Positions 1-64,000 of a DNA stretch of 64,000 bases are shown here, in pieces. Origin of the DNA: Lolium rigidum. Taxonomy: Eukaryota > Streptophyta > Magnoliopsida > Poales > Poaceae. A model generated the notes under the pieces. That model saw nothing but the letters and a program-made list of their open reading frames with translations. It did no database searches and was not told the origin of the DNA. A program made the translations under genes and the position numbers. Numbering within the stretch: the stretch's first letter is position 1; the number at the start of each line of letters is the position of its first letter. The DNA lies in NCBI RefSeq assembly GCF_022539505.1, contig NC_061510.1, forward strand, positions 281,912,715-281,976,714, written 5' to 3'.

Positions 1-697
1 TGTCCCCCGTGATCCCGCTTCATACACTGAACCACCATAGCTGCAGCTGTGTTCCCCATGATCCCGCTTCATTCCCTGAACCACCCACCGTCAGGTCTGA
101 ACCTCCCACGAGCCTCAGCCGCAAAACCTTCAAAATAGCTGAGCAAGCACATTGATTTAATCCAAACTGCTCTTTCAGCTAACAGACGGGGAAATGTGAA
201 GCCGACCTTTTCTTCTAGCTAGCGGGTGGGCTGTGTACGTGTACCTTGATTTCCTTTGGTTTCTTTTGCTCTCCTCGGTTCTCTCTTTATTTTTTCATAC
301 AAACTAATTAATATTCTTCTGAAAAACTTACATGACCAAACAAATAATGGTGCCAAGCTAACAATTGGCATGGTGCTCACGAAGTCACGAACCGTTGCAG
401 CGACGGATGATGGCACTCCTGGTGTTTCTATATTCATGTATACAAAATGAACGAGGGACACTGGTCGAATTGCTCATTCGTCAAACACAACATTCAACAT
501 CGGATGACACATGCCGCCTTCTGCCTGTAATCCAAATCAACTTGAAAATGATGTGCAAAAAACATCATCGAAACATATCAAAATATGGTCTAATTTTAAA
601 GATCAACCGAAAATAGAACCCAAAAAAAGCACCTACATGTTTCCCCCACGTAATTTGATTGCGCACTGCTTCCGTCCACTCCATTCTCGCTTGCTCT
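1..697. other. intergenic, no gene recognised
   Basis: No credible coding region is seen. Positions 2-35 and 52-85 are a diverged direct duplication with a period of about 50 bp (both contain TGATCCCGCTTCAT and CTGAACCACC). The short open frames here are not protein-like. Confidence 0.5.
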
Positions 698-700
698 ATC

Positions 701-2096
701 CACTAGTGGAGAAAAGGTCTTTCGTCCCAAGCCCCTGGGAGCAAATGTTCCCGTTTTGAACCAAACCGGGACCAATGGGGGGCATTGGTCCCGGTTCATC
801 ATGAAAATCCTTTAGTCGGTTCGTTTGGACCTTTAGTCCGGTTGGTAACGTCAATCCGGGACTAAAGAGCTTACAATCCGATTCGTATTACCAACCGGGA
901 CTAAAGGTCTACCCTTTAGTCCCGGTTCGTATTACCAACAGAGACTAAAATATTTTTGGGTTTTTTTTTTGCCTCCCCATGCACCTCCACCCCCATGAAT
1001 CGTCTTTTTTAACACTGTAAAATATAAAAGAAAATGATAGAAAAATCAAAAAATAAAATCATTTCAGATTCTTGTATGTTATGCAACCTACTATTAGGAA
1101 AAATTAACAAATTTGAATTTTCACTTTTTTTTTGCAAAAAAGGTTTGAAAAATGGTAAAACCGCATTAACTTTTGCATACAACGTCGAAAAAAAACGTAT
1201 AATATATCAAAATCATCGTGGGAAAAAGTTACATCCGAATTCACCGGGGTTTACCCGGTTAGTCAATTTTTAGATTCTCAAAATTCCAAATGAAAATATG
1301 AAAGCAGGAAGATTTTAGTTTTTGCTAGAAATTCAGAATTTTATATTTTTAAAATTTTAAAATAATAATTACATCATGCATAAAGATTACTATTACTTAA
1401 CCATAAAGTTAGCCAATTTTTAGATTTTCAAGCTTGGCAAAAAATATTAAAAAATAATAAATTAAAACAAATTTTAATACAAATTAAAAAAAATTAAAAA
1501 AATTATAATACCATTACCACAACATGTTATTACATCATTAGTTTTATTTATTAAAATAATTAATTGGAATTCGAATAATAAATAAGTGTGACATCGACCA
1601 ACATGTTAATAGGATTGACATGATACTAGTATCACAACATGCGCACGAAGCTCTTGGAAATGGGACGGGAAAGGAACTTGAAAGTTAAGTCGTGCTAGTC
1701 TTTGGAGTAGTGGGAGGATGGGTGACCAAGCTGGAAGTTAGACCACGGGTAAGTAATTTGACTAGAAATTAAGCGTAGTTAGAGATTAAGTGTAGTTAGA
1801 GACTAAACTAGTTAAATAACTGAAATACTAGAAATTCTGAAAAAATAGGAAAAAAAGAGCGAAAAATAATTGGGCATAACCAAATGGATTAAAAAAATAA
1901 CGAAATAACCTTTAGTCCTGGTTCGTCATTTCCTCGACGCGCGCCAGTAGCCCACGTGGCGGGACCTTTAGTCCCGGTTTGTTTTACAACCGGGACTAAA
2001 GGGGAGGGCCTTTAGTCCCGGATCGTTGGTCCCGATTCCAAAATCGGGACTAAAGTCTTTTACCAACCGGGATTAGAGGCCTTTTTTCTACTAGTG
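701..2096. mobile_element. Non-autonomous CACTA (En/Spm) transposon, complete
   Basis: The left end reads CACTAGTGGAGAAAAGG and the reverse complement of the right end reads CACTAGTAGAAAAAAGG, the standard CACTA terminus. Both ends are flanked by the trinucleotide ATC (698-700 and 2097-2099), a perfect 3-bp target-site duplication as expected for this superfamily. Subterminal DNA on both sides carries repeated GGGACTAAAGG/CCTTTAGTCCC units in both orientations, the usual transposase-binding arrays. The 1396-bp body is AT-rich and encodes no transposase, so the element must move in trans. It contains a 5S-rRNA-like stretch, listed separately. Confidence 0.93.
1674..1750 (+). pseudogene. 5S-rRNA-derived sequence inside the CACTA element
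   Basis: The segment preserves, in order and spacing, the 3' two-thirds of a plant 5S rRNA gene: GAACT, then AAGTTAAG, then CGTGCT, then GAGTAGT, then AGGATGGGTGACC, then TGGAAGT. These cover the A box, intermediate element and C box of the RNA polymerase III internal promoter. The C-box core GGATGGGTGACC is exact; the A-box region carries an inserted T. Sequence from about 1618 may be a more diverged 5' third. There is no T-run terminator immediately downstream, so a functional 5S gene is unlikely. A SINE-like or captured origin is inference. Confidence 0.68.
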
Positions 2097-2099
2097 ATC

Positions 2100-2426
2100 C
2101 AACCTCAGCCTGTCAAATTTAAAACATTTGATTTCTAGTTTCGGCATTATACCAGATAGAAAAAAATGCTGCTTTACTTAATGGTAGATCCTATATCTGG
2201 TGAGACAATATGATAGCACTGATATGCATTGTTACATAAAAGAAACCCGCAACAGGCTGCACTTTTCATGCCCTTTAAACATGCCATCTGTTGCACTTTG
2301 TATTCCACTTAAGACACCAAATGATGCAATTGTGTGGCCTATGCAACTTGGCGCGTTCAATCGCACTAGATATGCCCTGTGACAATTTTGATATTGCTAA
2401 TTTTTTTATACCTTATGATTGCTTAT
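2100..2426. other. intergenic, nothing recognised
   Basis: AT-rich sequence between the CACTA element and the ACAACAAAA-rich block. No open frame resembles a protein, and no terminal repeats were found. Confidence 0.4.
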
Positions 2427-3400
2427 AGGGCGACGCTGACCGTCGATCGGCTGAAAAAGGTTGAGAAATCGGTCGTCCTCCGCTCCGTCGGATCAAGATC
2501 CGACGTCCAGAATCAATCGTAATGTAACTTTTATGTTTTGCTCCCTAGTATTTGGAAACTCAACCCGCAGTCCTTCTCTTCCCCAGTTAAACTGAAAAGT
2601 TATATCCCTTTGGGCCTGACATCCTCAATATTTACAACAAAAATGCCACCCGACGATGGATCTGAGTCATAACGAGTATTACAACAAAATCTTCATCCCG
2701 CTTACAAAAAATATATACTATTACAACAAAATATTCACAACAAAAATTCAAAATATAAATGTTATAAAAAATGGATAATTAACAGCTATTTTTCTACATG
2801 TTGGTTTACAACAAAAATTGACAACAATTACAATAAAAAATCAAAAGCTATAACAACAAAAAATATGTGTTCGTGACTATGAAAAATTGGTTAAACAATA
2901 ACACATTTTCTATATATTTAATTACAATAAAAATCACCAAGTATTTTACCAAAAAATATAGGCGATTACAACAAAAAAAATTATGGCAAACGCCCAGATA
3001 AACATTACAACATCTCTTACATGTTTTCTTTATAAATTTTATACGCAATAGTTACAAAACTAACAAACGTATACAACATCTCTACGAAAAAAAAGTGTCC
3101 ATGACTAAAACAATTACACCAGAAATCACAAATAATTATAACAAAAAAGTCAATCGTTTACAACATATCAAGAAAACACATTTTCGTAACATATCACTTA
3201 GAAAAATCTTACAAATTATGGCGTGTGAGTTTACAACAAATTTTTATCTAATTATTACAAATCTGAAAACAACACTGCACATTTCTTAAAAAAAAACAAC
3301 ACTCCAGTTTTGGGCCGAAAAACCAGGCCTATATGAGTCGCGCGGGAGCGAGCGGCGACGACCGATCGCTGCCAGCGATCGGTCGCCGGATCGGAAACGT
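2427..3400. repeat. ACAACAAAAA-rich block between palindromic GC-rich ends; possible DNA element
   Basis: From about 2625 to 3290 the motif TTACAACAAAAA or close variants recurs many times at irregular spacing. The AT-rich core is framed by GC-rich shoulders. At 2487-2504 lies the palindrome GTCGGATC-AA-GATCCGAC, and at 3361-3383 a perfect 11+1+11 palindrome. Both shoulders share ATCGGTCGTC followed by CCGCTCC-like sequence in inverted orientation, which could be decayed terminal inverted repeats. No target-site duplication was identified, so the superfamily is unassigned. Confidence 0.4.
3361..3383. repeat. Perfect 23-bp palindrome
   Basis: ACCGATCGCTG, a single C, then CAGCGATCGGT: an 11-bp inverted repeat with a one-base centre. 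It lies about 400 bp upstream of the zf-XS pseudogene start and at the edge of the ACAACAAAAA-rich block. It could be an element terminus or a cruciform-prone site. Confidence 0.8.
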
Positions 3401-3656
3401 TTTCCTTGTTTATATCTAACAATTATATAAGCGTTTTTGCTTCCGTATGCACCCACCACAAACAAGCCAAATCGCGAGAACACATGGACGGTTAGGATTC
3501 GTTCATACCGCTTCGGGTCTGGGGGCAAGATTGTCATTTCCTGTGTACTTCGGGTTTGGCTGGGTTCGTATCAGCCCACGTACAAGCCCGTATATGACCC
3601 ATACCGCAATGTATTATACGCCTACGTGTCCACGCGCGGCCACGCGGAACCGCCGA

Positions 3657-3666
3657 GATATATAAC
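3657..3666 (+). promoter_or_regulatory. TATA box of the zf-XS gene
   Basis: GATATATAAC lies about 125 bp upstream of the ATG at 3785, in GC-rich promoter-like DNA and followed by a C-rich leader. Position and context fit a plant core promoter. Confidence 0.45.
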
Positions 3667-3784
3667 GCTTTTCTCCCCTGTCCTCTTCACACTTCAGCGC
3701 ATCCATCCAAAGCAATCCCCAAATCGGGAAAAAACCCTAGGTCAAGAACAGCTCGCTCTCGCTCGTGCTCGCTCGCGCTCGTCC

Positions 3785-5911
3785 ATGGAGAGGGGGAAGG
3801 GGAAGGAGGGGAAGGGCAAGGAGGCGGCGGTTGACGACACGCAGTTGGCGGCACCATCGGCGGCCGGAGCTGCCCCAGATCTGAGCTCCGGTTGGGGCCG
3901 AGACGGCAAGATACGGCCGGCCGGTGGCTGCACCGGCGAGCAAGAAGCGTGCGCACGAGACGGAGGCGCGGATGCGGCGGCGGAAGAAGAAGAACCGAGA
4001 AGACCCGAGAGAGGCAGGAGAGGAAGGCGGCGGGGCTCAAGATCAACAGCCCCGATGATGTGCCCACCTTCGAAGAATTCGACTCCGCCGACCCGTCCGA
4101 GGTAAATTTCTCAACCTCTCAACCTTTTTTTTTGCTTTACATACCATTTTTTTTGCACATTTGGGGTTGTTGGCAAAGAAAACAGGGCATCATGGTCATG
4201 GTTTCTCAATCGGGCCATGGTTCGGAGCGGTTGCCTTCCGCTTCGATTGTGGCCTAAGCACATGCATTTGCATAATTCCCTAGAGAAACTAAGCAAGATG
4301 TAAATGGTAATCCGACAAGTCGTCCATATGTACCTGTGCCTTTTGGCTCATCCAATTAGTAACAAGAGAAATTCAATGATCTTTAATCACACCCCTTGGA
4401 ACATTGGTGTTGTTTGCTTCCATACTCTTGGTTGCATCAAAATAGAGTGATTTCAGATTTGACTTATGTTGCCTCCATCGTTCTCCAATTGTTTTTAATA
4501 TATACTTTTCCAATCGAGGAGGGTAAAGAAACCTCATCTACATATCCAACAAAAGTAATATTATCATAACATGAAATGTAAATCATAAGAACTGTAGCAA
4601 AATATTTTTAGTGAACTCTGGATCTACCTTTACTGCGCCAATATATCCATTTTTTTGCACATTTGGGGTTGTTGGCAAAGAAAACAAAGCATCATGGTCA
4701 TGGTTTCTCAATCAGGCCATGGTTCAGAGCGGTTGCCTGTGTTTCTCTGCTCCTTGCTCAACGCATTGATGCTATGCTAATTTGATTAGCTCTTGCTTAG
4801 TTGCTTGCTACTCCAGATCTTGCTTAGCTCGAGTAGCGGAGGACGACCCAAGATTATGGTGTGGTGAAGATGATAGCTTAGAGGAAAAATTGATACCACA
4901 AGCCAAGATTAAGCGCTAGTTCTAGCATAAAATCTGCTCAAGTAATAGTCTATTAGTATTAATTGCCAATGCTAGCTATTGCATAGGCTAGACCTTGCCA
5001 GAATGGGAGATCCACCACTGGCTTAGCTGCTTGTTTATGTTTGGTACATTGTTTGCTTAGCTGCTTGTGTGTATAAGAAAATTGGAGTAAAACCGAGGCT
5101 AACCGGGTATTAATCCTCGTATTCCTCGAAATGTAGCATTACATGCTTAGGTTACAAATTTACAACATATTATAGGGTTATATGTGCCCATCTTGACTTC
5201 TGTTTCATGTTGTTTACTTGAATTACATAATTGCGTGTTTCAAATGGAGCTTAAATCCTGGTTAGCAATTTGTATGAATGTGTTAAACTTTTATTTAACC
5301 GTGTGATTAAGAGATGCTTGTCATATTAATTTAACACTTATTTCCATCAATTCGAACAACATTTGTTAACTGGTTAATTCACACTATTGCTATAATGTCT
5401 TATTTATACAAGTTTTAAATTGCAGATGCTATCTACAGTTAATAACTAATTTGCATTATTGATTTACTTATTTATGCAAGCTTTAAATTAGATATGGTAT
5501 GTATAGTTACTAACTAATGTGCATTTATACAAATAAATACTTTGCATTGTTTTCATTCCTTTTCTATTTATAGTCATTACATTGTTTGTACACCATAGCA
5601 GCTAATTAACCTAATTTACTTCATTTAACAGGAGGATCCTTCGGATGAAGTCTGTTCTGACCGGGAGGATAGGGACGTGAAGAGTAGGCATGTTCTCCGC
5701 GAGGCTTAGGTCTGGGGAGATTCGTTACCTTCTTGGCCCAGGGAGGTTCAAGTGCCCCTGGTGCAGCCGCAAGGAAATGCCGACGGACTTCCTCGGCATG
5801 TACCAGCATGCCACCTACACTGGTGTTGGCAGCGGGCAGACACCCGCACACATCAGGGCCAAGCATGCCGCCTACGGCCTCTTCCTCAAGAAGTACGCCC
5901 CCAGGCAGTAG
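3785..5911 (+). pseudogene. Two-exon zf-XS zinc-finger protein, frame-broken
   Basis: Exon 1 begins at ATG 3785 (MERGKGKEGKGKEA...) and ends near 4100 at a GAG|GTAAAT donor. Exon 2 starts at 5632 after TTTAACAG and ends at TAG 5909-5911. The exon 2 product contains FKCPWCSRKE, then YQHATYTGVG, then AKHAAYGLFLKKY. This is the C-x2-C...H...H layout of the zf-XS domain found with XS domains in SGS3/IDN2-type RNA-silencing proteins; no XS domain is seen here. The frame does not hold. Exon 1 must change frame twice to reach KAAGLKINSPDDVPTFEEF, and exon 2 changes frame again near 5705 (LREA-stop in one frame, RSGEIRYLL in the next). At least three indels indicate a decayed gene. The zinc-binding residues are intact. 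Confidence 0.6.
4144..4738. repeat. About 92-bp direct duplication inside the zf-XS intron
   Basis: Positions 4144-4236 and 4647-4738 are near-identical (both start CCATTTTTTTGCACATTTGG and end GAGCGGTTGCCT), 503 bp apart in direct orientation, inside the 1.5-kb intron. The intron also has a weaker tandem duplication at about 5395-5535. The rest of the intron is AT-rich and has no recognisable insertion. Confidence 0.75.
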
Positions 5912-6221
5912 GAGCATGCGGAGGATGCTGCCGACCTGCCTGCCTACCTGCTCGCCGACACGCTCGCCTACCGATGCCTACCTGCTATCATGTTCCTTTA
6001 GTTGTGTGTTTATGTTAAACTCTGTCGTACTTATGGTGTTGAAACTTGGTTAATGCTGTGTTGAACTATGTTTCTAATTAAGTATGCTTAGTGTTTAACA
6101 TGTGTATGTTGTGCTTACTACATATGCTTATGTGTTGTGCATGCTTGGCCCTGTTGTGTGCTTGGATGCTAGGTAAGAATGTTCTATTTGCTGCTGTTGA
6201 TCTAGCCTGTTAGCATGATGT
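5912..6221. other. 3' flank of the zf-XS pseudogene
   Basis: T-rich sequence after the stop, with the TTGTGTGTTTATG character of a plant 3' UTR. No separate gene or element was recognised. Confidence 0.35.
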
Positions 6222-6235
6222 AGTGACAAAGATTT

Positions 6236-6516
6236 ATTTTTTTAGATCAACACGGGTTGCCCCCCAGCCTCAATTTCATTGAAAAAGAAGCCAAGTCTAT
6301 TACAGGATTAAAACTAGACACCAACAAAATAAAAGGAAAACAGGGTTTACTGGGAAGATTGGCTGCCATCCCAACCAACTCCGATGTACCAGGAAAACCT
6401 GGAACAGGTTTAGAGCAGTGATCACACACTGAAAACAACCGCCATCTAAATCCATTACATGGGGTCAAACAGATAGGTAGGACACACTAGCACAACTGCC
6501 ATGCTTCAATTCACCA
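6236..6516 (-). mobile_element. 5'-truncated LINE-type retroposon tail
   Basis: The insert is flanked by a perfect 14-bp direct repeat, AGTGACAAAGATTT, at 6222-6235 and 6517-6530. The left edge is a T-run (poly-A on the minus strand). The minus strand next to it reads TCAATGAAATTGAGGCTGGG, a style of ending common in plant LINE 3' ends. Long target duplication, poly-A and short body indicate target-primed reverse transcription of a heavily 5'-truncated copy. A SINE is less likely because no tRNA-like head is visible. Confidence 0.8.
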
Positions 6517-6727
6517 AGTGACAAAGATTTTGCCAAAGTAAGCGTTTGATTATAGGAAATGTATTGGCAGTTTTGCTCAGTTGTGTTGCAGACGATTTGT
6601 ACATAATTGATAAGGTATTTTCCAGTGGAAATGGGGGAAAACCTCTGGTAATCTAAAATAAAGACGGCGTGTTGGCAGTAGGGTGGAGTTGTTATCTTAT
6701 GTGATACTTGACAGCAAAAAATCTCTC

Positions 6728-6950
6728 AGTCAACAACAACAAATAGCTCATTTCACAGCTACAACACTCACAACAGACAGCAGCCCAATCTAGACTTGAC
6801 TAATGGGCCAACTCCATCCAATTAGGCCCATTAGGCTACATATAAAACAGGAACAACTATCTCATTTAACAGCAACAATAATCGCAGCGGATAGCCCAAT
6901 CTAGATTTGACTAATGGGCCATGTCCAACCAAATTAGGCCCATTAGACTA
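6728..6950. repeat. Diverged tandem duplication of about 120 bp
   Basis: Two adjacent copies (about 6728-6835 and 6852-6950) both run from ATAGCTCATTT/TATCTCATTT through AGCCCAATCTAGA, TTGACTAATGGGCCA and TTAGGCCCATTAG. The repeated TGGGCC/GGCCCA motifs resemble plant promoter site-II elements, but no gene start was identified downstream. Confidence 0.65.
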
Positions 6951-7557
6951 GTTGAGGTGGTACATATTAAATATCAAAAAAAATGAAGCAAAAAATGGGT
7001 GTTGCCGCGACTCGAACCGCACACCTAGTGGGAAGTCGTCTCGCAGGGGTAGTCTGGTAACCAGTGGGACGGATAGATACATATTGACACTCACAAGTAA
7101 TAAAGGTATCTATAGTCATTTTATCACTTCCGTTAGGTTATTAAATGCATGTTTGTACATTTTTCAACACACAGATCTTTGTGTAGTCTATTATATACAA
7201 TTCACTAATTCACTAATTGAATATGAAATAGATAATTCAATATGAATCTTAACACTAAATTTGTAATATATATGAATAACAACTTAAAAAAATTGAAAAT
7301 AGCTAAAATTCTAGTCTTAGTGGATTAGAATTTTTTTGATTTTTTGTTGGGTTTTGTAAACAATTTGGTACAAGAAATAGAAGTCATTTGAGGACGAACA
7401 GGTTTGAACACACATAGAGACTCACTTAGATTACATAAATATGTCACATACATAAATAAGGATGTAAACAAGTACCACCGTCGTTACATAGATAAGTCCA
7501 GGGACACGACACGGTACAATATATAAAAACACGGCATTTTAAATAAACACGATAAAA
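6951..7557. other. AT-rich intergenic DNA, nothing recognised
   Basis: Contains a short stretch near 7000-7030 whose minus strand reads GGTTCGAGTC, like a tRNA T-arm, but no cloverleaf can be drawn around it. The rest is AT-rich with no protein-like frame. Confidence 0.4.
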
Positions 7558-7657
7558 CTAAAAAGTAGAGAAACGTGCATGACAAGCTTCACGAAATTCC
7601 TCCTCAACTTTCTTCCACCCTGGCTGCGCTACTCGACCACCGTACGTCATCAACACC

Positions 7658-8050
7658 TCACTCCTCGTAGGGGAGGCAGTGCATCTGGTTTTCGGTGGGG
7701 AAGATGCACTCGCAGTTGGTGAAGATGTTGTACGTCGTGAAGAAGATTGACTCGCAGCCGCACCAGAACACTTGGCCGAGGAGCTCGTACGCGTCCCACG
7801 GGTTGGTGAGGGTGACCGTGAGCAACTTGAGGGTGACGCCGTCACGAACCTCCTCGAGGTGGAACATCGGCGGCGAGCCCGGTGGGAGGTGGGCGAAGCC
7901 GGCGGTGAAGAATGCGTCGGCGAGCTCGACGGGGCTCCTCCACCTGGATTGCACCCACACACGGAGCGTGCGCTCGACGAGGACGCCCGGCGGGTAGCGC
8001 AGCTCTGGCACGGTAGGCGGCCGAACGAAGGTCGGTCCGACGTATCGCAT
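7658..8050 (-). CDS. Hypothetical protein, 130 aa, intact single-exon frame
   Basis: The frame starts at the ATG whose complement is at 8048-8050 (MRYVGPTFVRPP...) and stops at 7658. The open frame extends further upstream, but that part has low-complexity, promoter-like composition, so the MRYVG start is preferred. The product is a compact globular-looking protein with a proline-rich N-terminus, a central VERTLRVWVQSRWRSPVELA segment and a C-terminus containing FWCGCESIFF and four cysteines. I do not recognise a domain family. The minus strand reads TATTTATA about 95 bp upstream of the start, a weak TATA-like sequence. High GC in the coding part, falling to AT-rich DNA past the stop, supports a real gene. 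Confidence 0.5.
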   Translation of the reverse strand: MRYVGPTFVRPPTVPELRYPPGVLVERTLRVWVQSRWRSPVELADAFFTAGFAHLPPGSPPMFHLEEVRDGVTLKLLTVTLTNPWDAYELLGQVFWCGCESIFFTTYNIFTNCECIFPTENQMHCLPYEE

Positions 8051-8277
8051 CTTCCGGTGGTGCTTTGGCGTTCTAGGAAAGGATGAAGGGCGTCGTGTCC
8101 GGAGTGGAGCCGGGTGGTGTGTGGGAGAGGAATGTAGACGTATAAATAGGCTAGAAAAATGTGGTGTGGGAGACGAAGATTGTTGTTTGGCGATGAAACG
8201 ACGCGAGTGACGCGTGCATGTAGCCGTTGCCGTTTCGCACATTAATCGAGGGGGTGTCCTGTGTCGTTGTCGTTTTA

Positions 8278-8377
8278 CACTGAAACGGGGCGGCGCGTCT
8301 GCTATCAGCTGAATCGATCGCACTGAAACGGGGCGGCGCGTCTGCTATCAGCTGAATCGACCGCACTAAAACGGGGC
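8278..8377. repeat. 43-bp tandem repeat upstream of the hypothetical gene
   Basis: Units at 8278-8320 and 8321-8363 differ at a single visible position (GATCG versus GACCG). A third, partial unit (CACTAAAACGGGGC) runs to 8377. Each begins CACTGAAACGGGGCGGCGCG. The array lies about 230 bp upstream of the start of the minus-strand gene and could modulate its promoter. Confidence 0.9.
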
Positions 8378-8794
8378 TTGCTGGCTCATTCATGGCGACG
8401 TCGTGGCGATGCATGCATAGCTGAGTCACTGCTGCGGGGCGCATGCATGCCGTCGTCGTCGCTTCCCGCGCATGCAGGCCTAGGCCGGCGCATTGCACAA
8501 CGGGCACAAGGCCGGACCGCAACACGGCCCAACAGTCCATCTAGCGTGCCCGCTCGGAACCCCCACCCGTGTTCGGGAAAAAAAAGGAGTTCGGCCAATC
8601 GGATTGCTCGTATATTCAAATATTCCTAAAAATTTCAGAGAAAATCTAAAAAAAATAAAATCTTCAAAAACAAGTGTATACATATCAAGTAGATGTCTAG
8701 GAAATTTATTTGGGTCGTTTAGACAAGGTCGAAAAAAAACATGCTTAGAAATGAGGCCGTTTACCCTACCTTTGGAGCCTGTTTCTGGCACTTT
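8378..8794. other. intergenic between 43-bp repeats and satellite array
   Basis: Mixed GC-rich then AT-rich DNA. No gene or transposon terminus was recognised. Confidence 0.35.
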
Positions 8795-10181
8795 TTTGAC
8801 CAACCCTGGGATGACCCCATATTGTCGGCAGTGGTGCACCATGTCATTTAACACACTTCAAGCCATGAGTTTTGCAATTTGCATGAGTGAATGCACTTGT
8901 TCATGTGGTGTACACCCCTCAAATACGGTGTCAAAACAGTGGATCGTCTGACGGCGCGTGTGCATGGTGGTCCCATCTTTTGGGATCTGCTTCACCATGG
9001 CATCCAAACACCACTTACATCACCATCCATGTAAGAAATCATGTGCTCCTTGCCTAGCTACCTCACGGGAGCCCGCACACATGGCTTACGTGCAAAACGG
9101 CTCTACCCAGGCCACAAAGTGGGCCCACAACCCTTGGGTGACCCCATGTGGTGGGCACTGGTGCACCATGTCACCCCACCCACTCCTAGCCATGGGTTTA
9201 GGGTTGTGCATGTGTGAATGCCCATGTTCATGTGGTGTAGACCCCTGAAATATAGGGTTCTCGTCAGAACACGGTGTCAAAACAGATGGATCGTCCGACG
9301 GCGCGTGTGCATGGTGGTCCCATCTTTTGGGATCTCGCTTCACCATGGCATCCAAACACCACTTACATCACCATCCATGTAAGAAATCATGTGCTCCTTG
9401 CCTAGCTACCTCACGGGAGCCCGCACACATGGTTTACGTGCAAAACGGCTCTACCCGGGCCACAAAGTGGGCCCACAACCCTTGGGTGACCCCATGTGGT
9501 GGGCACTGGTGCACCATGTCACCCCACCCACTCCTAGCCATGGGTTTAGGGTTGTGCATGTGTGAATGCCCATGTTCATGTGGTGTAGACCCCTGAAATA
9601 TAGGGTTCTCGTCAGAACACGGTGTCAAAACAGTGGATCGTCTGACGGCGCGTGTGCATGGTGGTCCCATCTTTTGGGATCTGCTTCACCATGGCATCCA
9701 AACACCACTTACATCACCATCCATGTAAGAAATCATGTGCTCCTTGCCTAGCTACCTCACGGGAGACCGCACACATGGTTTACGTGCAAAATGGCTCTAC
9801 CCAGGCCACAAAGTGGGCCCACAACCCTTGGGTGACCCCATGTGGTGGGCACTGGTGCACCATGTCACCCCACCCACTCCTAGCCATGGGTTTAGGGTTG
9901 TGCATGTGTGAATGCCCATGTTCATGTGGTGTAGACCCTTGAAATATAGGGTTCTCGTCGAACGAGGTGTCAAAACAAGTGGATCGTCTGACGGCGCGTG
10001 TGCATGGCGGTCCCATCTTTTGGGATCTGCTTCACCATGGCATCCAAACACCACTTACATCACCATCCATGTAAGAAATCATGTGCTCCTTGCCTAGCTA
10101 CCTCACGGGAGTCCGCACACATGGTTTACGTGCAAAACGGCTCTACCCAGGCCACAAAGTGGGCCCACAACCCTTGGGTGA
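8795..10181. repeat. Tandem array of about 347-bp satellite-like monomers
   Basis: The phrase GTGTGCATGG(T/C)GGTCCCATC recurs at 8958, 9305, 9652 and 9998, giving periods of 347, 347 and 346 bp. Adjacent monomers are nearly identical, with only scattered substitutions. The array begins with a strongly diverged partial unit (about 8795-8957) and ends mid-monomer at about 10181. Each full monomer contains one GGGTTTAGGGTTG, a telomere-like TTTAGGG. Open frames of 80-96 codons recur in each unit on both strands, but they are by-products of periodicity and low stop density rather than genes. I cannot match the monomer to a named cereal satellite. Confidence 0.92.
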
Positions 10182-10254
10182 AACCAACAAAAAGATGACT
10201 ACCAAAAACCTAACATAATCAACTGAAAACACTACTTTTTTAAAAAACTCCACG

Positions 10255-10325
10255 CATAGATCGGGTTCCCCACTCCTCCCGACACCGACGAAGCCGGCCG
10301 GAAGAGGGGGAACCCAATCTATGGA
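10255..10325. repeat. Imperfect foldback upstream of the 10.7-kb gene
   Basis: Left arm CATAGATCGGGTTCCCCACTC at about 10255-10275 pairs with the complement of GAGGGGGAACCCAATCTATG at about 10304-10323, with only a few mismatches and a GC-rich loop of about 30 bases. It could be a MITE remnant or an RNA hairpin; nothing more specific can be said. Confidence 0.55.
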
Positions 10326-10568
10326 GGAGACTGAGGTGGAGGCGGCGGCTGTACCTAGGAAAAAGTTTATGTTCTTCTTACTTTCTGACTATTTTTAATT
10401 CAGACAATTGTTTGTAATTCAGACTATCGGCTTCGGCGTAGGGTATACGGGAGTCACTTATACTGTATTCTGTACGTATACGGGGATGACGTGGCGTGTA
10501 ACGTGGCAAGGAAGGGAAGGCGTCGGTGACGTGTAGAAAGACGTGGCGAGGGAGCGGAGGCGTCGGGG

Positions 10569-10578
10569 CATATAAAAG
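10569..10578 (+). promoter_or_regulatory. TATA box of the 10.7-kb gene
   Basis: CATATAAAAG is followed by a pyrimidine-rich leader (CTCCATCTCTCCCCC) and an ATG at 10721. This is the best core-promoter signature in the first 15 kb. Confidence 0.55.
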
Positions 10579-10720
10579 TCCTGGAACCGCTCGTCCGCTT
10601 CCATTTCCCCCCCTTCCCCACTTCTTCGAGCTCCATCTCTCCCCCAAAAAACCCTCGTCTCTCTCCCTCCGCCCGTAGGTTAGGCAGTGGATCGTCCGCC
10701 GTTGAGTAGATCTGGCGGCG

Positions 10721-12679
10721 ATGGAACCTGGTAGAGCTGCCGCGGAAGAAGTGAAGATGCTGGCGGTCGTGGAAGGGGATGCGCGGCCGGAGGCGGTTGG
10801 AGGGGATGGCGGAGCTGGAGAGGAGAAGAAGACGGCGGACGGTGCAAGCAAGACCGCCGTGGAGACCTCCTTCATCGGCTCTCCCGCCGTCGGCCCGTTG
10901 GTGGCGGCAACGGCGGATGTGGACGGCGACGAATCCGCTACGGGGAAGGGCGATGCGGGTGATGCTGCGGGTGATGGTGCCGCAGCCGTCACGGTGGTGG
11001 CGGATCTGGTGGATCGGGCTGAACCGTCCGCGGCCTTGAAGGTGGTGGCGGATCCGATCGGTGCGGAGGCGTCCGGCCATGTCTCGCGAGGTCAAGGACG
11101 ACATGCGGATGGAGGTTAGTTCGTTGTCGGCTTTTTTGATTTCGATTAACCGGTCCGAGAGGAAAGAATGGGTGCACGGATTATCACATATTGATAGTTT
11201 CAAATGTTTTCACACAATATGTTCATATACGGATTATCGCATATTGATAGTAGTATTTATACACGTACATGCATCAAGTGGTTTGAAACGTTGATGATGA
11301 TTAAACACCAGGACGTACATGACATCAAACATTATATGTTAGTTAAACCTTAGTGATTTCAAAATACTATAGTATTGGAGCGGCCTAGCTAGAGCAGAGA
11401 ACAGAACAAAAGAAACTGTAGTTTAGGAGGATGCTTCATTGTTGTTCTGATTCATCAAATTTGTCATGGAAGTGATGTGAAGATAAGCTGCTAGGTGCAA
11501 TGGTTGCATTGCTGCTGGTTCTCATTTCATAGTTACTAGCTTACCATGCTAGCTGTTTCTTTAAGCTCATGTTGGTCGAATTAATGATGTTGCACATCCC
11601 ATCTTTGCTAAGTTGGAAAGCCTTGAAGGAGTTATCAGTTATTATTTAAGATTGTAATTAATTATCAATAAATCCCATGAAAATAATGACTACGGGTGAT
11701 ATAGTTACTTGCTTGTTGACTTATTGCGGTTCGATGCATTGCTTAACGAAAGCGAGACAGTATACATCTATATCAGTTACACTGACAAGAATTAGCCTCA
11801 TGTGTCCTGCTACTTGGAAATTTCTTTTATTTTAATTATGTACATGGCTGTACTGTAAATTATTTAGTATGTGCTGATTATATTGCAAAATTAGAATGTA
11901 AGCATCCAGCTAATTTTGATGACCTAGAATAATGTGAGAATATTAACCTTTTGAGATTAATGTGGGGATTTATCATGGGATTAATGTGCTATCATTGAAA
12001 GGGTCCTGTAATGTATAGTATAATGAAAGCATGATCAGGGTAGGTGCTAGCATAATGTAACTATAAATATAATTCCCTTAGACTTGGTAGTTTGGAGTAT
12101 ACATAAGATATAATTAAAGAATAATTAAGATGATCTATTTGGTATGCATAGTATTTGGATGTTATTTTCCTATAGGTGATTACTGTGGTGACTTTTCATA
12201 TTTGTATGTAGGCTGGTGAAGGTTCCAGGAAGCGGAAGCGCGAGGAGGAGGAGCTCGTGCCTCCTCCAATCCAGGAGCTAGGACTCGTCCCTCCTCCAAT
12301 CCAGGAGGAGGAAGTACTCGTCCCTCCTCCAATCCAGGAGGAGGAAGAACCCGTGCCTCGCTCCAGCATTGCCTCGCTCCACCGTGTCTCGCTCCACATG
12401 TCCCTGCTCCATATGAGGAGTTGCGGGATTCGGATGGCTCCCCGGAGGTGAGCTATACAAGTTGTTCTGTACCATTGCATGTATTTCATTGTGTTTGGTT
12501 TGTATCTGTAATCATAACTTGTACATTTTGTTGTTGTGCAGTATGACTCCCAGGATTCATCCGAGTCCGTGGACAGCAGGAACATTGGATCCTTCAAGAC
12601 CAAGCCGATGCGTAAGCTGGATGCTCGGGGCCTTCCCTTTCAAGAAGAGGGGAAGTACTTCGTCCATGGCACAAGGTGA
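10721..12679 (+). pseudogene. Three-exon unknown acidic/repeat protein, frame-broken
   Basis: Exon 1 opens at ATG 10721 (MEPGRAAAEEVKMLAVVEGD) and reaches a GAG|GTTAGT donor at 11114. Exon 2 (12212-12447, after TATGTAG) encodes a nuclear-localisation-like GSRKRKREEEE followed by three copies of (L)VPPPIQE. Exon 3 (12542-12679, after TTGTGCAG) encodes YDSQDSSESVDS...KLDARGLPFQEEGKYFV and a stop. The reading frame does not carry through: the exon 1 frame meets TGA at once in exon 2, the VPPPIQE frame needs the alternative exon 1 frame (MSREVKDDMRME), and the end of exon 2 (APYEELRDSDGSPE), which joins in phase to exon 3, is in a third frame. At least two indels are implied. No domain was recognised. 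Confidence 0.5.
11115..12211 (+). other. intron 1 of the 10.7-kb pseudogene
   Basis: AT-rich DNA of 1.1 kb between a GTTAGT donor and a TATGTAG acceptor. No insertion or other gene is visible. Confidence 0.45.
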
Positions 12680-13079
12680 AGCCCAGGGATGGCAAGCTTA
12701 ATAGCTCGAGGCAAGCACTGCGAGGAGCTAGCCCATACCGGCACCTCCAAGCGGATTAGGGCGAGCATCATGGGCTTCTCTTGGTGCTTGCTATGGAGGA
12801 TGCTTGAAGCCTAGTTCCTGTGGATGGTGGTTGCTTGTCGATGCTTTTGTAGATATGCTTTTGGTTTATGATGTTGGAACTACTGCTTCGTGTTGTGTTG
12901 AACAGTGTTTGGTTAGCTTTTGAACTGAGTTGTCAGACCATCTACTATAGTGATGGTCTTAATTACTGAGTACAACGGCTCTTCGGAGTACTCCTCATCA
13001 GCTTTTCACTGTCGAAAAAGAAATTTTTATTTCTGGACATGATCACATTACAGAATTCACTGTTGCCCAACCATAACAT
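12680..13079. other. 3' flank of the 10.7-kb pseudogene
   Basis: T- and G-rich sequence with plant 3'-UTR character up to about 12960, then unassigned DNA to the end of the minus-strand coiled-coil gene. Confidence 0.35.
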
Positions 13080-13698
13080 CTAGGCCGAGCATTTTAAAAG
13101 CCCCGACATCGCGATTATAACAGCTACTAGAATAATTATAGCACACAAGGCGTATCGAAGAAACAATTCCCGTTGGAGAGCATATTTTTTGACCTTATTT
13201 ATCTTCAACCTTGTTGTCGCCCTTGTTTCGTTTTTACTAATGTTGTGTTCATCGATGATATCAGCCATCATCAACTCGATTCGGCCTTTCTCTTCCGAAG
13301 TGTTTCTATTTTTTTGTTGGTAGTCATCAATGCTTGTTCCATCTTCCGAATTGTCTCATGAGCCACCCCGAGCTTCTCTTTGACAATCCTCAATTCTTCA
13401 TCAATCTTCATTTTCTCCTCTCTTTTAAAATTTAGTTCTTCTAGGAGAACATTTTTTGCTTGTAGACAATGTTGAAACTGGGCACAGCCATCCCGAATAC
13501 CACACTCACATATTGATTCCTACAATAAAACGTGAAAACATATTAAATTCGACATAACTTATGAACCGCACATACCGATGACTCTTCAAGATATTTAGAA
13601 TCCCATGAGATGAAGACGTTAACTTAGAATCATACCTCATCCGATGAGTTGTGCATGGGTTCGACGCGGTCGATGTCGTCCATAGCCGAAATCACCAT
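13080..13698 (-). pseudogene. Tail-anchored coiled-coil protein, two exons, one frameshift
   Basis: Exon 1 (13698-13636) encodes MVISAMDDIDRVEPMHNSSDE and ends at a GAG|GTATGA donor. Exon 2 begins at 13519 after TTATTGTAG and joins in phase to ESICECGIRDGCAQFQ. A long heptad-rich, highly charged segment follows (LLEELNFKREEKMKIDEEL and onward), predicted coiled coil. The frame stops near 13270, but a one-base shift continues into MMADIIDEHNISKNE and a C-terminal hydrophobic helix, YALCAIIILVAVIIAMSGL, near 13110, giving a tail-anchor layout. The cytosolic coiled coil plus C-terminal membrane helix is read directly; function is unknown. One indel near 13275 breaks it. It is divergent from the next gene, with starts 280 bp apart. 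Confidence 0.5.
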
Positions 13699-13978
13699 GG
13701 CGGCGGCGACTCGTAGGTGGAGGCGGGATGGAGATGTCGATGAGATAACGGGCCGAGGGATCCATCTTTTCGTTTGTGGTATGCTTCTTTATGCTCCTCG
13801 TGGGCCGCAATTGAGGCCCATCCTGGCCCAGCCTTTTATTTAGGTATTTAACTGCCGTACTAATCCTCAAATCTAATTCCCAAACGATCTATCTCCTCAA
13901 CGCCTCCTCTGATCTACGACTGGACGCCGATCGCGTCCTCGAAGACGTTGGTTACGAGCTGACTCGGATCTCATCGCC
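13699..13978. promoter_or_regulatory. Possible bidirectional promoter
   Basis: This 280-bp interval separates two divergent ATGs (minus at 13698, plus at 13979). It contains GGCCCA/TGGGCC motifs around 13801-13833, common in plant bidirectional and housekeeping promoters. No clear TATA box is seen on either side. Confidence 0.35.
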
Positions 13979-14919
13979 ATGGATGTAAGTATAGTTCGCT
14001 CACCTCGTGCCATGCACCTAATTTTTTTATGAACTCTTGCCTGACAACATATGTAGACGCGGTAGATCGTCTTTACTTTGATCTGCCCAAGTTAGATCTG
14101 GTCGTCTAATATTACTTCCCTTGGTTGGGTCGCTTGGGAAAAAAATATCGGCCGACTTAATTAGATCTAGTGGTTAATTTCATCGTACGTATATGACATA
14201 TGAGAACATTGACATTGATCAGCCATTCCTTGCTACGCCTGCCCAGCTTCGTGCTTTACCGAATTGGAGGAAAAGGCCTATTATAAGGGGTAAGTCTGTT
14301 TATGTCACTCAATGAGAACACGGTGTTATGAACAACTTAATTTAGAATTAATTGATGTCCCTTATGTTTTTTAATATTACATGTAGGTCCTGGAGAAGAG
14401 GAAGAGTATGATTTTGAAGCTTTCATAGAGTATGCAAATCGAGTTAAGATGAATTATGACGATTTTGATGCACTTGAACGACTAGTTGCGAAAACCCTAC
14501 CAAGTAATTCCATTGTACGTGTGCACCATCAAGAAATCACACATCGTGAAGAATAAAGCAAAGATGGTAATTAATTTTGATTTCCATCATTTCTTACTAC
14601 TAACCAAGATATGCCGATAATTGACTGTCAAATTTATGTGTAGTACTTCTCAAGGAGGTTCACCCTCAAGCACATTCTGCCCAATATTCAGCTACCAGCA
14701 ACAATAAAGCTGTACTCACCAGGTGCCAATGTTACGTGAAGTTACGATGGTGATGAACATGTCAACGGTGAAAGGAGTACCAAAAGGAGGTGCCATGATA
14801 ACATCACACTCGGATGGATGTGGTGAGGCAGAATGGCATGAAGAAAAATCAGAAATACGTGTTCTGGTTCCGTAAGCAAGGAGAAGGTGGTCTGAAGATT
14901 ATGCTTGACTGTGTGTGAG
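13979..14919 (+). pseudogene. B3-like DNA-binding gene remnant
   Basis: A short first exon (MD|GTAAGT) is followed by an exon at about 14202-14289 (IDQPFLATPAQLRALPNW), then one from 14387 (GPGEEEEYDFEAFIEYANRV). Further on, YFSRRFTLKHILPNIQLPAT, YDGDEHVNGERS and KKNQKYVFWFRKQGEGGLKI appear in different frames up to the stop at 14919. The order, with a final KYVFWFR...GGLKIMLD strand, resembles the end of a plant B3 domain of the VRN1/REM type. Several stops and frame changes mean it cannot encode a full product. The family call is tentative because the N-terminal B3 strands are not clear. Confidence 0.33.
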
Positions 14920-15887
14920 AGCAGCCCGGTTCAGACTTCGCTCGTGAAGACTACTATAGCTATCTAAATTTTTTGTTTATATCATGTCCGTTGGTACACT
15001 TTTAGTATGGTGCAAATTTATGTCATTTTTAATGGTTTCACACTTTTATGACAATGTGTGAAGAGTTCGATCGTGAATGCTTATTAATTATATCCAGCTT
15101 ATTTCTCTACAAGTGTTGTATGAGGGTTGTAGCATTGTGAAATTTGTTGATGCCCCACTCGACAGTGGCACTATAGATATGTCAATTATGTACATTGCAG
15201 ATCTAGTAATGTGCAAAAAAGACCATATTTTTAAAAAAATTCTTCGTTACAAACAATTGAAATCGTAATTAAAAAATATTTTGCACCGTCGTACTAGCTA
15301 CAAGCCATTGTTGTGTGGTGCCATGCGGAACCATGGTATGCTTGTAGGTGATCAGCACCTTTGAACATGTATATATTGTTGCTCCAAAAGAGATAGGGAG
15401 AAGTAAGTTATCGTTGCGTCTGCCGAATGCAAAGCAGTGTCTTATCACATGCATAGAGTGCCCTCCGTGTATGGGCTGTGTACTAACGGGCTGGCCCAGA
15501 TATCCATCGAGAGCTTGCCTAATTATAGTATTAACAGCAGATGCCCTAGTTAGCGGCACGTCCGACGCACAACGTCTAACTACCCACGATTTCTTCTTCA
15601 AGTCAACATCGCCTTCCATCGCCGTCTGGAGAAGATAGGAGTCCTTTCGTCAGCGGAGCCTACAGCTCAATCTAACAACGGCAACATCCGTGTTCCAGCC
15701 TTCCAGGTGCGCGCGTTTGCAATCTCGTTTATCATCGATCCTTTCGCCCACTTGATCTAGAGTGCGCTTGATCTAAACCTTCATTCTTTGCCGGACGTGT
15801 AAGTTTTAGGTTGACATTTACGCTTGTAGATGGTTAGGAGATTTTCTATGTCGGCAATAATTGTTGTTTGTATATGTTATTTGCGGA
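14920..15887. other. intergenic and leader of the Ulp1-like gene
   Basis: No convincing coding sequence. From about 15570 the DNA becomes promoter/leader-like, and CCTTCCAG|GTGCGC at about 15700 may be the first splice donor of the next gene. I searched by eye for a terminal repeat matching 22.7-23.1 kb and did not find one. Confidence 0.35.
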
Positions 15888-18800
15888 ATGGATGAATTAG
15901 ATGGCCCGGTCTATTGTGACTACACATTGTGGACGGATCTCGTAGCCACTTTCTCGGGACCTCAACGTGCGAGGTTTAGCTCTACTACTTTGCGGACGAT
16001 GTTGCAACTGCCAGCCTTCGCCACGCGCACAAATATGATTAGATTTATGATAGAGCTATATGATCCTAAAACTGAGACATTCGTCGTACAAGACAAGGCA
16101 GGAGCGATAACTGCAACCTCTGTAGACATAGAATGCATTTATGGTCTACGTAATGAGGGTTATTCCGCTTTTGATATAATTGATCAAGAATATCTAACAA
16201 GTAGAAGGAAAATACCGCCTAGTTATCTCAGCAAGTCTAGTGGAAATCTAGTTATTGAAGACTTGATTGCTGACATACAGAGAGAGAAAGCTTCCGATGA
16301 TGACTTTGTGCGGAAAGCGGTGCTTGTGCTAATTGGCACGGTTCTTGCGCCATCTGGCCCAAAAACAGTCGATAGAGATCACTACTGTTTAGTGGAGGAT
16401 GTTCCTAGACTCGTTTAACATTAACTGGAATCACTTCACATTGCGATACCTCCTTGATAATTTGTCTCGCTTACACAAGATCAGCAGGAAAAGGTAGGGG
16501 ATGGCCGGTTGGAAATCTTTGTCTCACTCAGGTATGCAAACATGATTAGCACTATATTTGATGTATGTGACAATTTGAAACTTATTTCATTTAAAATGTG
16601 TTGTTTGTAGCTACTATACTGGGAAAAGGTGGTAGTTGTCGATGATCCTACGTATATTCCACACAAGTCTATTCGGCCACTAATGAAAAACTGGACTGAA
16701 GCGGAAGCGGAAAGGAGGTCGCAATACGACTATGCAAATGGTCGTGGGAGAGGCAAAGTGAAGGTTTTGTTTTTATCACTACTTCTAGCTACATTATATC
16801 ATAGTCGACGTTGTGTTGTTATATTAATTTATGACATTTGTTTTCTAATTTGACATGCAGATTATTAATGATCTTACAACTCAAGCCAATGCCAGAGCGC
16901 AAACAAAGCAAAACACATCGCAGAATGGTGAACAGTCACGTTCGACACGTTCGAGACAGAGGCTTAGTAACAAGGACATAATATTGGAAAGTTTGAAGAA
17001 GGAACTGACGGATCACATTGACAAACAATTAGCACTTGTACCAAAGAGATGTGCGAGAGGTGAGGAGCCATTCATTTTACAAACACGAAAGTATTACATT
17101 ATCGGTAATGAATAATTATGGTACTACTTGTTTTGCAGGAAGTCCTAAAAATGCTAAATAAGAATGGTGTCATGTACAAACCGGTTGAAGGATCAGAGTC
17201 AGGGAAAGGAGGAGATGAGGAAGAAGAGACTTCTAATCACATCAATGATTCGTCTAAGAAAGAATTCATGTACAACAACAGTTCTGACGAGTTAGATGCT
17301 ATAATTAGCAATTTAACAAAGAATTCTGGTAAGTTTGTGACACCTCCTAAGCATAATGGGGTGCCGGAGGCAGGAGATAATGTGTACGTCACACCAGGAA
17401 ACCTCGGTAACACGGAGGGTACACAAGATAATCCTTTTATCTTAAATGATACCACAAAATCGGCATCATCCTCGGATATACGTATACCGGATGACATTTT
17501 CGCAAGATCTACCACCAAGGTGAATGCTGGACAGAAGGATGACCTACATGACGGTGAACATGAAGTTATGAGTACTCATAGTGGTGAAACAATGGGATGA
17601 CAGGCTAGTAGGAAGAAGGGCAATACAGCAAAGTGTGCAAATAGTAATGGAAGAAGGAGAAACGCAGCGGCGGTACAAGTTGGAGGGAAAAGGAAACGGA
17701 CGACGAATCAAAAATATGGATCACCATATGTGGTCGCGAAACCTAGAGCAAAACGTCAAAGCCGTGTAAAGAAAGGTAACACCATTTATTCGTTATTTCT
17801 TTGTTAGCAAATAAATGATGCTGCAACCTGTAACACATATGTTATTACTATTATGTGCATCAGGGTTGTTTGCAGAACATGAAGTTGGGGTATCTTCGGC
17901 AGTACCAACACAGCAGAAATAGAAGCTGCCACTTTATATGTTAAAACAATATCCAAGCTACCAAAAGAAGCATCTAAAGGAGTGTACAAGAATGAATATG
18001 GCGCCAGCTTGTCTTCGAAAAAGCTTAACGTCATTCTTGCGCACGAATGGCTATCTCGATGATGTAAGTCTTCAAAACCAAAAGTTTGCGTTATACTCGT
18101 AATTAAACTATTTGAATTTGAAAATATTGTTGTTGCTATCAGATTATTGATGCTGCTATTGGATATTTGTCTCTCCGTGTTGGGTCCGATCGAATGTTAT
18201 GTCCTGCGTGGAGGACAAACTATCTCCTTGAACAAGCGGAAAAACAATACGAAAAAAATACAATATTAGAAATATAGATGAGGTAGTTACAAGACCAGGA
18301 GCCTTAGGTAGGGTTATGGATGAATATTTCAAGCGTGAGAAGGTAACAGACAGTTTCTTTCAATGTTTCATGCGAAATTAGAATAAAATAATATGATAAT
18401 TGACAAAGTTTTTTCCTTCTCTTGTAGACATTTTTCGCATCGAACATACGGAAAACTCATTACGTAACTCGTTGTCATGCATACAAAGAAGAAGGAATTC
18501 CAGGTCCTTGATCCTCTGTTTCGTTTAGGGGTGTCAAAATCAGTTGTGGAAGACTTGGTATTACACTCTCTACATACATGTCTTTGTGTACTTTCTCATG
18601 TCTGTGCAGTAATATATTTGTTGTTTCGTAGATTGGGCAAATTTCACAGGACATACAACAAGCAAACAATACTTGTGACACAGAATATCCTGATGTCGAA
18701 GAATGGCCTATTAAAAGCTATGACATCCCTAAGCAAACCGATACGTAAGTACCTATATTGCATTACACATAAAGAAAGTCGGTTTTGTATATGCGGAGAC

Positions 18801-19106
18801 TTTTAAATTTTGTCACATTATATAGCAGCAATTCATGCGGATTATGGGTATTGCAATGTATGGAGCACTGGGACGGAGATCAGATGACTTGCCCGGTTTC
18901 TCAGGTTGGCTATACTATGTTCCATGCACTCGGTTAATTTTAACAATGTTAACAAGCCATGTGTATAACACCTTATAATGTTTTGGCAGGCCACAGTCGA
19001 TGAATCGAGAGAAAGTAGAGTTGCAAACATTGTTTTATCACCACACAACATTCTTGACAGGGTGAAAAACAAAATGAGATTGCTAGCAAAGACCAGGAAA
19101 ATATAA
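15888..19106 (+). pseudogene. Transposon-type Ulp1-like (C48) cysteine protease gene, decayed
   Basis: The first long exon starts at ATG 15888 (MDELDGPVYCDYTLWTDLVA) and encodes about 175 residues of the N-terminal region typical of plant transposon-borne Ulp1 genes. Later exons give a charged, disordered middle (16860-17600). The protease domain is spread over 17,900-19,100: HEWLSR near 18045, IDAAIGYLSLRVGSDRMLC from 18140, catalytic His in RKTHYVT (18458-18460), catalytic Asp in EFQVLDPLF (18510-18512) and catalytic Cys in NSCGLWVLQCMEHWDGDQM (18836-18838). Ulp1 proteases cleave SUMO from conjugates; the role of transposon-borne versions is not settled. The frame is broken at least after 16,410 (VEDVPRLV then stop), after ISRKR near 16,495, and between His and Asp. 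It converges on the transposase gene at 19.6-22.4 kb. Confidence 0.72.
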
Positions 19107-19608
19107 ATTTGATAGTGTGACTGTTTGGTTTGCTCCCGCAGAAGGTTTCCGGACACATGTAATATTGAATTTTTAATTGTCTTCGGTTGTAAACAATATT
19201 TATTCGGTTAAGATTATCTACAAAATTTTGTAACATTGGTTTTATTTCCCATTATCGAAAGTATGCAATTATTTTTATCTTTGTACATGCATGCTATGAT
19301 GATTATAAGGAAATGCCTACTTCACAATATATAATGTCTTTTGCCATTTTTACATAAGAACACCAGAGAATTAAGAACATCAGTACAAAATAAAAACATC
19401 AGTACGTTACAAACATTAACAACTCCATCAAATACAAAGCTATAGTCGTCCCATTCATAATTAAGGAAATTTACTGCCCTTTAGATAACTATGAAAGAAC
19501 TACCCTTCCTCGCTGCAAGCACATTCCTGCACATGTTCACGGACATAAAATTACACAACAACTCATATGAATCTTTTAAAGTATATGAAACAAAATGGCG
19601 AGAAAAAC
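19107..19608. other. spacer between convergent Ulp1-like and FAR1-like genes
   Basis: AT-rich, with no protein-like frame. It presumably holds the 3' ends of the two convergent genes. Confidence 0.4.
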
Positions 19609-22442
19609 TTACTTCGGATGAAATATGCATATTGGGTTTCTTCTGTTATGCCCTTCTCCTTGGCATTCCCCGCACACCTGCACCCTGCGTTCCTTGTGTC
19701 CTAGTGGTCTTCCATTTTTAGTCATTGGAGATTTCTGCGCTTCTTGCCTAGGTGCACCCTTAGTGGACACTTTCAAAGGATCACCAACAACAATATCGCA
19801 TGGTCTACTAGCATCTTCATTTTCATGCACCGACCTGAGGGGACCATATGCTTTACCTTTAGCATACCCCTCTCTTCTAGAAATTATGCCATCAATGGTA
19901 CTCGTTCGTGCAGATCATATTCCTCTCGAATTGTTTAATGCAATATGCATAGCCTCGTGATACCTTAATATTCATCCTGCTGTATTTCATCCGCTCCTCT
20001 CGCCCTGCACCAACCCCACCCAAACATGTCGCTGGTGCGTTTAGCTGGCAACCCTAACCCGGCATTTTTTGTGAATCGTCGTAGAGCACAACATTGTGGA
20101 ATTTCGGTAAATTTCAAGAAATGCAGCACATGCAGTATGTGCTTGCAAGGGATCCCCTTTCTAATCATCCTTTGACAAATTCGCACCTTATAATTTCTGC
20201 GTCCTTGGGTCTATATTCCACGTAGAACCTGGTCCTTACATTATTCCTCCATGTCACAATGAAGATGTTTGAGTCTCCTGCCTGCATTTTTTCTAAGATC
20301 TCTATGCCGCCAATCTTTGAAAGCTCACCTTGAATAATATAGAACACAAGCAGAGTGAAGATTTTTGCAGCAGCGAACCTCTAGTTCTCTGAAATTAGTA
20401 ATTGCCACTCGGTGTAGTCCGTGAAGCCGTGCGATCGTCGTGGGCTTCGTTCTCACGGAGACGGACAATTGCGTTGTCGTAGTGCATAATCATATCAACA
20501 ATTGTCATTTCCCCATCTACGTGCAGAGTGCGGACAAGAGTTTAAACTTTCACTCCGCTGGTTACTTTTCATACCCAGCCGTGAATCCTTGAGAGAGATA
20601 CGCTGCAGCCCAAAGTTTCTTCTTGGTGTACATCCTCTTCATCCATGTTCTGGTTTTTGGGGATTGCCATTTTCTCGTAAAATGCATGCCATCGCTCCTC
20701 AAATACTTGCTCGAGGTGGTGTAATACAAAAGAGTCCTGAACTCGTTCGGTGACTTGTTAGGTAGATGCATCTCCATATTTTTTTCAATGTGGAAGCTGC
20801 AGATGCGATGCGGCACACCGTAAAATACTTCGCCGATTGCGGCGATCATCGCGGCATCCGCATCCGTGATTATCGCCTTTGGCTTCGTTGACACATCGCT
20901 TTGAGGAAAGTCTTTAGAAGCCAAACATATGTTTGTTCATTCTCACTTGAAAGGATGGCACACCCAAAAACCGTTGTCCTACGGTGGTTGTTCAAGCCCA
21001 CAAAAGGAACAAATGGCATCTTATATTTATTCATCTTGTATGTGCTATCAAACACCAGCACATCTCCGTAGTCCTGGTAATCCCTACGTGATCGGGAATC
21101 ACACCGTAACATGTGCTTCGTACGGCCTTTTTCATCAACGTCATATTCAAAGAAAAATTCAGGGTCCCTCTTTTTCCTCTTTGACATAATGCGGATGGCT
21201 GTGGTAGCGTCACCGTCGAAAAGCAGCCTCCTCCTGTCCCTAGAGCACATGTTGTACAAATCCTTTCTTGTGAATCCAACACCAACGAAATGAACCGGAG
21301 CTCGCAATGAATTTTCTCATAATGAGGTGCTTCCTAATTCCCATGGATCCCATTGATAATATCTCAGATCTCTGCGCGTCGTTGATCGTCCTATGGGACC
21401 GAAGAAACGGAGTCTGACATGGTTCAGCTGGGTCATGGTTATGTTTGTCACGAAAATCTTCAACAACCCGTAAACTAGTTCTTCCATCAAACTTGACCAC
21501 CAAACGTGCCTTGCAGCGCAGCGAGACTCGGTGTCCGTGCCTATATACACGGCCTTCCGTGGTCGGTTGGTTTTTGGGACGTCCGCCCTATCCGGAACAC
21601 ACAAAACGCCTTAACCGAATTACTCCATCATCAAACCGCTTAACCTGGTCAAGCCGGACGCTGAACCCATAATCTTTAGCATATCCGTTGTAGAAAGAAT
21701 ATGCTTGCTGCTTCAGAAATAAAAGTCATCTCTTTTATCATCCAAGTATAAATCCCGATCACTATCGGGATATTCATTGCCATTGCTACCTTTGTGTGGT
21801 TTCTCAGGCTGACTAGCGCCCGGCGTCGCCTGCAAGTAGAAAACGTAGGCATTAATTAAAACTATAAATTTATGTGTTCCGACTATATAAGACCGATAAA
21901 AGAGAGATAACAACCTGGCTCATGTCAACGAATCCTCGAGAACCGATGCACCTTCCACATCATCGGTGTGGCCCGTGTCCAAGTCGATTCACCGTAATAG
22001 TCGTACTCAAGCTGCGTGTCAAATTGTGCCTGAAATTTATTAATGCATTTCGAAATTTAGTAACCGTAAATTTTACAGTTGCCATCATTTCATGCATCAT
22101 TTTATGTCACTGTATGAGTCACTACACATACCTCACTAGTATTTAGACTGTGTGTGTGTTCACCATGGTTCTCATCATTTTGATCGTCTGTGTGTTCGCC
22201 ATGATTGTCATCATTATCAAATTCATCGTACGCAATCTGCATAAATTATGACATGAGGAACCATATATAATTTGATGATGCTGGACTGCTGGTAATCGAA
22301 ATGAAAAATAGTGGCTCACATCAAACTCGTCTTCGCTCCGACTCGGCTTCGTGCTGCAAATTTTCCTCCATTTCGAGTCATCGGAATTATAGCCGACGTA
22401 CTCGTTTTGTTCCTCAATCATACCGGATATAGAGTTCTCCAT
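19609..22442 (-). pseudogene. FAR1/FHY3-type Mutator (Jittery-like) transposase, decayed
   Basis: The start at 22442 (MENSISGMIEEQNEYVGYNS) opens exon 1, ending at DEFD|GTGAGC (22320); further acidic exons follow. The FAR1 DNA-binding domain appears as AYSFYNGYAKDYGFSVRLDQ, then FVCSG, near 21590-21705, and as RCKARLVVKF...KHNHDPAEP near 21440-21530. The MULE DDE domain follows: DYGDVLVFDSTYKMNKY (first Asp), FVGLNNHRRTTVFGCAIL, TYVWLLKTFLKAM and PKAIITDADAAM (second Asp), to FTRKWQSP near 20690. A SWIM zinc finger (GIPCKHILHVLHFLKF) lies near 20120, and the tail has the zinc-knuckle-like CGECQGEGHNRRN at about 19640. In-frame stops after FVCSG and between modules show it is not intact. Such proteins are MULE transposases and the ancestors of FAR1 transcription factors. 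Confidence 0.78.
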
Positions 22443-23268
22443 ATTCCGTAGTATTGGACCATAATTAGAATTGAAAAACCGGCAGAATTGCGTCCTCTTA
22501 CTATGCTACAAGATGAAGTCATGGTACCTGTAATTTTAAACCCTAGCGGGGAAGATGCCGAGCCGGTGGCGCGCCTTTCCAAGGTCGTCGATCTGCGGGG
22601 GGGCTTCGCGCGCGGTCGGCGGCGTCGACATGCGAAACAACCACCGGCGGCGACGGACGTGCCGGCAACAACCGCCGACGGCCGGGCCGGCAACAACCGC
22701 TTGCGTTCAACCTAGCGACGGCGTGGAACAGCTCGATCGGATCTCCGAGTGCCGATGAAAACGATGCATGCAATGGGAGCTAATCACGGTGATTAGCTTA
22801 GCACGTGGGACCCACCCACGTGGGGTCGTCCGTATAGATACGCCCGTGCCCCGTATACCCATACGAGTCTTGCACTGGGCTTGGATATGGGTTTCGGCGG
22901 GCAGCACAAAAAAAACAAAATCGGGACCACCGTACCCTTCGGCGATAAGTCGCGAGTTTGGAGAGGGTGCGCACCGAAGCACACCTCTTATATAAGACCT
23001 TTGTCGCTACTAGTTTGAATGCCTTGTATAAATCACGAGTATAGTGAAGATATTTGATTGCAAGACACCGACACGATAATATCATGGAAAATATAGCACC
23101 CTCTTTGATTTATATGTCTCTTGTGGATCACAAGATATCATTTATGCTTTTAATTCGTCAAAGACAACAGTACCCGCTATCGGCTACACTTGAAGATGAA
23201 CTCAAAGAATTTTTTTGAAATATGTCCAAATGGTGTCTACAAATTTCGTCATAAGATAGTGGGGGCAC
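22443..23268. other. upstream flank of the FAR1-like gene; possible element end
   Basis: GC-rich promoter-like DNA to about 23000, with CTTATATAAG at about 22987-22996. No inverted copy was found near 13-15.6 kb, so the end of the putative Mutator element is undefined. From about 23040 the DNA may already belong to the LTR element whose terminus starts at 23269. Confidence 0.35.
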
Positions 23269-23760
23269 TGTAGAGCAACAGTGCCTCGCGTCAGACAAGC
23301 CATCATGGTCCAGCTACATCACGCATCGTAGGCTACGGGCGAAGACAGCGGACGCCTAGCGCACGTCGCTGAGCACGTCATGTCTCCGCTGACCTCGGAA
23401 GGACGGACACGCCCTAACGGCTGGTGACGCCAGCGCCTCGGGAAGGAACGGGGAAGCCGGAGCCGGCGGGCCCGGCCAGTAGACTCTAGGGACTTCCTTG
23501 TAAAGTAACCGGCACTATATAAGCCGCACTACCCCTCCTGTGCGGGGGACGATCGACCAACTCTCATTTCATACTTAGCACCGCTCGGGAGAAAGGCCTT
23601 CTTCTACCTCCAACCCTCTCTCAAGCCGGACACAGCTCAAGGAGCACCATTGTACTATCTCTTACATCATATACACTCTAGAGCAGTAGTAGGGGTGTTC
23701 TCCGTACGAGAGCCCCGAACCTGGGTACGTCGCTGTGTGGCTCGTGCCCATACCCGCATC
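23269..23760 (+). mobile_element. LTR fragment of a retrotransposon
   Basis: AGTGGGGGCAC, a polypurine-tract-like sequence, directly precedes TGTAGAGCAACAGTGCC at 23269, as at the start of a 3' LTR. Inside are an LTR-style promoter (ACTATATAAGCCGC near 23515) and GAGAGCCCCGAACCTGGGTA near 23710, phrasing common in cereal Gypsy LTRs. No second LTR and no coding region were found, so this is a truncated or solo remnant. Its right edge is approximate. Confidence 0.5.
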
Positions 23761-23998
23761 CGAAAACCATCGCAAGCCATAGGCAGGAACCACCCAACTT
23801 AAGCCATCCTATGGCATATGCCACGACGATACCACGACATTCCTCAAGACAAATAATTCCTCCAATTATTGAACTACATTCAGCTACAAGTCTCACTTTA
23901 TACAACCCACATCAAACTTCTCCATGAAAAACAGCACAATAATCCGGCACATAGAGACCAATCAGTGTACTCCACGTAGCACCGCCTGCCCTTCCTGT

Positions 23999-24007
23999 CT
24001 ATTTAAG
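23999..24007 (+). promoter_or_regulatory. TATA-like box of the F-box/Kelch gene
   Basis: CTATTTAAG lies 66 bp upstream of the preferred ATG at 24073. No better TATA box lies within 150 bp. Confidence 0.45.
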
Positions 24008-24072
24008 CCTCCTGGCAGCGAGTGAGCCATCCGTGCCAAGAAGCAAGCTTTCTCTCACGAAAAACAAACAAA

Positions 24073-25158
24073 ATGATGAACGCAAAGCACATCGACCTCA
24101 TCCCGGGGATGCCCGACGACGTCGCCGTCGACTGCCTGGCGCGCGTCCCGCACGGCGCCTTTCGCTCGATGCGGCGCGTCTGCCGAGGGTGGAAGAGCGC
24201 CGCCGCGGCGCCGGACTTCGCCCTGGCCCGTGCGGAGGCAGGCGCCAACGAAGATCTCGTCTTTCTTCTGCAGTTCTGCAACCCGGCCGCCGGGGACGAC
24301 GGTGGCCCCAAGGACGGCGACGCGCCGGAGAACTCCCCGGCCTACGGCGTGGCCGTGTACAACGTCACCACCGGGGAGTGGCACCGCGAGCGCGAGGCGC
24401 CGCCGATGCCGATGTTCGCGCAGTGCGCGGCCGTGGGGACCCGCCTCGCGGTGATGGGCGGCTGGGACTCCAAGACCTTCGAGCCCGTGGCGGACGTCCA
24501 CGTGCTCGACGCCGCCACCGGCGTGTGGCGCAGGGGCACGCCGATGCGGTCGGCGCGGTCCTTCTTCGCGTGCGCGGAGGCGGGAGGCAAGATCTACGTC
24601 GCCGGCGGCCACGACAAGCTCAAGAACGCGCTGAAGACCGCGGAGGCGTACGACGCGGTGGCCGACGGCTGGGACCCGCTCCCGGACATGTCGGAGGAGC
24701 GCGACGAGTGCGACGGCATGGCCACCGTCGCCGGCGACCGGTTCCTGGCCGTGAGCGGGTACCGCACGGGGCGGCAGGGCGGGTTCGAGCGCGACGCGGA
24801 GTGGTTCGACCCGGCGACCCGCGAGTGGCGCCGGCTGGAACGCGTGCGCGCGCCGCCGTCGGCGGCGCACGTGGTGGTGCGCGGCCGGGTGTGGTGCATC
24901 GAGGGCACGGCCGTGATGGAGTGGCGCGGGGAGCGCCGAGGCTGGATCGAGGTGGGTCCCTACCCGCCGGGGCTCAAGGCCGGCACGGCGCGCGCGGTCG
25001 CCGTCGGTGGCGGCGAGCGTGTGGTGGTCACGGGAGCAATCGAGTCCGGCGGGCACGCGCTGTGGGTGTTCGACGTCAAGTCCAAGAACTGGACCGTGGT
25101 TCAGCCGCCGGCGGAGTTCGCCGGCTTCGTCTTCTCCGTGGCTTCCGTCCGCGTGTGA
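24073..25158 (+). CDS. F-box/Kelch-repeat protein, 361 aa, intronless
   Basis: The start is the first ATG (24073, MMNAKHIDLIPGMPDDVAV); the open frame upstream has no ATG. Residues about 8-50 form an F-box (LIPGMPDDVAVDCLARVP, then MRRVCRGW), which recruits the protein to SKP1-cullin-F-box ubiquitin ligases. Residues about 95-330 carry Kelch-type blades with GG pairs at VMGGWD (about 126) and VAGGHD (about 176) and the spaced W/Y pattern (VYNVTTGEW, VHVLDAATGVWRRG, AEAYDAVADGWDPLP). Length and layout match the plant KFB group, whose Arabidopsis members target phenylalanine ammonia-lyase or type-B response regulators for degradation; which target applies here cannot be read from sequence. The coding region is very GC-rich, as in many grass single-exon genes. 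This is the only clearly intact host gene with a recognisable domain. Confidence 0.93.
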   Translation: MMNAKHIDLIPGMPDDVAVDCLARVPHGAFRSMRRVCRGWKSAAAAPDFALARAEAGANEDLVFLLQFCNPAAGDDGGPKDGDAPENSPAYGVAVYNVTTGEWHREREAPPMPMFAQCAAVGTRLAVMGGWDSKTFEPVADVHVLDAATGVWRRGTPMRSARSFFACAEAGGKIYVAGGHDKLKNALKTAEAYDAVADGWDPLPDMSEERDECDGMATVAGDRFLAVSGYRTGRQGGFERDAEWFDPATREWRRLERVRAPPSAAHVVVRGRVWCIEGTAVMEWRGERRGWIEVGPYPPGLKAGTARAVAVGGGERVVVTGAIESGGHALWVFDVKSKNWTVVQPPAEFAGFVFSVASVRV

Positions 25159-25442
25159 CCGTCCCCCGTCTCCATTGCCCACGCCCGACCAAGAAGACTA
25201 CTACTAGTGAGTCTGTATGTGAGTTCTTGAGTTGCAGTGCTTTTGCCGTTGATGGATCTGAGATCCTGCGCAACGACTACAAGAAATTGGGGAAAACAAA
25301 AAAACGGAGGAATCATGGTGTTGAGACAGTCTAGCTAGTACTACCTTTTTTCTGTTGTTGAGACAGCTTGGTGTTTTTAGTTCCAAGATTTGGGATTGTT
25401 CTTGTGAGATGTGTATTATCATCAATCAGTCAATCAATCACT

Positions 25443-25548
25443 GTTCCTCCGGTTCATATTAATTGACTTTAATATGAATGTATCTAGATACATTTTAGTT
25501 GTAGATACATCTATATTGAAGTCAATTAATATGAATCGGAGGGAGTAC
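25443..25548. mobile_element. Stowaway-type MITE
   Basis: About 27-bp imperfect terminal inverted repeats: left TTCCTCCGGTTCATATTAAT, right (reverse complement) CTCCCTCCGATTCATATTAA. CTCCCTCCG is the hallmark Stowaway (Tc1/mariner-type) terminus. The whole 105 bp folds into one hairpin. It lies about 290 bp past the F-box gene stop, in its 3' flank. A TA target duplication is not clear. Confidence 0.8.
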
Positions 25549-26530
25549 ATATATTTTTGTTAGATGAAACATCATGGTGTGTATGGTTTCTCTGTCAGCT
25601 CATCAACGCCGGCGTGCTAGCAAATGTCTAGGAATCGCCGGTGGCTGCCGCCGTTGAGCTGTCAGCTTTACGCTACTGTTTTGTTCATTTTCTATTTGCC
25701 CGAAACCCGGAGGCTGCCCGCCATTGGTACGAGCTGGACGGCGGCCGCTAAAGCAGAGGAAGGGTTGACATGACTTGCACTCAACGCAACGGCGAATCAG
25801 CCAGCCATCCGTCTTCTTCCTCAACGTCGCCATCGTCTAACCGGGTGAACAGTAGGCTGATAAGGTCGCCGCCGATTATGGCGTCCGTGCTCCGCTCACC
25901 ATCCTGAACCATTCGTCGCCCCTATCTCGCACGGATCGCTATTAAACTGCAGCGACTTTTAATTATTTTTGGAGAGAAAGCTTCAGTCGGAAGCAGCTAG
26001 GTTGCTGTTACCTGTTAGCTGTATGTATCCATCTGTTTTCTTGGCATGGACGACGTGAACCAAGCTTGCGAGGTATGCATCCACATCGTGCCATGCCGGG
26101 ACGATTGATTGCGAGGACGATGAGTTTGCTGCCACATCTGTGCTAATCACCACCTCCCGTGCCAAACTACGGCCAGCTCAATCAGTCCTTGTTTATTCTA
26201 GGGACTGTCTAAATATTATCTAGCTGAAATTACAATTGGCTATAAGTCAGGTTTTTTCCTCGTGTTCATCACCCCATTCCCCCGTCCCCGCTCAGTCTTC
26301 ATGCTGAAACGCAAATGAAAAAATGTTCATTATGACTCTGGTTTTTATTTCTGGTTTTACCAAATCGAGACTGGCCTATGCACCGAAACTTCAGCCTTCT
26401 TACACACCCCCGAAGTTATCAAAACAAAGTCCAACTTACACACTGAGAAACAAACAGAGAGGAGGAAGAAGGAAAGATTGAGCAAATATTTCTTTGTGGA
26501 ATATATAAGCTCCAGTCTTCTTAGTGATCT
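25549..26530. other. intergenic, nothing recognised
   Basis: Mixed-composition DNA with no convincing gene. A 60-codon minus-strand frame at 25983-26165 (WHDVDAYLASLVHVVHAKK) is not similar to any family I know. Confidence 0.4.
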
Positions 26531-26545
26531 ATACGGATCTTGCGG

Positions 26546-28007
26546 CAAGGTAAGCTACTCTCATATGGAGGTCGGCTGGTCCTTACTAATTCTGTACTCA
26601 CAAGCCTACCTATGTTTTTGCTATCCTTCTTGAAAATTCCAAAAGGGGTTTTGAAAAGATTGGATTTCTACCAGTCTCGTTTTTTCTAGCTGACTGACCA
26701 ACATAAATGAATATACCGATTAACCAAATGGAATATTATATGCAGATCCAAAGATCAAGGAGGACTAGGCATTGAGGTACTTGACATTAAGAATAGGTGT
26801 TTATTAAGTAAATGGCTTTTTAAACTACTTAATGAGGAAGACGTATGGCAGGAGCTATTACGCAATAAGTATCTTAAGCATAAAACGTTGTCACAAGTAA
26901 TGGCGAGGCCATTAGACTCTCCTTTCTGGAAAGGTCTCATGAGAGTAAAACATGACTTCTTCGAGAGAGGTTCTTTTGTTGTGCAAAATGGTAAATCCAC
27001 CAGGTTCTGGGAAGATACTTGATTAGGAGAGACGCCGTTATCCGAACAATATCAATCGCTATATAATGTGGTACGCCGAAGAAACGTTTTGGTGGCTGAT
27101 GTGTTAACAAGTAATCCTTTGAATGTCAAGTTTCGAAGGACTCTTTCCGATACTAAATGGGTTGCGTGGATCCATTTGGTACATCTGTTAATTCTATACA
27201 TTTGAATAATGATGAGGATGAATTTGTTTGGAAGCTTACAACTTCTGGTAGTTTTTTCGTGAAACCTATGTATACTGATTTTATGAATGAACATACGGTC
27301 TATTTGAGAAAGTATATTTGGAAATTAAAGGTACCGCTAAAGGTTAAGATTTTTATGTGGTTCTTACACAAGAAAGTAATTCTCACGAAAATAATCTATC
27401 AACACGTAATTGAAATGGTTGTACGAAATGTGTCTTTTGTGACCACGACGAGTCAATCAACCATTTATTTTTTTGAGTGTCCCTTTTCTCGTCTTGTTTG
27501 GAGGGTAGGTCATATTACCGTTAATATTACCCCGCCAATAAATTATACGAATATGTTTGGTAATTGGTTGAATGTGGCTGATAAAGATACCAAAGCACGA
27601 ATTCGAGTAGGAACTTGTGCTATTGTGTGGTCCTTATGGAGTTGTAGGAATGATATTATATTTAACAGAAAATGAAATGCTCATTTTCTACTGATTATCC
27701 GCATGGCTACCCATTGGATCCACGAGTGGTCTTTCCTACTACCGGAGACGCAACATGCGCATATGAATTCTGGGTGCACCCGTCTGGAGACGGTTGCACG
27801 GGATATCTTCAACCAGGCTGGCTGGTGGCTTTCTAGACGATTACAAGATGCATAGGCGTTTTGTTCTGCTTATTCTTTTCCGCTGGTTGATTTTTATGAA
27901 CACTTTGTGTGATCCTTGTGGTGTAAACTTTGAAACATAAACTATGCAATAAAGGGCTGTGTGCATCAATTGATGCAGAGGCCGGGGTCTTCCCCATTTC
28001 GAAAAAA
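26546..28007 (+). mobile_element. 5'-truncated LINE with 15-bp target duplication
   Basis: ATACGGATCTTGCGG occurs at 26531-26545 and again at 28008-28022 directly after an A-run, so the intervening 1462 bp are a single target-primed insertion. The insert ends with CAATAAAGGGCTG, GCATCAATTGATGCAGAGGC and a short poly-A tract. It carries only the C-terminal part of a LINE ORF2, so it is dead on arrival. It is separate from the smaller LINE tail at 6.2 kb. Confidence 0.92.
26560..27840 (+). pseudogene. LINE ORF2 C-terminus (reverse transcriptase end plus zf-RVT), decayed
   Basis: Translation in sequential frames gives the end of a plant LINE reverse transcriptase (VLTSLPMFLLSFLKIPKGVL near 26610), then GGLGIEVLDIKNRCLLSKW, FWKGLMRVKHDFFERGSF and FWEDT followed by a stop where LG is expected. 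The zf-RVT region (27157-27675) reads FVWKLTTSGSFFVKPMYTDF, LKVPLKVKIFMWFLHKK and FFECPFSRLVW. Stops and frame changes occur near 26700, 27020, 27150 and 27675. The zinc-binding C...H...C pattern expected after IFMWFL is degraded. Confidence 0.8.
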
Positions 28008-28022
28008 ATACGGATCTTGCGG

Positions 28023-28552
28023 ATATCTTGATGTTGCACAAAGAAATAGAAGCATCTCAAAACATTTGCTATATGCTAAGTAAATTCTCAAGCCAAGAGA
28101 AAAATTTTAAGGACAGTGATATACTCAGATGCAACTGCTTAATGATAAGATGCCCACGTTCTCCAAAAGCATATGGATGGTACTTGCAATAATTACAAGC
28201 GGATGGTTCAATAGCAAGGTACTACATAAGCAGAAAACAGGGTTAATGGAATTATCAGGTCCGAGTATATTACTTACTGAAAACAGCCAACTGTAAGACT
28301 GCGTGCACATGCTAATTAGACCATATAGTATATCAGTTTACCAGGCATATAGCAAACAACAACGTTTGTTTGAACATTTTTTCAAACGGTTGGCATGTGA
28401 GCAAACCAAAGGCCGCTCCAAATAACCTCCATAAAATTGAGCAAACAAAATTGAGAAGAAGAGACTGAAAGAAAGACTAGAAAATCAAGTCAAAAGAGAA
28501 AATTTAACTGAGGTTGGGAGATTGAAGATGACTGAGCAGATAAAACTGCAAA
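28023..28552. other. intergenic, nothing recognised
   Basis: AT-rich DNA between the LINE and the hAT MITE. No gene-like frame. Confidence 0.4.
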
Positions 28553-28560
28553 CAAGTAAC

Positions 28561-29049
28561 CATTGTTCAAAAAATCGTCCGAGATACCGATTTATTGACT
28601 GATTTATCATGAATTGGATGGTAGCCAATAAGATTTTAGCATATCGGCTAATTTATCGTTGCACCGATATTTTGGCTAATTTTCAGTCTGATAGCCAATA
28701 TTTCGTCCGGTTTTGAGTCTGATGGCTGATATTTCGGCCAATTTTCAGTAGAGTTTCTTTCAAATTCGGTCTAGCAGTCGATATTTTCATCTTATTATCT
28801 TGGGGAATGATGCATTAGCTCCAAATTTCCATTCCTATTGATTCAAATGCAAGGAATCAAGGTAATACTTATGTTTAATATTATTTTTACATAGCATATT
28901 ATAGAAAATTTAGTGCAAAAAATTAGGATTTACAAAAAAATAAGCCGATAAATGACTGACCGATAAAATCGATTAATTGGTTGATAATCAATTAATCTCC
29001 GTTTTGGGGCAGACTGATAAGTTAACAATTAACGATTTCTTGAACATTG
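28561..29049. mobile_element. hAT-type MITE, 489 bp
   Basis: A perfect 8-bp duplication, CAAGTAAC, flanks the element (28553-28560 and 29050-29057), diagnostic of hAT insertion. Terminal inverted repeats are CATTGTTCAAAAAATCG on the left and, reverse-complemented, CAATGTTCAAGAAATCG on the right. The interior is composed of variants of GATTTATCGGCTAATTTTCAG/CCGATAT, a self-similar AT-rich sequence without coding capacity. Confidence 0.9.
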
Positions 29050-29199
29050 CAAGTAACTAATAGACTGGGATACTGAGAGAAGAATTGACCGGGCAAAGAC
29101 TGATGAAATAAGTGGTTCGTAAGAAAACCATACTGGTCCAATTTGACATCTTAATAATACAAAATACACAACCACACTTGTTGAGACTCGAAGCTTGCC

Positions 29200-29345
29200 A
29201 CTGAATTAACACACTAGCTTCATATCTGCACCGTGGATTCCAGAAAAGCTGTTGTAAACTGTGAACTGTGGAAAAGCTGATGTGAATTGTCAACTGTGGA
29301 TTATCTGGTAGTTGTTTGGTTGTGGCAACTGTGAACTGTGGGCTT
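29200..29345. repeat. PIF/Harbinger-like subterminal repeats
   Basis: AACTGTGAACTGTGG and variants (AACTGTGGAAAAGCTG, CAACTGTGGATTATCTGG) recur four to five times in about 130 bp, around TTGTTTGGTTGTGGCAACTG. This matches the subterminal style of plant PIF/Harbinger elements and lies next to Harbinger transposase remnants, so it may be one end of that element. Confidence 0.45.
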
Positions 29346-29663
29346 TGCTAGAAATATCTGTAATGCCCCTGAGAGACAGAGAGACTGTTTATATGCGAAT
29401 TGATCAGAAAACATTGATGTGCACCAATTGATATGTAAATCGCCATTTTGGGATAATATTTATAACTTTTTAACAATGTTCCATACTTATAGATAATATG
29501 AATAGAAAGTGATGTCCTCAAATAATTACAAGATAAACACACGTAGAAGACATGCTTCGCATAATAATGTTCTCGATCAACATAGATATTCTATTGCTCC
29601 CTCGCCATAAGCAAAGCATCAACGATCCTAGAACGCGATCCTACTCCGAACATTGTTCATGGA

Positions 29664-30040
29664 CTATTCATTCTCCACTTCTGGCTCGTCATCCCATTGT
29701 GTTTGTAGTGCTGCACATGCTGCTCCAGGTAGATCATCCTCATCTTTATCACACTTATCAAACTTATGGTCATACAATTTGCTATCACGAATAAAATTGT
29801 GCAATGTATACAAGCCATAATGATATGCTTCTGTGTACGAGGTGAGAAACTTGGCATTGCCTTCAATATACGCCACTTCTGCTTCAAGACTCCAAATGCA
29901 TGCTCTATTACATTGCAAAGAGACGAATGAAAGAAATTAAATATCTCATACTTCCCTCGAAGTGCACACCCACGGCGGGGACGAAACTGCGGTAGAAGGT
30001 AGTACTCCCTTTGAAAGGAGGATGGTAGATTTTGTCCATG
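29664..30040 (-). pseudogene. PIF/Harbinger transposase (HARBI1-like nuclease) C-terminus, frameshifted
   Basis: On the minus strand, LPQFRPRRGCALRGKYEIFN, then FFHSSLCNVIEHAFGVLKQK, then WRILKAMPSFSPRTQKHIIM give the C-terminal third of the DDE_Tnp_4 domain, including the glutamate-bearing N-V-I-E-H-A-F-G motif. A one-base shift near 29815 moves to LHNFIRDSKLYDHKFDK and a stop at 29664. Further upstream (30100-30250) no clean continuation is seen. Harbinger transposases cut and paste DNA with a partner Myb-like protein; no partner is visible here. Confidence 0.75.
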
Positions 30041-30716
30041 AATATTCTAATATTTAATGCAGTATAGAGATGCTAGCTAGCATTGAACAGAAATATTCAC
30101 ATTTGTAACAAACTAACAACATACAAAGGAGTTGCGCAGCTCACCAAGATATGGCAGCCTGTCGTTTTCCATGTGAATTCCCCAAGCAGTCAGCAGAACA
30201 GCTACCTGTTTCATTCCTGAGAACAGCTCCCCATCTTCTTCCCAATAGCTAGCACCACAGTTCAATTTACCCCAGCCTAATTGTGGAGTTCTTTAGGTCA
30301 GTAATAATTCAAGATTAGCATCCTCCGACCTTATGTCAGTTGCTTTTTCTTCGGGTTGATCGCAAGTGTGTTACGAGTTGCTTACATCCCTTGCAGGTAC
30401 GTGACCTTGGATGAGAACGACTTGCTTCGTCTGTTTCTGCCCCGCCCACCTTCGTTTCTGTGGACCAGGTACGTGACCTTCGACGAGGAAAATGTAATTT
30501 TCCCTCAATTTTCTTTTTTAATGTACTGAATTGACAAAAAATCACTAGGACTATATTGTAGACTCACCCCTTTTCTCTTGTTCTCTTATTGGGTAGTTAT
30601 TGTGGCAAACTATGGGGGTAAAAGAAAGAATTTACTCTATATTTGCCATAGAAAACTAATTTTATTTCCTGTCCTCATACTCTCTTTTTGGGCCCTGGGA
30701 GCACCTATCCAGCCCA
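30041..30716. other. intergenic with a short diverged duplication
   Basis: AGGTACGTGACCTTGGATGAG at about 30396 and AGGTACGTGACCTTCGACGAG at about 30468 are a diverged direct repeat. The rest is the pre-insertion flank of retrotransposon A, ending in the target duplication GCTGT at 30717-30721. Confidence 0.45.
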
Positions 30717-30721
30717 GCTGT

Positions 30722-31265
30722 TGTCGAGGGTGCTCCTCGGCAATGCCCTCCGATAGGGGCTTAGGGTTGGTGGAATCCTGCAAGCTGACACGAGACATCG
30801 GTTCACAGACAAGCGGGGAGAGCGATTTACCCAGGTTCGGGGCCCTCGATGAGGTAAAACCCTTACGTCCCGCCCTGTCTCGTTCTTGATTATGATGAAA
30901 ACAGGTTACAATGGGGTGCCGAATAGTTCAGCTGTAATCTCGTCGAGATGCTAGTTGCTAGGGTAACCTAGTTCTAAGCTTCTGCTGGCTAATATTGCTA
31001 AGGTTGATTGTCCCCCTCGATAACCCCTCTCCTGGCCTTTATATAGATGGCCGGGTCCCGAGAGGTCTAATCGAGTACGAGTAGGTTTACAGTAGATCTA
31101 TCTCCGATCTTTCCTTGTTCGGCTTCTTCCGTGCCTTGTACTCCAAGCAATCTTCCGCCGCACCGTCCTAGTGGCCCATCTTGCCATTGGGTACCTTCAT
31201 GGGCCTCCAGTTGGACTGTGTAGGGTAGAGCAACATTGATTACCCGAAGGGTAATGCCCACGTCA
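30722..31265 (-). repeat. 3' LTR of element A
   Basis: 544 bp. On the plus strand it runs from TGTCGAGGGTGCTCCTCGG to GGTAATGCCCACGTCA. It contains TTTATATAGATGG near 31038, part of the LTR promoter region (read on the complementary strand). Confidence 0.95.
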
Positions 31266-31723
31266 GTAGCCCCCGAGTGTCTAGCCGAACATAGTTCGGG
31301 TGGAGACTAGAGCATGTCTTCTTCCGAAGTTCTTCTCCTCGATCATCCTTGCCTTTCTTCTATCTTCTATCTTTTATCTTCTATCGGGTGCGCGTCAACG
31401 CTCCCGATGGGAGTAGCCCCCGAGTCTAGGTACGGATGCTTGCAATCCGTGCGTAGACTCAAGTTGTACTACTCGAACATCTTCTTCTGCCGAAGTTTTT
31501 CCTGCAAGTCTTTGTAGACCATCCGATACATTTTCTTTATGCAAGGGATAACGAATAATGTGCCCAACTTTTGTTGGTTAACTGCCGATGGCAAAACAAC
31601 GTTACCCTACACAGAATCAAGTCCCCGGGCATGATCCTGGAGTGCGAAAAAAAAATTTATCGGGTGCGCATTCAGCGCTCCCGATGGGAGTAGCCCCCGA
31701 GTCTGAGCATGGGCGCTTACGTC
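31266..31723. repeat. PPT and repeated hairpin/PPT-like cassettes of element A
   Basis: Directly inside the LTR is GTAGCCCCCGAGTG (minus CACTCGGGGGCTAC), the polypurine tract that primes plus-strand synthesis. The cassette CTCCCGATGGGAGTAGCCCC followed by CGAGTCT recurs at 31401 and 31678; the hairpin alone recurs at 32802. Each cassette joins a CTCCC-GAT-GGGAG hairpin to a second copy of the PPT-like sequence. Confidence 0.8.
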
Positions 31724-31823
31724 NNNNNNNNNNNNNNNNNNNNNNNNNNNNNNNNNNNNNNNNNNNNNNNNNNNNNNNNNNNNNNNNNNNNNNNNNNNNN
31801 NNNNNNNNNNNNNNNNNNNNNNN
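31724..31823. other. assembly gap, 100 N
   Basis: Exactly 100 N, the usual placeholder for a gap of unknown size. It falls just upstream of the antisense gene fragment of element A and between repeated cassettes, so missing sequence may be much longer than 100 bp. Confidence 0.99.
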
Positions 31824-31843
31824 TGGGCTGTAAGTATTAACCC

Positions 31844-32401
31844 ATGCTCTACTTTCTCGCCGAAGTTTTGAATATTCCTTTAACTGGTTCTTATTCCTTT
31901 CCAGTCGTAGCTTCAGATGTGACTGAGGAGAACAAGAAGATCCATGAAGAGGTTGAGGCAATGACTGATGTTGCGCACCCGAATCACGGTTTGTGGCAGC
32001 ATCGTCCGGAGGCTGTTGTCATGGCGAAGTTTAAGTATTGGGTGGGGAAAGCGCATTATTACTTTGATAAGTTCCACACTCATCTTACGATGGTTTGGAA
32101 GACCTTGTTTCCTCTGGATCAAGCACCCGAAAGCTTATCTGCCTTGTTCACCCGATTCAAGTCTCCCGAAAGGATTCGACAGCTGGTGCGGAAGGAACTC
32201 CTGGCTGGTGCGGAGGTTGCTTTTGCTTCAATATTGGCATGTCATCCATCTCTAGACTTGGGAGCCGTAGCAAACACCGAGAGGAGCTTAGGCCAGTATT
32301 ATGATGCCGCTAGAGGTCCTGCATACACCATTGTTTCTCGGATGGAGTCGTGCCTTGAGAATGACCTGAAGGCCCATTGGGACCGGGGAGCTCGACTATG
32401 A
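31844..32401 (+). CDS. Antisense gene fragment of element A (C-terminal part)
   Basis: Open frame on the strand opposite to gag-pol. It reads VVASDVTEENKKIHEEVEAM, then HLTMVWKTLFPLDQAPESL, RIRQLVRKELLAGAEVAFAS, ILACHPSLDLGAVANTE and a stop. It aligns in order with the last exons of the antisense gene of element B (EENKRIYERVHAL, VWKTMFPLNAVPLP, VRSQVFAGAKCTLALVLACYPS). No ATG-anchored N-terminus is present because the preceding part is lost in or before the N gap. The first residues after the gap are probably intronic. Function is unknown; the helical, charged composition suggests a coiled-coil tail. Confidence 0.6.
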   Translation: MLYFLAEVLNIPLTGSYSFPVVASDVTEENKKIHEEVEAMTDVAHPNHGLWQHRPEAVVMAKFKYWVGKAHYYFDKFHTHLTMVWKTLFPLDQAPESLSALFTRFKSPERIRQLVRKELLAGAEVAFASILACHPSLDLGAVANTERSLGQYYDAARGPAYTIVSRMESCLENDLKAHWDRGARL

Positions 32402-32958
32402 ATGTAATAGCCTTAGTTCCCGCATAAGATTATTTTGCATAAATTTATTGCGTACGTTGCATGCTATGTTAATTCGATTGATATTTTATTTGTCGGGGGC
32501 GGCCGAGTGATCGCCCAACCTGCTCTCCCGACGACTTCGTTGGATTACGCAATGTTATTGCGAAGACTTTGTGTAAGTTTTGTAAAAGCGAGACCCGTCG
32601 ACTTAGTCGAGGGAATTAGACGCTTGGCATCGTCACGCGGTGCACCGGTTTGAGCCTTATTTTGTGATAATGTAACCATCGACTGCAGCACTCGCGTATT
32701 TTCTCGAGGCTTGGATTGGTTGTTTTCTTTTTGTGTGTCACTAATCTTAACTCCCGTTGAGAGTATTTAATTAATGACACTGCGTGTTTTCTAGGCCAGC
32801 GCTCCCGATGGGAGTAAGAGCCGAAGGTAGGGGCCGCGGTCGACTCGTTCGGTGGTAGGGCCTAAATTGAAGAAAGGAGGCAGAAAACCTGATTAAAACT
32901 TTATTCATAAGGAAAAGCAACTTTAAAGGCTATTTAAATAATAAAAAACGATCGCGCC
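32402..32958. other. element A spacer between antisense gene and integrase end
   Basis: No coding sequence on either strand. Contains one CTCCCGATGGGAG hairpin (32802-32814). The 3' ends of the convergent pol and antisense genes meet here. Confidence 0.5.
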
Positions 32959-34878
32959 CTATGTATAGAACCGTCGCAGGTGTGCGATATTCCATGGATT
33001 TCCGACATCTTTTCCCGAAGTTGGATTTTTGAGCCTGTACGCTCCCCCTGGTATCACTTCGGTGACGATGTAGGGTCCTTCCCATGGAGGCTCGAGTTTC
33101 GAGGGCCTTTTTTGTTTCAGCCGAAGTACCATATCTCCAATACTAAAGCACCGGTTGCGTATTCGTCGACTGTGGTAGTTCCTCAGCGCCTGCTGGTATA
33201 CCGTGGTTCTGGCTAAAGCAATGTCTCGGGCTTCATCTAGTAGGTCTACATCATCTTGTAGTGCAATGTTGGAAGAGGGTTCCGTGTATGCCATCACTTG
33301 AGGTGCTTCGAATCGAACATCAGCTGGCAGGACTGCTTCGGCTCCATGTACCAGAAAGAATGGGGTGTACTGCGTTGACCTGTTAGGTGTGGTACGCAAA
33401 CTCCAAAGTACTGATGGTAACTCTTCGATCCAAGCTCCCTCTGCGCCTGTAAGACGCTTCTTGAGACCGTCCCCTATTAGACCGTTGATCCTTTCCACCT
33501 GACCATTTGTTTGCGGGTGAGCCACTGATGCGAATTTCAGTTTTATTCCCCTGCCATCACAAAATTCTCGGAATTCTTTGGAGTCAAAGTTAGTCCCGTT
33601 ATCTGTGACGATACTGTGAGGCACACCGAATCGACATGTTATTTCCTTGAAGAATTGGACTGCTGTTTTTGCCTTCCGGTTTCGTATCGGTATCGCCTCG
33701 ATCCACTTTGTGAATTTATCGACTGCGACTAATAAGTACGTGTCTCCTCCAGGCGATGATCTCGGTAGTGGTCCAACTTGATCGAGTCCCCATTGGGCGA
33801 ACGGCCACGCCAAGGGTATCGTCATCAGGTCTGTTGCAGGGGCGTGCGGTTTTGGGGAAAACCGTTGGCAAGGGTCGCACTTCATGACCAGATCTCGAGC
33901 ATCCGACGCCGTCGTTGGCCGCGTAAAATCCTGCCCCGAAGGCTTTGCTACGAGAACCCTACTTCCCGCGTGATGCCCGCAAGTTCCCTCGTGTATCTCA
34001 CGCAGCAGTGCTCTTCCGTCGTCGATGGCAATGCACCTTTGGAGGATACCGGAGATGCTGCGCTTGTAGAGTTCACCGTTTACTATGGTGAAAGCTTTCG
34101 ATCGCCTAACGATTCGTTTTGCTTCTACTGGATCCGCCGGCAGTTCCTGCTTTGTTAGGTACTCCAAGAACGGTTTAGTCCATAATGGCTCAAGGAGGAG
34201 GACTTGTTCGGCTGGGAGAGTTGAAGCTTCGTTGGCGATTTGCTGCGGGTTTGCCTCTGCTTCCTCAGTCGATGGGTTTAGAGGTGCTGGCGCCTTCTCT
34301 TTTATTGATCGCTGAGTGATCACCTCGTAAAATACTCCATCTGGGATGGGAGAGCACATGGAGCCGATATTTGCTAAGGTGTCGGCTTCCTCGTTGCTAG
34401 CTCTGCCGATATGTTTGAGCTCGCACCCCTCGAATTTGGCTTCCATATTTTGATACAGCTGCCGATAGGTGATCATGTTGTCGCTAACTGCGTCGCACAG
34501 ATTCATCGACTGTTGTACTACCAAGTTTGAGTCCCCGTAGATTTCCAGGCGAGTCGCCCCACACGCCTTTGCCATCTTCATTTCGTGCAGCAGTGCTTCG
34601 TATTCTACTTCATTGTTTGTCGGCAGAGAGAAGTTCATACGTAGTATATACTTCATCTTATCTCCTTGTGGTGATATCAGCACCACTCCTGCTGCTGCGC
34701 CTGTGCTTCGTTTCGACCCGTCGAAATACATTATCCACGATCCCGACATGTCGGGTGCCGGAGGTGTCTGGGATTGAATCCAGTCCGCCACAAAGTCTGG
34801 GAGGATTTGGGATTTTATAGCCGTCCGGTTAACGTAAGTTATGTCGTGAGGTGCTATCTCGATAGCCCATTGGGACAC
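32959..34878 (-). CDS. Element A RNase H (archaeal-type) plus integrase, 639 aa, open
   Basis: Intact 640-codon frame. Residues about 48-170 are an RNase H domain with acidic residues in MYFDGSK (D53), NNEVEYEAL (E92/E94), IYGDSN (D116) and NEEADTLA (D166). This is the second, archaeal-type RNase H of Tat Gypsy elements. The integrase follows: an HHCC zinc domain (HEGTCGHH, then CDPC at 334-337), then the DDE core in GLDQVGPLP (D366), VTDNGTNFDS (D426) and NGQVERING (E462). The C-terminal GPYIVTEVIPGGAYRLKN resembles the usual DNA-binding end. The stretch KPSGQDFTRPTTASDARD after the HH pair departs from the usual GFYWPT pattern, so a small indel is possible there. Normally it would be part of a larger polyprotein; upstream frames are broken. 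Confidence 0.92.
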   Translation of the reverse strand: MSQWAIEIAPHDITYVNRTAIKSQILPDFVADWIQSQTPPAPDMSGSWIMYFDGSKRSTGAAAGVVLISPQGDKMKYILRMNFSLPTNNEVEYEALLHEMKMAKACGATRLEIYGDSNLVVQQSMNLCDAVSDNMITYRQLYQNMEAKFEGCELKHIGRASNEEADTLANIGSMCSPIPDGVFYEVITQRSIKEKAPAPLNPSTEEAEANPQQIANEASTLPAEQVLLLEPLWTKPFLEYLTKQELPADPVEAKRIVRRSKAFTIVNGELYKRSISGILQRCIAIDDGRALLREIHEGTCGHHAGSRVLVAKPSGQDFTRPTTASDARDLVMKCDPCQRFSPKPHAPATDLMTIPLAWPFAQWGLDQVGPLPRSSPGGDTYLLVAVDKFTKWIEAIPIRNRKAKTAVQFFKEITCRFGVPHSIVTDNGTNFDSKEFREFCDGRGIKLKFASVAHPQTNGQVERINGLIGDGLKKRLTGAEGAWIEELPSVLWSLRTTPNRSTQYTPFFLVHGAEAVLPADVRFEAPQVMAYTEPSSNIALQDDVDLLDEARDIALARTTVYQQALRNYHSRRIRNRCFSIGDMVLRLKQKRPSKLEPPWEGPYIVTEVIPGGAYRLKNPTSGKDVGNPWNIAHLRRFYT

Positions 34879-35145
34879 TCGACTTCGTGGCCTCTCGGAT
34901 TAGTCATTATATTTTTCAACGGCGCTTCGCTCACGACGACAATCGGATGCTCGTGAAGTAGTGCCGTAGCTTGCGGAGCTGACCTCCATGCTGCATATGC
35001 CGCGCTTCGATGATGAGGGTACCTCTTGTCTTGCGGGTGTGAGTACTTCGCCGAGGTAGTAAACGGGCCTCTCGCACGCCATGAACTCTCCCTGCTTCTT
35101 CTCGTTCGACGACCAAGACGCCGCTGAAGACTTGGGCTGTCGCAG
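34879..35145 (-). pseudogene. Element A connection/first RNase H region, frame-broken
   Basis: On the minus strand the RT frame ends at TPARRKRCSCT. Continuation is found in other frames (REKETLLMYIAATAQVFSGV, then YYLGEVLTPARQEVPSSSKR, then ERSAVEKYND and a stop at 34900). The order matches the Gypsy RT-linked RNase H. At least two indels in about 250 bp separate the reverse transcriptase from the downstream RNase H-integrase frame. Confidence 0.6.
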
Positions 35146-36051
35146 CTATGTACATGAGCAGCGTTTCCTTCTCGCGGGGGTTACAAGAACTGGAGATGTC
35201 GACAAGATTTTCTTCAGGTTGTCGAAAGATTCCTGCGCCTCCTTTGTCCACTCGAACTTTTCCGATTTTTTCATCAAATTGTAGAAAGGCAAAGCTTTTT
35301 CTCCTAGCTTGGCGATGAACCTGCTGAGCGCTGCTAAACGTCCTGCCAACTGCTGCACTTGATGCAGATTCTTTGGCGGCTCCATGTCGAGAATAGCTTT
35401 GATTTTTAAAGGGTTGGCTTCGATCCCCCTGGCCGAGATGAAGTATCCTAGCACTTGCCCTCCTGGTACTCCGAAGAAGCATTTTTTGGGATTCAACTTG
35501 ATCTTATACCTGTCTAGGTTATCGAAGGTCTCCCGCAAATCGTCGACGAGGGTGGCAGTGTGCTTCGTTTTCACCATGATATCGTCAATATAGACTTCGA
35601 TGTTTCGCCCGATCTGCTCTCCAAGGCAAGCTTGTATGCAACGTTGGTAAGTTGCTCCCGCATTTTTCAACCCGAAGGTCATGACGTTGTAGCAGAAAAC
35701 GCCGTGTGGGGTGATGAACGCGGTTAGCTCCTGATCTTCCTTCTTCAATTTGATCTGGTTATACCCAGAGTAGGCATCGAGGAAGGAGAGGCGGTCGCAC
35801 CCGGCTGTGGAATCGACTATCTGGTCAATTCTAGGCAGCGGGAAGTGGTCTTTCGGATAGTGTTTGTTGAGGCCGGTGTAATCGATACACATACGCAGAG
35901 CGGTGGTGTCCTTTTTGGGTACCATGACAGGGTTAGCCACCCACTCTGATTCCTTGAGCTCTCGGATAAATCCTGCTTTACGAAGTCGATTGATTTCCTC
36001 ACCAATTGCTCTCCTCTTGGGTTCAGAGAATCGACGCATCGACTGCCGCAC
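35146..36051 (-). CDS. Element A reverse transcriptase
   Basis: Open frame of 301 codons covering a Gypsy reverse transcriptase: LRKAGFIRELKESEWVANPV, VPKKDTTALRMCIDYTGLNK, SFLDAYSGYNQIKL (first catalytic Asp), FGLKNAGATYQR and the YIDD catalytic box in NIEVYIDDIMVKTK. It then has LNPKKCFFGVPGGQVLGYFI and the start of the connection domain. The frame enters from upstream by a shift near 36050 (GELAKHALNVDPTDQ is in another frame) and leaves by a shift near 35150, so a single polyprotein is not made. All catalytic motifs are present. Confidence 0.88.
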   Translation of the reverse strand: MRQSMRRFSEPKRRAIGEEINRLRKAGFIRELKESEWVANPVMVPKKDTTALRMCIDYTGLNKHYPKDHFPLPRIDQIVDSTAGCDRLSFLDAYSGYNQIKLKKEDQELTAFITPHGVFCYNVMTFGLKNAGATYQRCIQACLGEQIGRNIEVYIDDIMVKTKHTATLVDDLRETFDNLDRYKIKLNPKKCFFGVPGGQVLGYFISARGIEANPLKIKAILDMEPPKNLHQVQQLAGRLAALSRFIAKLGEKALPFYNLMKKSEKFEWTKEAQESFDNLKKILSTSPVLVTPARRKRCSCT

Positions 36052-36179
36052 TCGGTTTGGTCTGTCGGGTCAACATTAAGGGCGTGCTTAGCGAGTTCCC
36101 CGGGGATACCCGGCATGTCGGATGGTTCCCATGCAAATATCTCCCGGCGCTCACGGAGGAACTCGATGAGCGCGCCTTC

Positions 36180-36608
36180 CTATGCGACCGTAAGGTCAGC
36201 CGATATATTGACCGTTTTCTTCGGGTCAGTGGGGTGCACCTGCAGCTTCTTGGCTTCCTTTGTAGCGTCAAACTCGTCGGATCTTACGTTTCGGTTGTCG
36301 GCTGGTGGCTGCGTATGATCCACGGCTGCGTCGATCGCATTGAGTTCCTCTTTAGCGCCGAATTTCGAGGCGATCTTCTGGAACTCCCTGTCACAGGTGT
36401 CTGATCGAGCAAAACTCCCGTGAACAGTTATTGGGGTTCCGTTGTTGCCTGGCATCTTCAGTTTTAGGTACGCGTAATGAGGCATGGCCATAAACTTGGC
36501 AAACGCCGGTCTGCCGAGGATGGCATGATACTGAGACTCCCAGTCGACAACTTTGAACTCGATCTTTTCTTTCCTGAAATTGGTGGGCGTGCCGAAGACC
36601 ACATCCAA
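36180..36608 (-). pseudogene. Element A protease-RT linker fragment
   Basis: Minus-strand frame reading MDVVFGTPTNFRKEKIEFKV, YHAILGRPAFAKFMAMPHYA, YLKLKMPGNNGTPITVHGSF. This is the C-terminal half of the retroviral-type aspartic protease (ILGRPAF) and the linker. It is out of frame with the protease active-site segment before it and has a stop near 36180 before the RT. The homologous segment survives in element B at 48316-48657. Confidence 0.7.
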
Positions 36609-36659
36609 TGACGTTTTTCCAAGGGAATAAGCGGGTCGAGTCAGTATAATGCCATGGAA

Positions 36660-37841
36660 TCATGTGTCGGATTCCCTCAGCATATCGACTGTTAAACCCA
36701 TTGCTCTCATTGTGTTGGCGAATAGTAGGTTTAAGCCGCTTCCTCCGTCCATGAATACTTTGCTCATGTTGTACCCTCCGATCTGCGCCTCGAGGACTAG
36801 AGCTGCATGGCCTGGTCTAGGGACGACTTTCGGGTGGTCTGTCCTGTCGAAGGAGATACTTTGTGCAGACCAGTCGATGAATTCGGGTGTGTCGACCATA
36901 ACGACTTCTGCGTACTTCACTTCTCGCGAGAATTTCTTGATTTCCCTTTTTGAGAAGCTGGTTTTATGGATCATGCTGACCTGCCCGCGCGGTTCTGGGA
37001 ATACCTCGGCTGGTACATACTCGCCCTTTTCCATTGGTTCGTACGGCTCCGGCATGTATGGCTCCGCCCGATAGATGTAGGATCTTGCCCTTTTCTCCAT
37101 TATGTGAACTCTTGATATAGCTTCACTCCTGAGGTCATCGCAGAACTGTCGAATCTCCAGGAAGTGTCGGCAGTTCCTCAATAGGTGACTGGATTTCTCC
37201 CGACCGTCCTTTGGGTCGATATAGGAGTGGAGGTAGCATGGCGCATCGAGTTGCTCCGTGGCCGATAAGTGTGGTGAACGAGCGCGGCCATGGATCGACT
37301 GCACGCCCTCCTGTTCCCGTTCGGACTGACGAGGGCGAGGCGCTGCACGTTCTTCTTCTCCATGGTATAATTCCCTTCGCCTTTTCTTTCGCCCTGTTGT
37401 GGGATCAAAACTTCCTCGGCTGCCTCCATGCGTGCTTCTGGGTGGAATTCCCAAGGTTGCTGCCAGGGTATCCTCTGCCGAAACCGAGGGCCCCACATCG
37501 GACGTATCTGTCCTAGGGAGGCGAAGAAAGCCTCCGGAGTCGATGATGAAGTGGACGCCTCCAAAGGTGGTGGTCATGTCGTCACACGATTCCGCAGGAA
37601 TCACGTGCGACGGCTTGAGGTGTGGTACGAATTCGAAGGATCCGCAACGAATCGGATCTTTCGGATCTGGAGGCGTTGGTGACTCGAGCACGAACGCTGC
37701 AGATGTGACTGGTACTGCCGATGCCCTGCCTTGTGCCGACAGGCTTCCCACAGACGGCGCCAATTGTCGAGGGTGCTCCTCGGCAATGCCCTCCGATAGG
37801 GGCTTAGGGTTGGTGGAGTCCTGCAAGCTGACACGAGACAT
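36660..37841 (-). pseudogene. Element A gag remnant plus protease active site; capsid missing
   Basis: 393-codon frame. It opens inside the right LTR (MSRVSLQDSTNPKPL), reads through the primer-binding site (QLAPSVGSL), and continues with a proline/serine-rich N-terminal region and a basic stretch. It ends with the zinc-knuckle-like CYLHSYIDPKDG...HLLRNCRHF block and the aspartic protease active site AQIGGYNMSKVFMDGGSGLN. The Retrotrans_gag capsid block, clear in element B (DSARAWLRGLPKGSVKSWDD), is absent between RAPRPRQSEREQEGVQSI and the CYLHSY block. The simplest explanation is an internal deletion. After MLRESDT the protease is out of frame. Confidence 0.75.
37746..37763 (-). other. Primer-binding site of element A
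   Basis: Minus strand TTGGCGCCGTCTGTGGGA, one to two bases inside the 5' LTR. The TGGCGCC core is the usual tRNA-complementary start in many cereal Gypsy elements. It fixes the element orientation as minus. Confidence 0.88.
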
Positions 37842-38306
37842 CGGTTCACAGACAAGCGGGGAGAGCGACTTACCCAGGTTCGGGGCCCTCGATGAGGTAA
37901 AACCCTTACGTCCTGCCTGTCTGTTCTTGATTATGATGAAAACAGGTTACAATGGGGTACCGAATAGTTCAGCTGTAATCTCGTCGAGATGCTAGTTGCT
38001 AGGGTAACCTAGTTCTAAGCTTCTGCTGGCTAATATTGCTAAGGTTGATTGTCCCCCTCGATAGCCCCTCTCCTGGCCTTTATATAGATGGCCGGGTCCC
38101 GAGAGGTCTAATCGAGTACGAGTAGGTTTACAGTAGATCTATCTCTGATCTTTCCTTGTTCGGCTTCTTCCGTGCCTTGTACTCCAAGCAATCTTCTGCC
38201 GCACCATCCTAGTGGCCCATCTTGCCATCGGGTACCTTCATGGGCCTCCAGTTGGACTGTGTAGGGTAGAGCAACATTGATTACCCGAAGGGTAATGCCC
38301 ACGTCA
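37765..38306 (-). repeat. 5' LTR of element A
   Basis: 542 bp. About ten differences from the 3' LTR at 30722-31265 counted by eye, including an indel near TGTCTGTTCTTG. Ends TGCCCACGTCA before the duplication GCTGT. Confidence 0.95.
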
Positions 38307-38455
38307 GCTGTTTTGGGCTTTTCCCACCTTAGCCCTTAGTTGTCCAAGAGAGAGCCACACGCCCACACCTCATCTAGAATATGCACCGTGAAGTGTGGTA
38401 AATGATGGAGCAAAGCATCTAAAACAAAACGCTGGAGAAAAGTCCTTGTTATAAC

Positions 38456-38681
38456 TGTTAGAAGTAATTGAGATGTAGATTGAGAGAGACAATAAATGAT
38501 TCAACTATTCTGTTCCATTGATGATTCACAACTTATATACAAGGGGAAGGGACGCGAATATGGGTCACGTCCGTTCGAAGAGGTGTGAGGAAGGGTTGTG
38601 TCTGTTGACAAACCAATCAACATAGGGAATTACATGAGGGAGGATTACCCCTTTAATTAACCTATTAATTAAATCCTAACA
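38456..38681 (-). repeat. 3' LTR of element C
   Basis: 226 bp, from TGTTAGAAG to TCCTAACA on the plus strand. Followed inward by CTCCCCCTAATCC, whose complement is a G/A-rich polypurine tract. Confidence 0.93.
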
Positions 38682-41600
38682 CTCCCCCTAATCCTTCTTT
38701 GTCCTTGTGCTTGGTTATCTCTAGAATCATCTTTGGAATCATCTCCTCTAAAAACCTTGTGGGAAAAATACGAGGAGAGTAGTGTGTATGTTATGTTGCT
38801 AAAACTCCTTAAAACCCAGTGGGACAATAAGGAGAAAATGGTGCAACATATAATGGTTAGATATGCTGTTAAAACTCCTTCAAAACCCAATGGGAAAATA
38901 AGGAGAAAATGACACATCATATAATTGGTATTGTCTCTTTGTTGACTCAATATGAGAAAAACCTTGTAAAAGGGAAAAACCCATAGAGTTTAGAGAACAA
39001 TATATGTCGTATATACTTTCCTAAAAACCCCAGTGGGGAAAACAGAAAATATGACATATCATCTTGTGTTGATATTACCTCATTAAAAGCCTTGATGAGA
39101 ACCTGTGTAGTAAACTCATAAAGGGAAAAAGAGTGTAATATGATGCTTTGAACATGATTGATTCAGGAAGATACTCCCCCTGATTCTTGCAAGTTTGGAA
39201 GCCATCGCATACCAATTCCATAAAATACTTATGGAATGTTGAAGTTGGTAGAGACTTGGTGAACAAACCAACATCATTATTGTGTGATTTGACTTGCAAG
39301 ATGTTTATTCCCCAATTCTTCTGAAGTTCATGGAGATAAAACAATCTAGAGACAATATGGTTAGTGATATTGCTCTTGATGTATCATGTTTGCATCCATG
39401 CAACACAAGCAACATTATCTGTGTAGATAATGATTGATGGTTCAAGGGAACCAATACCACATGACCGATGTATGTGGTTTATCATTCCATAAAGCTACAC
39501 GTGTGTACGAGACCTTGTATTTTAGAATGATTGGTAGGTGTAATCACCATGTCTCGAAGACATCAATGGAGTGACAATTCTACCATGTTGATACACATTG
39601 TGGGGATCATTCAAGTAGCCAACATCAGTGTATCCTGATGATATTGGAGTTCAGATTTCTCTGAAATTATAAGAATATGTCAAGTTATGTGTGGTACCTT
39701 GGAGATATCGAAAGATATTCTTGATTCCCAACCAATTGTGTTGGTGGGTCCAATAGCACTGAGATATGGAACTTCAAGTCCCAACATCCGTAATACATCA
39801 TCCCGTGGTTTGAGTGAATCTTTCTCTACGTCTAGAGATCGAACAACTGGCATGGGAGATGGATATGACTTGTCCATTTTCAGTTTCTCCAATATTTATA
39901 ATATAGGCAACTTGGTGTACCAATACTTGAGTGAAGTAGCTCGACTTGTAATATCAAAGCACTATTTGGGTTTCACCAAATCCTTCATCTCAAATTCCGT
40001 CTTTTAGATGATCACGTGCTTCGTCGTTACAAGAGTAATCCTTGTGTATGACAAAAAACACATGGGTAATCATCATTGTAGGAGTAATCCTTGTGTATAA
40101 GGAACTCACTACATCGGTTGTACCAAAATATACCGACAACAATAAGCCATGTTGTGACTTATTAATTTTACACAATACATGTTGCATTTGCATTTCGATT
40201 CGGATTGTGATTCCATCGGGAACCATACATGTCCAAATCTAGTGATCCACATCGATGTGTAGTCACTACATCTATCAACTGCATAGATAGATAATTTTGT
40301 ATTGCCAATGATATAATGTATCGGAAATAGGATTTCACTCGCATCTGGAGATTAGGTCTCGGATCTCTGCGTAAATCCGACCTTGTGCTACAAGTCTTGC
40401 TTTCTCACCACCTTTTTATGTCATTCCGTTGCTGGAAGAGAACAAATTGAACCACATAGGGAATTCATTTGGAGGAGCAAGGCTAATTCTGCTTGGATTG
40501 CATCCTTCGATTGTTTCAGTCCGAGAAAGTGGTTTTACACTATGCCATGGCCATGGTCTTTGGATCTGAATCATTGTGAATGATGTTTGCAATCATACAA
40601 GAGAAATATTGTCGACATTTGTAGGCTTTGGTTATATGATTCTCCAGAATCGATATGGTTGGAGAAAATCTCAAGCACCCATGATGACTCTTCGTGATTT
40701 CCCAATACGCATGAGTCCGGGTGTTCCGATGTCCCAGGCAGTGTGTGCAAACTGAAGCTAGGTTGTGGAGGTTTCCCGTCCAGTGGGTGTATACTACCCA
40801 TCAGGTGTTTATCAATGCTAGGTTGATATGTATTTACTGATTCATAAGATTTCTCCTCGTCTCTCCTTGTTGCTTGTAGGAAGCTAGATACTGGTTTGAG
40901 GCCGTACTACTCCCCCTCTTTTAAGGAATAGGGAGTTGAGTGGTTTTTATTGGTACCTCCACTCTTTCGGGCGCATTTCTAGCCGGATTAAAGGATTATA
41001 TAACACCTTTGAGATCAGTAAATGAATCTGGCAGGTTATTTGCGAATTGTTGCAAATTTGTGAATCCTAGACGTATAGTCCATATTCTTGAGTACGTGGA
41101 CATGAGGAGGAACGTGGAGTTCCAAATGATTTCCTGACATTCTATTTGGTACTTGAAATCTTCCCCTAATGCCTGGAAATATCCATCCTTCAATTTTTGT
41201 AATCAACGTACGAGGCTATGAACAGATCCCTTATGAGGAGTTCAAGGTACTTAGTGATCGATGGAGATCTGTACCTCACATAGATCCCTAATTTGTGGGC
41301 CTATGATGTACGCTGTGATGGTGAGATCGGTACGCGTGAAGCGATTCCGAACTTACGCAGATAGGAAATGCTCGGAGGATTTCCACGTATCAATTGCAGA
41401 GGGGAAGTTCTGCGATATGCAGTTAGTTAGTCAAGGGTGTGTAAATCCGCATGACTCCAACGTGAAGTTGGTAAAATTTCAACTCATTAACAAAGGTCAT
41501 GCAACGAGCCCGATCCTCTTGCTCAGATATTCAACCAAAACTTTTGTGTATGGAAATATGTGACAAAGTGCTGAACTCCAATCTTCGAAAGCCATGCAAT

Positions 41601-42420
41601 AATTATTGGAGGCACATTAAGAGAATTTTGCATCATTGTCCATTCGAATTGATTATAATTCATTTTCAGTCCACACTATGGTTGGAAGAGGCCACAAATA
41701 TCACCTCGAATGCATTCGATCGAGGGACTTAAGTGATCTAGCTTTGATATTGAGGTATATGAGAACCTCAAAATGGGCTACATATCCGATGATTGAGAAA
41801 ACTTAGTTTCATGCAAATCATGACCAATGGAATTGATTTACAGGCAACATGTGCTACGGGTTGGTTGTATGTGTAGTACAATCCAAACAATAGAGAGGGT
41901 ACCTTTTCAAATAACATGTTCCTCATCCATCGGATTGGCTCCCGCAGAAATCTATATATCGAATTCAAGAGTTTCTGGTATGAAAATATTTATAAAATAT
42001 ATAGAGGACATCCAATCTTATTTATATCAGAGTGCTGATACAATATATGTATGTTGCAACAACATAAATAGACATGAATAAATCAATCACTAAGGAGATA
42101 ATGGGACCACTCAAAGTCTCCAAACATGTCGACTAAGGCATACTCAATCATCATGTTCTCCATGCCCATAGGGTCATGTGACCGCTAGAGAGGCGTGGTG
42201 TTGCAACGTCCATGAGAAACGTCTTGCAAACAACTAGCTCCATTGGTGCGGTCTGGATAAAGGTTGAAGTGAGCTTCAAACCTTTTTTCCTTGAGGTACT
42301 TTGCGTCCCTGGAATTGCTGGTAGAGAATTGCCAGATGCTTCGGGGTCTTGCACTTGTTAGTAGGATGCGTGTAGCACCCACACTTGTCACAAAGCTTAG
42401 TTTTGTCAAACTCTGTCTTT
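38682..42420 (-). pseudogene. Element C pol remnant and gag zinc knuckle, heavily decayed
   Basis: Minus strand. Near 42,360-42,410 is the gag zinc knuckle CDKCGCYTHPTNKC (C-x2-C-x4-H-x4-C), followed by PKHLAILYQQF. Most of protease, integrase and early reverse transcriptase (about 40-42 kb) is unrecognisable, broken into short frames. At 39680-39892 the Copia RT end is seen (MDKSYPSPMPVVRSLDVEKD, then LGLEVPYLSAIG). At about 39210-39344 the RNase H end is seen (WGINILQVKSHNNDVGLFTK, SLPTSTFHKYF). The order zinc knuckle, RT, RNase H on the minus strand confirms Copia and orientation. Confidence 0.68.
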
Positions 42421-42425
42421 GCAGT

Positions 42426-42972
42426 TGTCGAGGGTGCTCCTCGGCAATGCCCTCCGATAGGGGCTTAGGGTTGATGGAATCCTGCAAGCTGACACAAGAC
42501 ATCGGTACACAGACAAGCGGGGAGAGCGATTTACCCAGGTTCGGGGCCCTCGATGAGGTAAAACCCTTACGTCCTGCCCTGTCTCGTTCTTTGATTATGA
42601 TGAAAACAGGTTACAATGGGGTGCCGAATACTTCGGCTGAGATCTAGTCGAGATTGATGTTGCTAGGGTTGCCTAGCTCTAAGCTTTTCCTGGCTAAGGT
42701 TGCTAAGATTGTCCGTGTCCCTCCAAGCAGCCCCTCTCCTGGCCTTTTTATAGGAGGCCAGGTCTCAAGGGTCCTAACCGAGGATGACTAAGTTTACAGT
42801 AGTTTTAGATCCAATCTTTCCTTGTTTGTTCGCTTCCTTGTCTTGCCTGTCAAGGAATATTCTGACGCGCCGACCTAGTGGCCCATCTCGCCTTCAGGTA
42901 TCTTCATGGGCCTCCAATTTGTCAATACCAGATAGGGCAACGTCGGTTACCCGAAGGGTAATGCCCACGTCA
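42426..42972 (-). repeat. 3' LTR of element B
   Basis: 547 bp, TGTCGAGGG to CCCACGTCA on the plus strand. Contains CTTTTTATAGGAGG in place of the TTTATATAGATGG of element A. Confidence 0.93.
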
Positions 42973-43550
42973 GTAGTCCCCGAGTGTCTAGCCGAAGATA
43001 ATTCGGGTAGAGACTAATGCATGTTTTCTCCTTCATTGCTTTTGTTCATCTTGATTATGCTTCATCTTCTTTTTATCGGGTGCGCGTCAGTGCTCCCGAT
43101 GGGAGTAGCCCCCGAGTCTAGGTACGGATGCTTGCAATCCGTGCATAGACTCAAGTTGTACTACTCAAATACTTTCCTCTGCCGAGATCTTCATAAGTCA
43201 TCCGATATATTTTCTTTATGCAAAGGATAATGAGTAACGTGCCCAACTGTTGTTTGGTTAACTGCCGATGGCAAAACACCGTTACCCTACACAGAATCAA
43301 GTCCCCGGGCATGATCCTGGAGTGCAAAAAACTTCTATCATGTATGCATCACGAGCTCCCGATGGGAGTAACAGCCCCCGAGTGCCTGGGTGCACGCGCT
43401 TTGCAACCGAGTGCTGATTCAAACCTTCTTCCTTCGACTGCCCATTCTGTCGAGTATTCATTTTATCGGGTGCGCGTCAGCGCTCCCGATGGGAGTAGCC
43501 CCCGAGTCTAGGTACGGATGCTTGAAATCCGTGCGTGGACTCGAATCCTT
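42973..43550. repeat. PPT and hairpin/PPT-like cassettes of element B
   Basis: The PPT position reads GTAGTCCCCGAGTG. The CTCCCGATGGGAG hairpin recurs at 43093, 43356 and 43483, each followed within a few bases by an (A)GCCCCCGAGT PPT-like sequence; a lone hairpin lies at 46693 inside the antisense gene. Two of the cassettes also share TATCGGGTGCGCGTCAG before and CTAGGTACGGATGCTTG after, as in element A. Confidence 0.8.
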
Positions 43551-43937
43551 CATCCGATAACTTTTTATGTTTCCTTCGAATGCTTCCAAATTATGACGTC
43601 ATTGCTGACGTGTAACTGCTGCAGGCTGATTTGACGGGCCCATCATGATGAGCTAGCCCTAGCCCTGCTCAATCAGTGTTTTAGGGCTTGACCACTATAC
43701 GCGTAACGACCGAGGTGGCTCCTCGATTTTCGCGCAATCGTGGGTGTAGTGGGCCGTCAGTTCCTTCCCTTCCTCAAGCGCCACGTGCTTACTTCAATTT
43801 TTCCTTAAAATCTCCAAGGGACAAAAAGTTCTCAATTTTCTCCACGGTTCCCGCAGCATCGCCTCATTCTCCCTCTTCTTCCTTCTTTCGCCATTGTTGC
43901 GCCGCCGCCACAGTTTCAATCTTCCTCAGATCTCGCA
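43551..43937 (+). promoter_or_regulatory. Probable promoter and leader of the antisense gene
   Basis: Plus-strand sequence between the cassettes and ATG 43938. CT-rich blocks (CCTCATTCTCCCTCTTCTTC) just upstream of the ATG resemble a plant 5' leader. No clear TATA box. Confidence 0.35.
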
Positions 43938-46900
43938 ATGGTGAAGAAGAAGAACACCGCCGCCGTCGCTAGCTCCACCCGCCGAAGGTGCCGCTGCCAA
44001 GTCCTCCTCTTCTCTTCCGAAGGGGAGCGCTCCAAACGCCCCTCCCCCAGCTCCGGCGCCGCCAGCGCCGTCGGGCTCGATGGCCAAACCTGGGGACTGG
44101 GTAGCTTCAACCGTCACCAAGCGCGACGAAAAGAGGTCTCGAAGCTTAGGATTGATATCCTCCGACGCGGGAGATGTGATCCTTCCAGGTGCGATCTCTC
44201 GGCCTGATCCTCCTGCTGGATTTTCTGTGATGTTCTTATCTTTTCTTCATCGAGGCCTTTCACTCCCCACTCATGGATTCCTCCTCCATCTCTTGCGGAC
44301 GTATGAAATCCAATTGTGGCAACTTACCCCCAACTCAATCCTCCATGTTGCTGTGTTCATCACCCTTTGCGAGGCGTTTTTGGGTATTGAACCTCATTTC
44401 GGGCTGTGGAAGAAGATCTTCTATGTGAAAAGATACAGCAGTAGTAATTGGTACTTTGTCACCGGAGGAGTAGGTTTTGTTGCTCGCTCAGAAGTTAATT
44501 ACTTTAATTTTCCAATGAGAGAGTCTGTGCAAGGATGGAGGTTGAAATGGTTTTACGTTAAAGATTCCTCGTCACCCGAATGTCGACTCCCCTGCTATGC
44601 CGACGTTACTGAAGCCAAGCCCAAAGACTCTTGGAAGAACATCCTATCAGCCGATGAAAGGGCCTCAGCCGAAGAATTGTTCGCCAAATTCCTTCGAATC
44701 AAAGAGGCCGACGGCCAAACTATGATTGGTACGGAGGTGGCAGCAGTTTTCCTGAAGCGCTGAATCCAGCTCGGCCATGGCCGCAGTTCACCCGATGTGG
44801 TTGTACTCAGGTCCAAAGGATGAGACCAGGATCAATGCTGCCGATCTATCAGAAAAAGAGTTGCTTGACGAAGTTCGTCGTCTTACTTCCTTCAACCAGG
44901 AAGATTCGATTCCGCTGATCTCTTCTTATGCTCCCCTTGACGTTGATCATCCATCATCAGGGGTATTTTCCTTTTTTCACATCTCTATTATAGCTCCTTG
45001 CTTAGCCGACATGATTACCTTTGTTCTTACTTGTCATTCTTCTTTGCCAGATCCCTATAGCTTCTGAAAATACACGTGATTCACCGGGTGATACCTCTGA
45101 GGGGAAAGGCTCCTCAATCCCAGTAGATTTCCACACCATCGATCAAACAGGTTTAGAGGATGAATATAATGGTCCAATGAATCTTGAAGTTGCCCGCGCT
45201 GATCTTCCCTCCTCAGCCGATAATACTTGTATCGCAGATGGATCAGTGCGTAACGTCGACACTGATCGTGATACTTTTGTTGATGCAGTCACGGATGGGG
45301 TCAGAGCTTCTCCTGCGAAGAGATCAACCGGCGGTTTTGCCGATGAAGATGATCTCTTCGACATGTAAGTAGTTCCTTTCTGAAAGTTATACTGTGCCTT
45401 TTTTACCTTCCATACTTCTGTTATAATCACAGTCGATCGTTTACTTTTTGCAAGTGACGAGGGCTTTATCGAGCCTCCTCCTAAAAAGGCCAAATCCGAT
45501 GCTCGTTTCGCCGGTCGTGGTGGCTTCCGAGCTTCGGCTCCTAAGGCTGCCCCCATGGCTCAAGCATCGACTCGCGTCTTCCCTTTCCAAAGGGAAGGAT
45601 ATTTCTCCAACCGCTGCTATCGCGGCTCCTTTTTCCGTAAGTCCTCTTCTCGATCTTAATACAAATTCCTTGGAGCGTGCCCTGTTTAATTGTTTTTCTT
45701 TCTCTCTTTAAGGACCTGCGTGGCGTTATCTCCTCTCTTGGAGGTTTTCGCCTCTCGATTCACTTCTCTAGAGGCTGACAAAGTTCGGCTGCAAAAAGAA
45801 GTCGAATCTTCCTCCTCAAAACTGGATGGCGCAGTCAAGATAGTCGCCGCGGCTCGGCCAAGAGATTGATTCTCTCGAAAGAGGAGCTGGCCAAACTGAA
45901 AGGGAAGCTGAAGGAAGAAGAAGCATCCAGGCTGGTAGCTGAGGCTCGAGCAGCCGAAAAGGATGAAGTCCTTCGTCAATCTTCTTTGGCCTTGCTTGGT
46001 AACCTCTAACATACTTTTGTCGGGAGACGTTCTTATGTATTTAAACTTTTTGTCAATGACTGAATTTTTTCCTTTTTTTCTATTGCAGAGGCAGCAAACA
46101 TTCCTGTCGATGCCCTGGAAAGAGTTCCAAATAATTCCCCAGCGAACGCGGTGTCAACGATTCTCGCTTCTCACCAGCTTACACAAGAGCTTCTTGTGAA
46201 GGGGAAGGGTGCTCTGGCGCGGATGCACTCGATGATCTTCCCCAAGATTAAGCAAGAGAAGACACTGGGACAGCTGATCGATACCTTCGTGGTTGACACC
46301 AAGGAGGTCATCGAGGTATTCAAGCGTACATCGCGCACTTTTGGTGCTGTCCTAGCCTTCCAGCTTATGATGGGTTACGGCTTTAAGGGTGACATCGAGG
46401 AAATGACTAAGGGGCTTCCAAAAGGGCAAGACGGGCAGCCTGTTGATTTGAGCAACTTTAAGGCATCTGCTCTTACTTGTGCCCGTCAGCTTCTTGAACT
46501 GGTTTCATCAAGGAAATCTTCGACTGGCCCTAGTTCATCGACTCAAACTCAGCTTCCTTGATTCTTGTACCAAACTTGTGCCTTGAGTTGATGCAAAACA
46601 TTGCTCTGCCGCCAAACTCATGTTTTGTAATAAACTTTGTGCTAGCATTTGTTGTAGGCCCACTTTTGCTATGATATCACTTTCTTGCACTTCTCCCGAT
46701 GGGAGTTATTTTGGACGTTGGGCTGTACCATATCCATCACTTTTTTATAACCAGTACTTCTTGCAGGTCTTCCCAGTACCCTCATTTGCAGACGACTCGT
46801 CGGGTGCGCTTCCTGAAAGCGATCGGATCCAGTGCATGAAAGACCGAATAACACAGATGGAGAAGGATTTACGCAGCACTTATGCCTTAGCTGCCATCGT

Positions 46901-47491
46901 CAATAAAAAGAGCGAGATTGCAGCCGACGTGGAGCGGTACATTCTTGGCGAGCTGCATAAGGCTACCGAAAGTTTAAACTGTAAGTTTCTTGATCCTTTT
47001 GCCTGCTTGCTAGCAACTTCTTGTCTGAGTCTTTTACTAATTCTTTTGGCAGTCATAGCGTTGAACCCTGCGGAAGAGAACAAGCGGATATACGAGCGGG
47101 TGCATGCTTTGACTCAGCTTTCCTCATCCGAAGAGATTTTCTGGCGGGAACACTCGAAGGCTTCGGCCGTCGTCAAATTTCAAGATCGAGTGCAACAGGT
47201 CCACCAGCTTCTTCGACAAGTGCTACAAGGCCATGAGGATAGTTTGGAAAACAATGTTTCCTCTCAATGCGGTTCCCCTACCCTTTTGACTTTGATGAAT
47301 TTGGAAGTGCCAAGAAGGTTCGGGAGCTAGTAAGATCTCAAGTCTTTGCAGGGGCCAAATGTACGCTTGCCCTTGTGCTTGCTTGTTATCCTTCAGCTTG
47401 CTTGCTGTCTATTGCCAACGCAACTGGTGATTTCGAGGAGCCTGTACCGAAGGTTTTAGCTCCTGCTCATGTAATTGTCGACAGTGCTTGA
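43938..47491 (+). pseudogene. Antisense gene of element B, putative-gypsy-transposon (PF04195) type
   Basis: Starts MVKKKNTAAVASST at 43938; one base shift before MAKPGDWVASTVTKRDEKRS. The domain at 44080-44763 reads GFSVMFLSFLHRGLSLPTHG, LTPNSILHVAVFITLCEAFL, PHFGLWKKIFYVKRY, VNYFNFPMRESVQGWRLKWF. This is the conserved block annotated in plants as putative gypsy-type transposon (Transposase_28). Further exons follow: ETRINAADLSEKELLDEVRR (44.83 kb), GFIEPPPKKAKSDARFAGRG with a nuclear-signal-like KKAK (45.46 kb), a coiled coil (LEADKVRLQKEVESSSSKLD, 45.77 kb), TILASHQLTQELLVKGKGAL (46.16 kb), MKDRITQMEKDLRSTYALAA (46.84 kb) and a tail ending VIVDSA at 47491. GT-AG borders are visible at several joins. 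Small frame breaks (43.97, 45.87 and about 47.2 kb) suggest it is no longer intact. The biological role is unknown. Confidence 0.7.
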
Positions 47492-48315
47492 GGAGATGTC
47501 AAAGGTACTCGAGGAAAAGGAAACTCCGCAAGGGTGATGTAAAGGTGTAAAGTTACTTTTGTAAATTGTATTGGCTAATTCATCCGAGTGTTCGGGTTTT
47601 TGGGCCAAAAACTTCTTATCTGGTTGGTACATGAATGTGTACTTTTACCTTGCCGTTGGCAAATATTTAAAGGGGCGAAGCTTAATTGCCCGTTGGATGT
47701 ATGAGTACTAGTTGGTTAGCAAATCATTATGAGTGATCAGCTCGTGTTGCGGGTTTTGCTAAACTCCGTTGTATGCGCAACTTTGCTTTCAACCGTTTGT
47801 AAATTTCGACAGTCATTCCCGAATTTTTCGGGTGTAATGGTTCTCGCCGATGAGCCCGTTGCTCTCGATATTTCCATAAGTGAAATATCGAGCGTGGGTT
47901 GTGTGTAAGTTTTTCCAAACTCTTGCTTTATACGGCACTCGTAGAGGCATCTGAAGCAGAGGGAAAGGTGACGTCATTTTAGCACTCGTAGAGGCTTTTT
48001 GGAGCATGATCTTCCGCCCTGTACTATGTTTGCATAGTGATGGGGCTTAGAAGTTTGTAGTTACTGCAATGCTTAACAAGAATCGAAGCTTTAAGTTCTT
48101 ATTAATAAGGTAAGCACGATGCTAGAGGGCGAAAAGAGGAAGGCCCTGTTTATAATGAAGGGAAAAAAAGAAAGTAAAGGCTGGTAAAGTGCTTAGTCAA
48201 GGAAGGGGTTCTTCTCTTCTTCTGGCTTCTTCTCCGCGTTAGTGATTGCTGCAGCGTTGCTGGTTTCATCAGGGGTTTGAGCGGTGGTTGCCAGCGTCTT
48301 GCTTTCTCCTAAACC
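47492..48315. other. element B spacer between antisense gene and gag-protease end
   Basis: No coding sequence on either strand. The place corresponding to reverse transcriptase-integrase in element A is absent. Contains a duplicated GCACTCGTAGAGGC phrase (47,935 and 47,982). Confidence 0.45.
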
Positions 48316-51300
48316 TTATGTGCCATCAACTGCCGAACCCTTTGCTGCCGAAGCTTCTGCTGCCGAAGCTTTAAGGGCGAGAGCGGCTGGCTTCTTCTTT
48401 ATTTCCCGGCCATCTTTTTCTTCCTTGATCTCTCGTAAGGACAGCTTGGGCGGAAGGTCGATGATTTCTTGCTGTTTCCCGAACTTCGCAGCAATCCTCT
48501 GAAAGTCGCGATCACAATTGTCCGAGCGCGAAAAACTTCCATAGACTGTGATGTTTGTCCCATTATTCCCAGGCATTTTCAGCTTGAGGTATGCATAATG
48601 TGGTACAGCCATGAACTTGGCATACGCTGGTCTCCCGAGTATAGCGTGATACCGTGACTCCCAGCTTCACCACTTCAAACTCGATTTTTTCCTTCCTGAA
48701 ATTATCGGCTCTACCGAAGATAACATTCAGTAAACTTTGCCAAGAGAGTGGCCCGGTGCGGTTGGAAGGATCCCGTGGAAGCAGTGTGTCCGTTTCTTCC
48801 AGAGCATGCTCATGGTGATCCCCATGCTTCTGATTGTGTCGACGAATATCAGGTTTAGTCCGCTTCCACCATCCATGAAGACTTTGCTCATCTTGAACCC
48901 CCCAATTTGTGCTTCGACTACCAATGCGGCGTGTCCGGGTTTTGGTATGGTCATCGGGTGATCTGCTCGACTAAATGTAATGTTCTGAGAAGACCAATCG
49001 ACGTATTCAGGGATATTTGCCATGATGCTTTCTGCCAAGTTGATCTCTCGGGTGAGCTTCTTCATCTCCCTTTTCGAAACACCTGTCCTGTGGATCATGC
49101 TCATCTGCCCACGTGGTGGTGGAAACGCCTCGTTGGGTTGATGGGTTTGAGCCTGCTGGACTTGATGCTGTGGTGGAGGTGGGGGTGGTGGTGGTATCTG
49201 TTGCTGACCTGACTGCTGGATGAGTTTGTGCTTGTCAAGGAACTGCCGACAGTCCCTGAGCAGGTGACTTGACTTCGTCTTGCCGTCCTTGGAATCGACA
49301 TACGAATGTAGGTAACAGGGGGCGTTGACCTGTTCGGCGTAAGGTAGTTCGGGAGTTCTCTGCTGTCGTGGTTTATAGTTACCACGGTTCCCAGAGTTGT
49401 TCCGGTTACCATCGTGCTCGTCGTCTCGATCGTCCCGCCGATCGGAATACCCTACGGCTACCGCATTGTTGTCATCGTAGTTGCGGTTTTTCCTTCTCTT
49501 GTGACGATCCCTTCGGCCACCCGAGTCGTGCTTCGGCTGGTCATCGTCTTCGTCATCACTACGCTGCCGTGGCCTTCGTACGTTATCCTCACCATCAGCC
49601 CAGCTGTTGGCGATTTCCATTAGCTTGGTTATGGTTTTTGGCTTTTTGCGCCCGAGTTCTTCTATGTAACTTTCCCGCTGAACGCCGTCGCTGAAAGCGT
49701 CGATTGCTCTGTCGACAGATACGTCTTCGGCGGCGTTGAGGAGCTTCGTGAATCTCCCGATGTATGAACGCATTGACTCCTTCGGCTTCTGCCGACAGTT
49801 CCGTAGCTCTTCGATCCCGACGGGCCTCTTGTATGTTGCTTGGAAATTGGCAACGAAGGCGTCTACTAGGTCGTCCCATGATTTGACAGAACCTTTCGGC
49901 AGCCCCCTTAGCCAGGCCCGTGCTGAATCTTTCAAGTAGAGCTATAAACACTGCATTGCCGCTATCTGGTTTCCTTTGTGCAGGATCACTGTCTGCAGGT
50001 AGTCATCTATCCAGGATCTTGGCTCTTGCTGCCCATCATATTTGGCAGCGTCAGTAGGGGTAGGCTTAAACTTTTTGGGCGGCATTGCTTCGCGTATCTT
50101 GTAACTTAAACAATCGGCTCCCCTGAGTTCGCCGTCGTACTCCTGGTCTTCATCCGAAGAATCGCTGTCGTCGTCTTTCCTGGTGGCGCGTCGCCGTCTT
50201 GCTTTGTCGACCCCTGCTCTGGGTGATCTCGTCCCGAGCGTCTCTCGCGTGATGTTTTGACCCACTACCTTGGACCATAGTCCTTTCCTTTTGCGGGACT
50301 AGGTTGTTCCCCAATATCGCGAGACTTTCGAGGGCACCTCGGTGAGCTTGAGCCATAGATCCTTCGGGCGCCTGGTTGATGAGGTAAGCGGCGAGGTTGG
50401 CCGTTGCTCCCGCAACGGTTTTCGGCCGTGGCATGCCCGCGGTATCCGTAGTCACAAAGGACTTAGTCGGATTCGATGTTATCTCTCCGGCGTCATCTTC
50501 CGAAAGCCTCGATATCCTTGACCGGTGCTTGCCTCGCTCCCTGAGTGTTTCGGGAGGCACTCCCTTGTGAGCCCCTTCGTCGTTCGCTGGATCGATCCGC
50601 TGCAGATAAGCGTCTCTCGAGGGAGGCTTGCTCTTTTGAAAGGTGCTCCCGATTCTTCTCTAGTATGGAGCGATAAGCATTGAGGGTTCCAACCGAAGTC
50701 CCCGCGGGGAGCGGCGTATTGTTAAGTACTGCTGCCCTTGCTGCTGCCCACTCCTCATCCGCGATGGTGTAATCGTCTGTCACGGTTGCTCGGCGCTATT
50801 CTCAAAACTCGCCCTTCTACTGGAACGAGGGGTATGATCCTCGTCACCTCTACGCCTTGTGTTTCCCGTGTTATTGGCGACATAAACCTGATGGTGTGCC
50901 GGTCTTCGGGTGATTCCCTGGACGGTGCTATCGATACTGTCCTCTCCCGACGAATATTGGGCGTTGCAGATGAACGGCGTGTCGCTCGATCCCAACCCGT
51001 GCCTGGTGTCGCAGTTCAGGCAGTAGTACGAGGTTAATTCCGAAGACGTGGGATCGTCAGACCCTACCGACATGGAGGATACCGAGCGGGGAGTCGAGGG
51101 CGCTGGTGAGCACGTCGATCTCGTCGGACCAGCCGACGGATCGGGTGATGATGGTGCGCTTGACCTCGTGGATCCGGAGGTGGGAGATTCCAGCAATCGA
51201 AGGATTCCTTCTGCGTTGACGTTGTAGTGGACGCTGCCGAAGGTCATCTCCATGTTCCCTTGTAGATCTGAAAAGTTCGAGCGGGAGGAATCGCTGTGTG

Positions 51301-51550
51301 GAGTAAACTCGTAGGAGCCGAATCGAATCGGGCTTCCCAGGATTGGCGACGATGGAGTCGACGAAGTCGCCGATGGATTTGCCGGCGAATTTGCCGGCGA
51401 AACGGCCGATGTCATGATCGGAGCTGCCGATGTCCTGCCTTGTGCCGACATGCTTCCCACAGACGGCGCCAATTGTCGAGGGTGCTCCTCGGCAATGCCC
51501 TCCGATAGGGGCTTAGGGTTGATGGAATCATGCAAGCTGACACGAGACAT
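48316..51550 (-). pseudogene. Element B gag-protease, capsid present, several frameshifts
   Basis: Opens in the right LTR (MSRVSLHDSINPKPL), reads through the primer-binding site, then a serine/proline-rich N-terminal region to 50780. Continuations lie in new frames: DEEWAAARAAVLNNTPLPAG (50.75 kb), TANLAAYLINQAPEGSMAQA (50.39 kb), AAKYDGQQEPRSWIDDYLQT (50.02 kb). The Retrotrans_gag capsid reads DSARAWLRGLPKGSVKSWDD, FVANFQATYKRPVG and LRNCRQKPKESMRSYIGRF (49.93-49.75 kb). A basic tail, then CYLHSYVDSKDG...HLLRDCRQF, and the protease active site FKMSKVFMDGGSGLNLIF (48.86 kb) follow. The frame then breaks before YLKLKMPGNNGTNITVYGSF and ends at 48316 with alanine-rich repeats. At least four indels. 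Confidence 0.8.
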
Positions 51551-52016
51551 CGGTACACAGACAAGCGGGGAGAGCGATTTACCCAGGTTCGGGGCCCTCG
51601 ATCAGGTAAAACCCTTACGTCCCGCCTGTCTGTTCTTTGATTATGATGAAAACAGGTTACAATGGGGTGCCGAATACTTCGGCTGAGATCTAGTCGAGAT
51701 TGATGTTGCTAGGGTTGCCTAGCTCTAAGCTTTTCCTGGCTAAGGTTGCTAAGATTGTTCGTGTCCCTCGGCAGCCCCTCTCCTGACCTTTTTATAGGAG
51801 GCCAGGTCTCAAGGGTCCTAACCGAGGATGACTAAGTTTACAGTAGTTTTAGATCCAATCTTTCCTTTTTTGTTCGCTTCCTTGTCTTGCCTGTCAAGGA
51901 ATCTTCTGACGCGCCGACCTAGTGGCCCATCTCGCCTTCAGGTATCTTCATGGGCCTCCAATTTGTCAATACCAGATAGGGCAATACTGGTTACCCGAAG
52001 GGTAATGCCCACGTCA
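51474..52016 (-). repeat. 5' LTR of element B
   Basis: 543 bp. Primer-binding site (minus TTGGCGCCGTCTGTGGGA) immediately inside at about 51455-51472. Flanked outside by GCAGT. Confidence 0.94.
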
Positions 52017-52021
52017 GCAGT

Positions 52022-52740
52022 GCTTTTCCCACGGTCTGAGTTTCTAGGCTTCATGTTCCGGTTGCGCTTTTGCTTACCATTCAATTTGATTACTTTCCTT
52101 TGAAAGTATCATCAAACTTGCGTCCGTTCGCGGCGTTCATATGAACTTCAGGCAAAGGTTGGGAACCAACCAGACGCTGAGAGCCATTTTTAGCGAGTAG
52201 CTCATTATGCTTTTCAGCCTGAAGTAGGATATGAATAAGTATGTAATAGACTTGAGGAGCCGTTTAGATGGGAGCATAGTAGAGAGGGTTTTCTCTATCT
52301 TCTCCACATTAGTAGGCTCCTTTCCATAAAAGCACAATTTGGAACTTATCTTATGAACCTCATGATTGTAATCTCCACCGGACTTGAAGTCCTAGAATCG
52401 CAGATGTGTCCAATCATGGAGTGCTTCTGATAGGACAACTGCCTTCTGCTGTTCATACCTCATCTTGAGGGCTTGAAACAAAGTAAGTGGGGATTCCTCC
52501 TCCAAATACTCAGACTAGATCTGGGTGGACATGGTGCCTTATGATGTAAGACAACATATTTTTGCTCATCTCTCAGCGTCGTGACTCCAGCTGGGAGGGG
52601 ATCCTCGGGGGTCTGGATAGCACGCACTAATCCACGGGATGCAAGAGCGATCTTGATGTCCATGGTCCAGGTAGGGTAGTTGTGACGATTGAGCTTGAGT
52701 GCATCGAACTCTCTTCCAGCCATTGGTTACTGTTTGAACT
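52022..52740 (-). pseudogene. Element C gag (Copia UBN2-type), interrupted by element B
   Basis: Minus strand: MAGREFDALKLNRHNYPTWT, MDIKIALASRGLVRAIQTPE at 52723-52600, then after frame changes SSKLCFYGKEPTNVEKIEK at 52330 and LSTMLPSKRLLKS. The KLNRHNYPTW start and KxIEKTLSTM motif are typical of Copia gag polyproteins in grasses. The coding region runs into the target site of element B at 52017 and resumes beyond it with the zinc knuckle near 42.4 kb, showing that B split this gene. Confidence 0.72.
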
Positions 52741-54047
52741 GCTGTTGCATTCGACTCGAGCGCACATGGTCATACTGGACCTGTACGTACCGGAGGATAA
52801 GGACATCCAGCGACAGCGGCAACCACACACGTTCGCGAGCCCGAGCGCGGCGGGCTCCAAGCCTCCAAGTGTCGGCGCGACGGCCACGGCCACAGGCTAT
52901 GCAGCGGCACGCCAAGGATCAGGACGCGGCAGCGAACGCCCATGTGCGGTTATGGTCGGAGGGTGGCAGGCGTCGAGGACGGCAGGCGCGGTGGCGCGAC
53001 GACGTCAGCGAGGCAGCGACTAAGCGAAGACAAAAGCGGAGGCTCCCGCCGGCGCCGAGACGAAGGCGCGAGGCCTGTCCGGGAGGCGCGCCACCGACGG
53101 GAACATTAGGAGCGGTGCGCCGGCTTCGATTTCAACAACCATGGGGGTCGCAGACGGCACCAACGGTGCGACCTCCTCCTCTTCATCGTCGACGACGACG
53201 GTGTCGTCCTCCGGAGGCAGGATTGCCTCGACAGGGGCGATAGCCGCGTGAGTGCGGCAGACGGCGGAGCCGCGAGCGTCGGGTCGATGTTCTTGTCGGC
53301 CCCCAGGCGCGGCCGGATCGGCGAGAAGCCAGGCGTGCGCGGCCGGCTCGAGGGGCTACAGCGAGGAGGGGCCGAAGTCGTTCGGCTGATGGTGACGAGG
53401 GCTTTTTTTCTGTAGAATCCTTCCCGTCGATCTCTTAGAATCGCTCAGATTGTAGAGGCGTGCTGGTCCGCCGCCGGTCGCCGTGGCCGCCACCGTGCGT
53501 GCGAGGATACGAATCAAATTGCCACCGTGATCCGTGGATAGCGTTGCTTTGATCCGTGCCTTGATCAAGTTCCTGAGATCTCCTCGTTGCAGATGATGCA
53601 TGCGGAATCAACAACAAAATTGATTAGGATCTTTTCTTTAATCAAAGCAGGAACGAATCAAAATAGGATGTAGCGTGCATCAAGATCAATTTCTCCGATC
53701 ATCCGACTGACAAAACTTCGTCGTCCTTTGCCGATTGCTCGTACTTAGGCCGCCGCAGTTGCGAACGAAGCGATTACTTTCCCAAAAAAAAGGCGTTGCT
53801 GTTCTCATGTTCGTGTGCACAGGAGACAGAAACCAATCTGATAGATGTGTCCTGATCAGTTCTGTTCCGAACGAGAGCATGCATGTCAATGACGTCTTGC
53901 TCCGCCGGACATCGTTTTTCAGATTAGGCTAAATGCCCGTGGCAGAATCATGCTTGTGTGCTTCCGGAGCGATGATGAGTCTATCATGCGTGATCTTCGT
54001 TCTTCTGATCTTGGCCAAACTCAGTAGTTTGAGCGTGCTGATAACGT
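52741..54047 (-). other. Element C 5' untranslated leader and primer-binding site
   Basis: GC-rich to about 53,600, then mixed DNA. On the minus strand this is the leader between the 5' LTR and gag. The primer-binding site CGTTATCAGCAC lies at about 54036-54047. No reliable gene on either strand; plus-strand open frames here are GC-driven. Confidence 0.55.
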
Positions 54048-54271
54048 GTTAGAAGTAATTGAGATGTAGATCGAGAGAGACAACAAATGATTCAACTATT
54101 CTGTCCATTGATGATTCACAACTTATATACAAGGGGAAGGGACGCGAATATGGGTCACGTCCGTTCGAAGAGGTGTGAGGAAAGGTTGTGTCTGTTGACA
54201 AACCAATCAACATAGGAAATTACATGAGGGAGGATTACCCCTTTAATTAACCTATTAATTAAATCTTAACA
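54048..54271 (-). repeat. 5' LTR of element C
   Basis: 224 bp, TGTTAGAAG to TCTTAACA, nearly identical to 38456-38681. Followed by the target duplication ATAAC at 54272-54276. Confidence 0.93.
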
Positions 54272-54778
54272 ATAACTATAACATGAAATACTTGAGCAAG
54301 ATTTTTCTACAGTATTAAATTTCCCACGTTAAATATGCTGTCATTACTAGTTTGTGGGATCGACACCCTATGCCTAAAAATACCATACCTTTAGTGGCGG
54401 AGCTTGCTAAGGAAATAGGGGGCAAAGTCCTGAAAATTTTCTCTTGTAAGCCTTGTAAAAATTCCTTCAGTGATTATCAAAAAGTGGGGGGGGGGGGGGG
54501 GACTTGCACTTGGCTCCTATTTTGGCTAGGCCATCGTAGCAGAAATACAAAGCTATCAAGGCGAACTGGTTGCTCGGGCCCTAATACCTACATATACACC
54601 CTAGATGCATTATTAAATATACAATATACTTTTTTTTATTAAATACCTTTATAGCATTATAACTTTTCCTATAAATTTGCTCAAAGTCTACGTGATTCTC
54701 TTTTAACATCTATATGGCACAATTCTTTAATCCCAACAACAACAACAACAACACGGGTTGCGCTAGAGTTCGGTCTCT

Positions 54779-55117
54779 ATGGCGGGGGGAGCAGTCGGCG
54801 CCGTCATCCTTGTATTTCTCTTGTACAAGGACTTAGTCAAATGCGCCGTTAGGAGACGGGCGGCGATCGCCCGCCGCAACATCGTGAAGACTATCAGGAG
54901 CATGGCCCTGAAAGAGTTACGCAGCGGGCTGCCTCCAGGCAATGAGGCAGAGGAGTGTGCGGTGTGCCTAGAGGATTACGAGGAGGAAGTGGAGGTGGCG
55001 AAGCTAGACCGCGGACACCACTACCACGACAGGTGCGTGAGGCGCTGGGTCACCGAGGGACAGCCTACGTGCCCCCTCTGCGAGATGGCCGTCGTTTGGG
55101 TATATACCATGTATTGA
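54779..55117 (+). CDS. RING-H2 finger protein copy 1 (ATL-like), 112 aa, one zinc ligand lost
   Basis: ATG at 54779 (MAGGAVGAVILVFLLYKDLV): a short hydrophobic N-terminal segment, a basic linker RRRAAIARRNIVK, then a RING domain at residues 60-101: C60-AV-C63, H80, H83, C86 and C98-PL-C101. At residue 78, where RING-H2 needs its third cysteine, this copy has Arg (KLDRGHHYHDRC), whereas copy 2 has Cys (KLDCRHHYHDRC). Loss of this ligand should impair zinc binding and E3 ubiquitin-ligase activity. N-terminal membrane segment plus RING-H2 resembles small ATL-type E3 ligases. Its product ends VVWVYTMY. Whether it is expressed is unknown. Confidence 0.7.
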   Translation: MAGGAVGAVILVFLLYKDLVKCAVRRRAAIARRNIVKTIRSMALKELRSGLPPGNEAEECAVCLEDYEEEVEVAKLDRGHHYHDRCVRRWVTEGQPTCPLCEMAVVWVYTMY

Positions 55118-55483
55118 TGTGTATGTGGTGTGTGTATACAGTACATTTCTAGACAATGTATTGTGAGGTTCAAAGTTTAATATGGAGTACATATATTGTT
55201 TATTGATCAACTTGTATGCATGTACTATTTACTATAGCGCTGGGGGGGGGGTGCCCCCCTGACTTGCACGTAGCTCCTATTTTGGCTAGGCCATCCTGGT
55301 AGAAATACAAAGCTATCAAGGCGAACTGATTGCTCGGGCCCTATTACCTATATATACACCCTAGATGCATTATTAAATATACAATATGCTTTTTTATAAA
55401 ATACCTTTATAGCATTATAATTGTTGGAAGCTTTTCCTATAAATTTGCTCAAAGTCTATGTGATTCTCTTTTAACATATAAGG

Positions 55484-55863
55484 GGGGAACAGTCGGCGCC
55501 GTCATCGTTGTATTTCTCCTGTACAAGCCCTTTGTTAGATGGGCCGCGAGGAGACGGGCGGCGATCGCCCGCCGCAACGTCGTGAAGACTATCAGGAGCA
55601 TGGCCCTGAAAGAGTTACGCAGCGAGCTGCCTCTAGGCAATGAGGCAGAGGAGTGTGCGGTGTGCCTAGAGGATTACGAGGAGGAAGTGGAGGTGGCGAA
55701 GCTAGACTGCAGACACCACTACCACGACAGGTGCGTGAGGTGCTGGGTTGCCGAGGGACAGCCTACGTGCCCCCTCTGCGAGATGGCCGTCGTTTGGGCT
55801 TATGTAGATTCTATATACCATGTATTGATGTGTATGTGGTGTGTGTATACAATACATTTCTAG
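55484..55863 (+). pseudogene. RING-H2 finger protein copy 2, start codon deleted
   Basis: The homologous frame begins GGTVGAVIVVFLLYKPFVRW, but the ATG of copy 1 is gone; upstream in-frame codons contain no ATG, and the first one is at 55600 (MALKELRSELPLGN), after the membrane segment. The RING itself is complete here: CAVC, C78-R-H-H-Y-H-D-R-C and CPLC. The C-terminus differs from copy 1 (VVWAYVDSIYHVLMCMW...), with the stop at 55861-55863. A truncated soluble RING of about 87 residues could still be made from 55600. Confidence 0.65.
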
Positions 55864-56144
55864 ACAATGTATTGTGAGGTTTAAAGTTTAATATGGAGTA
55901 GATATATTTTTTATTGATCAACTTGTATGCATGTACTATTTACTATAGGGCTTTTACCGTGAAACGTTGTACTACAGGGACAGAGACAAGGGGGGACGAG
56001 GGGGGGCTGCCCCCCCCCCCCCCCATGCTCATGATTTTCCTTTAAACACAAGCCATGTCATCTCCTTATTTGTTGATTTTAGCTAGTTCCGCCCCCCTTA
56101 TACTAAGGTTGCCCCCCTTATATTTCATTCCTGGCTCCGTCCTG

Positions 56145-56831
56145 TGGGCCAATTGAAAACAGAATAAAAATCTACAATGTCCGCAAATGCCAATGTGATA
56201 CAACACTCTGAATGGGAAAAAACGGGGCGGTCATCGTTTAGATGTGATAACTGGAAACAAAAAGGAACTTTTGCGCAGCTAGTTTCACTGTTTGAATTAT
56301 CTATTGAGCAGTGGACGATCAAGCAACAGTTCCCATTACATAGTGTAATACTGGATAAAGAAAACATATATTTAATTTCCTTTTTTTTGAGGGAAACATA
56401 TATTTAATTTCCTATATATACTTATAAAAATCTCCCCATGGTCACATGAGGAGTGGGTCCCCGAATCTGTCAAGACTCCAAGACCAACTGAAACTATCAA
56501 GGCCAAGCAACGGACTGGCGCTCGCCCTGAGAGGCTCATCTAGCTCGTGGGCTGTAAGGCCAAGTCCAAGGACAATCCAAGACCCAAGTGTGACCAGTGG
56601 TGGCCCACGTTATTTTAGCTGCGCTCCTAGCCAAGAATAGGCACATTACGACTAGAAGGGGTGTTTCACAGTTTGATCAGCCTATAACATCTTAACTATT
56701 ATATTGCAGTCCGTACGTCATAAAAAATGTTTGATATTAAATATCAGAATCATCTTGGTGTTAAACACCTACCGCTTGATATCTAACCGTCTATGCTCTA
56801 CCCGGATCAAAATTTCCTAAGCACGGATCAC
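56145..56831. other. intergenic, nothing recognised
   Basis: Flank between the RING duplication and the MULE. No protein-like frame. The last 30 bp are the first half of a host tandem repeat (see 56805-58024). Confidence 0.4.
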
Positions 56832-58024
56832 TTTCCAAAAGAGGTATTAGCACCCCAGGTACATCAACTTGTTAAGTTGGAGCAAATTCATACAACAACT
56901 TGTAAACTGAACTCTGCAGTACACAAACTTGCACTGGTGGAGCAAATAGGTACAAGAGCAATCAGAGAGCGACGTGTGGCGTTGTATTTTTTGCAAAAAA
57001 GACCCTTTCATTTTTTATCTTAAACTTTGTAACCATGGAGCTGCCTTACATGCTGATCCCACCTGTCAGTTGCCTACATAAATAATTAAAACTATATAGA
57101 CGGAGTGGGGATTCAAACTCGCGATCAAACAATACAGCACATACGTCATTGCCACTACAACACACATCAATTTGCTAAACATGCTGGACATTATCTTTTA
57201 TCTCTAGTCTGTGAATACTTGATCTAAACATTGAATATTTCAGTTACGCAAAGAAACTGCATACTGCTGTTTTGTCTTTTATTTATAGAGTCCGTATTAG
57301 CAACTCTTTAGGTTTATGCTTTCGTGGTATCTTAGCAGGAACTACTGATAAACAATGGGTGGGATCTATATCAAGTGCTTCACATTCTCATATTCCTTGT
57401 GCCGCTATATAAGAATATGCATTGTTTCGACGTTTTGAATCTATGCTGGCAGCTTTGTGTGTTATGCTTCCACATTATTTACTGATAGCTATTGATGAAC
57501 AATGTATAGTTGTTCGCAAAAAAAAAGGTAATATGCAGGTACAGGTTACTCCTTCGCGCCACTCATATAATAAGATGATGTCCTGTAAACGTGTATGAAG
57601 TGTGGCTAGGTATGATGGTAAGTCTGCGTTGATTGCATTGTTACATTGCAAGTTCGAATCTTCACCTCTGCATTGCCAGTTTTAACTTTTTATGTAGACC
57701 ACTGACGGGTGGGACTAGCCTCTAAAGCAGCTCTATGGTTACAAGTTCAAAAGAAAAACACATAGGGGTGTTTCTGCAAAAAATACAACGCCACATGTCA
57801 CATTCTGATTGCTTTTGTACCTATTTGCTCCCGCGGTACAAGTTTGCGTACTGCAGAGTTCACTTTACAAGTTGTTGTATGAATTTGCTCCGGCTTAACA
57901 AGTTGATGTACCTGGGGTGCTAATACCTCTTTCCAAAATCAACCCCACGAGGAGTAAAACCGTCCTGCCTAATATTTCCTAAACACGGATCACTTTCCAA
58001 AATCAACGGCACGAGGAGTAAAAT
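56805..58024. repeat. Host approx. 85-bp tandem repeat, first unit split by the MULE
   Basis: With the MULE removed, two units follow each other: ATTTCCTAAGCACGGATCAC ... TTTCCAAAATCAACCCCACG ... CTGCCTAAT and TATTTCCTAAACACGGATCA ... TTTCCAAAATCAACGGCACG ... CTGCCTAAT. This independently confirms the MULE boundaries. Confidence 0.78.
56841..57929. mobile_element. Non-autonomous MULE with long TIRs and 9-bp target duplication
   Basis: TTTCCAAAA occurs at 56832-56840 and 57930-57938, a perfect 9-bp duplication as made by Mutator transposases. The ends are inverted repeats starting GAGGTATTAGCACCCCAGGT and staying recognisably similar for about 300 bp each (for example TGTGGCGTTGTATTTTTTGC in both arms). 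The 1089-bp element has only about 450 bp between arms and no transposase. Both arms contain an AAACTCGCGATC / GATTCGAACTTG stretch resembling a tRNA T-arm, common in MULE ends. Confidence 0.93.
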
Positions 58025-58877
58025 CGCGCTGCCTAATAAGGAAGTAAACATGGAATATTAATTGCGAGATGGCGAGGGTCAAGTAATCGGCATAGTGAAT
58101 TAGGAGATTGAGTTTCTCAAGCACTAACTCTTCTCCTAATTTGTGTCATTGATTGGCTCCTACTACCAAATTGTCGTGGAGGCGGGCAAGGAGAAACAAG
58201 AGCGCCATCGGGTAAATCCTCTCTGCATGACCATCGGCATCCCTGCACACCTCCCCACCTCCACGAGTTCTCCCTCTCCTCCACGAGAGAGCACACAATG
58301 GGCGAAGGCTGGGAGGGCTGACGTCTACAGTAGCGGGGCGGCCGCTGCCTTAGGTCGGCGGCGGGTGGTGGCTGAACCTCGGCCTATCCCCTCCCCGTCT
58401 TCCATCTTCTCTATGCTATATACCCTCATAGATCTTTCTCTATCTGATTTCATGGTTGTATGATCCAGGTGCTTACCATGGATTGACTGCAGGTGGATTA
58501 GTGTAGAGCAGGCTGGAGGCGTGGATGGACCAGCCACGAGGCTGTTACGCGACCTTCTGTCACCAACTTAACCAAGACTACAACGAACCTTCTGTCTATC
58601 GTGTTGCTCCATGACCAACGTGAGCAGCAATTCCATGTTCTTACATTTCTCTTGTTTGATTAATATGAGATATTTGCATGTTCATGGCCAGTCCGCAGCC
58701 CTTGCGTGCTCCAAGCCACAGCCCTGGCAGCAATATACTCATGTACATGGTAAAAAAAAAACTGAACTAGCGGTTTCCTGCCAATATACTTAGGTTAATG
58801 AATCAGAGACAATTGTTTTAATTTGTATATGGAAGTGGCTGCCAATGCAGTTTCCTGCCAATTTATTTTTAGTATGG
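58025..58877. other. intergenic, nothing recognised
   Basis: Holds a small hairpin (AATTAGGAGA ... TCTCCTAATT, about 58098-58141). CT-rich DNA at 58240-58290 and 58390-58440 looks leader-like, but no gene could be built. Confidence 0.35.
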
Positions 58878-59339
58878 TTTCACTGGTAGAAAAAAGGGCT
58901 TCGGTCGCGGTTCGCAACTGCCATTGGTCGCGGTTGCGCAACCGCGACCAATTAAGCGCGACTAAAGGCCCCCCCTTTAGTTGCGGTTCCTTACGAACCG
59001 CGACTAAAGCCCCGTCCACGTGGGCGGCAGGCGAGCGCCAGGGCGGAGGACCTTTAGTCGCGGTTCTGCTGGCCAACCGCGACTAAAGGCCTCCGCAGGG
59101 TTTAGGGTTTAGCCCCCTGCCCCTAAATCTGGTTTCTTTTTAATTTGTATTGTTTTATTTCTTTTGGGTTTTAATTTTGAAGGAGTTTCACATATTCTAC
59201 GGTACTACATACATGCATATGAATGTACAATTTCAAACAAATTTGAAATTAGAACCAAAAAGAATTCAAGAGGAATATACAATATATATTCAATATCGGA
59301 TGACCATATACAATTTTGAACAAGTTTCCATACATAATT

Positions 59340-59688
59340 TAGTGCATATGAAGTTCTACGTCCTCTACATAGTGTTCTCCTCTAGGATCGATGACTTCCC
59401 TCGCGAACCATCCGGCTAGTTCCTCTTGAAGTGGTCGGAAGCGAGCTTCGGACTAAGCGTCTTCCGGAGGTTATTCCTCTTGATGTTGTTCTCAGACGGC
59501 TGCCGCTCAGTGGTGTATCTCCGGATCCTCTCACAAACATAGTATCCACATAGATTGGTCCCCGGTGGCTGAATATCCCCAGTCCCAGACACTGCCCTTT
59601 TAAATTGTAGCACTTTTTTGAATTCACCGACCTTTTCATCTACGAACCGTCTCCAAACCCTACGAGGCAAAGAAAAGTAAATGAACAA
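59340..59688 (-). pseudogene. Ulp1-like (C48) protease C-terminus in the CACTA element
   Basis: Minus-strand frame reading RVWRRFVDEKVGEFKKVLQF, VSGTGDIQPPGTNLCGYYVC and ERIRRYTTERQPSEN. PPGTNLCGYYVCE contains the catalytic cysteine of the Ulp1-type second gene of grass CACTA elements. After SDHFKRN the frame stops, but a one-base shift restores EELAGWFAREVIDPRGEHY. The catalytic His and Asp exons were not found between 59.7 and 60.1 kb, so only the last part of the gene survives. Confidence 0.62.
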
Positions 59689-59711
59689 GAGAGTTATTAA
59701 TTAGTTATTTG

Positions 59712-59879
59712 ATATTAGGAAATGAACGAAATAGGCCGATCGATATAGAGCGCAAATGAATGAAAATAATTACTTTTGCATTATTTTTCTCATGTCGGCC
59801 CAAAGCGCCGGATCCATATTAGGAAATGAACGAAATAGGCCGATCGATATAGAGCGCAAATGAATGAAAATAATTACTT
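59712..59879. repeat. Perfect 64-bp direct repeat
   Basis: Positions 59712-59775 and 59816-59879 are identical (ATATTAGGAAATGAACGAAA ... AATAATTACTT) with a 40-bp spacer. It lies at the break between the Ulp1 remnant and the tnp2 gene and looks like the footprint of a local duplication or repair event. Confidence 0.95.
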
Positions 59880-59964
59880 AGAAGGCGACGACTACCAGTA
59901 CAACGGCGGCGACTATGAAGACTACGAGTATGCATATTATACGCCTAGGCAAGAGTATGACTAA
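59880..59964 (+). pseudogene. Plus-strand Asp/Tyr-rich C-terminal fragment
   Basis: EGDDYQYNGGDYEDYEYAYY followed by TPRQEYD and a stop, directly after the 64-bp repeat. It is opposite in strand to the other genes of the element. It looks like the last exon of some gene; the family was not recognised. Confidence 0.3.
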
Positions 59965-60105
59965 ATCACGTACTCCAAATTTCATGTATCATCAGTGCTA
60001 TCTCGAATCAATCGAATCATTCGAAAATGGACACCAGAACACATCACGGATAATATAATTCACATGATCCATTCAACAAAGTTTGGTACAATAAATTATT
60101 ACACA

Positions 60106-63100
60106 TCATTTCTTCCCTTGTGTCCCTGCTTGCTTACGATTGGGCCGTATCCATGGAGCATCCTCATCATTTAACTTAATGCTTGGGTCGGTGTTCACTT
60201 TGAAGGGCGGAATTTCACCAAACATATTATAATCTTCTGATATGTCTGTCTTGTCCTCCACTCCCACGATGTTTCTTTTCCCTGAAAGAACAATGTGGCT
60301 CTTTGGATCATCGCATGATGTACTGATCGTTTTCTTATCTTTCCGTTTCCTCGGTTTGCTACTCATGTCCTTCACATAGAAAACCTAAGCGACATCTTTC
60401 GCTAGGACGAATGGTTCGTCAAGGTAACCAAGATTGTTGAAATCCACCATTGTCATTCCGTATTGCTGGTCCACCTTTACCCCACCACCTGTTAGCTTGA
60501 ACCATTTGCACCGGAACAAAGGGACCTTAAAGGATGGTCCATAGTCAAGTTCCCATATCTCCTCTATGTAACCATAATATGTGACCTTTTGCCCATTCTC
60601 GGTTGCTGCATCAAAGCGGACACCACTGTTTTGGTTGGTGCTCTTTTTATCTTGGGCGATCGTGTAAAATGTATTCCCATTTATCTCGTACCCTTGGAAA
60701 GTCGTTATAGTCAAAGATGGTGTCTTGGCCAACATGTACAGCTGATCTACAACATCAATGTCATTCATTAAATGTTTTCTCAACCAACTGCCGAAAGTCT
60801 CCATGTGGGCCTTCCTAATCTAGGATTCAGGCTTCCCGGGTTGTCCGAGCGTAAAATATTCTTGTGTTTCTCAAAGTACGGAGCCACCAAGCTGGAATTG
60901 GTCAGAACTGTGTGGTGTGCTTCAGTCAGAGAATGGCCATCCATACATATCGTTGATTTCCTTCCGATCGTGCCTTTTCCACTTAGTCTCCCCTTGTGTT
61001 GCGATCGAGGAAGACCAATCGGCTTAAGGTCAGGAACAAAGTCAACACAAAACTCAATTACCTCCTCATTTCCATAGCCCTTGGCGATGCTTCCTTCTGG
61101 CCTAGCACGGTTACGAACATATTTCTTTAATACTCCCATGAACCTCTCGAAGGGGAACATATTGTGTAGAAATACAGGACCGAGAATGGAAATCTCTTCG
61201 ACTAGGTGAACCAGGAGGTGCGTCATAATATTGAAGAAGGATGGCGGGAACACCAACTCGAAACTGACAAGACATTGGACCACATCGTTATGTAACCGTG
61301 GTAGAACTTCCGGATTGATTACCTTCCGAGAGATTGCATTGAGGAATGCCAATAGCTTCACAATGGCTACTCGAACATTTTCCGGCAGAGCCCCTCAAAG
61401 CAATCGGAAGCAATTGCGTCATAATCACGTGGCGGTCGTGAGACTTCGGGTTTTGGAACTTTTTCTCCGCCATGTTTATTATTCCCTTTATATTGGACGA
61501 GAATCCAGACGGGACCTTCATACTCGCTCGGGCATTCAAAAAAGATGACCTTCTCTTCTTTGGTAAGAGCGTAGCCGGCACGACCTTGAAACCATTCCGG
61601 ATGCCGGTCATCGGGGTCTTTCAAACGTTGCTTGGTCCTCGCCGTGCTTCCTTTGTATCATTTGTCTTCCCATACACGCCCAAGAAGCTTAGGAGGTTCA
61701 CGCAAATATTCTTCGTAACATGCATCACGTCGATTGCGGAGCGGACATCTAGGACTTTCCAATATTCTAGCTCCCGAATATAGATTTCTTCTTCCACATG
61801 GGTGCGTGCCCGTCGGCTCCCTTCGGAATTGATTGTCCGCCGGGACCCTTTCCAAAGATGACTTTCAAATCCTTGACCATATAAAATACCTCAGCACCGG
61901 TGCGTTCCGCGAGCTTCGGCCGGTGATCTGCCTTGCCGTTGTAATGCTTGCCTTTCTTTCTTACTCGGATGAATTTTCGGAAGAAATCGACGATGCCCAA
62001 GGTACACGTTCTTCTTACAATTTGGCAAATGTACACTTTCGGTCTCATGTAAGCGGTGCGTGCATGCATTGTATCCCTTATTTGACAGTCCCGAAAGGTT
62101 ACTAAGAGCAGGCCAATCGTTGATTGTTACGAAAAGCAACGCTCGTAGGTCAAATTCCTCTTCTTTGTGCTCATCCCACACACGGACACCAGGTCTGCCC
62201 CACAACTGTAAAAGTTCATCAACTAATGGCCTTAGGTACACATCGATATCGTTGCCGGGTTGCTTCGGACCTTGGATGAGCACTGGCATCATAATGAACT
62301 TCCGCTTCATGCACAACCAAGCAGGAAGGTTGTAGATGCATAGAGTCATGGGCCGAGTGCTATGGCTGGAGCTCTGCTCGCCGAAAGGATTCATGCCATC
62401 TGTACTTAGACCAAATCTTATGTTCCTTGCGTCAGCTGCAAAATCTTTGAACTCTCTGTCGATCTTTCTCCATTGCGTTCCATCTGCGGGGTGTCTCAGC
62501 TGCCCGTCCGACTTACGGTCCTCTTTGTGCCATCGCAACAACTTGGCATGCTCTTTGTTCCTGAACAGACGTTTCAACCGTGCTATTATAGGAGCATACC
62601 ACATCACCTTGGCGGGAACCCTGTTCCTGGGTTTCTGGCCCTCAACATCGTCACCAGGGTCATCGCCTCGATCTTATAACGCAATGCAGGTGCATACCGG
62701 GCATTCATTCAAATTCTCGTATTCACCGCGGTAGAGGATGCGATCGTTGATGCATGCATGTATCTTCGAACCTCTAAACCTAGAGGGCGGACAACCTTCT
62801 TTGCTTCGTACGTACTTGGAGGGCAACTCGTTACTCTTTGGAAACATATTCTTCAACATTTTCAGCAAGTTTTCAAATCACGAGTCAGCTACACCTTCTC
62901 GTGCCTTCCATCTCAGCAAATCCGAGTGTGCAGCCCAGCTTTTTCAGACCATTATCGCATCCTCGGGTACAGCGACTTTTTGTGATCCTCTAACATGCGA
63001 TCCAAATTCTCCCTCTCCTTTTCAGTTTCGCAGCGTCTCCGTGCATCAGCAATGGTCCGACCAGGATCATCAGCGGGCTCATCACGTGCCTCTTCTTCAC

Positions 63101-63464
63101 CTTCCCCTTCACCTTCCCCTTCACCTTCCCCTTCACCTTCAGCATCCTCCATGAAAGTATCACCGAAATGATCAAGATAGTTTTCATCGATGAAATCATC
63201 CCCTTCTTCATCTTCTTCCATTATAACCCCTCTTTCTCCATGCTTGGTCCAAAAATTATAGCTTGGCATGAAACCGTGCCGAAGCAGGTGTAGGTGAACT
63301 TCTCTTGAGGAAGAGTAACCCTTCTGATTCTTACAGTCAACACATGGACAAATAAGAAAACCCTTCTGCTTGTTCGCATTAGCCACTACGATGAAATCTT
63401 TCAAACCCGTAGTGAACTCGCCGGAGAGTCGGTTACCGTACATCCATTGCCGATTCATCTGCAT
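60106..63464 (-). pseudogene. CACTA tnp2 transposase, all domains recognisable, frame-broken
   Basis: N to C: Transpos_assoc domain (WMYGNRLSGEFTTGLKDFIV, ICPCVDCKNQ, HLLRHGFMPSYNFWTKHGE; 63464-63230), an acidic linker with a GE repeat, then tnp2. This has MLKNMFPKSNELPSKY near 62840, NECPVC near 62700, FGLSTDGMNPFGEQSSSHST near 62390 and LPAWLCMKRKFIMMPVLIQG near 62310 (the DGxNPF block carries the catalytic Asp), plus RALLFVTINDWPALSNLSG. DUF4218-like QCLVSFELVFPPSFFNIMTH (61.27 kb) and FPFERFMGVLKKYVRNRARP follow. DUF4216-like KVTYYGYIEEIWELDYGPSF (60.57 kb) and a lysine-rich tail end it. Frame breaks lie near 62680, 61890, 61540, 61390 and 60830. Tnp2 binds the CACTA ends and excises the element; this copy cannot make a full product unless introns explain several breaks. 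Confidence 0.8.
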
Positions 63465-63468
63465 TATT

Positions 63469-64000
63469 ATAATATAAAATAATAATGGGATTTCTATTTT
63501 CGTGCCCCTGGCTCCTTAGTTGTGCTCAGTTTTCCCCAGCCCCTTAGTTTTTCCTCAGTTTTCCCCAAAACCTTGTCTGAAACCCGCAGAAGGAGCTCAG
63601 ACGGAAGGAATCCCGTTAGTTGACGTTGGTTGGTGCTGGCAAGTGGTGCCGCTGTTGGTGCCCCGCGAGTGGACACGTCTTCACTTATCCAGCATCATCG
63701 TGGGACCCACAACTTGTCCACGTTAAGTGCGCCGGACCCACAGCTTACCCGGGTGACCGTTGCAAAATGGGAGCCCGAGCCAGCCCCGCGCCCGTGCCCG
63801 TGCCATTGCTTCCCCTTTCTTTCTCCGCGCCCCATTGTTCTTCTTCTCCGCCGGCGGCAGCCCTTCTCCGGTAGGCGGGTGATGTCTAGTTTCTCTTCGA
63901 CCTCCCGTTCTTCATGGCCGCAGTATGGACCCGTGCCTTTGACAAGATGCCTCGACCGCCCACGCCAGGAGCCTGCGAAGCGGTCGATCACGCAAGACGG
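63469..64000. other. upstream DNA of the tnp2 gene, unassigned
   Basis: GTGCCCCTGGCTCCTTAGTT and repeated CTCAGTTTTCCCCA phrases to 63570, then GC-rich leader-like DNA. A minus-strand open frame (63695-63991) lacks any recognisable motif and runs in GC-rich DNA; I do not call it a gene. Confidence 0.35.

What the first reader, a model, noticed from the sequence alone, without database searches (positions are those of the whole stretch)
30722..52016. Two LTR elements with the same ends but complementary coding losses (A: enzymes without capsid; B: capsid without enzymes)
Seen: A and B share homologous LTRs throughout, the same primer-binding site and the same gag start. A keeps RT, archaeal-type RNase H and integrase but lacks the Retrotrans_gag capsid block. 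B keeps capsid and protease but has no RT, RNase H or integrase. Known: non-autonomous LTR elements are mobilised in trans by relatives. Inference: this family may spread as a two-part system in which gag-providing and pol-providing members complement each other, unless an intact master exists elsewhere. The capsid loss in A may instead be private to this copy.
Basis: partly seen in the sequence, partly recalled or inferred. Interest (0 to 1): 0.75.

Follow-up and report, generated by a model that had tools for sequence, protein, structure and literature searches.

The report
A retrotransposon split into two halves
In a ryegrass-like genome, one family of jumping DNA exists as two separate kinds of copy, one carrying the enzymes and one carrying the shell protein, that appear to need each other to spread, as already known for a maize pair.

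Summary
A (30722-38306) and B (42426-52016) are Retand-type LTR retrotransposons with exact target duplications and the same PBS. A has RT, RNase H and integrase but no capsid; B has capsid but no pol. A also keeps a Gag remnant, and both keep protease. The structures are not private: 100 genomic copies, picked only by the shared LTR/PBS junction, type as 60 A, 22 B, 1 odd, 17 unreadable, and none showed capsid plus family pol in what was read. A copies share one capsid-less junction, and three have both LTRs and TSDs. Retained genes show purifying selection. Coding sequence splits cleanly into A and B (100/100) with A-B synonymous sites saturated, but LTRs do not: three supported LTR clades each hold both types (AU p=0.0007), as expected if A and B RNAs meet in one particle and swap ends. 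Best reading: an old, reciprocally dependent two-part family. The kind is known (maize Cinful/Zeon; GAG-less and pol-less Retand clusters in blackgrass), so this is a well-resolved new member. Trans-mobilisation is inferred; 15 capsid copies were not read downstream, and an unseen complete master is not excluded.

The parts
37765..38306 (-). A: 5' LTR (TGACGT...TCGACA)
30722..31265 (-). A: 3' LTR; TSD GCTGT at 30717-30721 and 38307-38311
37744..37762 (-). A: primer-binding site TGGCGCCGTCTGTGGGAAG, lying inside the gag reading frame
   Evidence: frame
36660..37841 (-). A: capsid-less ORF1 (Gag N-terminus, zinc-finger region, start of protease); its first 26 codons lie in the LTR (to within one base)
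   Evidence: hhalign finds no capsid in its first 189 residues
36180..36608 (-). A: rest of protease region; ends at a stop that several relatives share (...SADL.A) before RT
35146..36051 (-). A: reverse transcriptase (PF00078) and start of RT_RNaseH
32959..34878 (-). A: RVT_3 RNase H (PF13456; 'archaeal-type' is a recalled label) and integrase (PF00665)
31844..32401 (+). A: remnant of the antisense additional ORF (no TRP28 domain); assembly gap 31724-31823 beside it
51474..52016 (-). B: 5' LTR
42426..42972 (-). B: 3' LTR; TSD GCAGT at 42421-42425 and 52017-52021
51453..51471 (-). B: primer-binding site, identical to A
50780..51550 (-). B: Gag N-terminus, again starting in the LTR
49942..50560 (-). 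B: Gag middle part and start of capsid region (two broken ORFs, 50150-50560 and 49942-50265)
48727..49935 (-). B: capsid (PF03732), zinc-finger region, protease
48199..48516 (-). B: ORF1 C-terminus of the B type (...KNPFLD*), after which no pol follows
44080..44763 (+). B: antisense additional ORF with TRP28 domain (PF04195)

Best explanation
A and B are copies of two long-separated halves of one Retand-type (Tat, Ty3/gypsy) LTR retrotransposon family. A-type elements make RT, RNase H and integrase plus a protease and a short Gag remnant, but no capsid. B-type elements make capsid Gag and a protease, but no RT or integrase. Both transcripts carry the same PBS, LTR termini and polypurine-tract region. 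Inferred cycle: B's Gag builds the particle, A's Pol copies and integrates, and both RNAs are packed as templates. Template switching between co-packed RNAs then moves LTRs between the types, so that B coding parts have come to carry LTRs of several subfamilies that A elements also carry. Shown here: recurrence of both structures, the shared junction, independent A insertions with TSDs, selection on retained genes, and the LTR/coding discordance. Inferred: co-packaging and complementation in trans.
For: Copies picked blind to coding content (the first 100 of 237 exact LTR/PBS junctions, all on contigs C1-C3): in the diagnostic 701-bp stretch 56 have the post-protease/RT part at a spacing that leaves no room for capsid (55 by RT itself), 21 have capsid, 23 are uninformative, 0 have both. 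The 20 copies read over 10 kb: 12 A (RT in 8, capsid on the element's strand in 0), 7 B (capsid in 6, pol in 0), 1 odd. Three A insertions with both LTRs and TSDs (10.6-10.9 kb; LTR ages about 0.4-1.2 My) overlap in age with B copies (about 0.7-1.3 My). Pairwise dN/dS medians: A Gag N-terminus 0.26, A NC-PR 0.09, A RT 0.04, B capsid 0.07. Lolium gene models: of 60 with a capsid signal, 40 carry the B-type tail and 0 run from capsid into the A-type tail or family pol; 13 models show the capsid-less junction. NC-PR trees: A and B are one split, 100/100. The LTR tree mixes them in three supported clades, AU p=0.0007.
Against: No expression, particle or transposition data. 137 of 237 junction places were not listed, and an exact 30-base pattern favours young copies and misses masters with a changed PBS. 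Unnamed proteins with capsid plus the pol-type ORF1 tail exist (P0029 and four others), so complete relatives probably live somewhere. L016 is a third, chimeric form. LTRs are not mixed at random (4 changes of type on the tree; 32 of 500 shuffles as low), and the third mixed clade rests on one B copy (L017). LTR similarity could in part be constraint. Of two further B copies with both LTRs, the flanks printed for L027 do not match.
Confidence: 0.75

Rival explanations
1. Both A and B are non-autonomous parasites of a rare complete gag-pol master of the same family that the sampling missed.
For: Unnamed proteins P0029, P0075, P0076, P0156, P0160 join capsid to the pol-type ORF1 tail; P0029 lies beside the A and B clades at an open fork. 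PMC11963269 Table 1 lists blackgrass cluster 3a with GAG, RH and INT (but AP NO) beside pol-less 3b.
Against: None of 100 junction copies shows it in what was read. No Lolium model fetched has capsid followed by family pol; the two long ones with both domain sets are fusions with unrelated elements (RT 27%, RH-IN 31% identity). It does not explain by itself why A genes and B capsid are each under strong purifying selection.
Confidence: 0.15
2. Loose cooperation: A borrows capsid from any of several Retand families and B's Gag is a helper bonus, so the pairing is not obligate or specific.
For: Wheat has such mixed complexes (Wilma/Sabrina/WHAM; Cereba/Quinta) (passages); L016 shows another Retand gag behind a B-type start.
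Against: LTR clades contain matched A and B copies. Capsids of other families in this genome were not compared.
Confidence: 0.08
3. The capsid loss in A is private to this copy, and B is a chance deletion product.
For: Both window copies are decayed.
Against: A junction and B tail recur in many copies and in database proteins.
Confidence: 0.01

Closest known systems
Maize Cinful/Zeon (RLG00001) and 25 maize LTR families with GAG and POL in separate copies (Stitzer et al. 2021, PMC8547701)
   Same: pol-only and gag-only subtypes of one family sharing LTRs; said to approach a mutualism, with LTR homogenisation proposed (section 19 part 1 read; section 9)
   Different: Other genome. Here copies were typed by a junction blind to coding, A-B synonymous sites are saturated, and LTR exchange is shown by tree discordance. 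Cinful/Zeon sequences were not compared here
Retand PRAREs of blackgrass Alopecurus myosuroides (Vicient 2025, PMC11963269)
   Same: Table 1: clusters 7a/b/c/i/j lack GAG but have AP, RH, INT and TRP28; clusters 2 and 3b have GAG and AP but no RH or INT (the paper's text counts only one cluster without RH and INT)
   Different: the paper treats them as non-autonomous elements needing complementation and does not pair them (section 11 part 1 and section 12 read); shared LTRs between those clusters were not tested here
RLG_Quinta/Cereba and Sabrina/WHAM/Wilma of wheat (PMC11302176, PMC9744471; passages)
   Same: gag-bearing, pol-less elements with a pol-bearing partner; Quinta/Cereba share PBS and LTR ends; template switching invoked
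   Different: there the partner is a complete autonomous element; here the pol-bearing partner lacks capsid
BARE-2/BARE-1 of barley
   Same: pol-bearing element presumed to use another's GAG (passage in PMC9744471)
   Different: BARE-1 is complete, as recalled; B here has no pol
TR-GAG elements
   Same: LTR element with only a GAG domain (name from search listing; definition recalled)
   Different: B also has protease and an antisense TRP28 ORF

Membership tests
Retand lineage (Ty3/gypsy, Tat) | antisense ORF with TRP28 (PF04195) between pol and 3' LTR | tested here: met
   B 44080-44763(+), 2.1e-23; antisense TRP28 in 7 of 12 A copies and 3 of 7 B copies read over 10 kb. Not found in window A, which has a gap there
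Retand lineage (Ty3/gypsy, Tat) | RT phylogeny within Retand | not tested
   no reference RT set was aligned
Retand lineage (Ty3/gypsy, Tat) | second RNase H (RVT_3 type, called archaeal; recalled as a Tat trait) | tested here: met
   PF13456 1.4e-14 in 32959-34878 and weak RT_RNaseH_2 behind RT
Split gag/pol family of the Cinful/Zeon kind | GAG and POL domains in separate copies of one family, under 1% with both | tested here: inconclusive
   0 of 100 copies with both in what was read, but 15 capsid copies were not read downstream and 17 copies were unreadable
Split gag/pol family of the Cinful/Zeon kind | shared, homogenised LTRs | tested here: met
   identical PBS; three supported LTR clades hold both types
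Split gag/pol family of the Cinful/Zeon kind | each type needed for the other's transposition | not testable with these tools
   inference from anatomy and recombination only
TR-GAG | LTR pair with GAG and no pol (recalled) | tested here: met
   B: PF03732 present, no RT or IN by Pfam or tblastn
BARE-2-like pol element without own GAG | pol present, functional GAG absent | tested here: met
   A has pol and no capsid. It works like BARE-2 but is gypsy-type by domain order; BARE-2 as copia is recalled

The most novel reading that the evidence does not exclude
The family is an obligate two-segment retrotransposon: no complete gag-pol copy has existed in this host lineage for a very long time, each half is kept by selection on genes that serve the other, and LTR exchange through co-packaged RNAs keeps the halves matched in subfamilies. 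A's capsid-less Gag remnant would be kept because it docks A's Pol or RNA to B's particle.
Probability: 0.5. Interest if true: 0.72.

Novelty: new member of a known kind. Interest (0 to 1): 0.5.

Why it matters
Symbiotic relationships within a mobile-element family had been thought remarkably rare (PMC8547701). This case is unusually clean: both halves are common, conserved and datable, coding and LTR histories disagree in a way that records past co-packaging, and LTR clades holding both types make partner specificity testable. It also suggests that GAG-less Retand elements, tabulated elsewhere as defective (PMC11963269), can be a long-lived lineage under purifying selection.

Tried and rejected
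Private capsid loss in A: rejected. A hidden, diverged capsid in A: hhalign of A's first 189 residues against two capsid profiles gave probabilities of 0.4 and 0.2, while three controls gave 99.9-100. AlphaFold models of A's ORF1 (pLDDT 33) and of P0124 alone (pLDDT 39) were too poor to use, so no fold search was run. IMG/VR scans with A pol and B gag found no confirmed relative. Lolium models carrying both capsid and pol (P0145, P0159, P0212, P0213) were rejected as gene-model fusions by order or identity. NG86 dS for A vs B returned no value in NC-PR and post-PR because it is saturated. The B NC-PR dN/dS set contains one A-type locus (L011) by the identity filter, so 0.15 is rough. L013 and L025 (long branches) and L016 were dropped from the LTR tree; the tree with all 22 LTRs also mixes the types. 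The AU grouping is by coding content, but the test was run after seeing a tree. The NC-PR tree holds 15 of those 19 copies (L017, L018, L019, L022 had no usable stretch). A 57-residue match of a P0145 stretch in L016 was not followed.
Full report
WHAT IS THERE. A and B lie on the minus strand. A is 30722-38306 with LTRs of 542/544 bp and the duplication GCTGT; B is 42426-52016 with LTRs of 543/547 bp and GCAGT. LTR pairs are 97.4% (A) and 96.7% (B) identical, about 1.0 and 1.3 My at 1.3e-8 per site per year (rate recalled). The PBS is identical and the sequence beside the 3' LTR is alike. Pfam finds RVT_1, RVT_3, rve and a weak RT_RNaseH_2 in A and no Retrotrans_gag; in B Retrotrans_gag and no pol. 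B has an antisense ORF with PF04195 (TRP28), found in 97% of recent Retand clusters (PMC11963269 abstract). tblastn confirms the complementary absences. A keeps the Gag N-terminus, zinc-finger region and protease, so protease is not split.

WHICH GENOME. The best database matches are Lolium multiflorum models (nearest NC-PR matches 96% for A and 97% for B). I call it ryegrass-like; the species was not established.

ARE THE STRUCTURES RECURRENT IN PROTEINS? Three protein searches listed 223 different proteins (120 of 125, 120 of 318 and 65 of 65 hits listed). I sorted 109 as Lolium by the printed names and 114 as unnamed. Of the 109, 60 carry a capsid signal: 40 of these carry the B-type tail (...KNPFL in the intact ones), and none runs from capsid into the A-type tail or family RT. 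Two (P0145, P0159) carry family pol, but upstream of the capsid; P0212 and P0213 are fused to unrelated pol (31% and 27% identity). Thirteen Lolium models and six unnamed proteins show the capsid-less junction, nine of the Lolium ones with family pol. A NC-PR tree of 91 rows puts the A junction rows in one clade (27 rows, 100/100, no capsid-bearing row) and the B rows in another (34 rows, 100/99), with the unnamed capsid-plus-pol-tail protein P0029 beside them at an open fork. The ancestral state was therefore probably complete (inference).

ARE THEY RECURRENT IN THE GENOME? The 30-base junction of LTR end and PBS, identical in A and B, occurs 237 times exactly; the first 100 places (contigs C1-C3) were listed and all 100 were sampled. 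Twenty were read over 10 kb. Twelve are A-type: RT in 8, RNase H-integrase in 7, antisense TRP28 in 7, and capsid on the element's strand in 0 (L014 has a 35% match on the other strand 9 kb away). L022 is called A by its Gag N-terminus alone. Seven are B-type: capsid in 6 (L019 has the B-type N-terminus and only a 29% capsid match), pol in 0, antisense TRP28 in 3. L016 is odd: a B-type Gag start followed by another Retand gag. In A copies the Gag N-terminus match ends and NC-PR begins about 190-240 bp apart in all 11 copies that show both: one shared junction. The other 80 were read over 701 bp. In all 100, that stretch shows the post-protease/RT part at capsid-less spacing in 56 (55 by RT itself), capsid in 21, nothing in 23, both in 0. 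Joining the two readings: 60 A, 22 B, 1 odd, 17 untyped.

THEY MOVED IN THIS STATE. Of 7 A copies given their 3' end, 3 have both LTRs and a duplication (L015 TCGGG, L021 ATGGA, L028 CATGA; 10.6-10.9 kb; about 0.8, 1.2 and 0.4 My); one (L011) has a partial 3' LTR match and three none. B copies L020 and L027 date to about 0.8 and 0.7 My; L020's flanks share GGCGG if its last LTR base is changed, and L027's printed flanks do not match. Window A, 7.6 kb, is thus a shortened A-type copy or is missing sequence in its gap.

SELECTION. Pairwise NG86 dN/dS medians (pairs not independent): A Gag N-terminus 0.26 (13 copies), A NC-PR 0.09 (12), A RT 0.04 (8), A RH-IN 0.11 (5), B Gag N-terminus 0.15 (5), B capsid 0.07 (7), B NC-PR 0.15 (7, one of them an A locus). 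Median dS among A copies in RT and NC-PR is about 1.1: A-type diversity is old, tens of My at the usual rate by my arithmetic, though near-saturated values are rough.

CODING AND LTR HISTORIES DISAGREE. Between window A and B, synonymous sites are saturated (third positions differ at 61% in NC-PR and 66% after it), yet LTRs are 83-84% identical, the LTR 3' end-PBS-leader block 90-97% and the stretch before the 3' LTR 86%. On 15 copies the NC-PR tree is one A|B split, 100/100; on 19 LTRs (of 22) the types mix in three supported clades (A4+B1, A2+B2, A4+B4), at least three changes are forced by supported branches, and A LTRs as one clade are rejected, p=0.0007. The mixing is not random (32 of 500 shuffles need as few changes), and the B1 copy, L017, is not in the coding tree. 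B coding parts that are nearly alike (window B and L024; L020 and L027) carry LTRs of different clades. Template switching between co-packed RNAs explains this directly; constraint on LTRs does not explain the mixing.

WHAT IS KNOWN. The concept is in print. Stitzer et al. 2021 describe maize Cinful (pol) and Zeon (GAG), and 25 maize families with GAG and POL in separate copies and under 1% with both, a system that 'approaches a mutualism' (PMC8547701, section 19 part 1 and section 9 read). Vicient 2025 tabulates blackgrass Retand clusters lacking GAG and others lacking RH and INT (PMC11963269, section 11 part 1 and section 12 read) without pairing them. Wheat gag-bearing, pol-less elements with complete partners are known (PMC9744471, PMC11302176, passages). 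The listings of my ten paper searches showed no such pair described for Lolium; only open-licence papers are held, and listings show only the top papers.

LIMITS. The exact pattern favours young copies; 137 places were not seen; no expression data. A complete master at low copy number is not excluded.

Noticed in passing
37765-37841 and 51474-51550: The gag reading frame starts inside the 5' LTR: its first 26 codons lie in the LTR (to within one base) and it runs on through the PBS, in both types and in database proteins beginning MSRVSLQDSINPKP.
   Followed up: partly
31724-31823: A 100-N assembly gap lies in element A next to its antisense ORF remnant, so A's missing TRP28 domain may be an assembly matter.
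   Followed up: partly
L016 (about 5800-9500): A copy with the family's LTR and a B-type Gag start followed by a second, different Retand gag (capsid 53% identical to B-type) and no pol by the A-type query: a possible recombinant third form.
   Followed up: partly
31379-31704 and 43071-43542: A short motif (CGGGTGCGCGTCAGCGCTCCCGATGGGAGTAGCCCCCGAGTCT and near variants) recurs in the region before the 3' LTR of both A and B.
   Followed up: no
60780-62607: Minus-strand ORFs with Transposase_21 (PF02992) and DUF4218 (PF13960): remains of a DNA transposon, CACTA-type by recall.
   Followed up: no
8925-10181: Tandem array of 3.6 copies of a 346-bp unit, 97% alike.
   Followed up: no
38451-38681 and 54041-54271: A 231-bp stretch, 97% identical, occurs beside element A and again downstream of B; not identified.
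   Followed up: no
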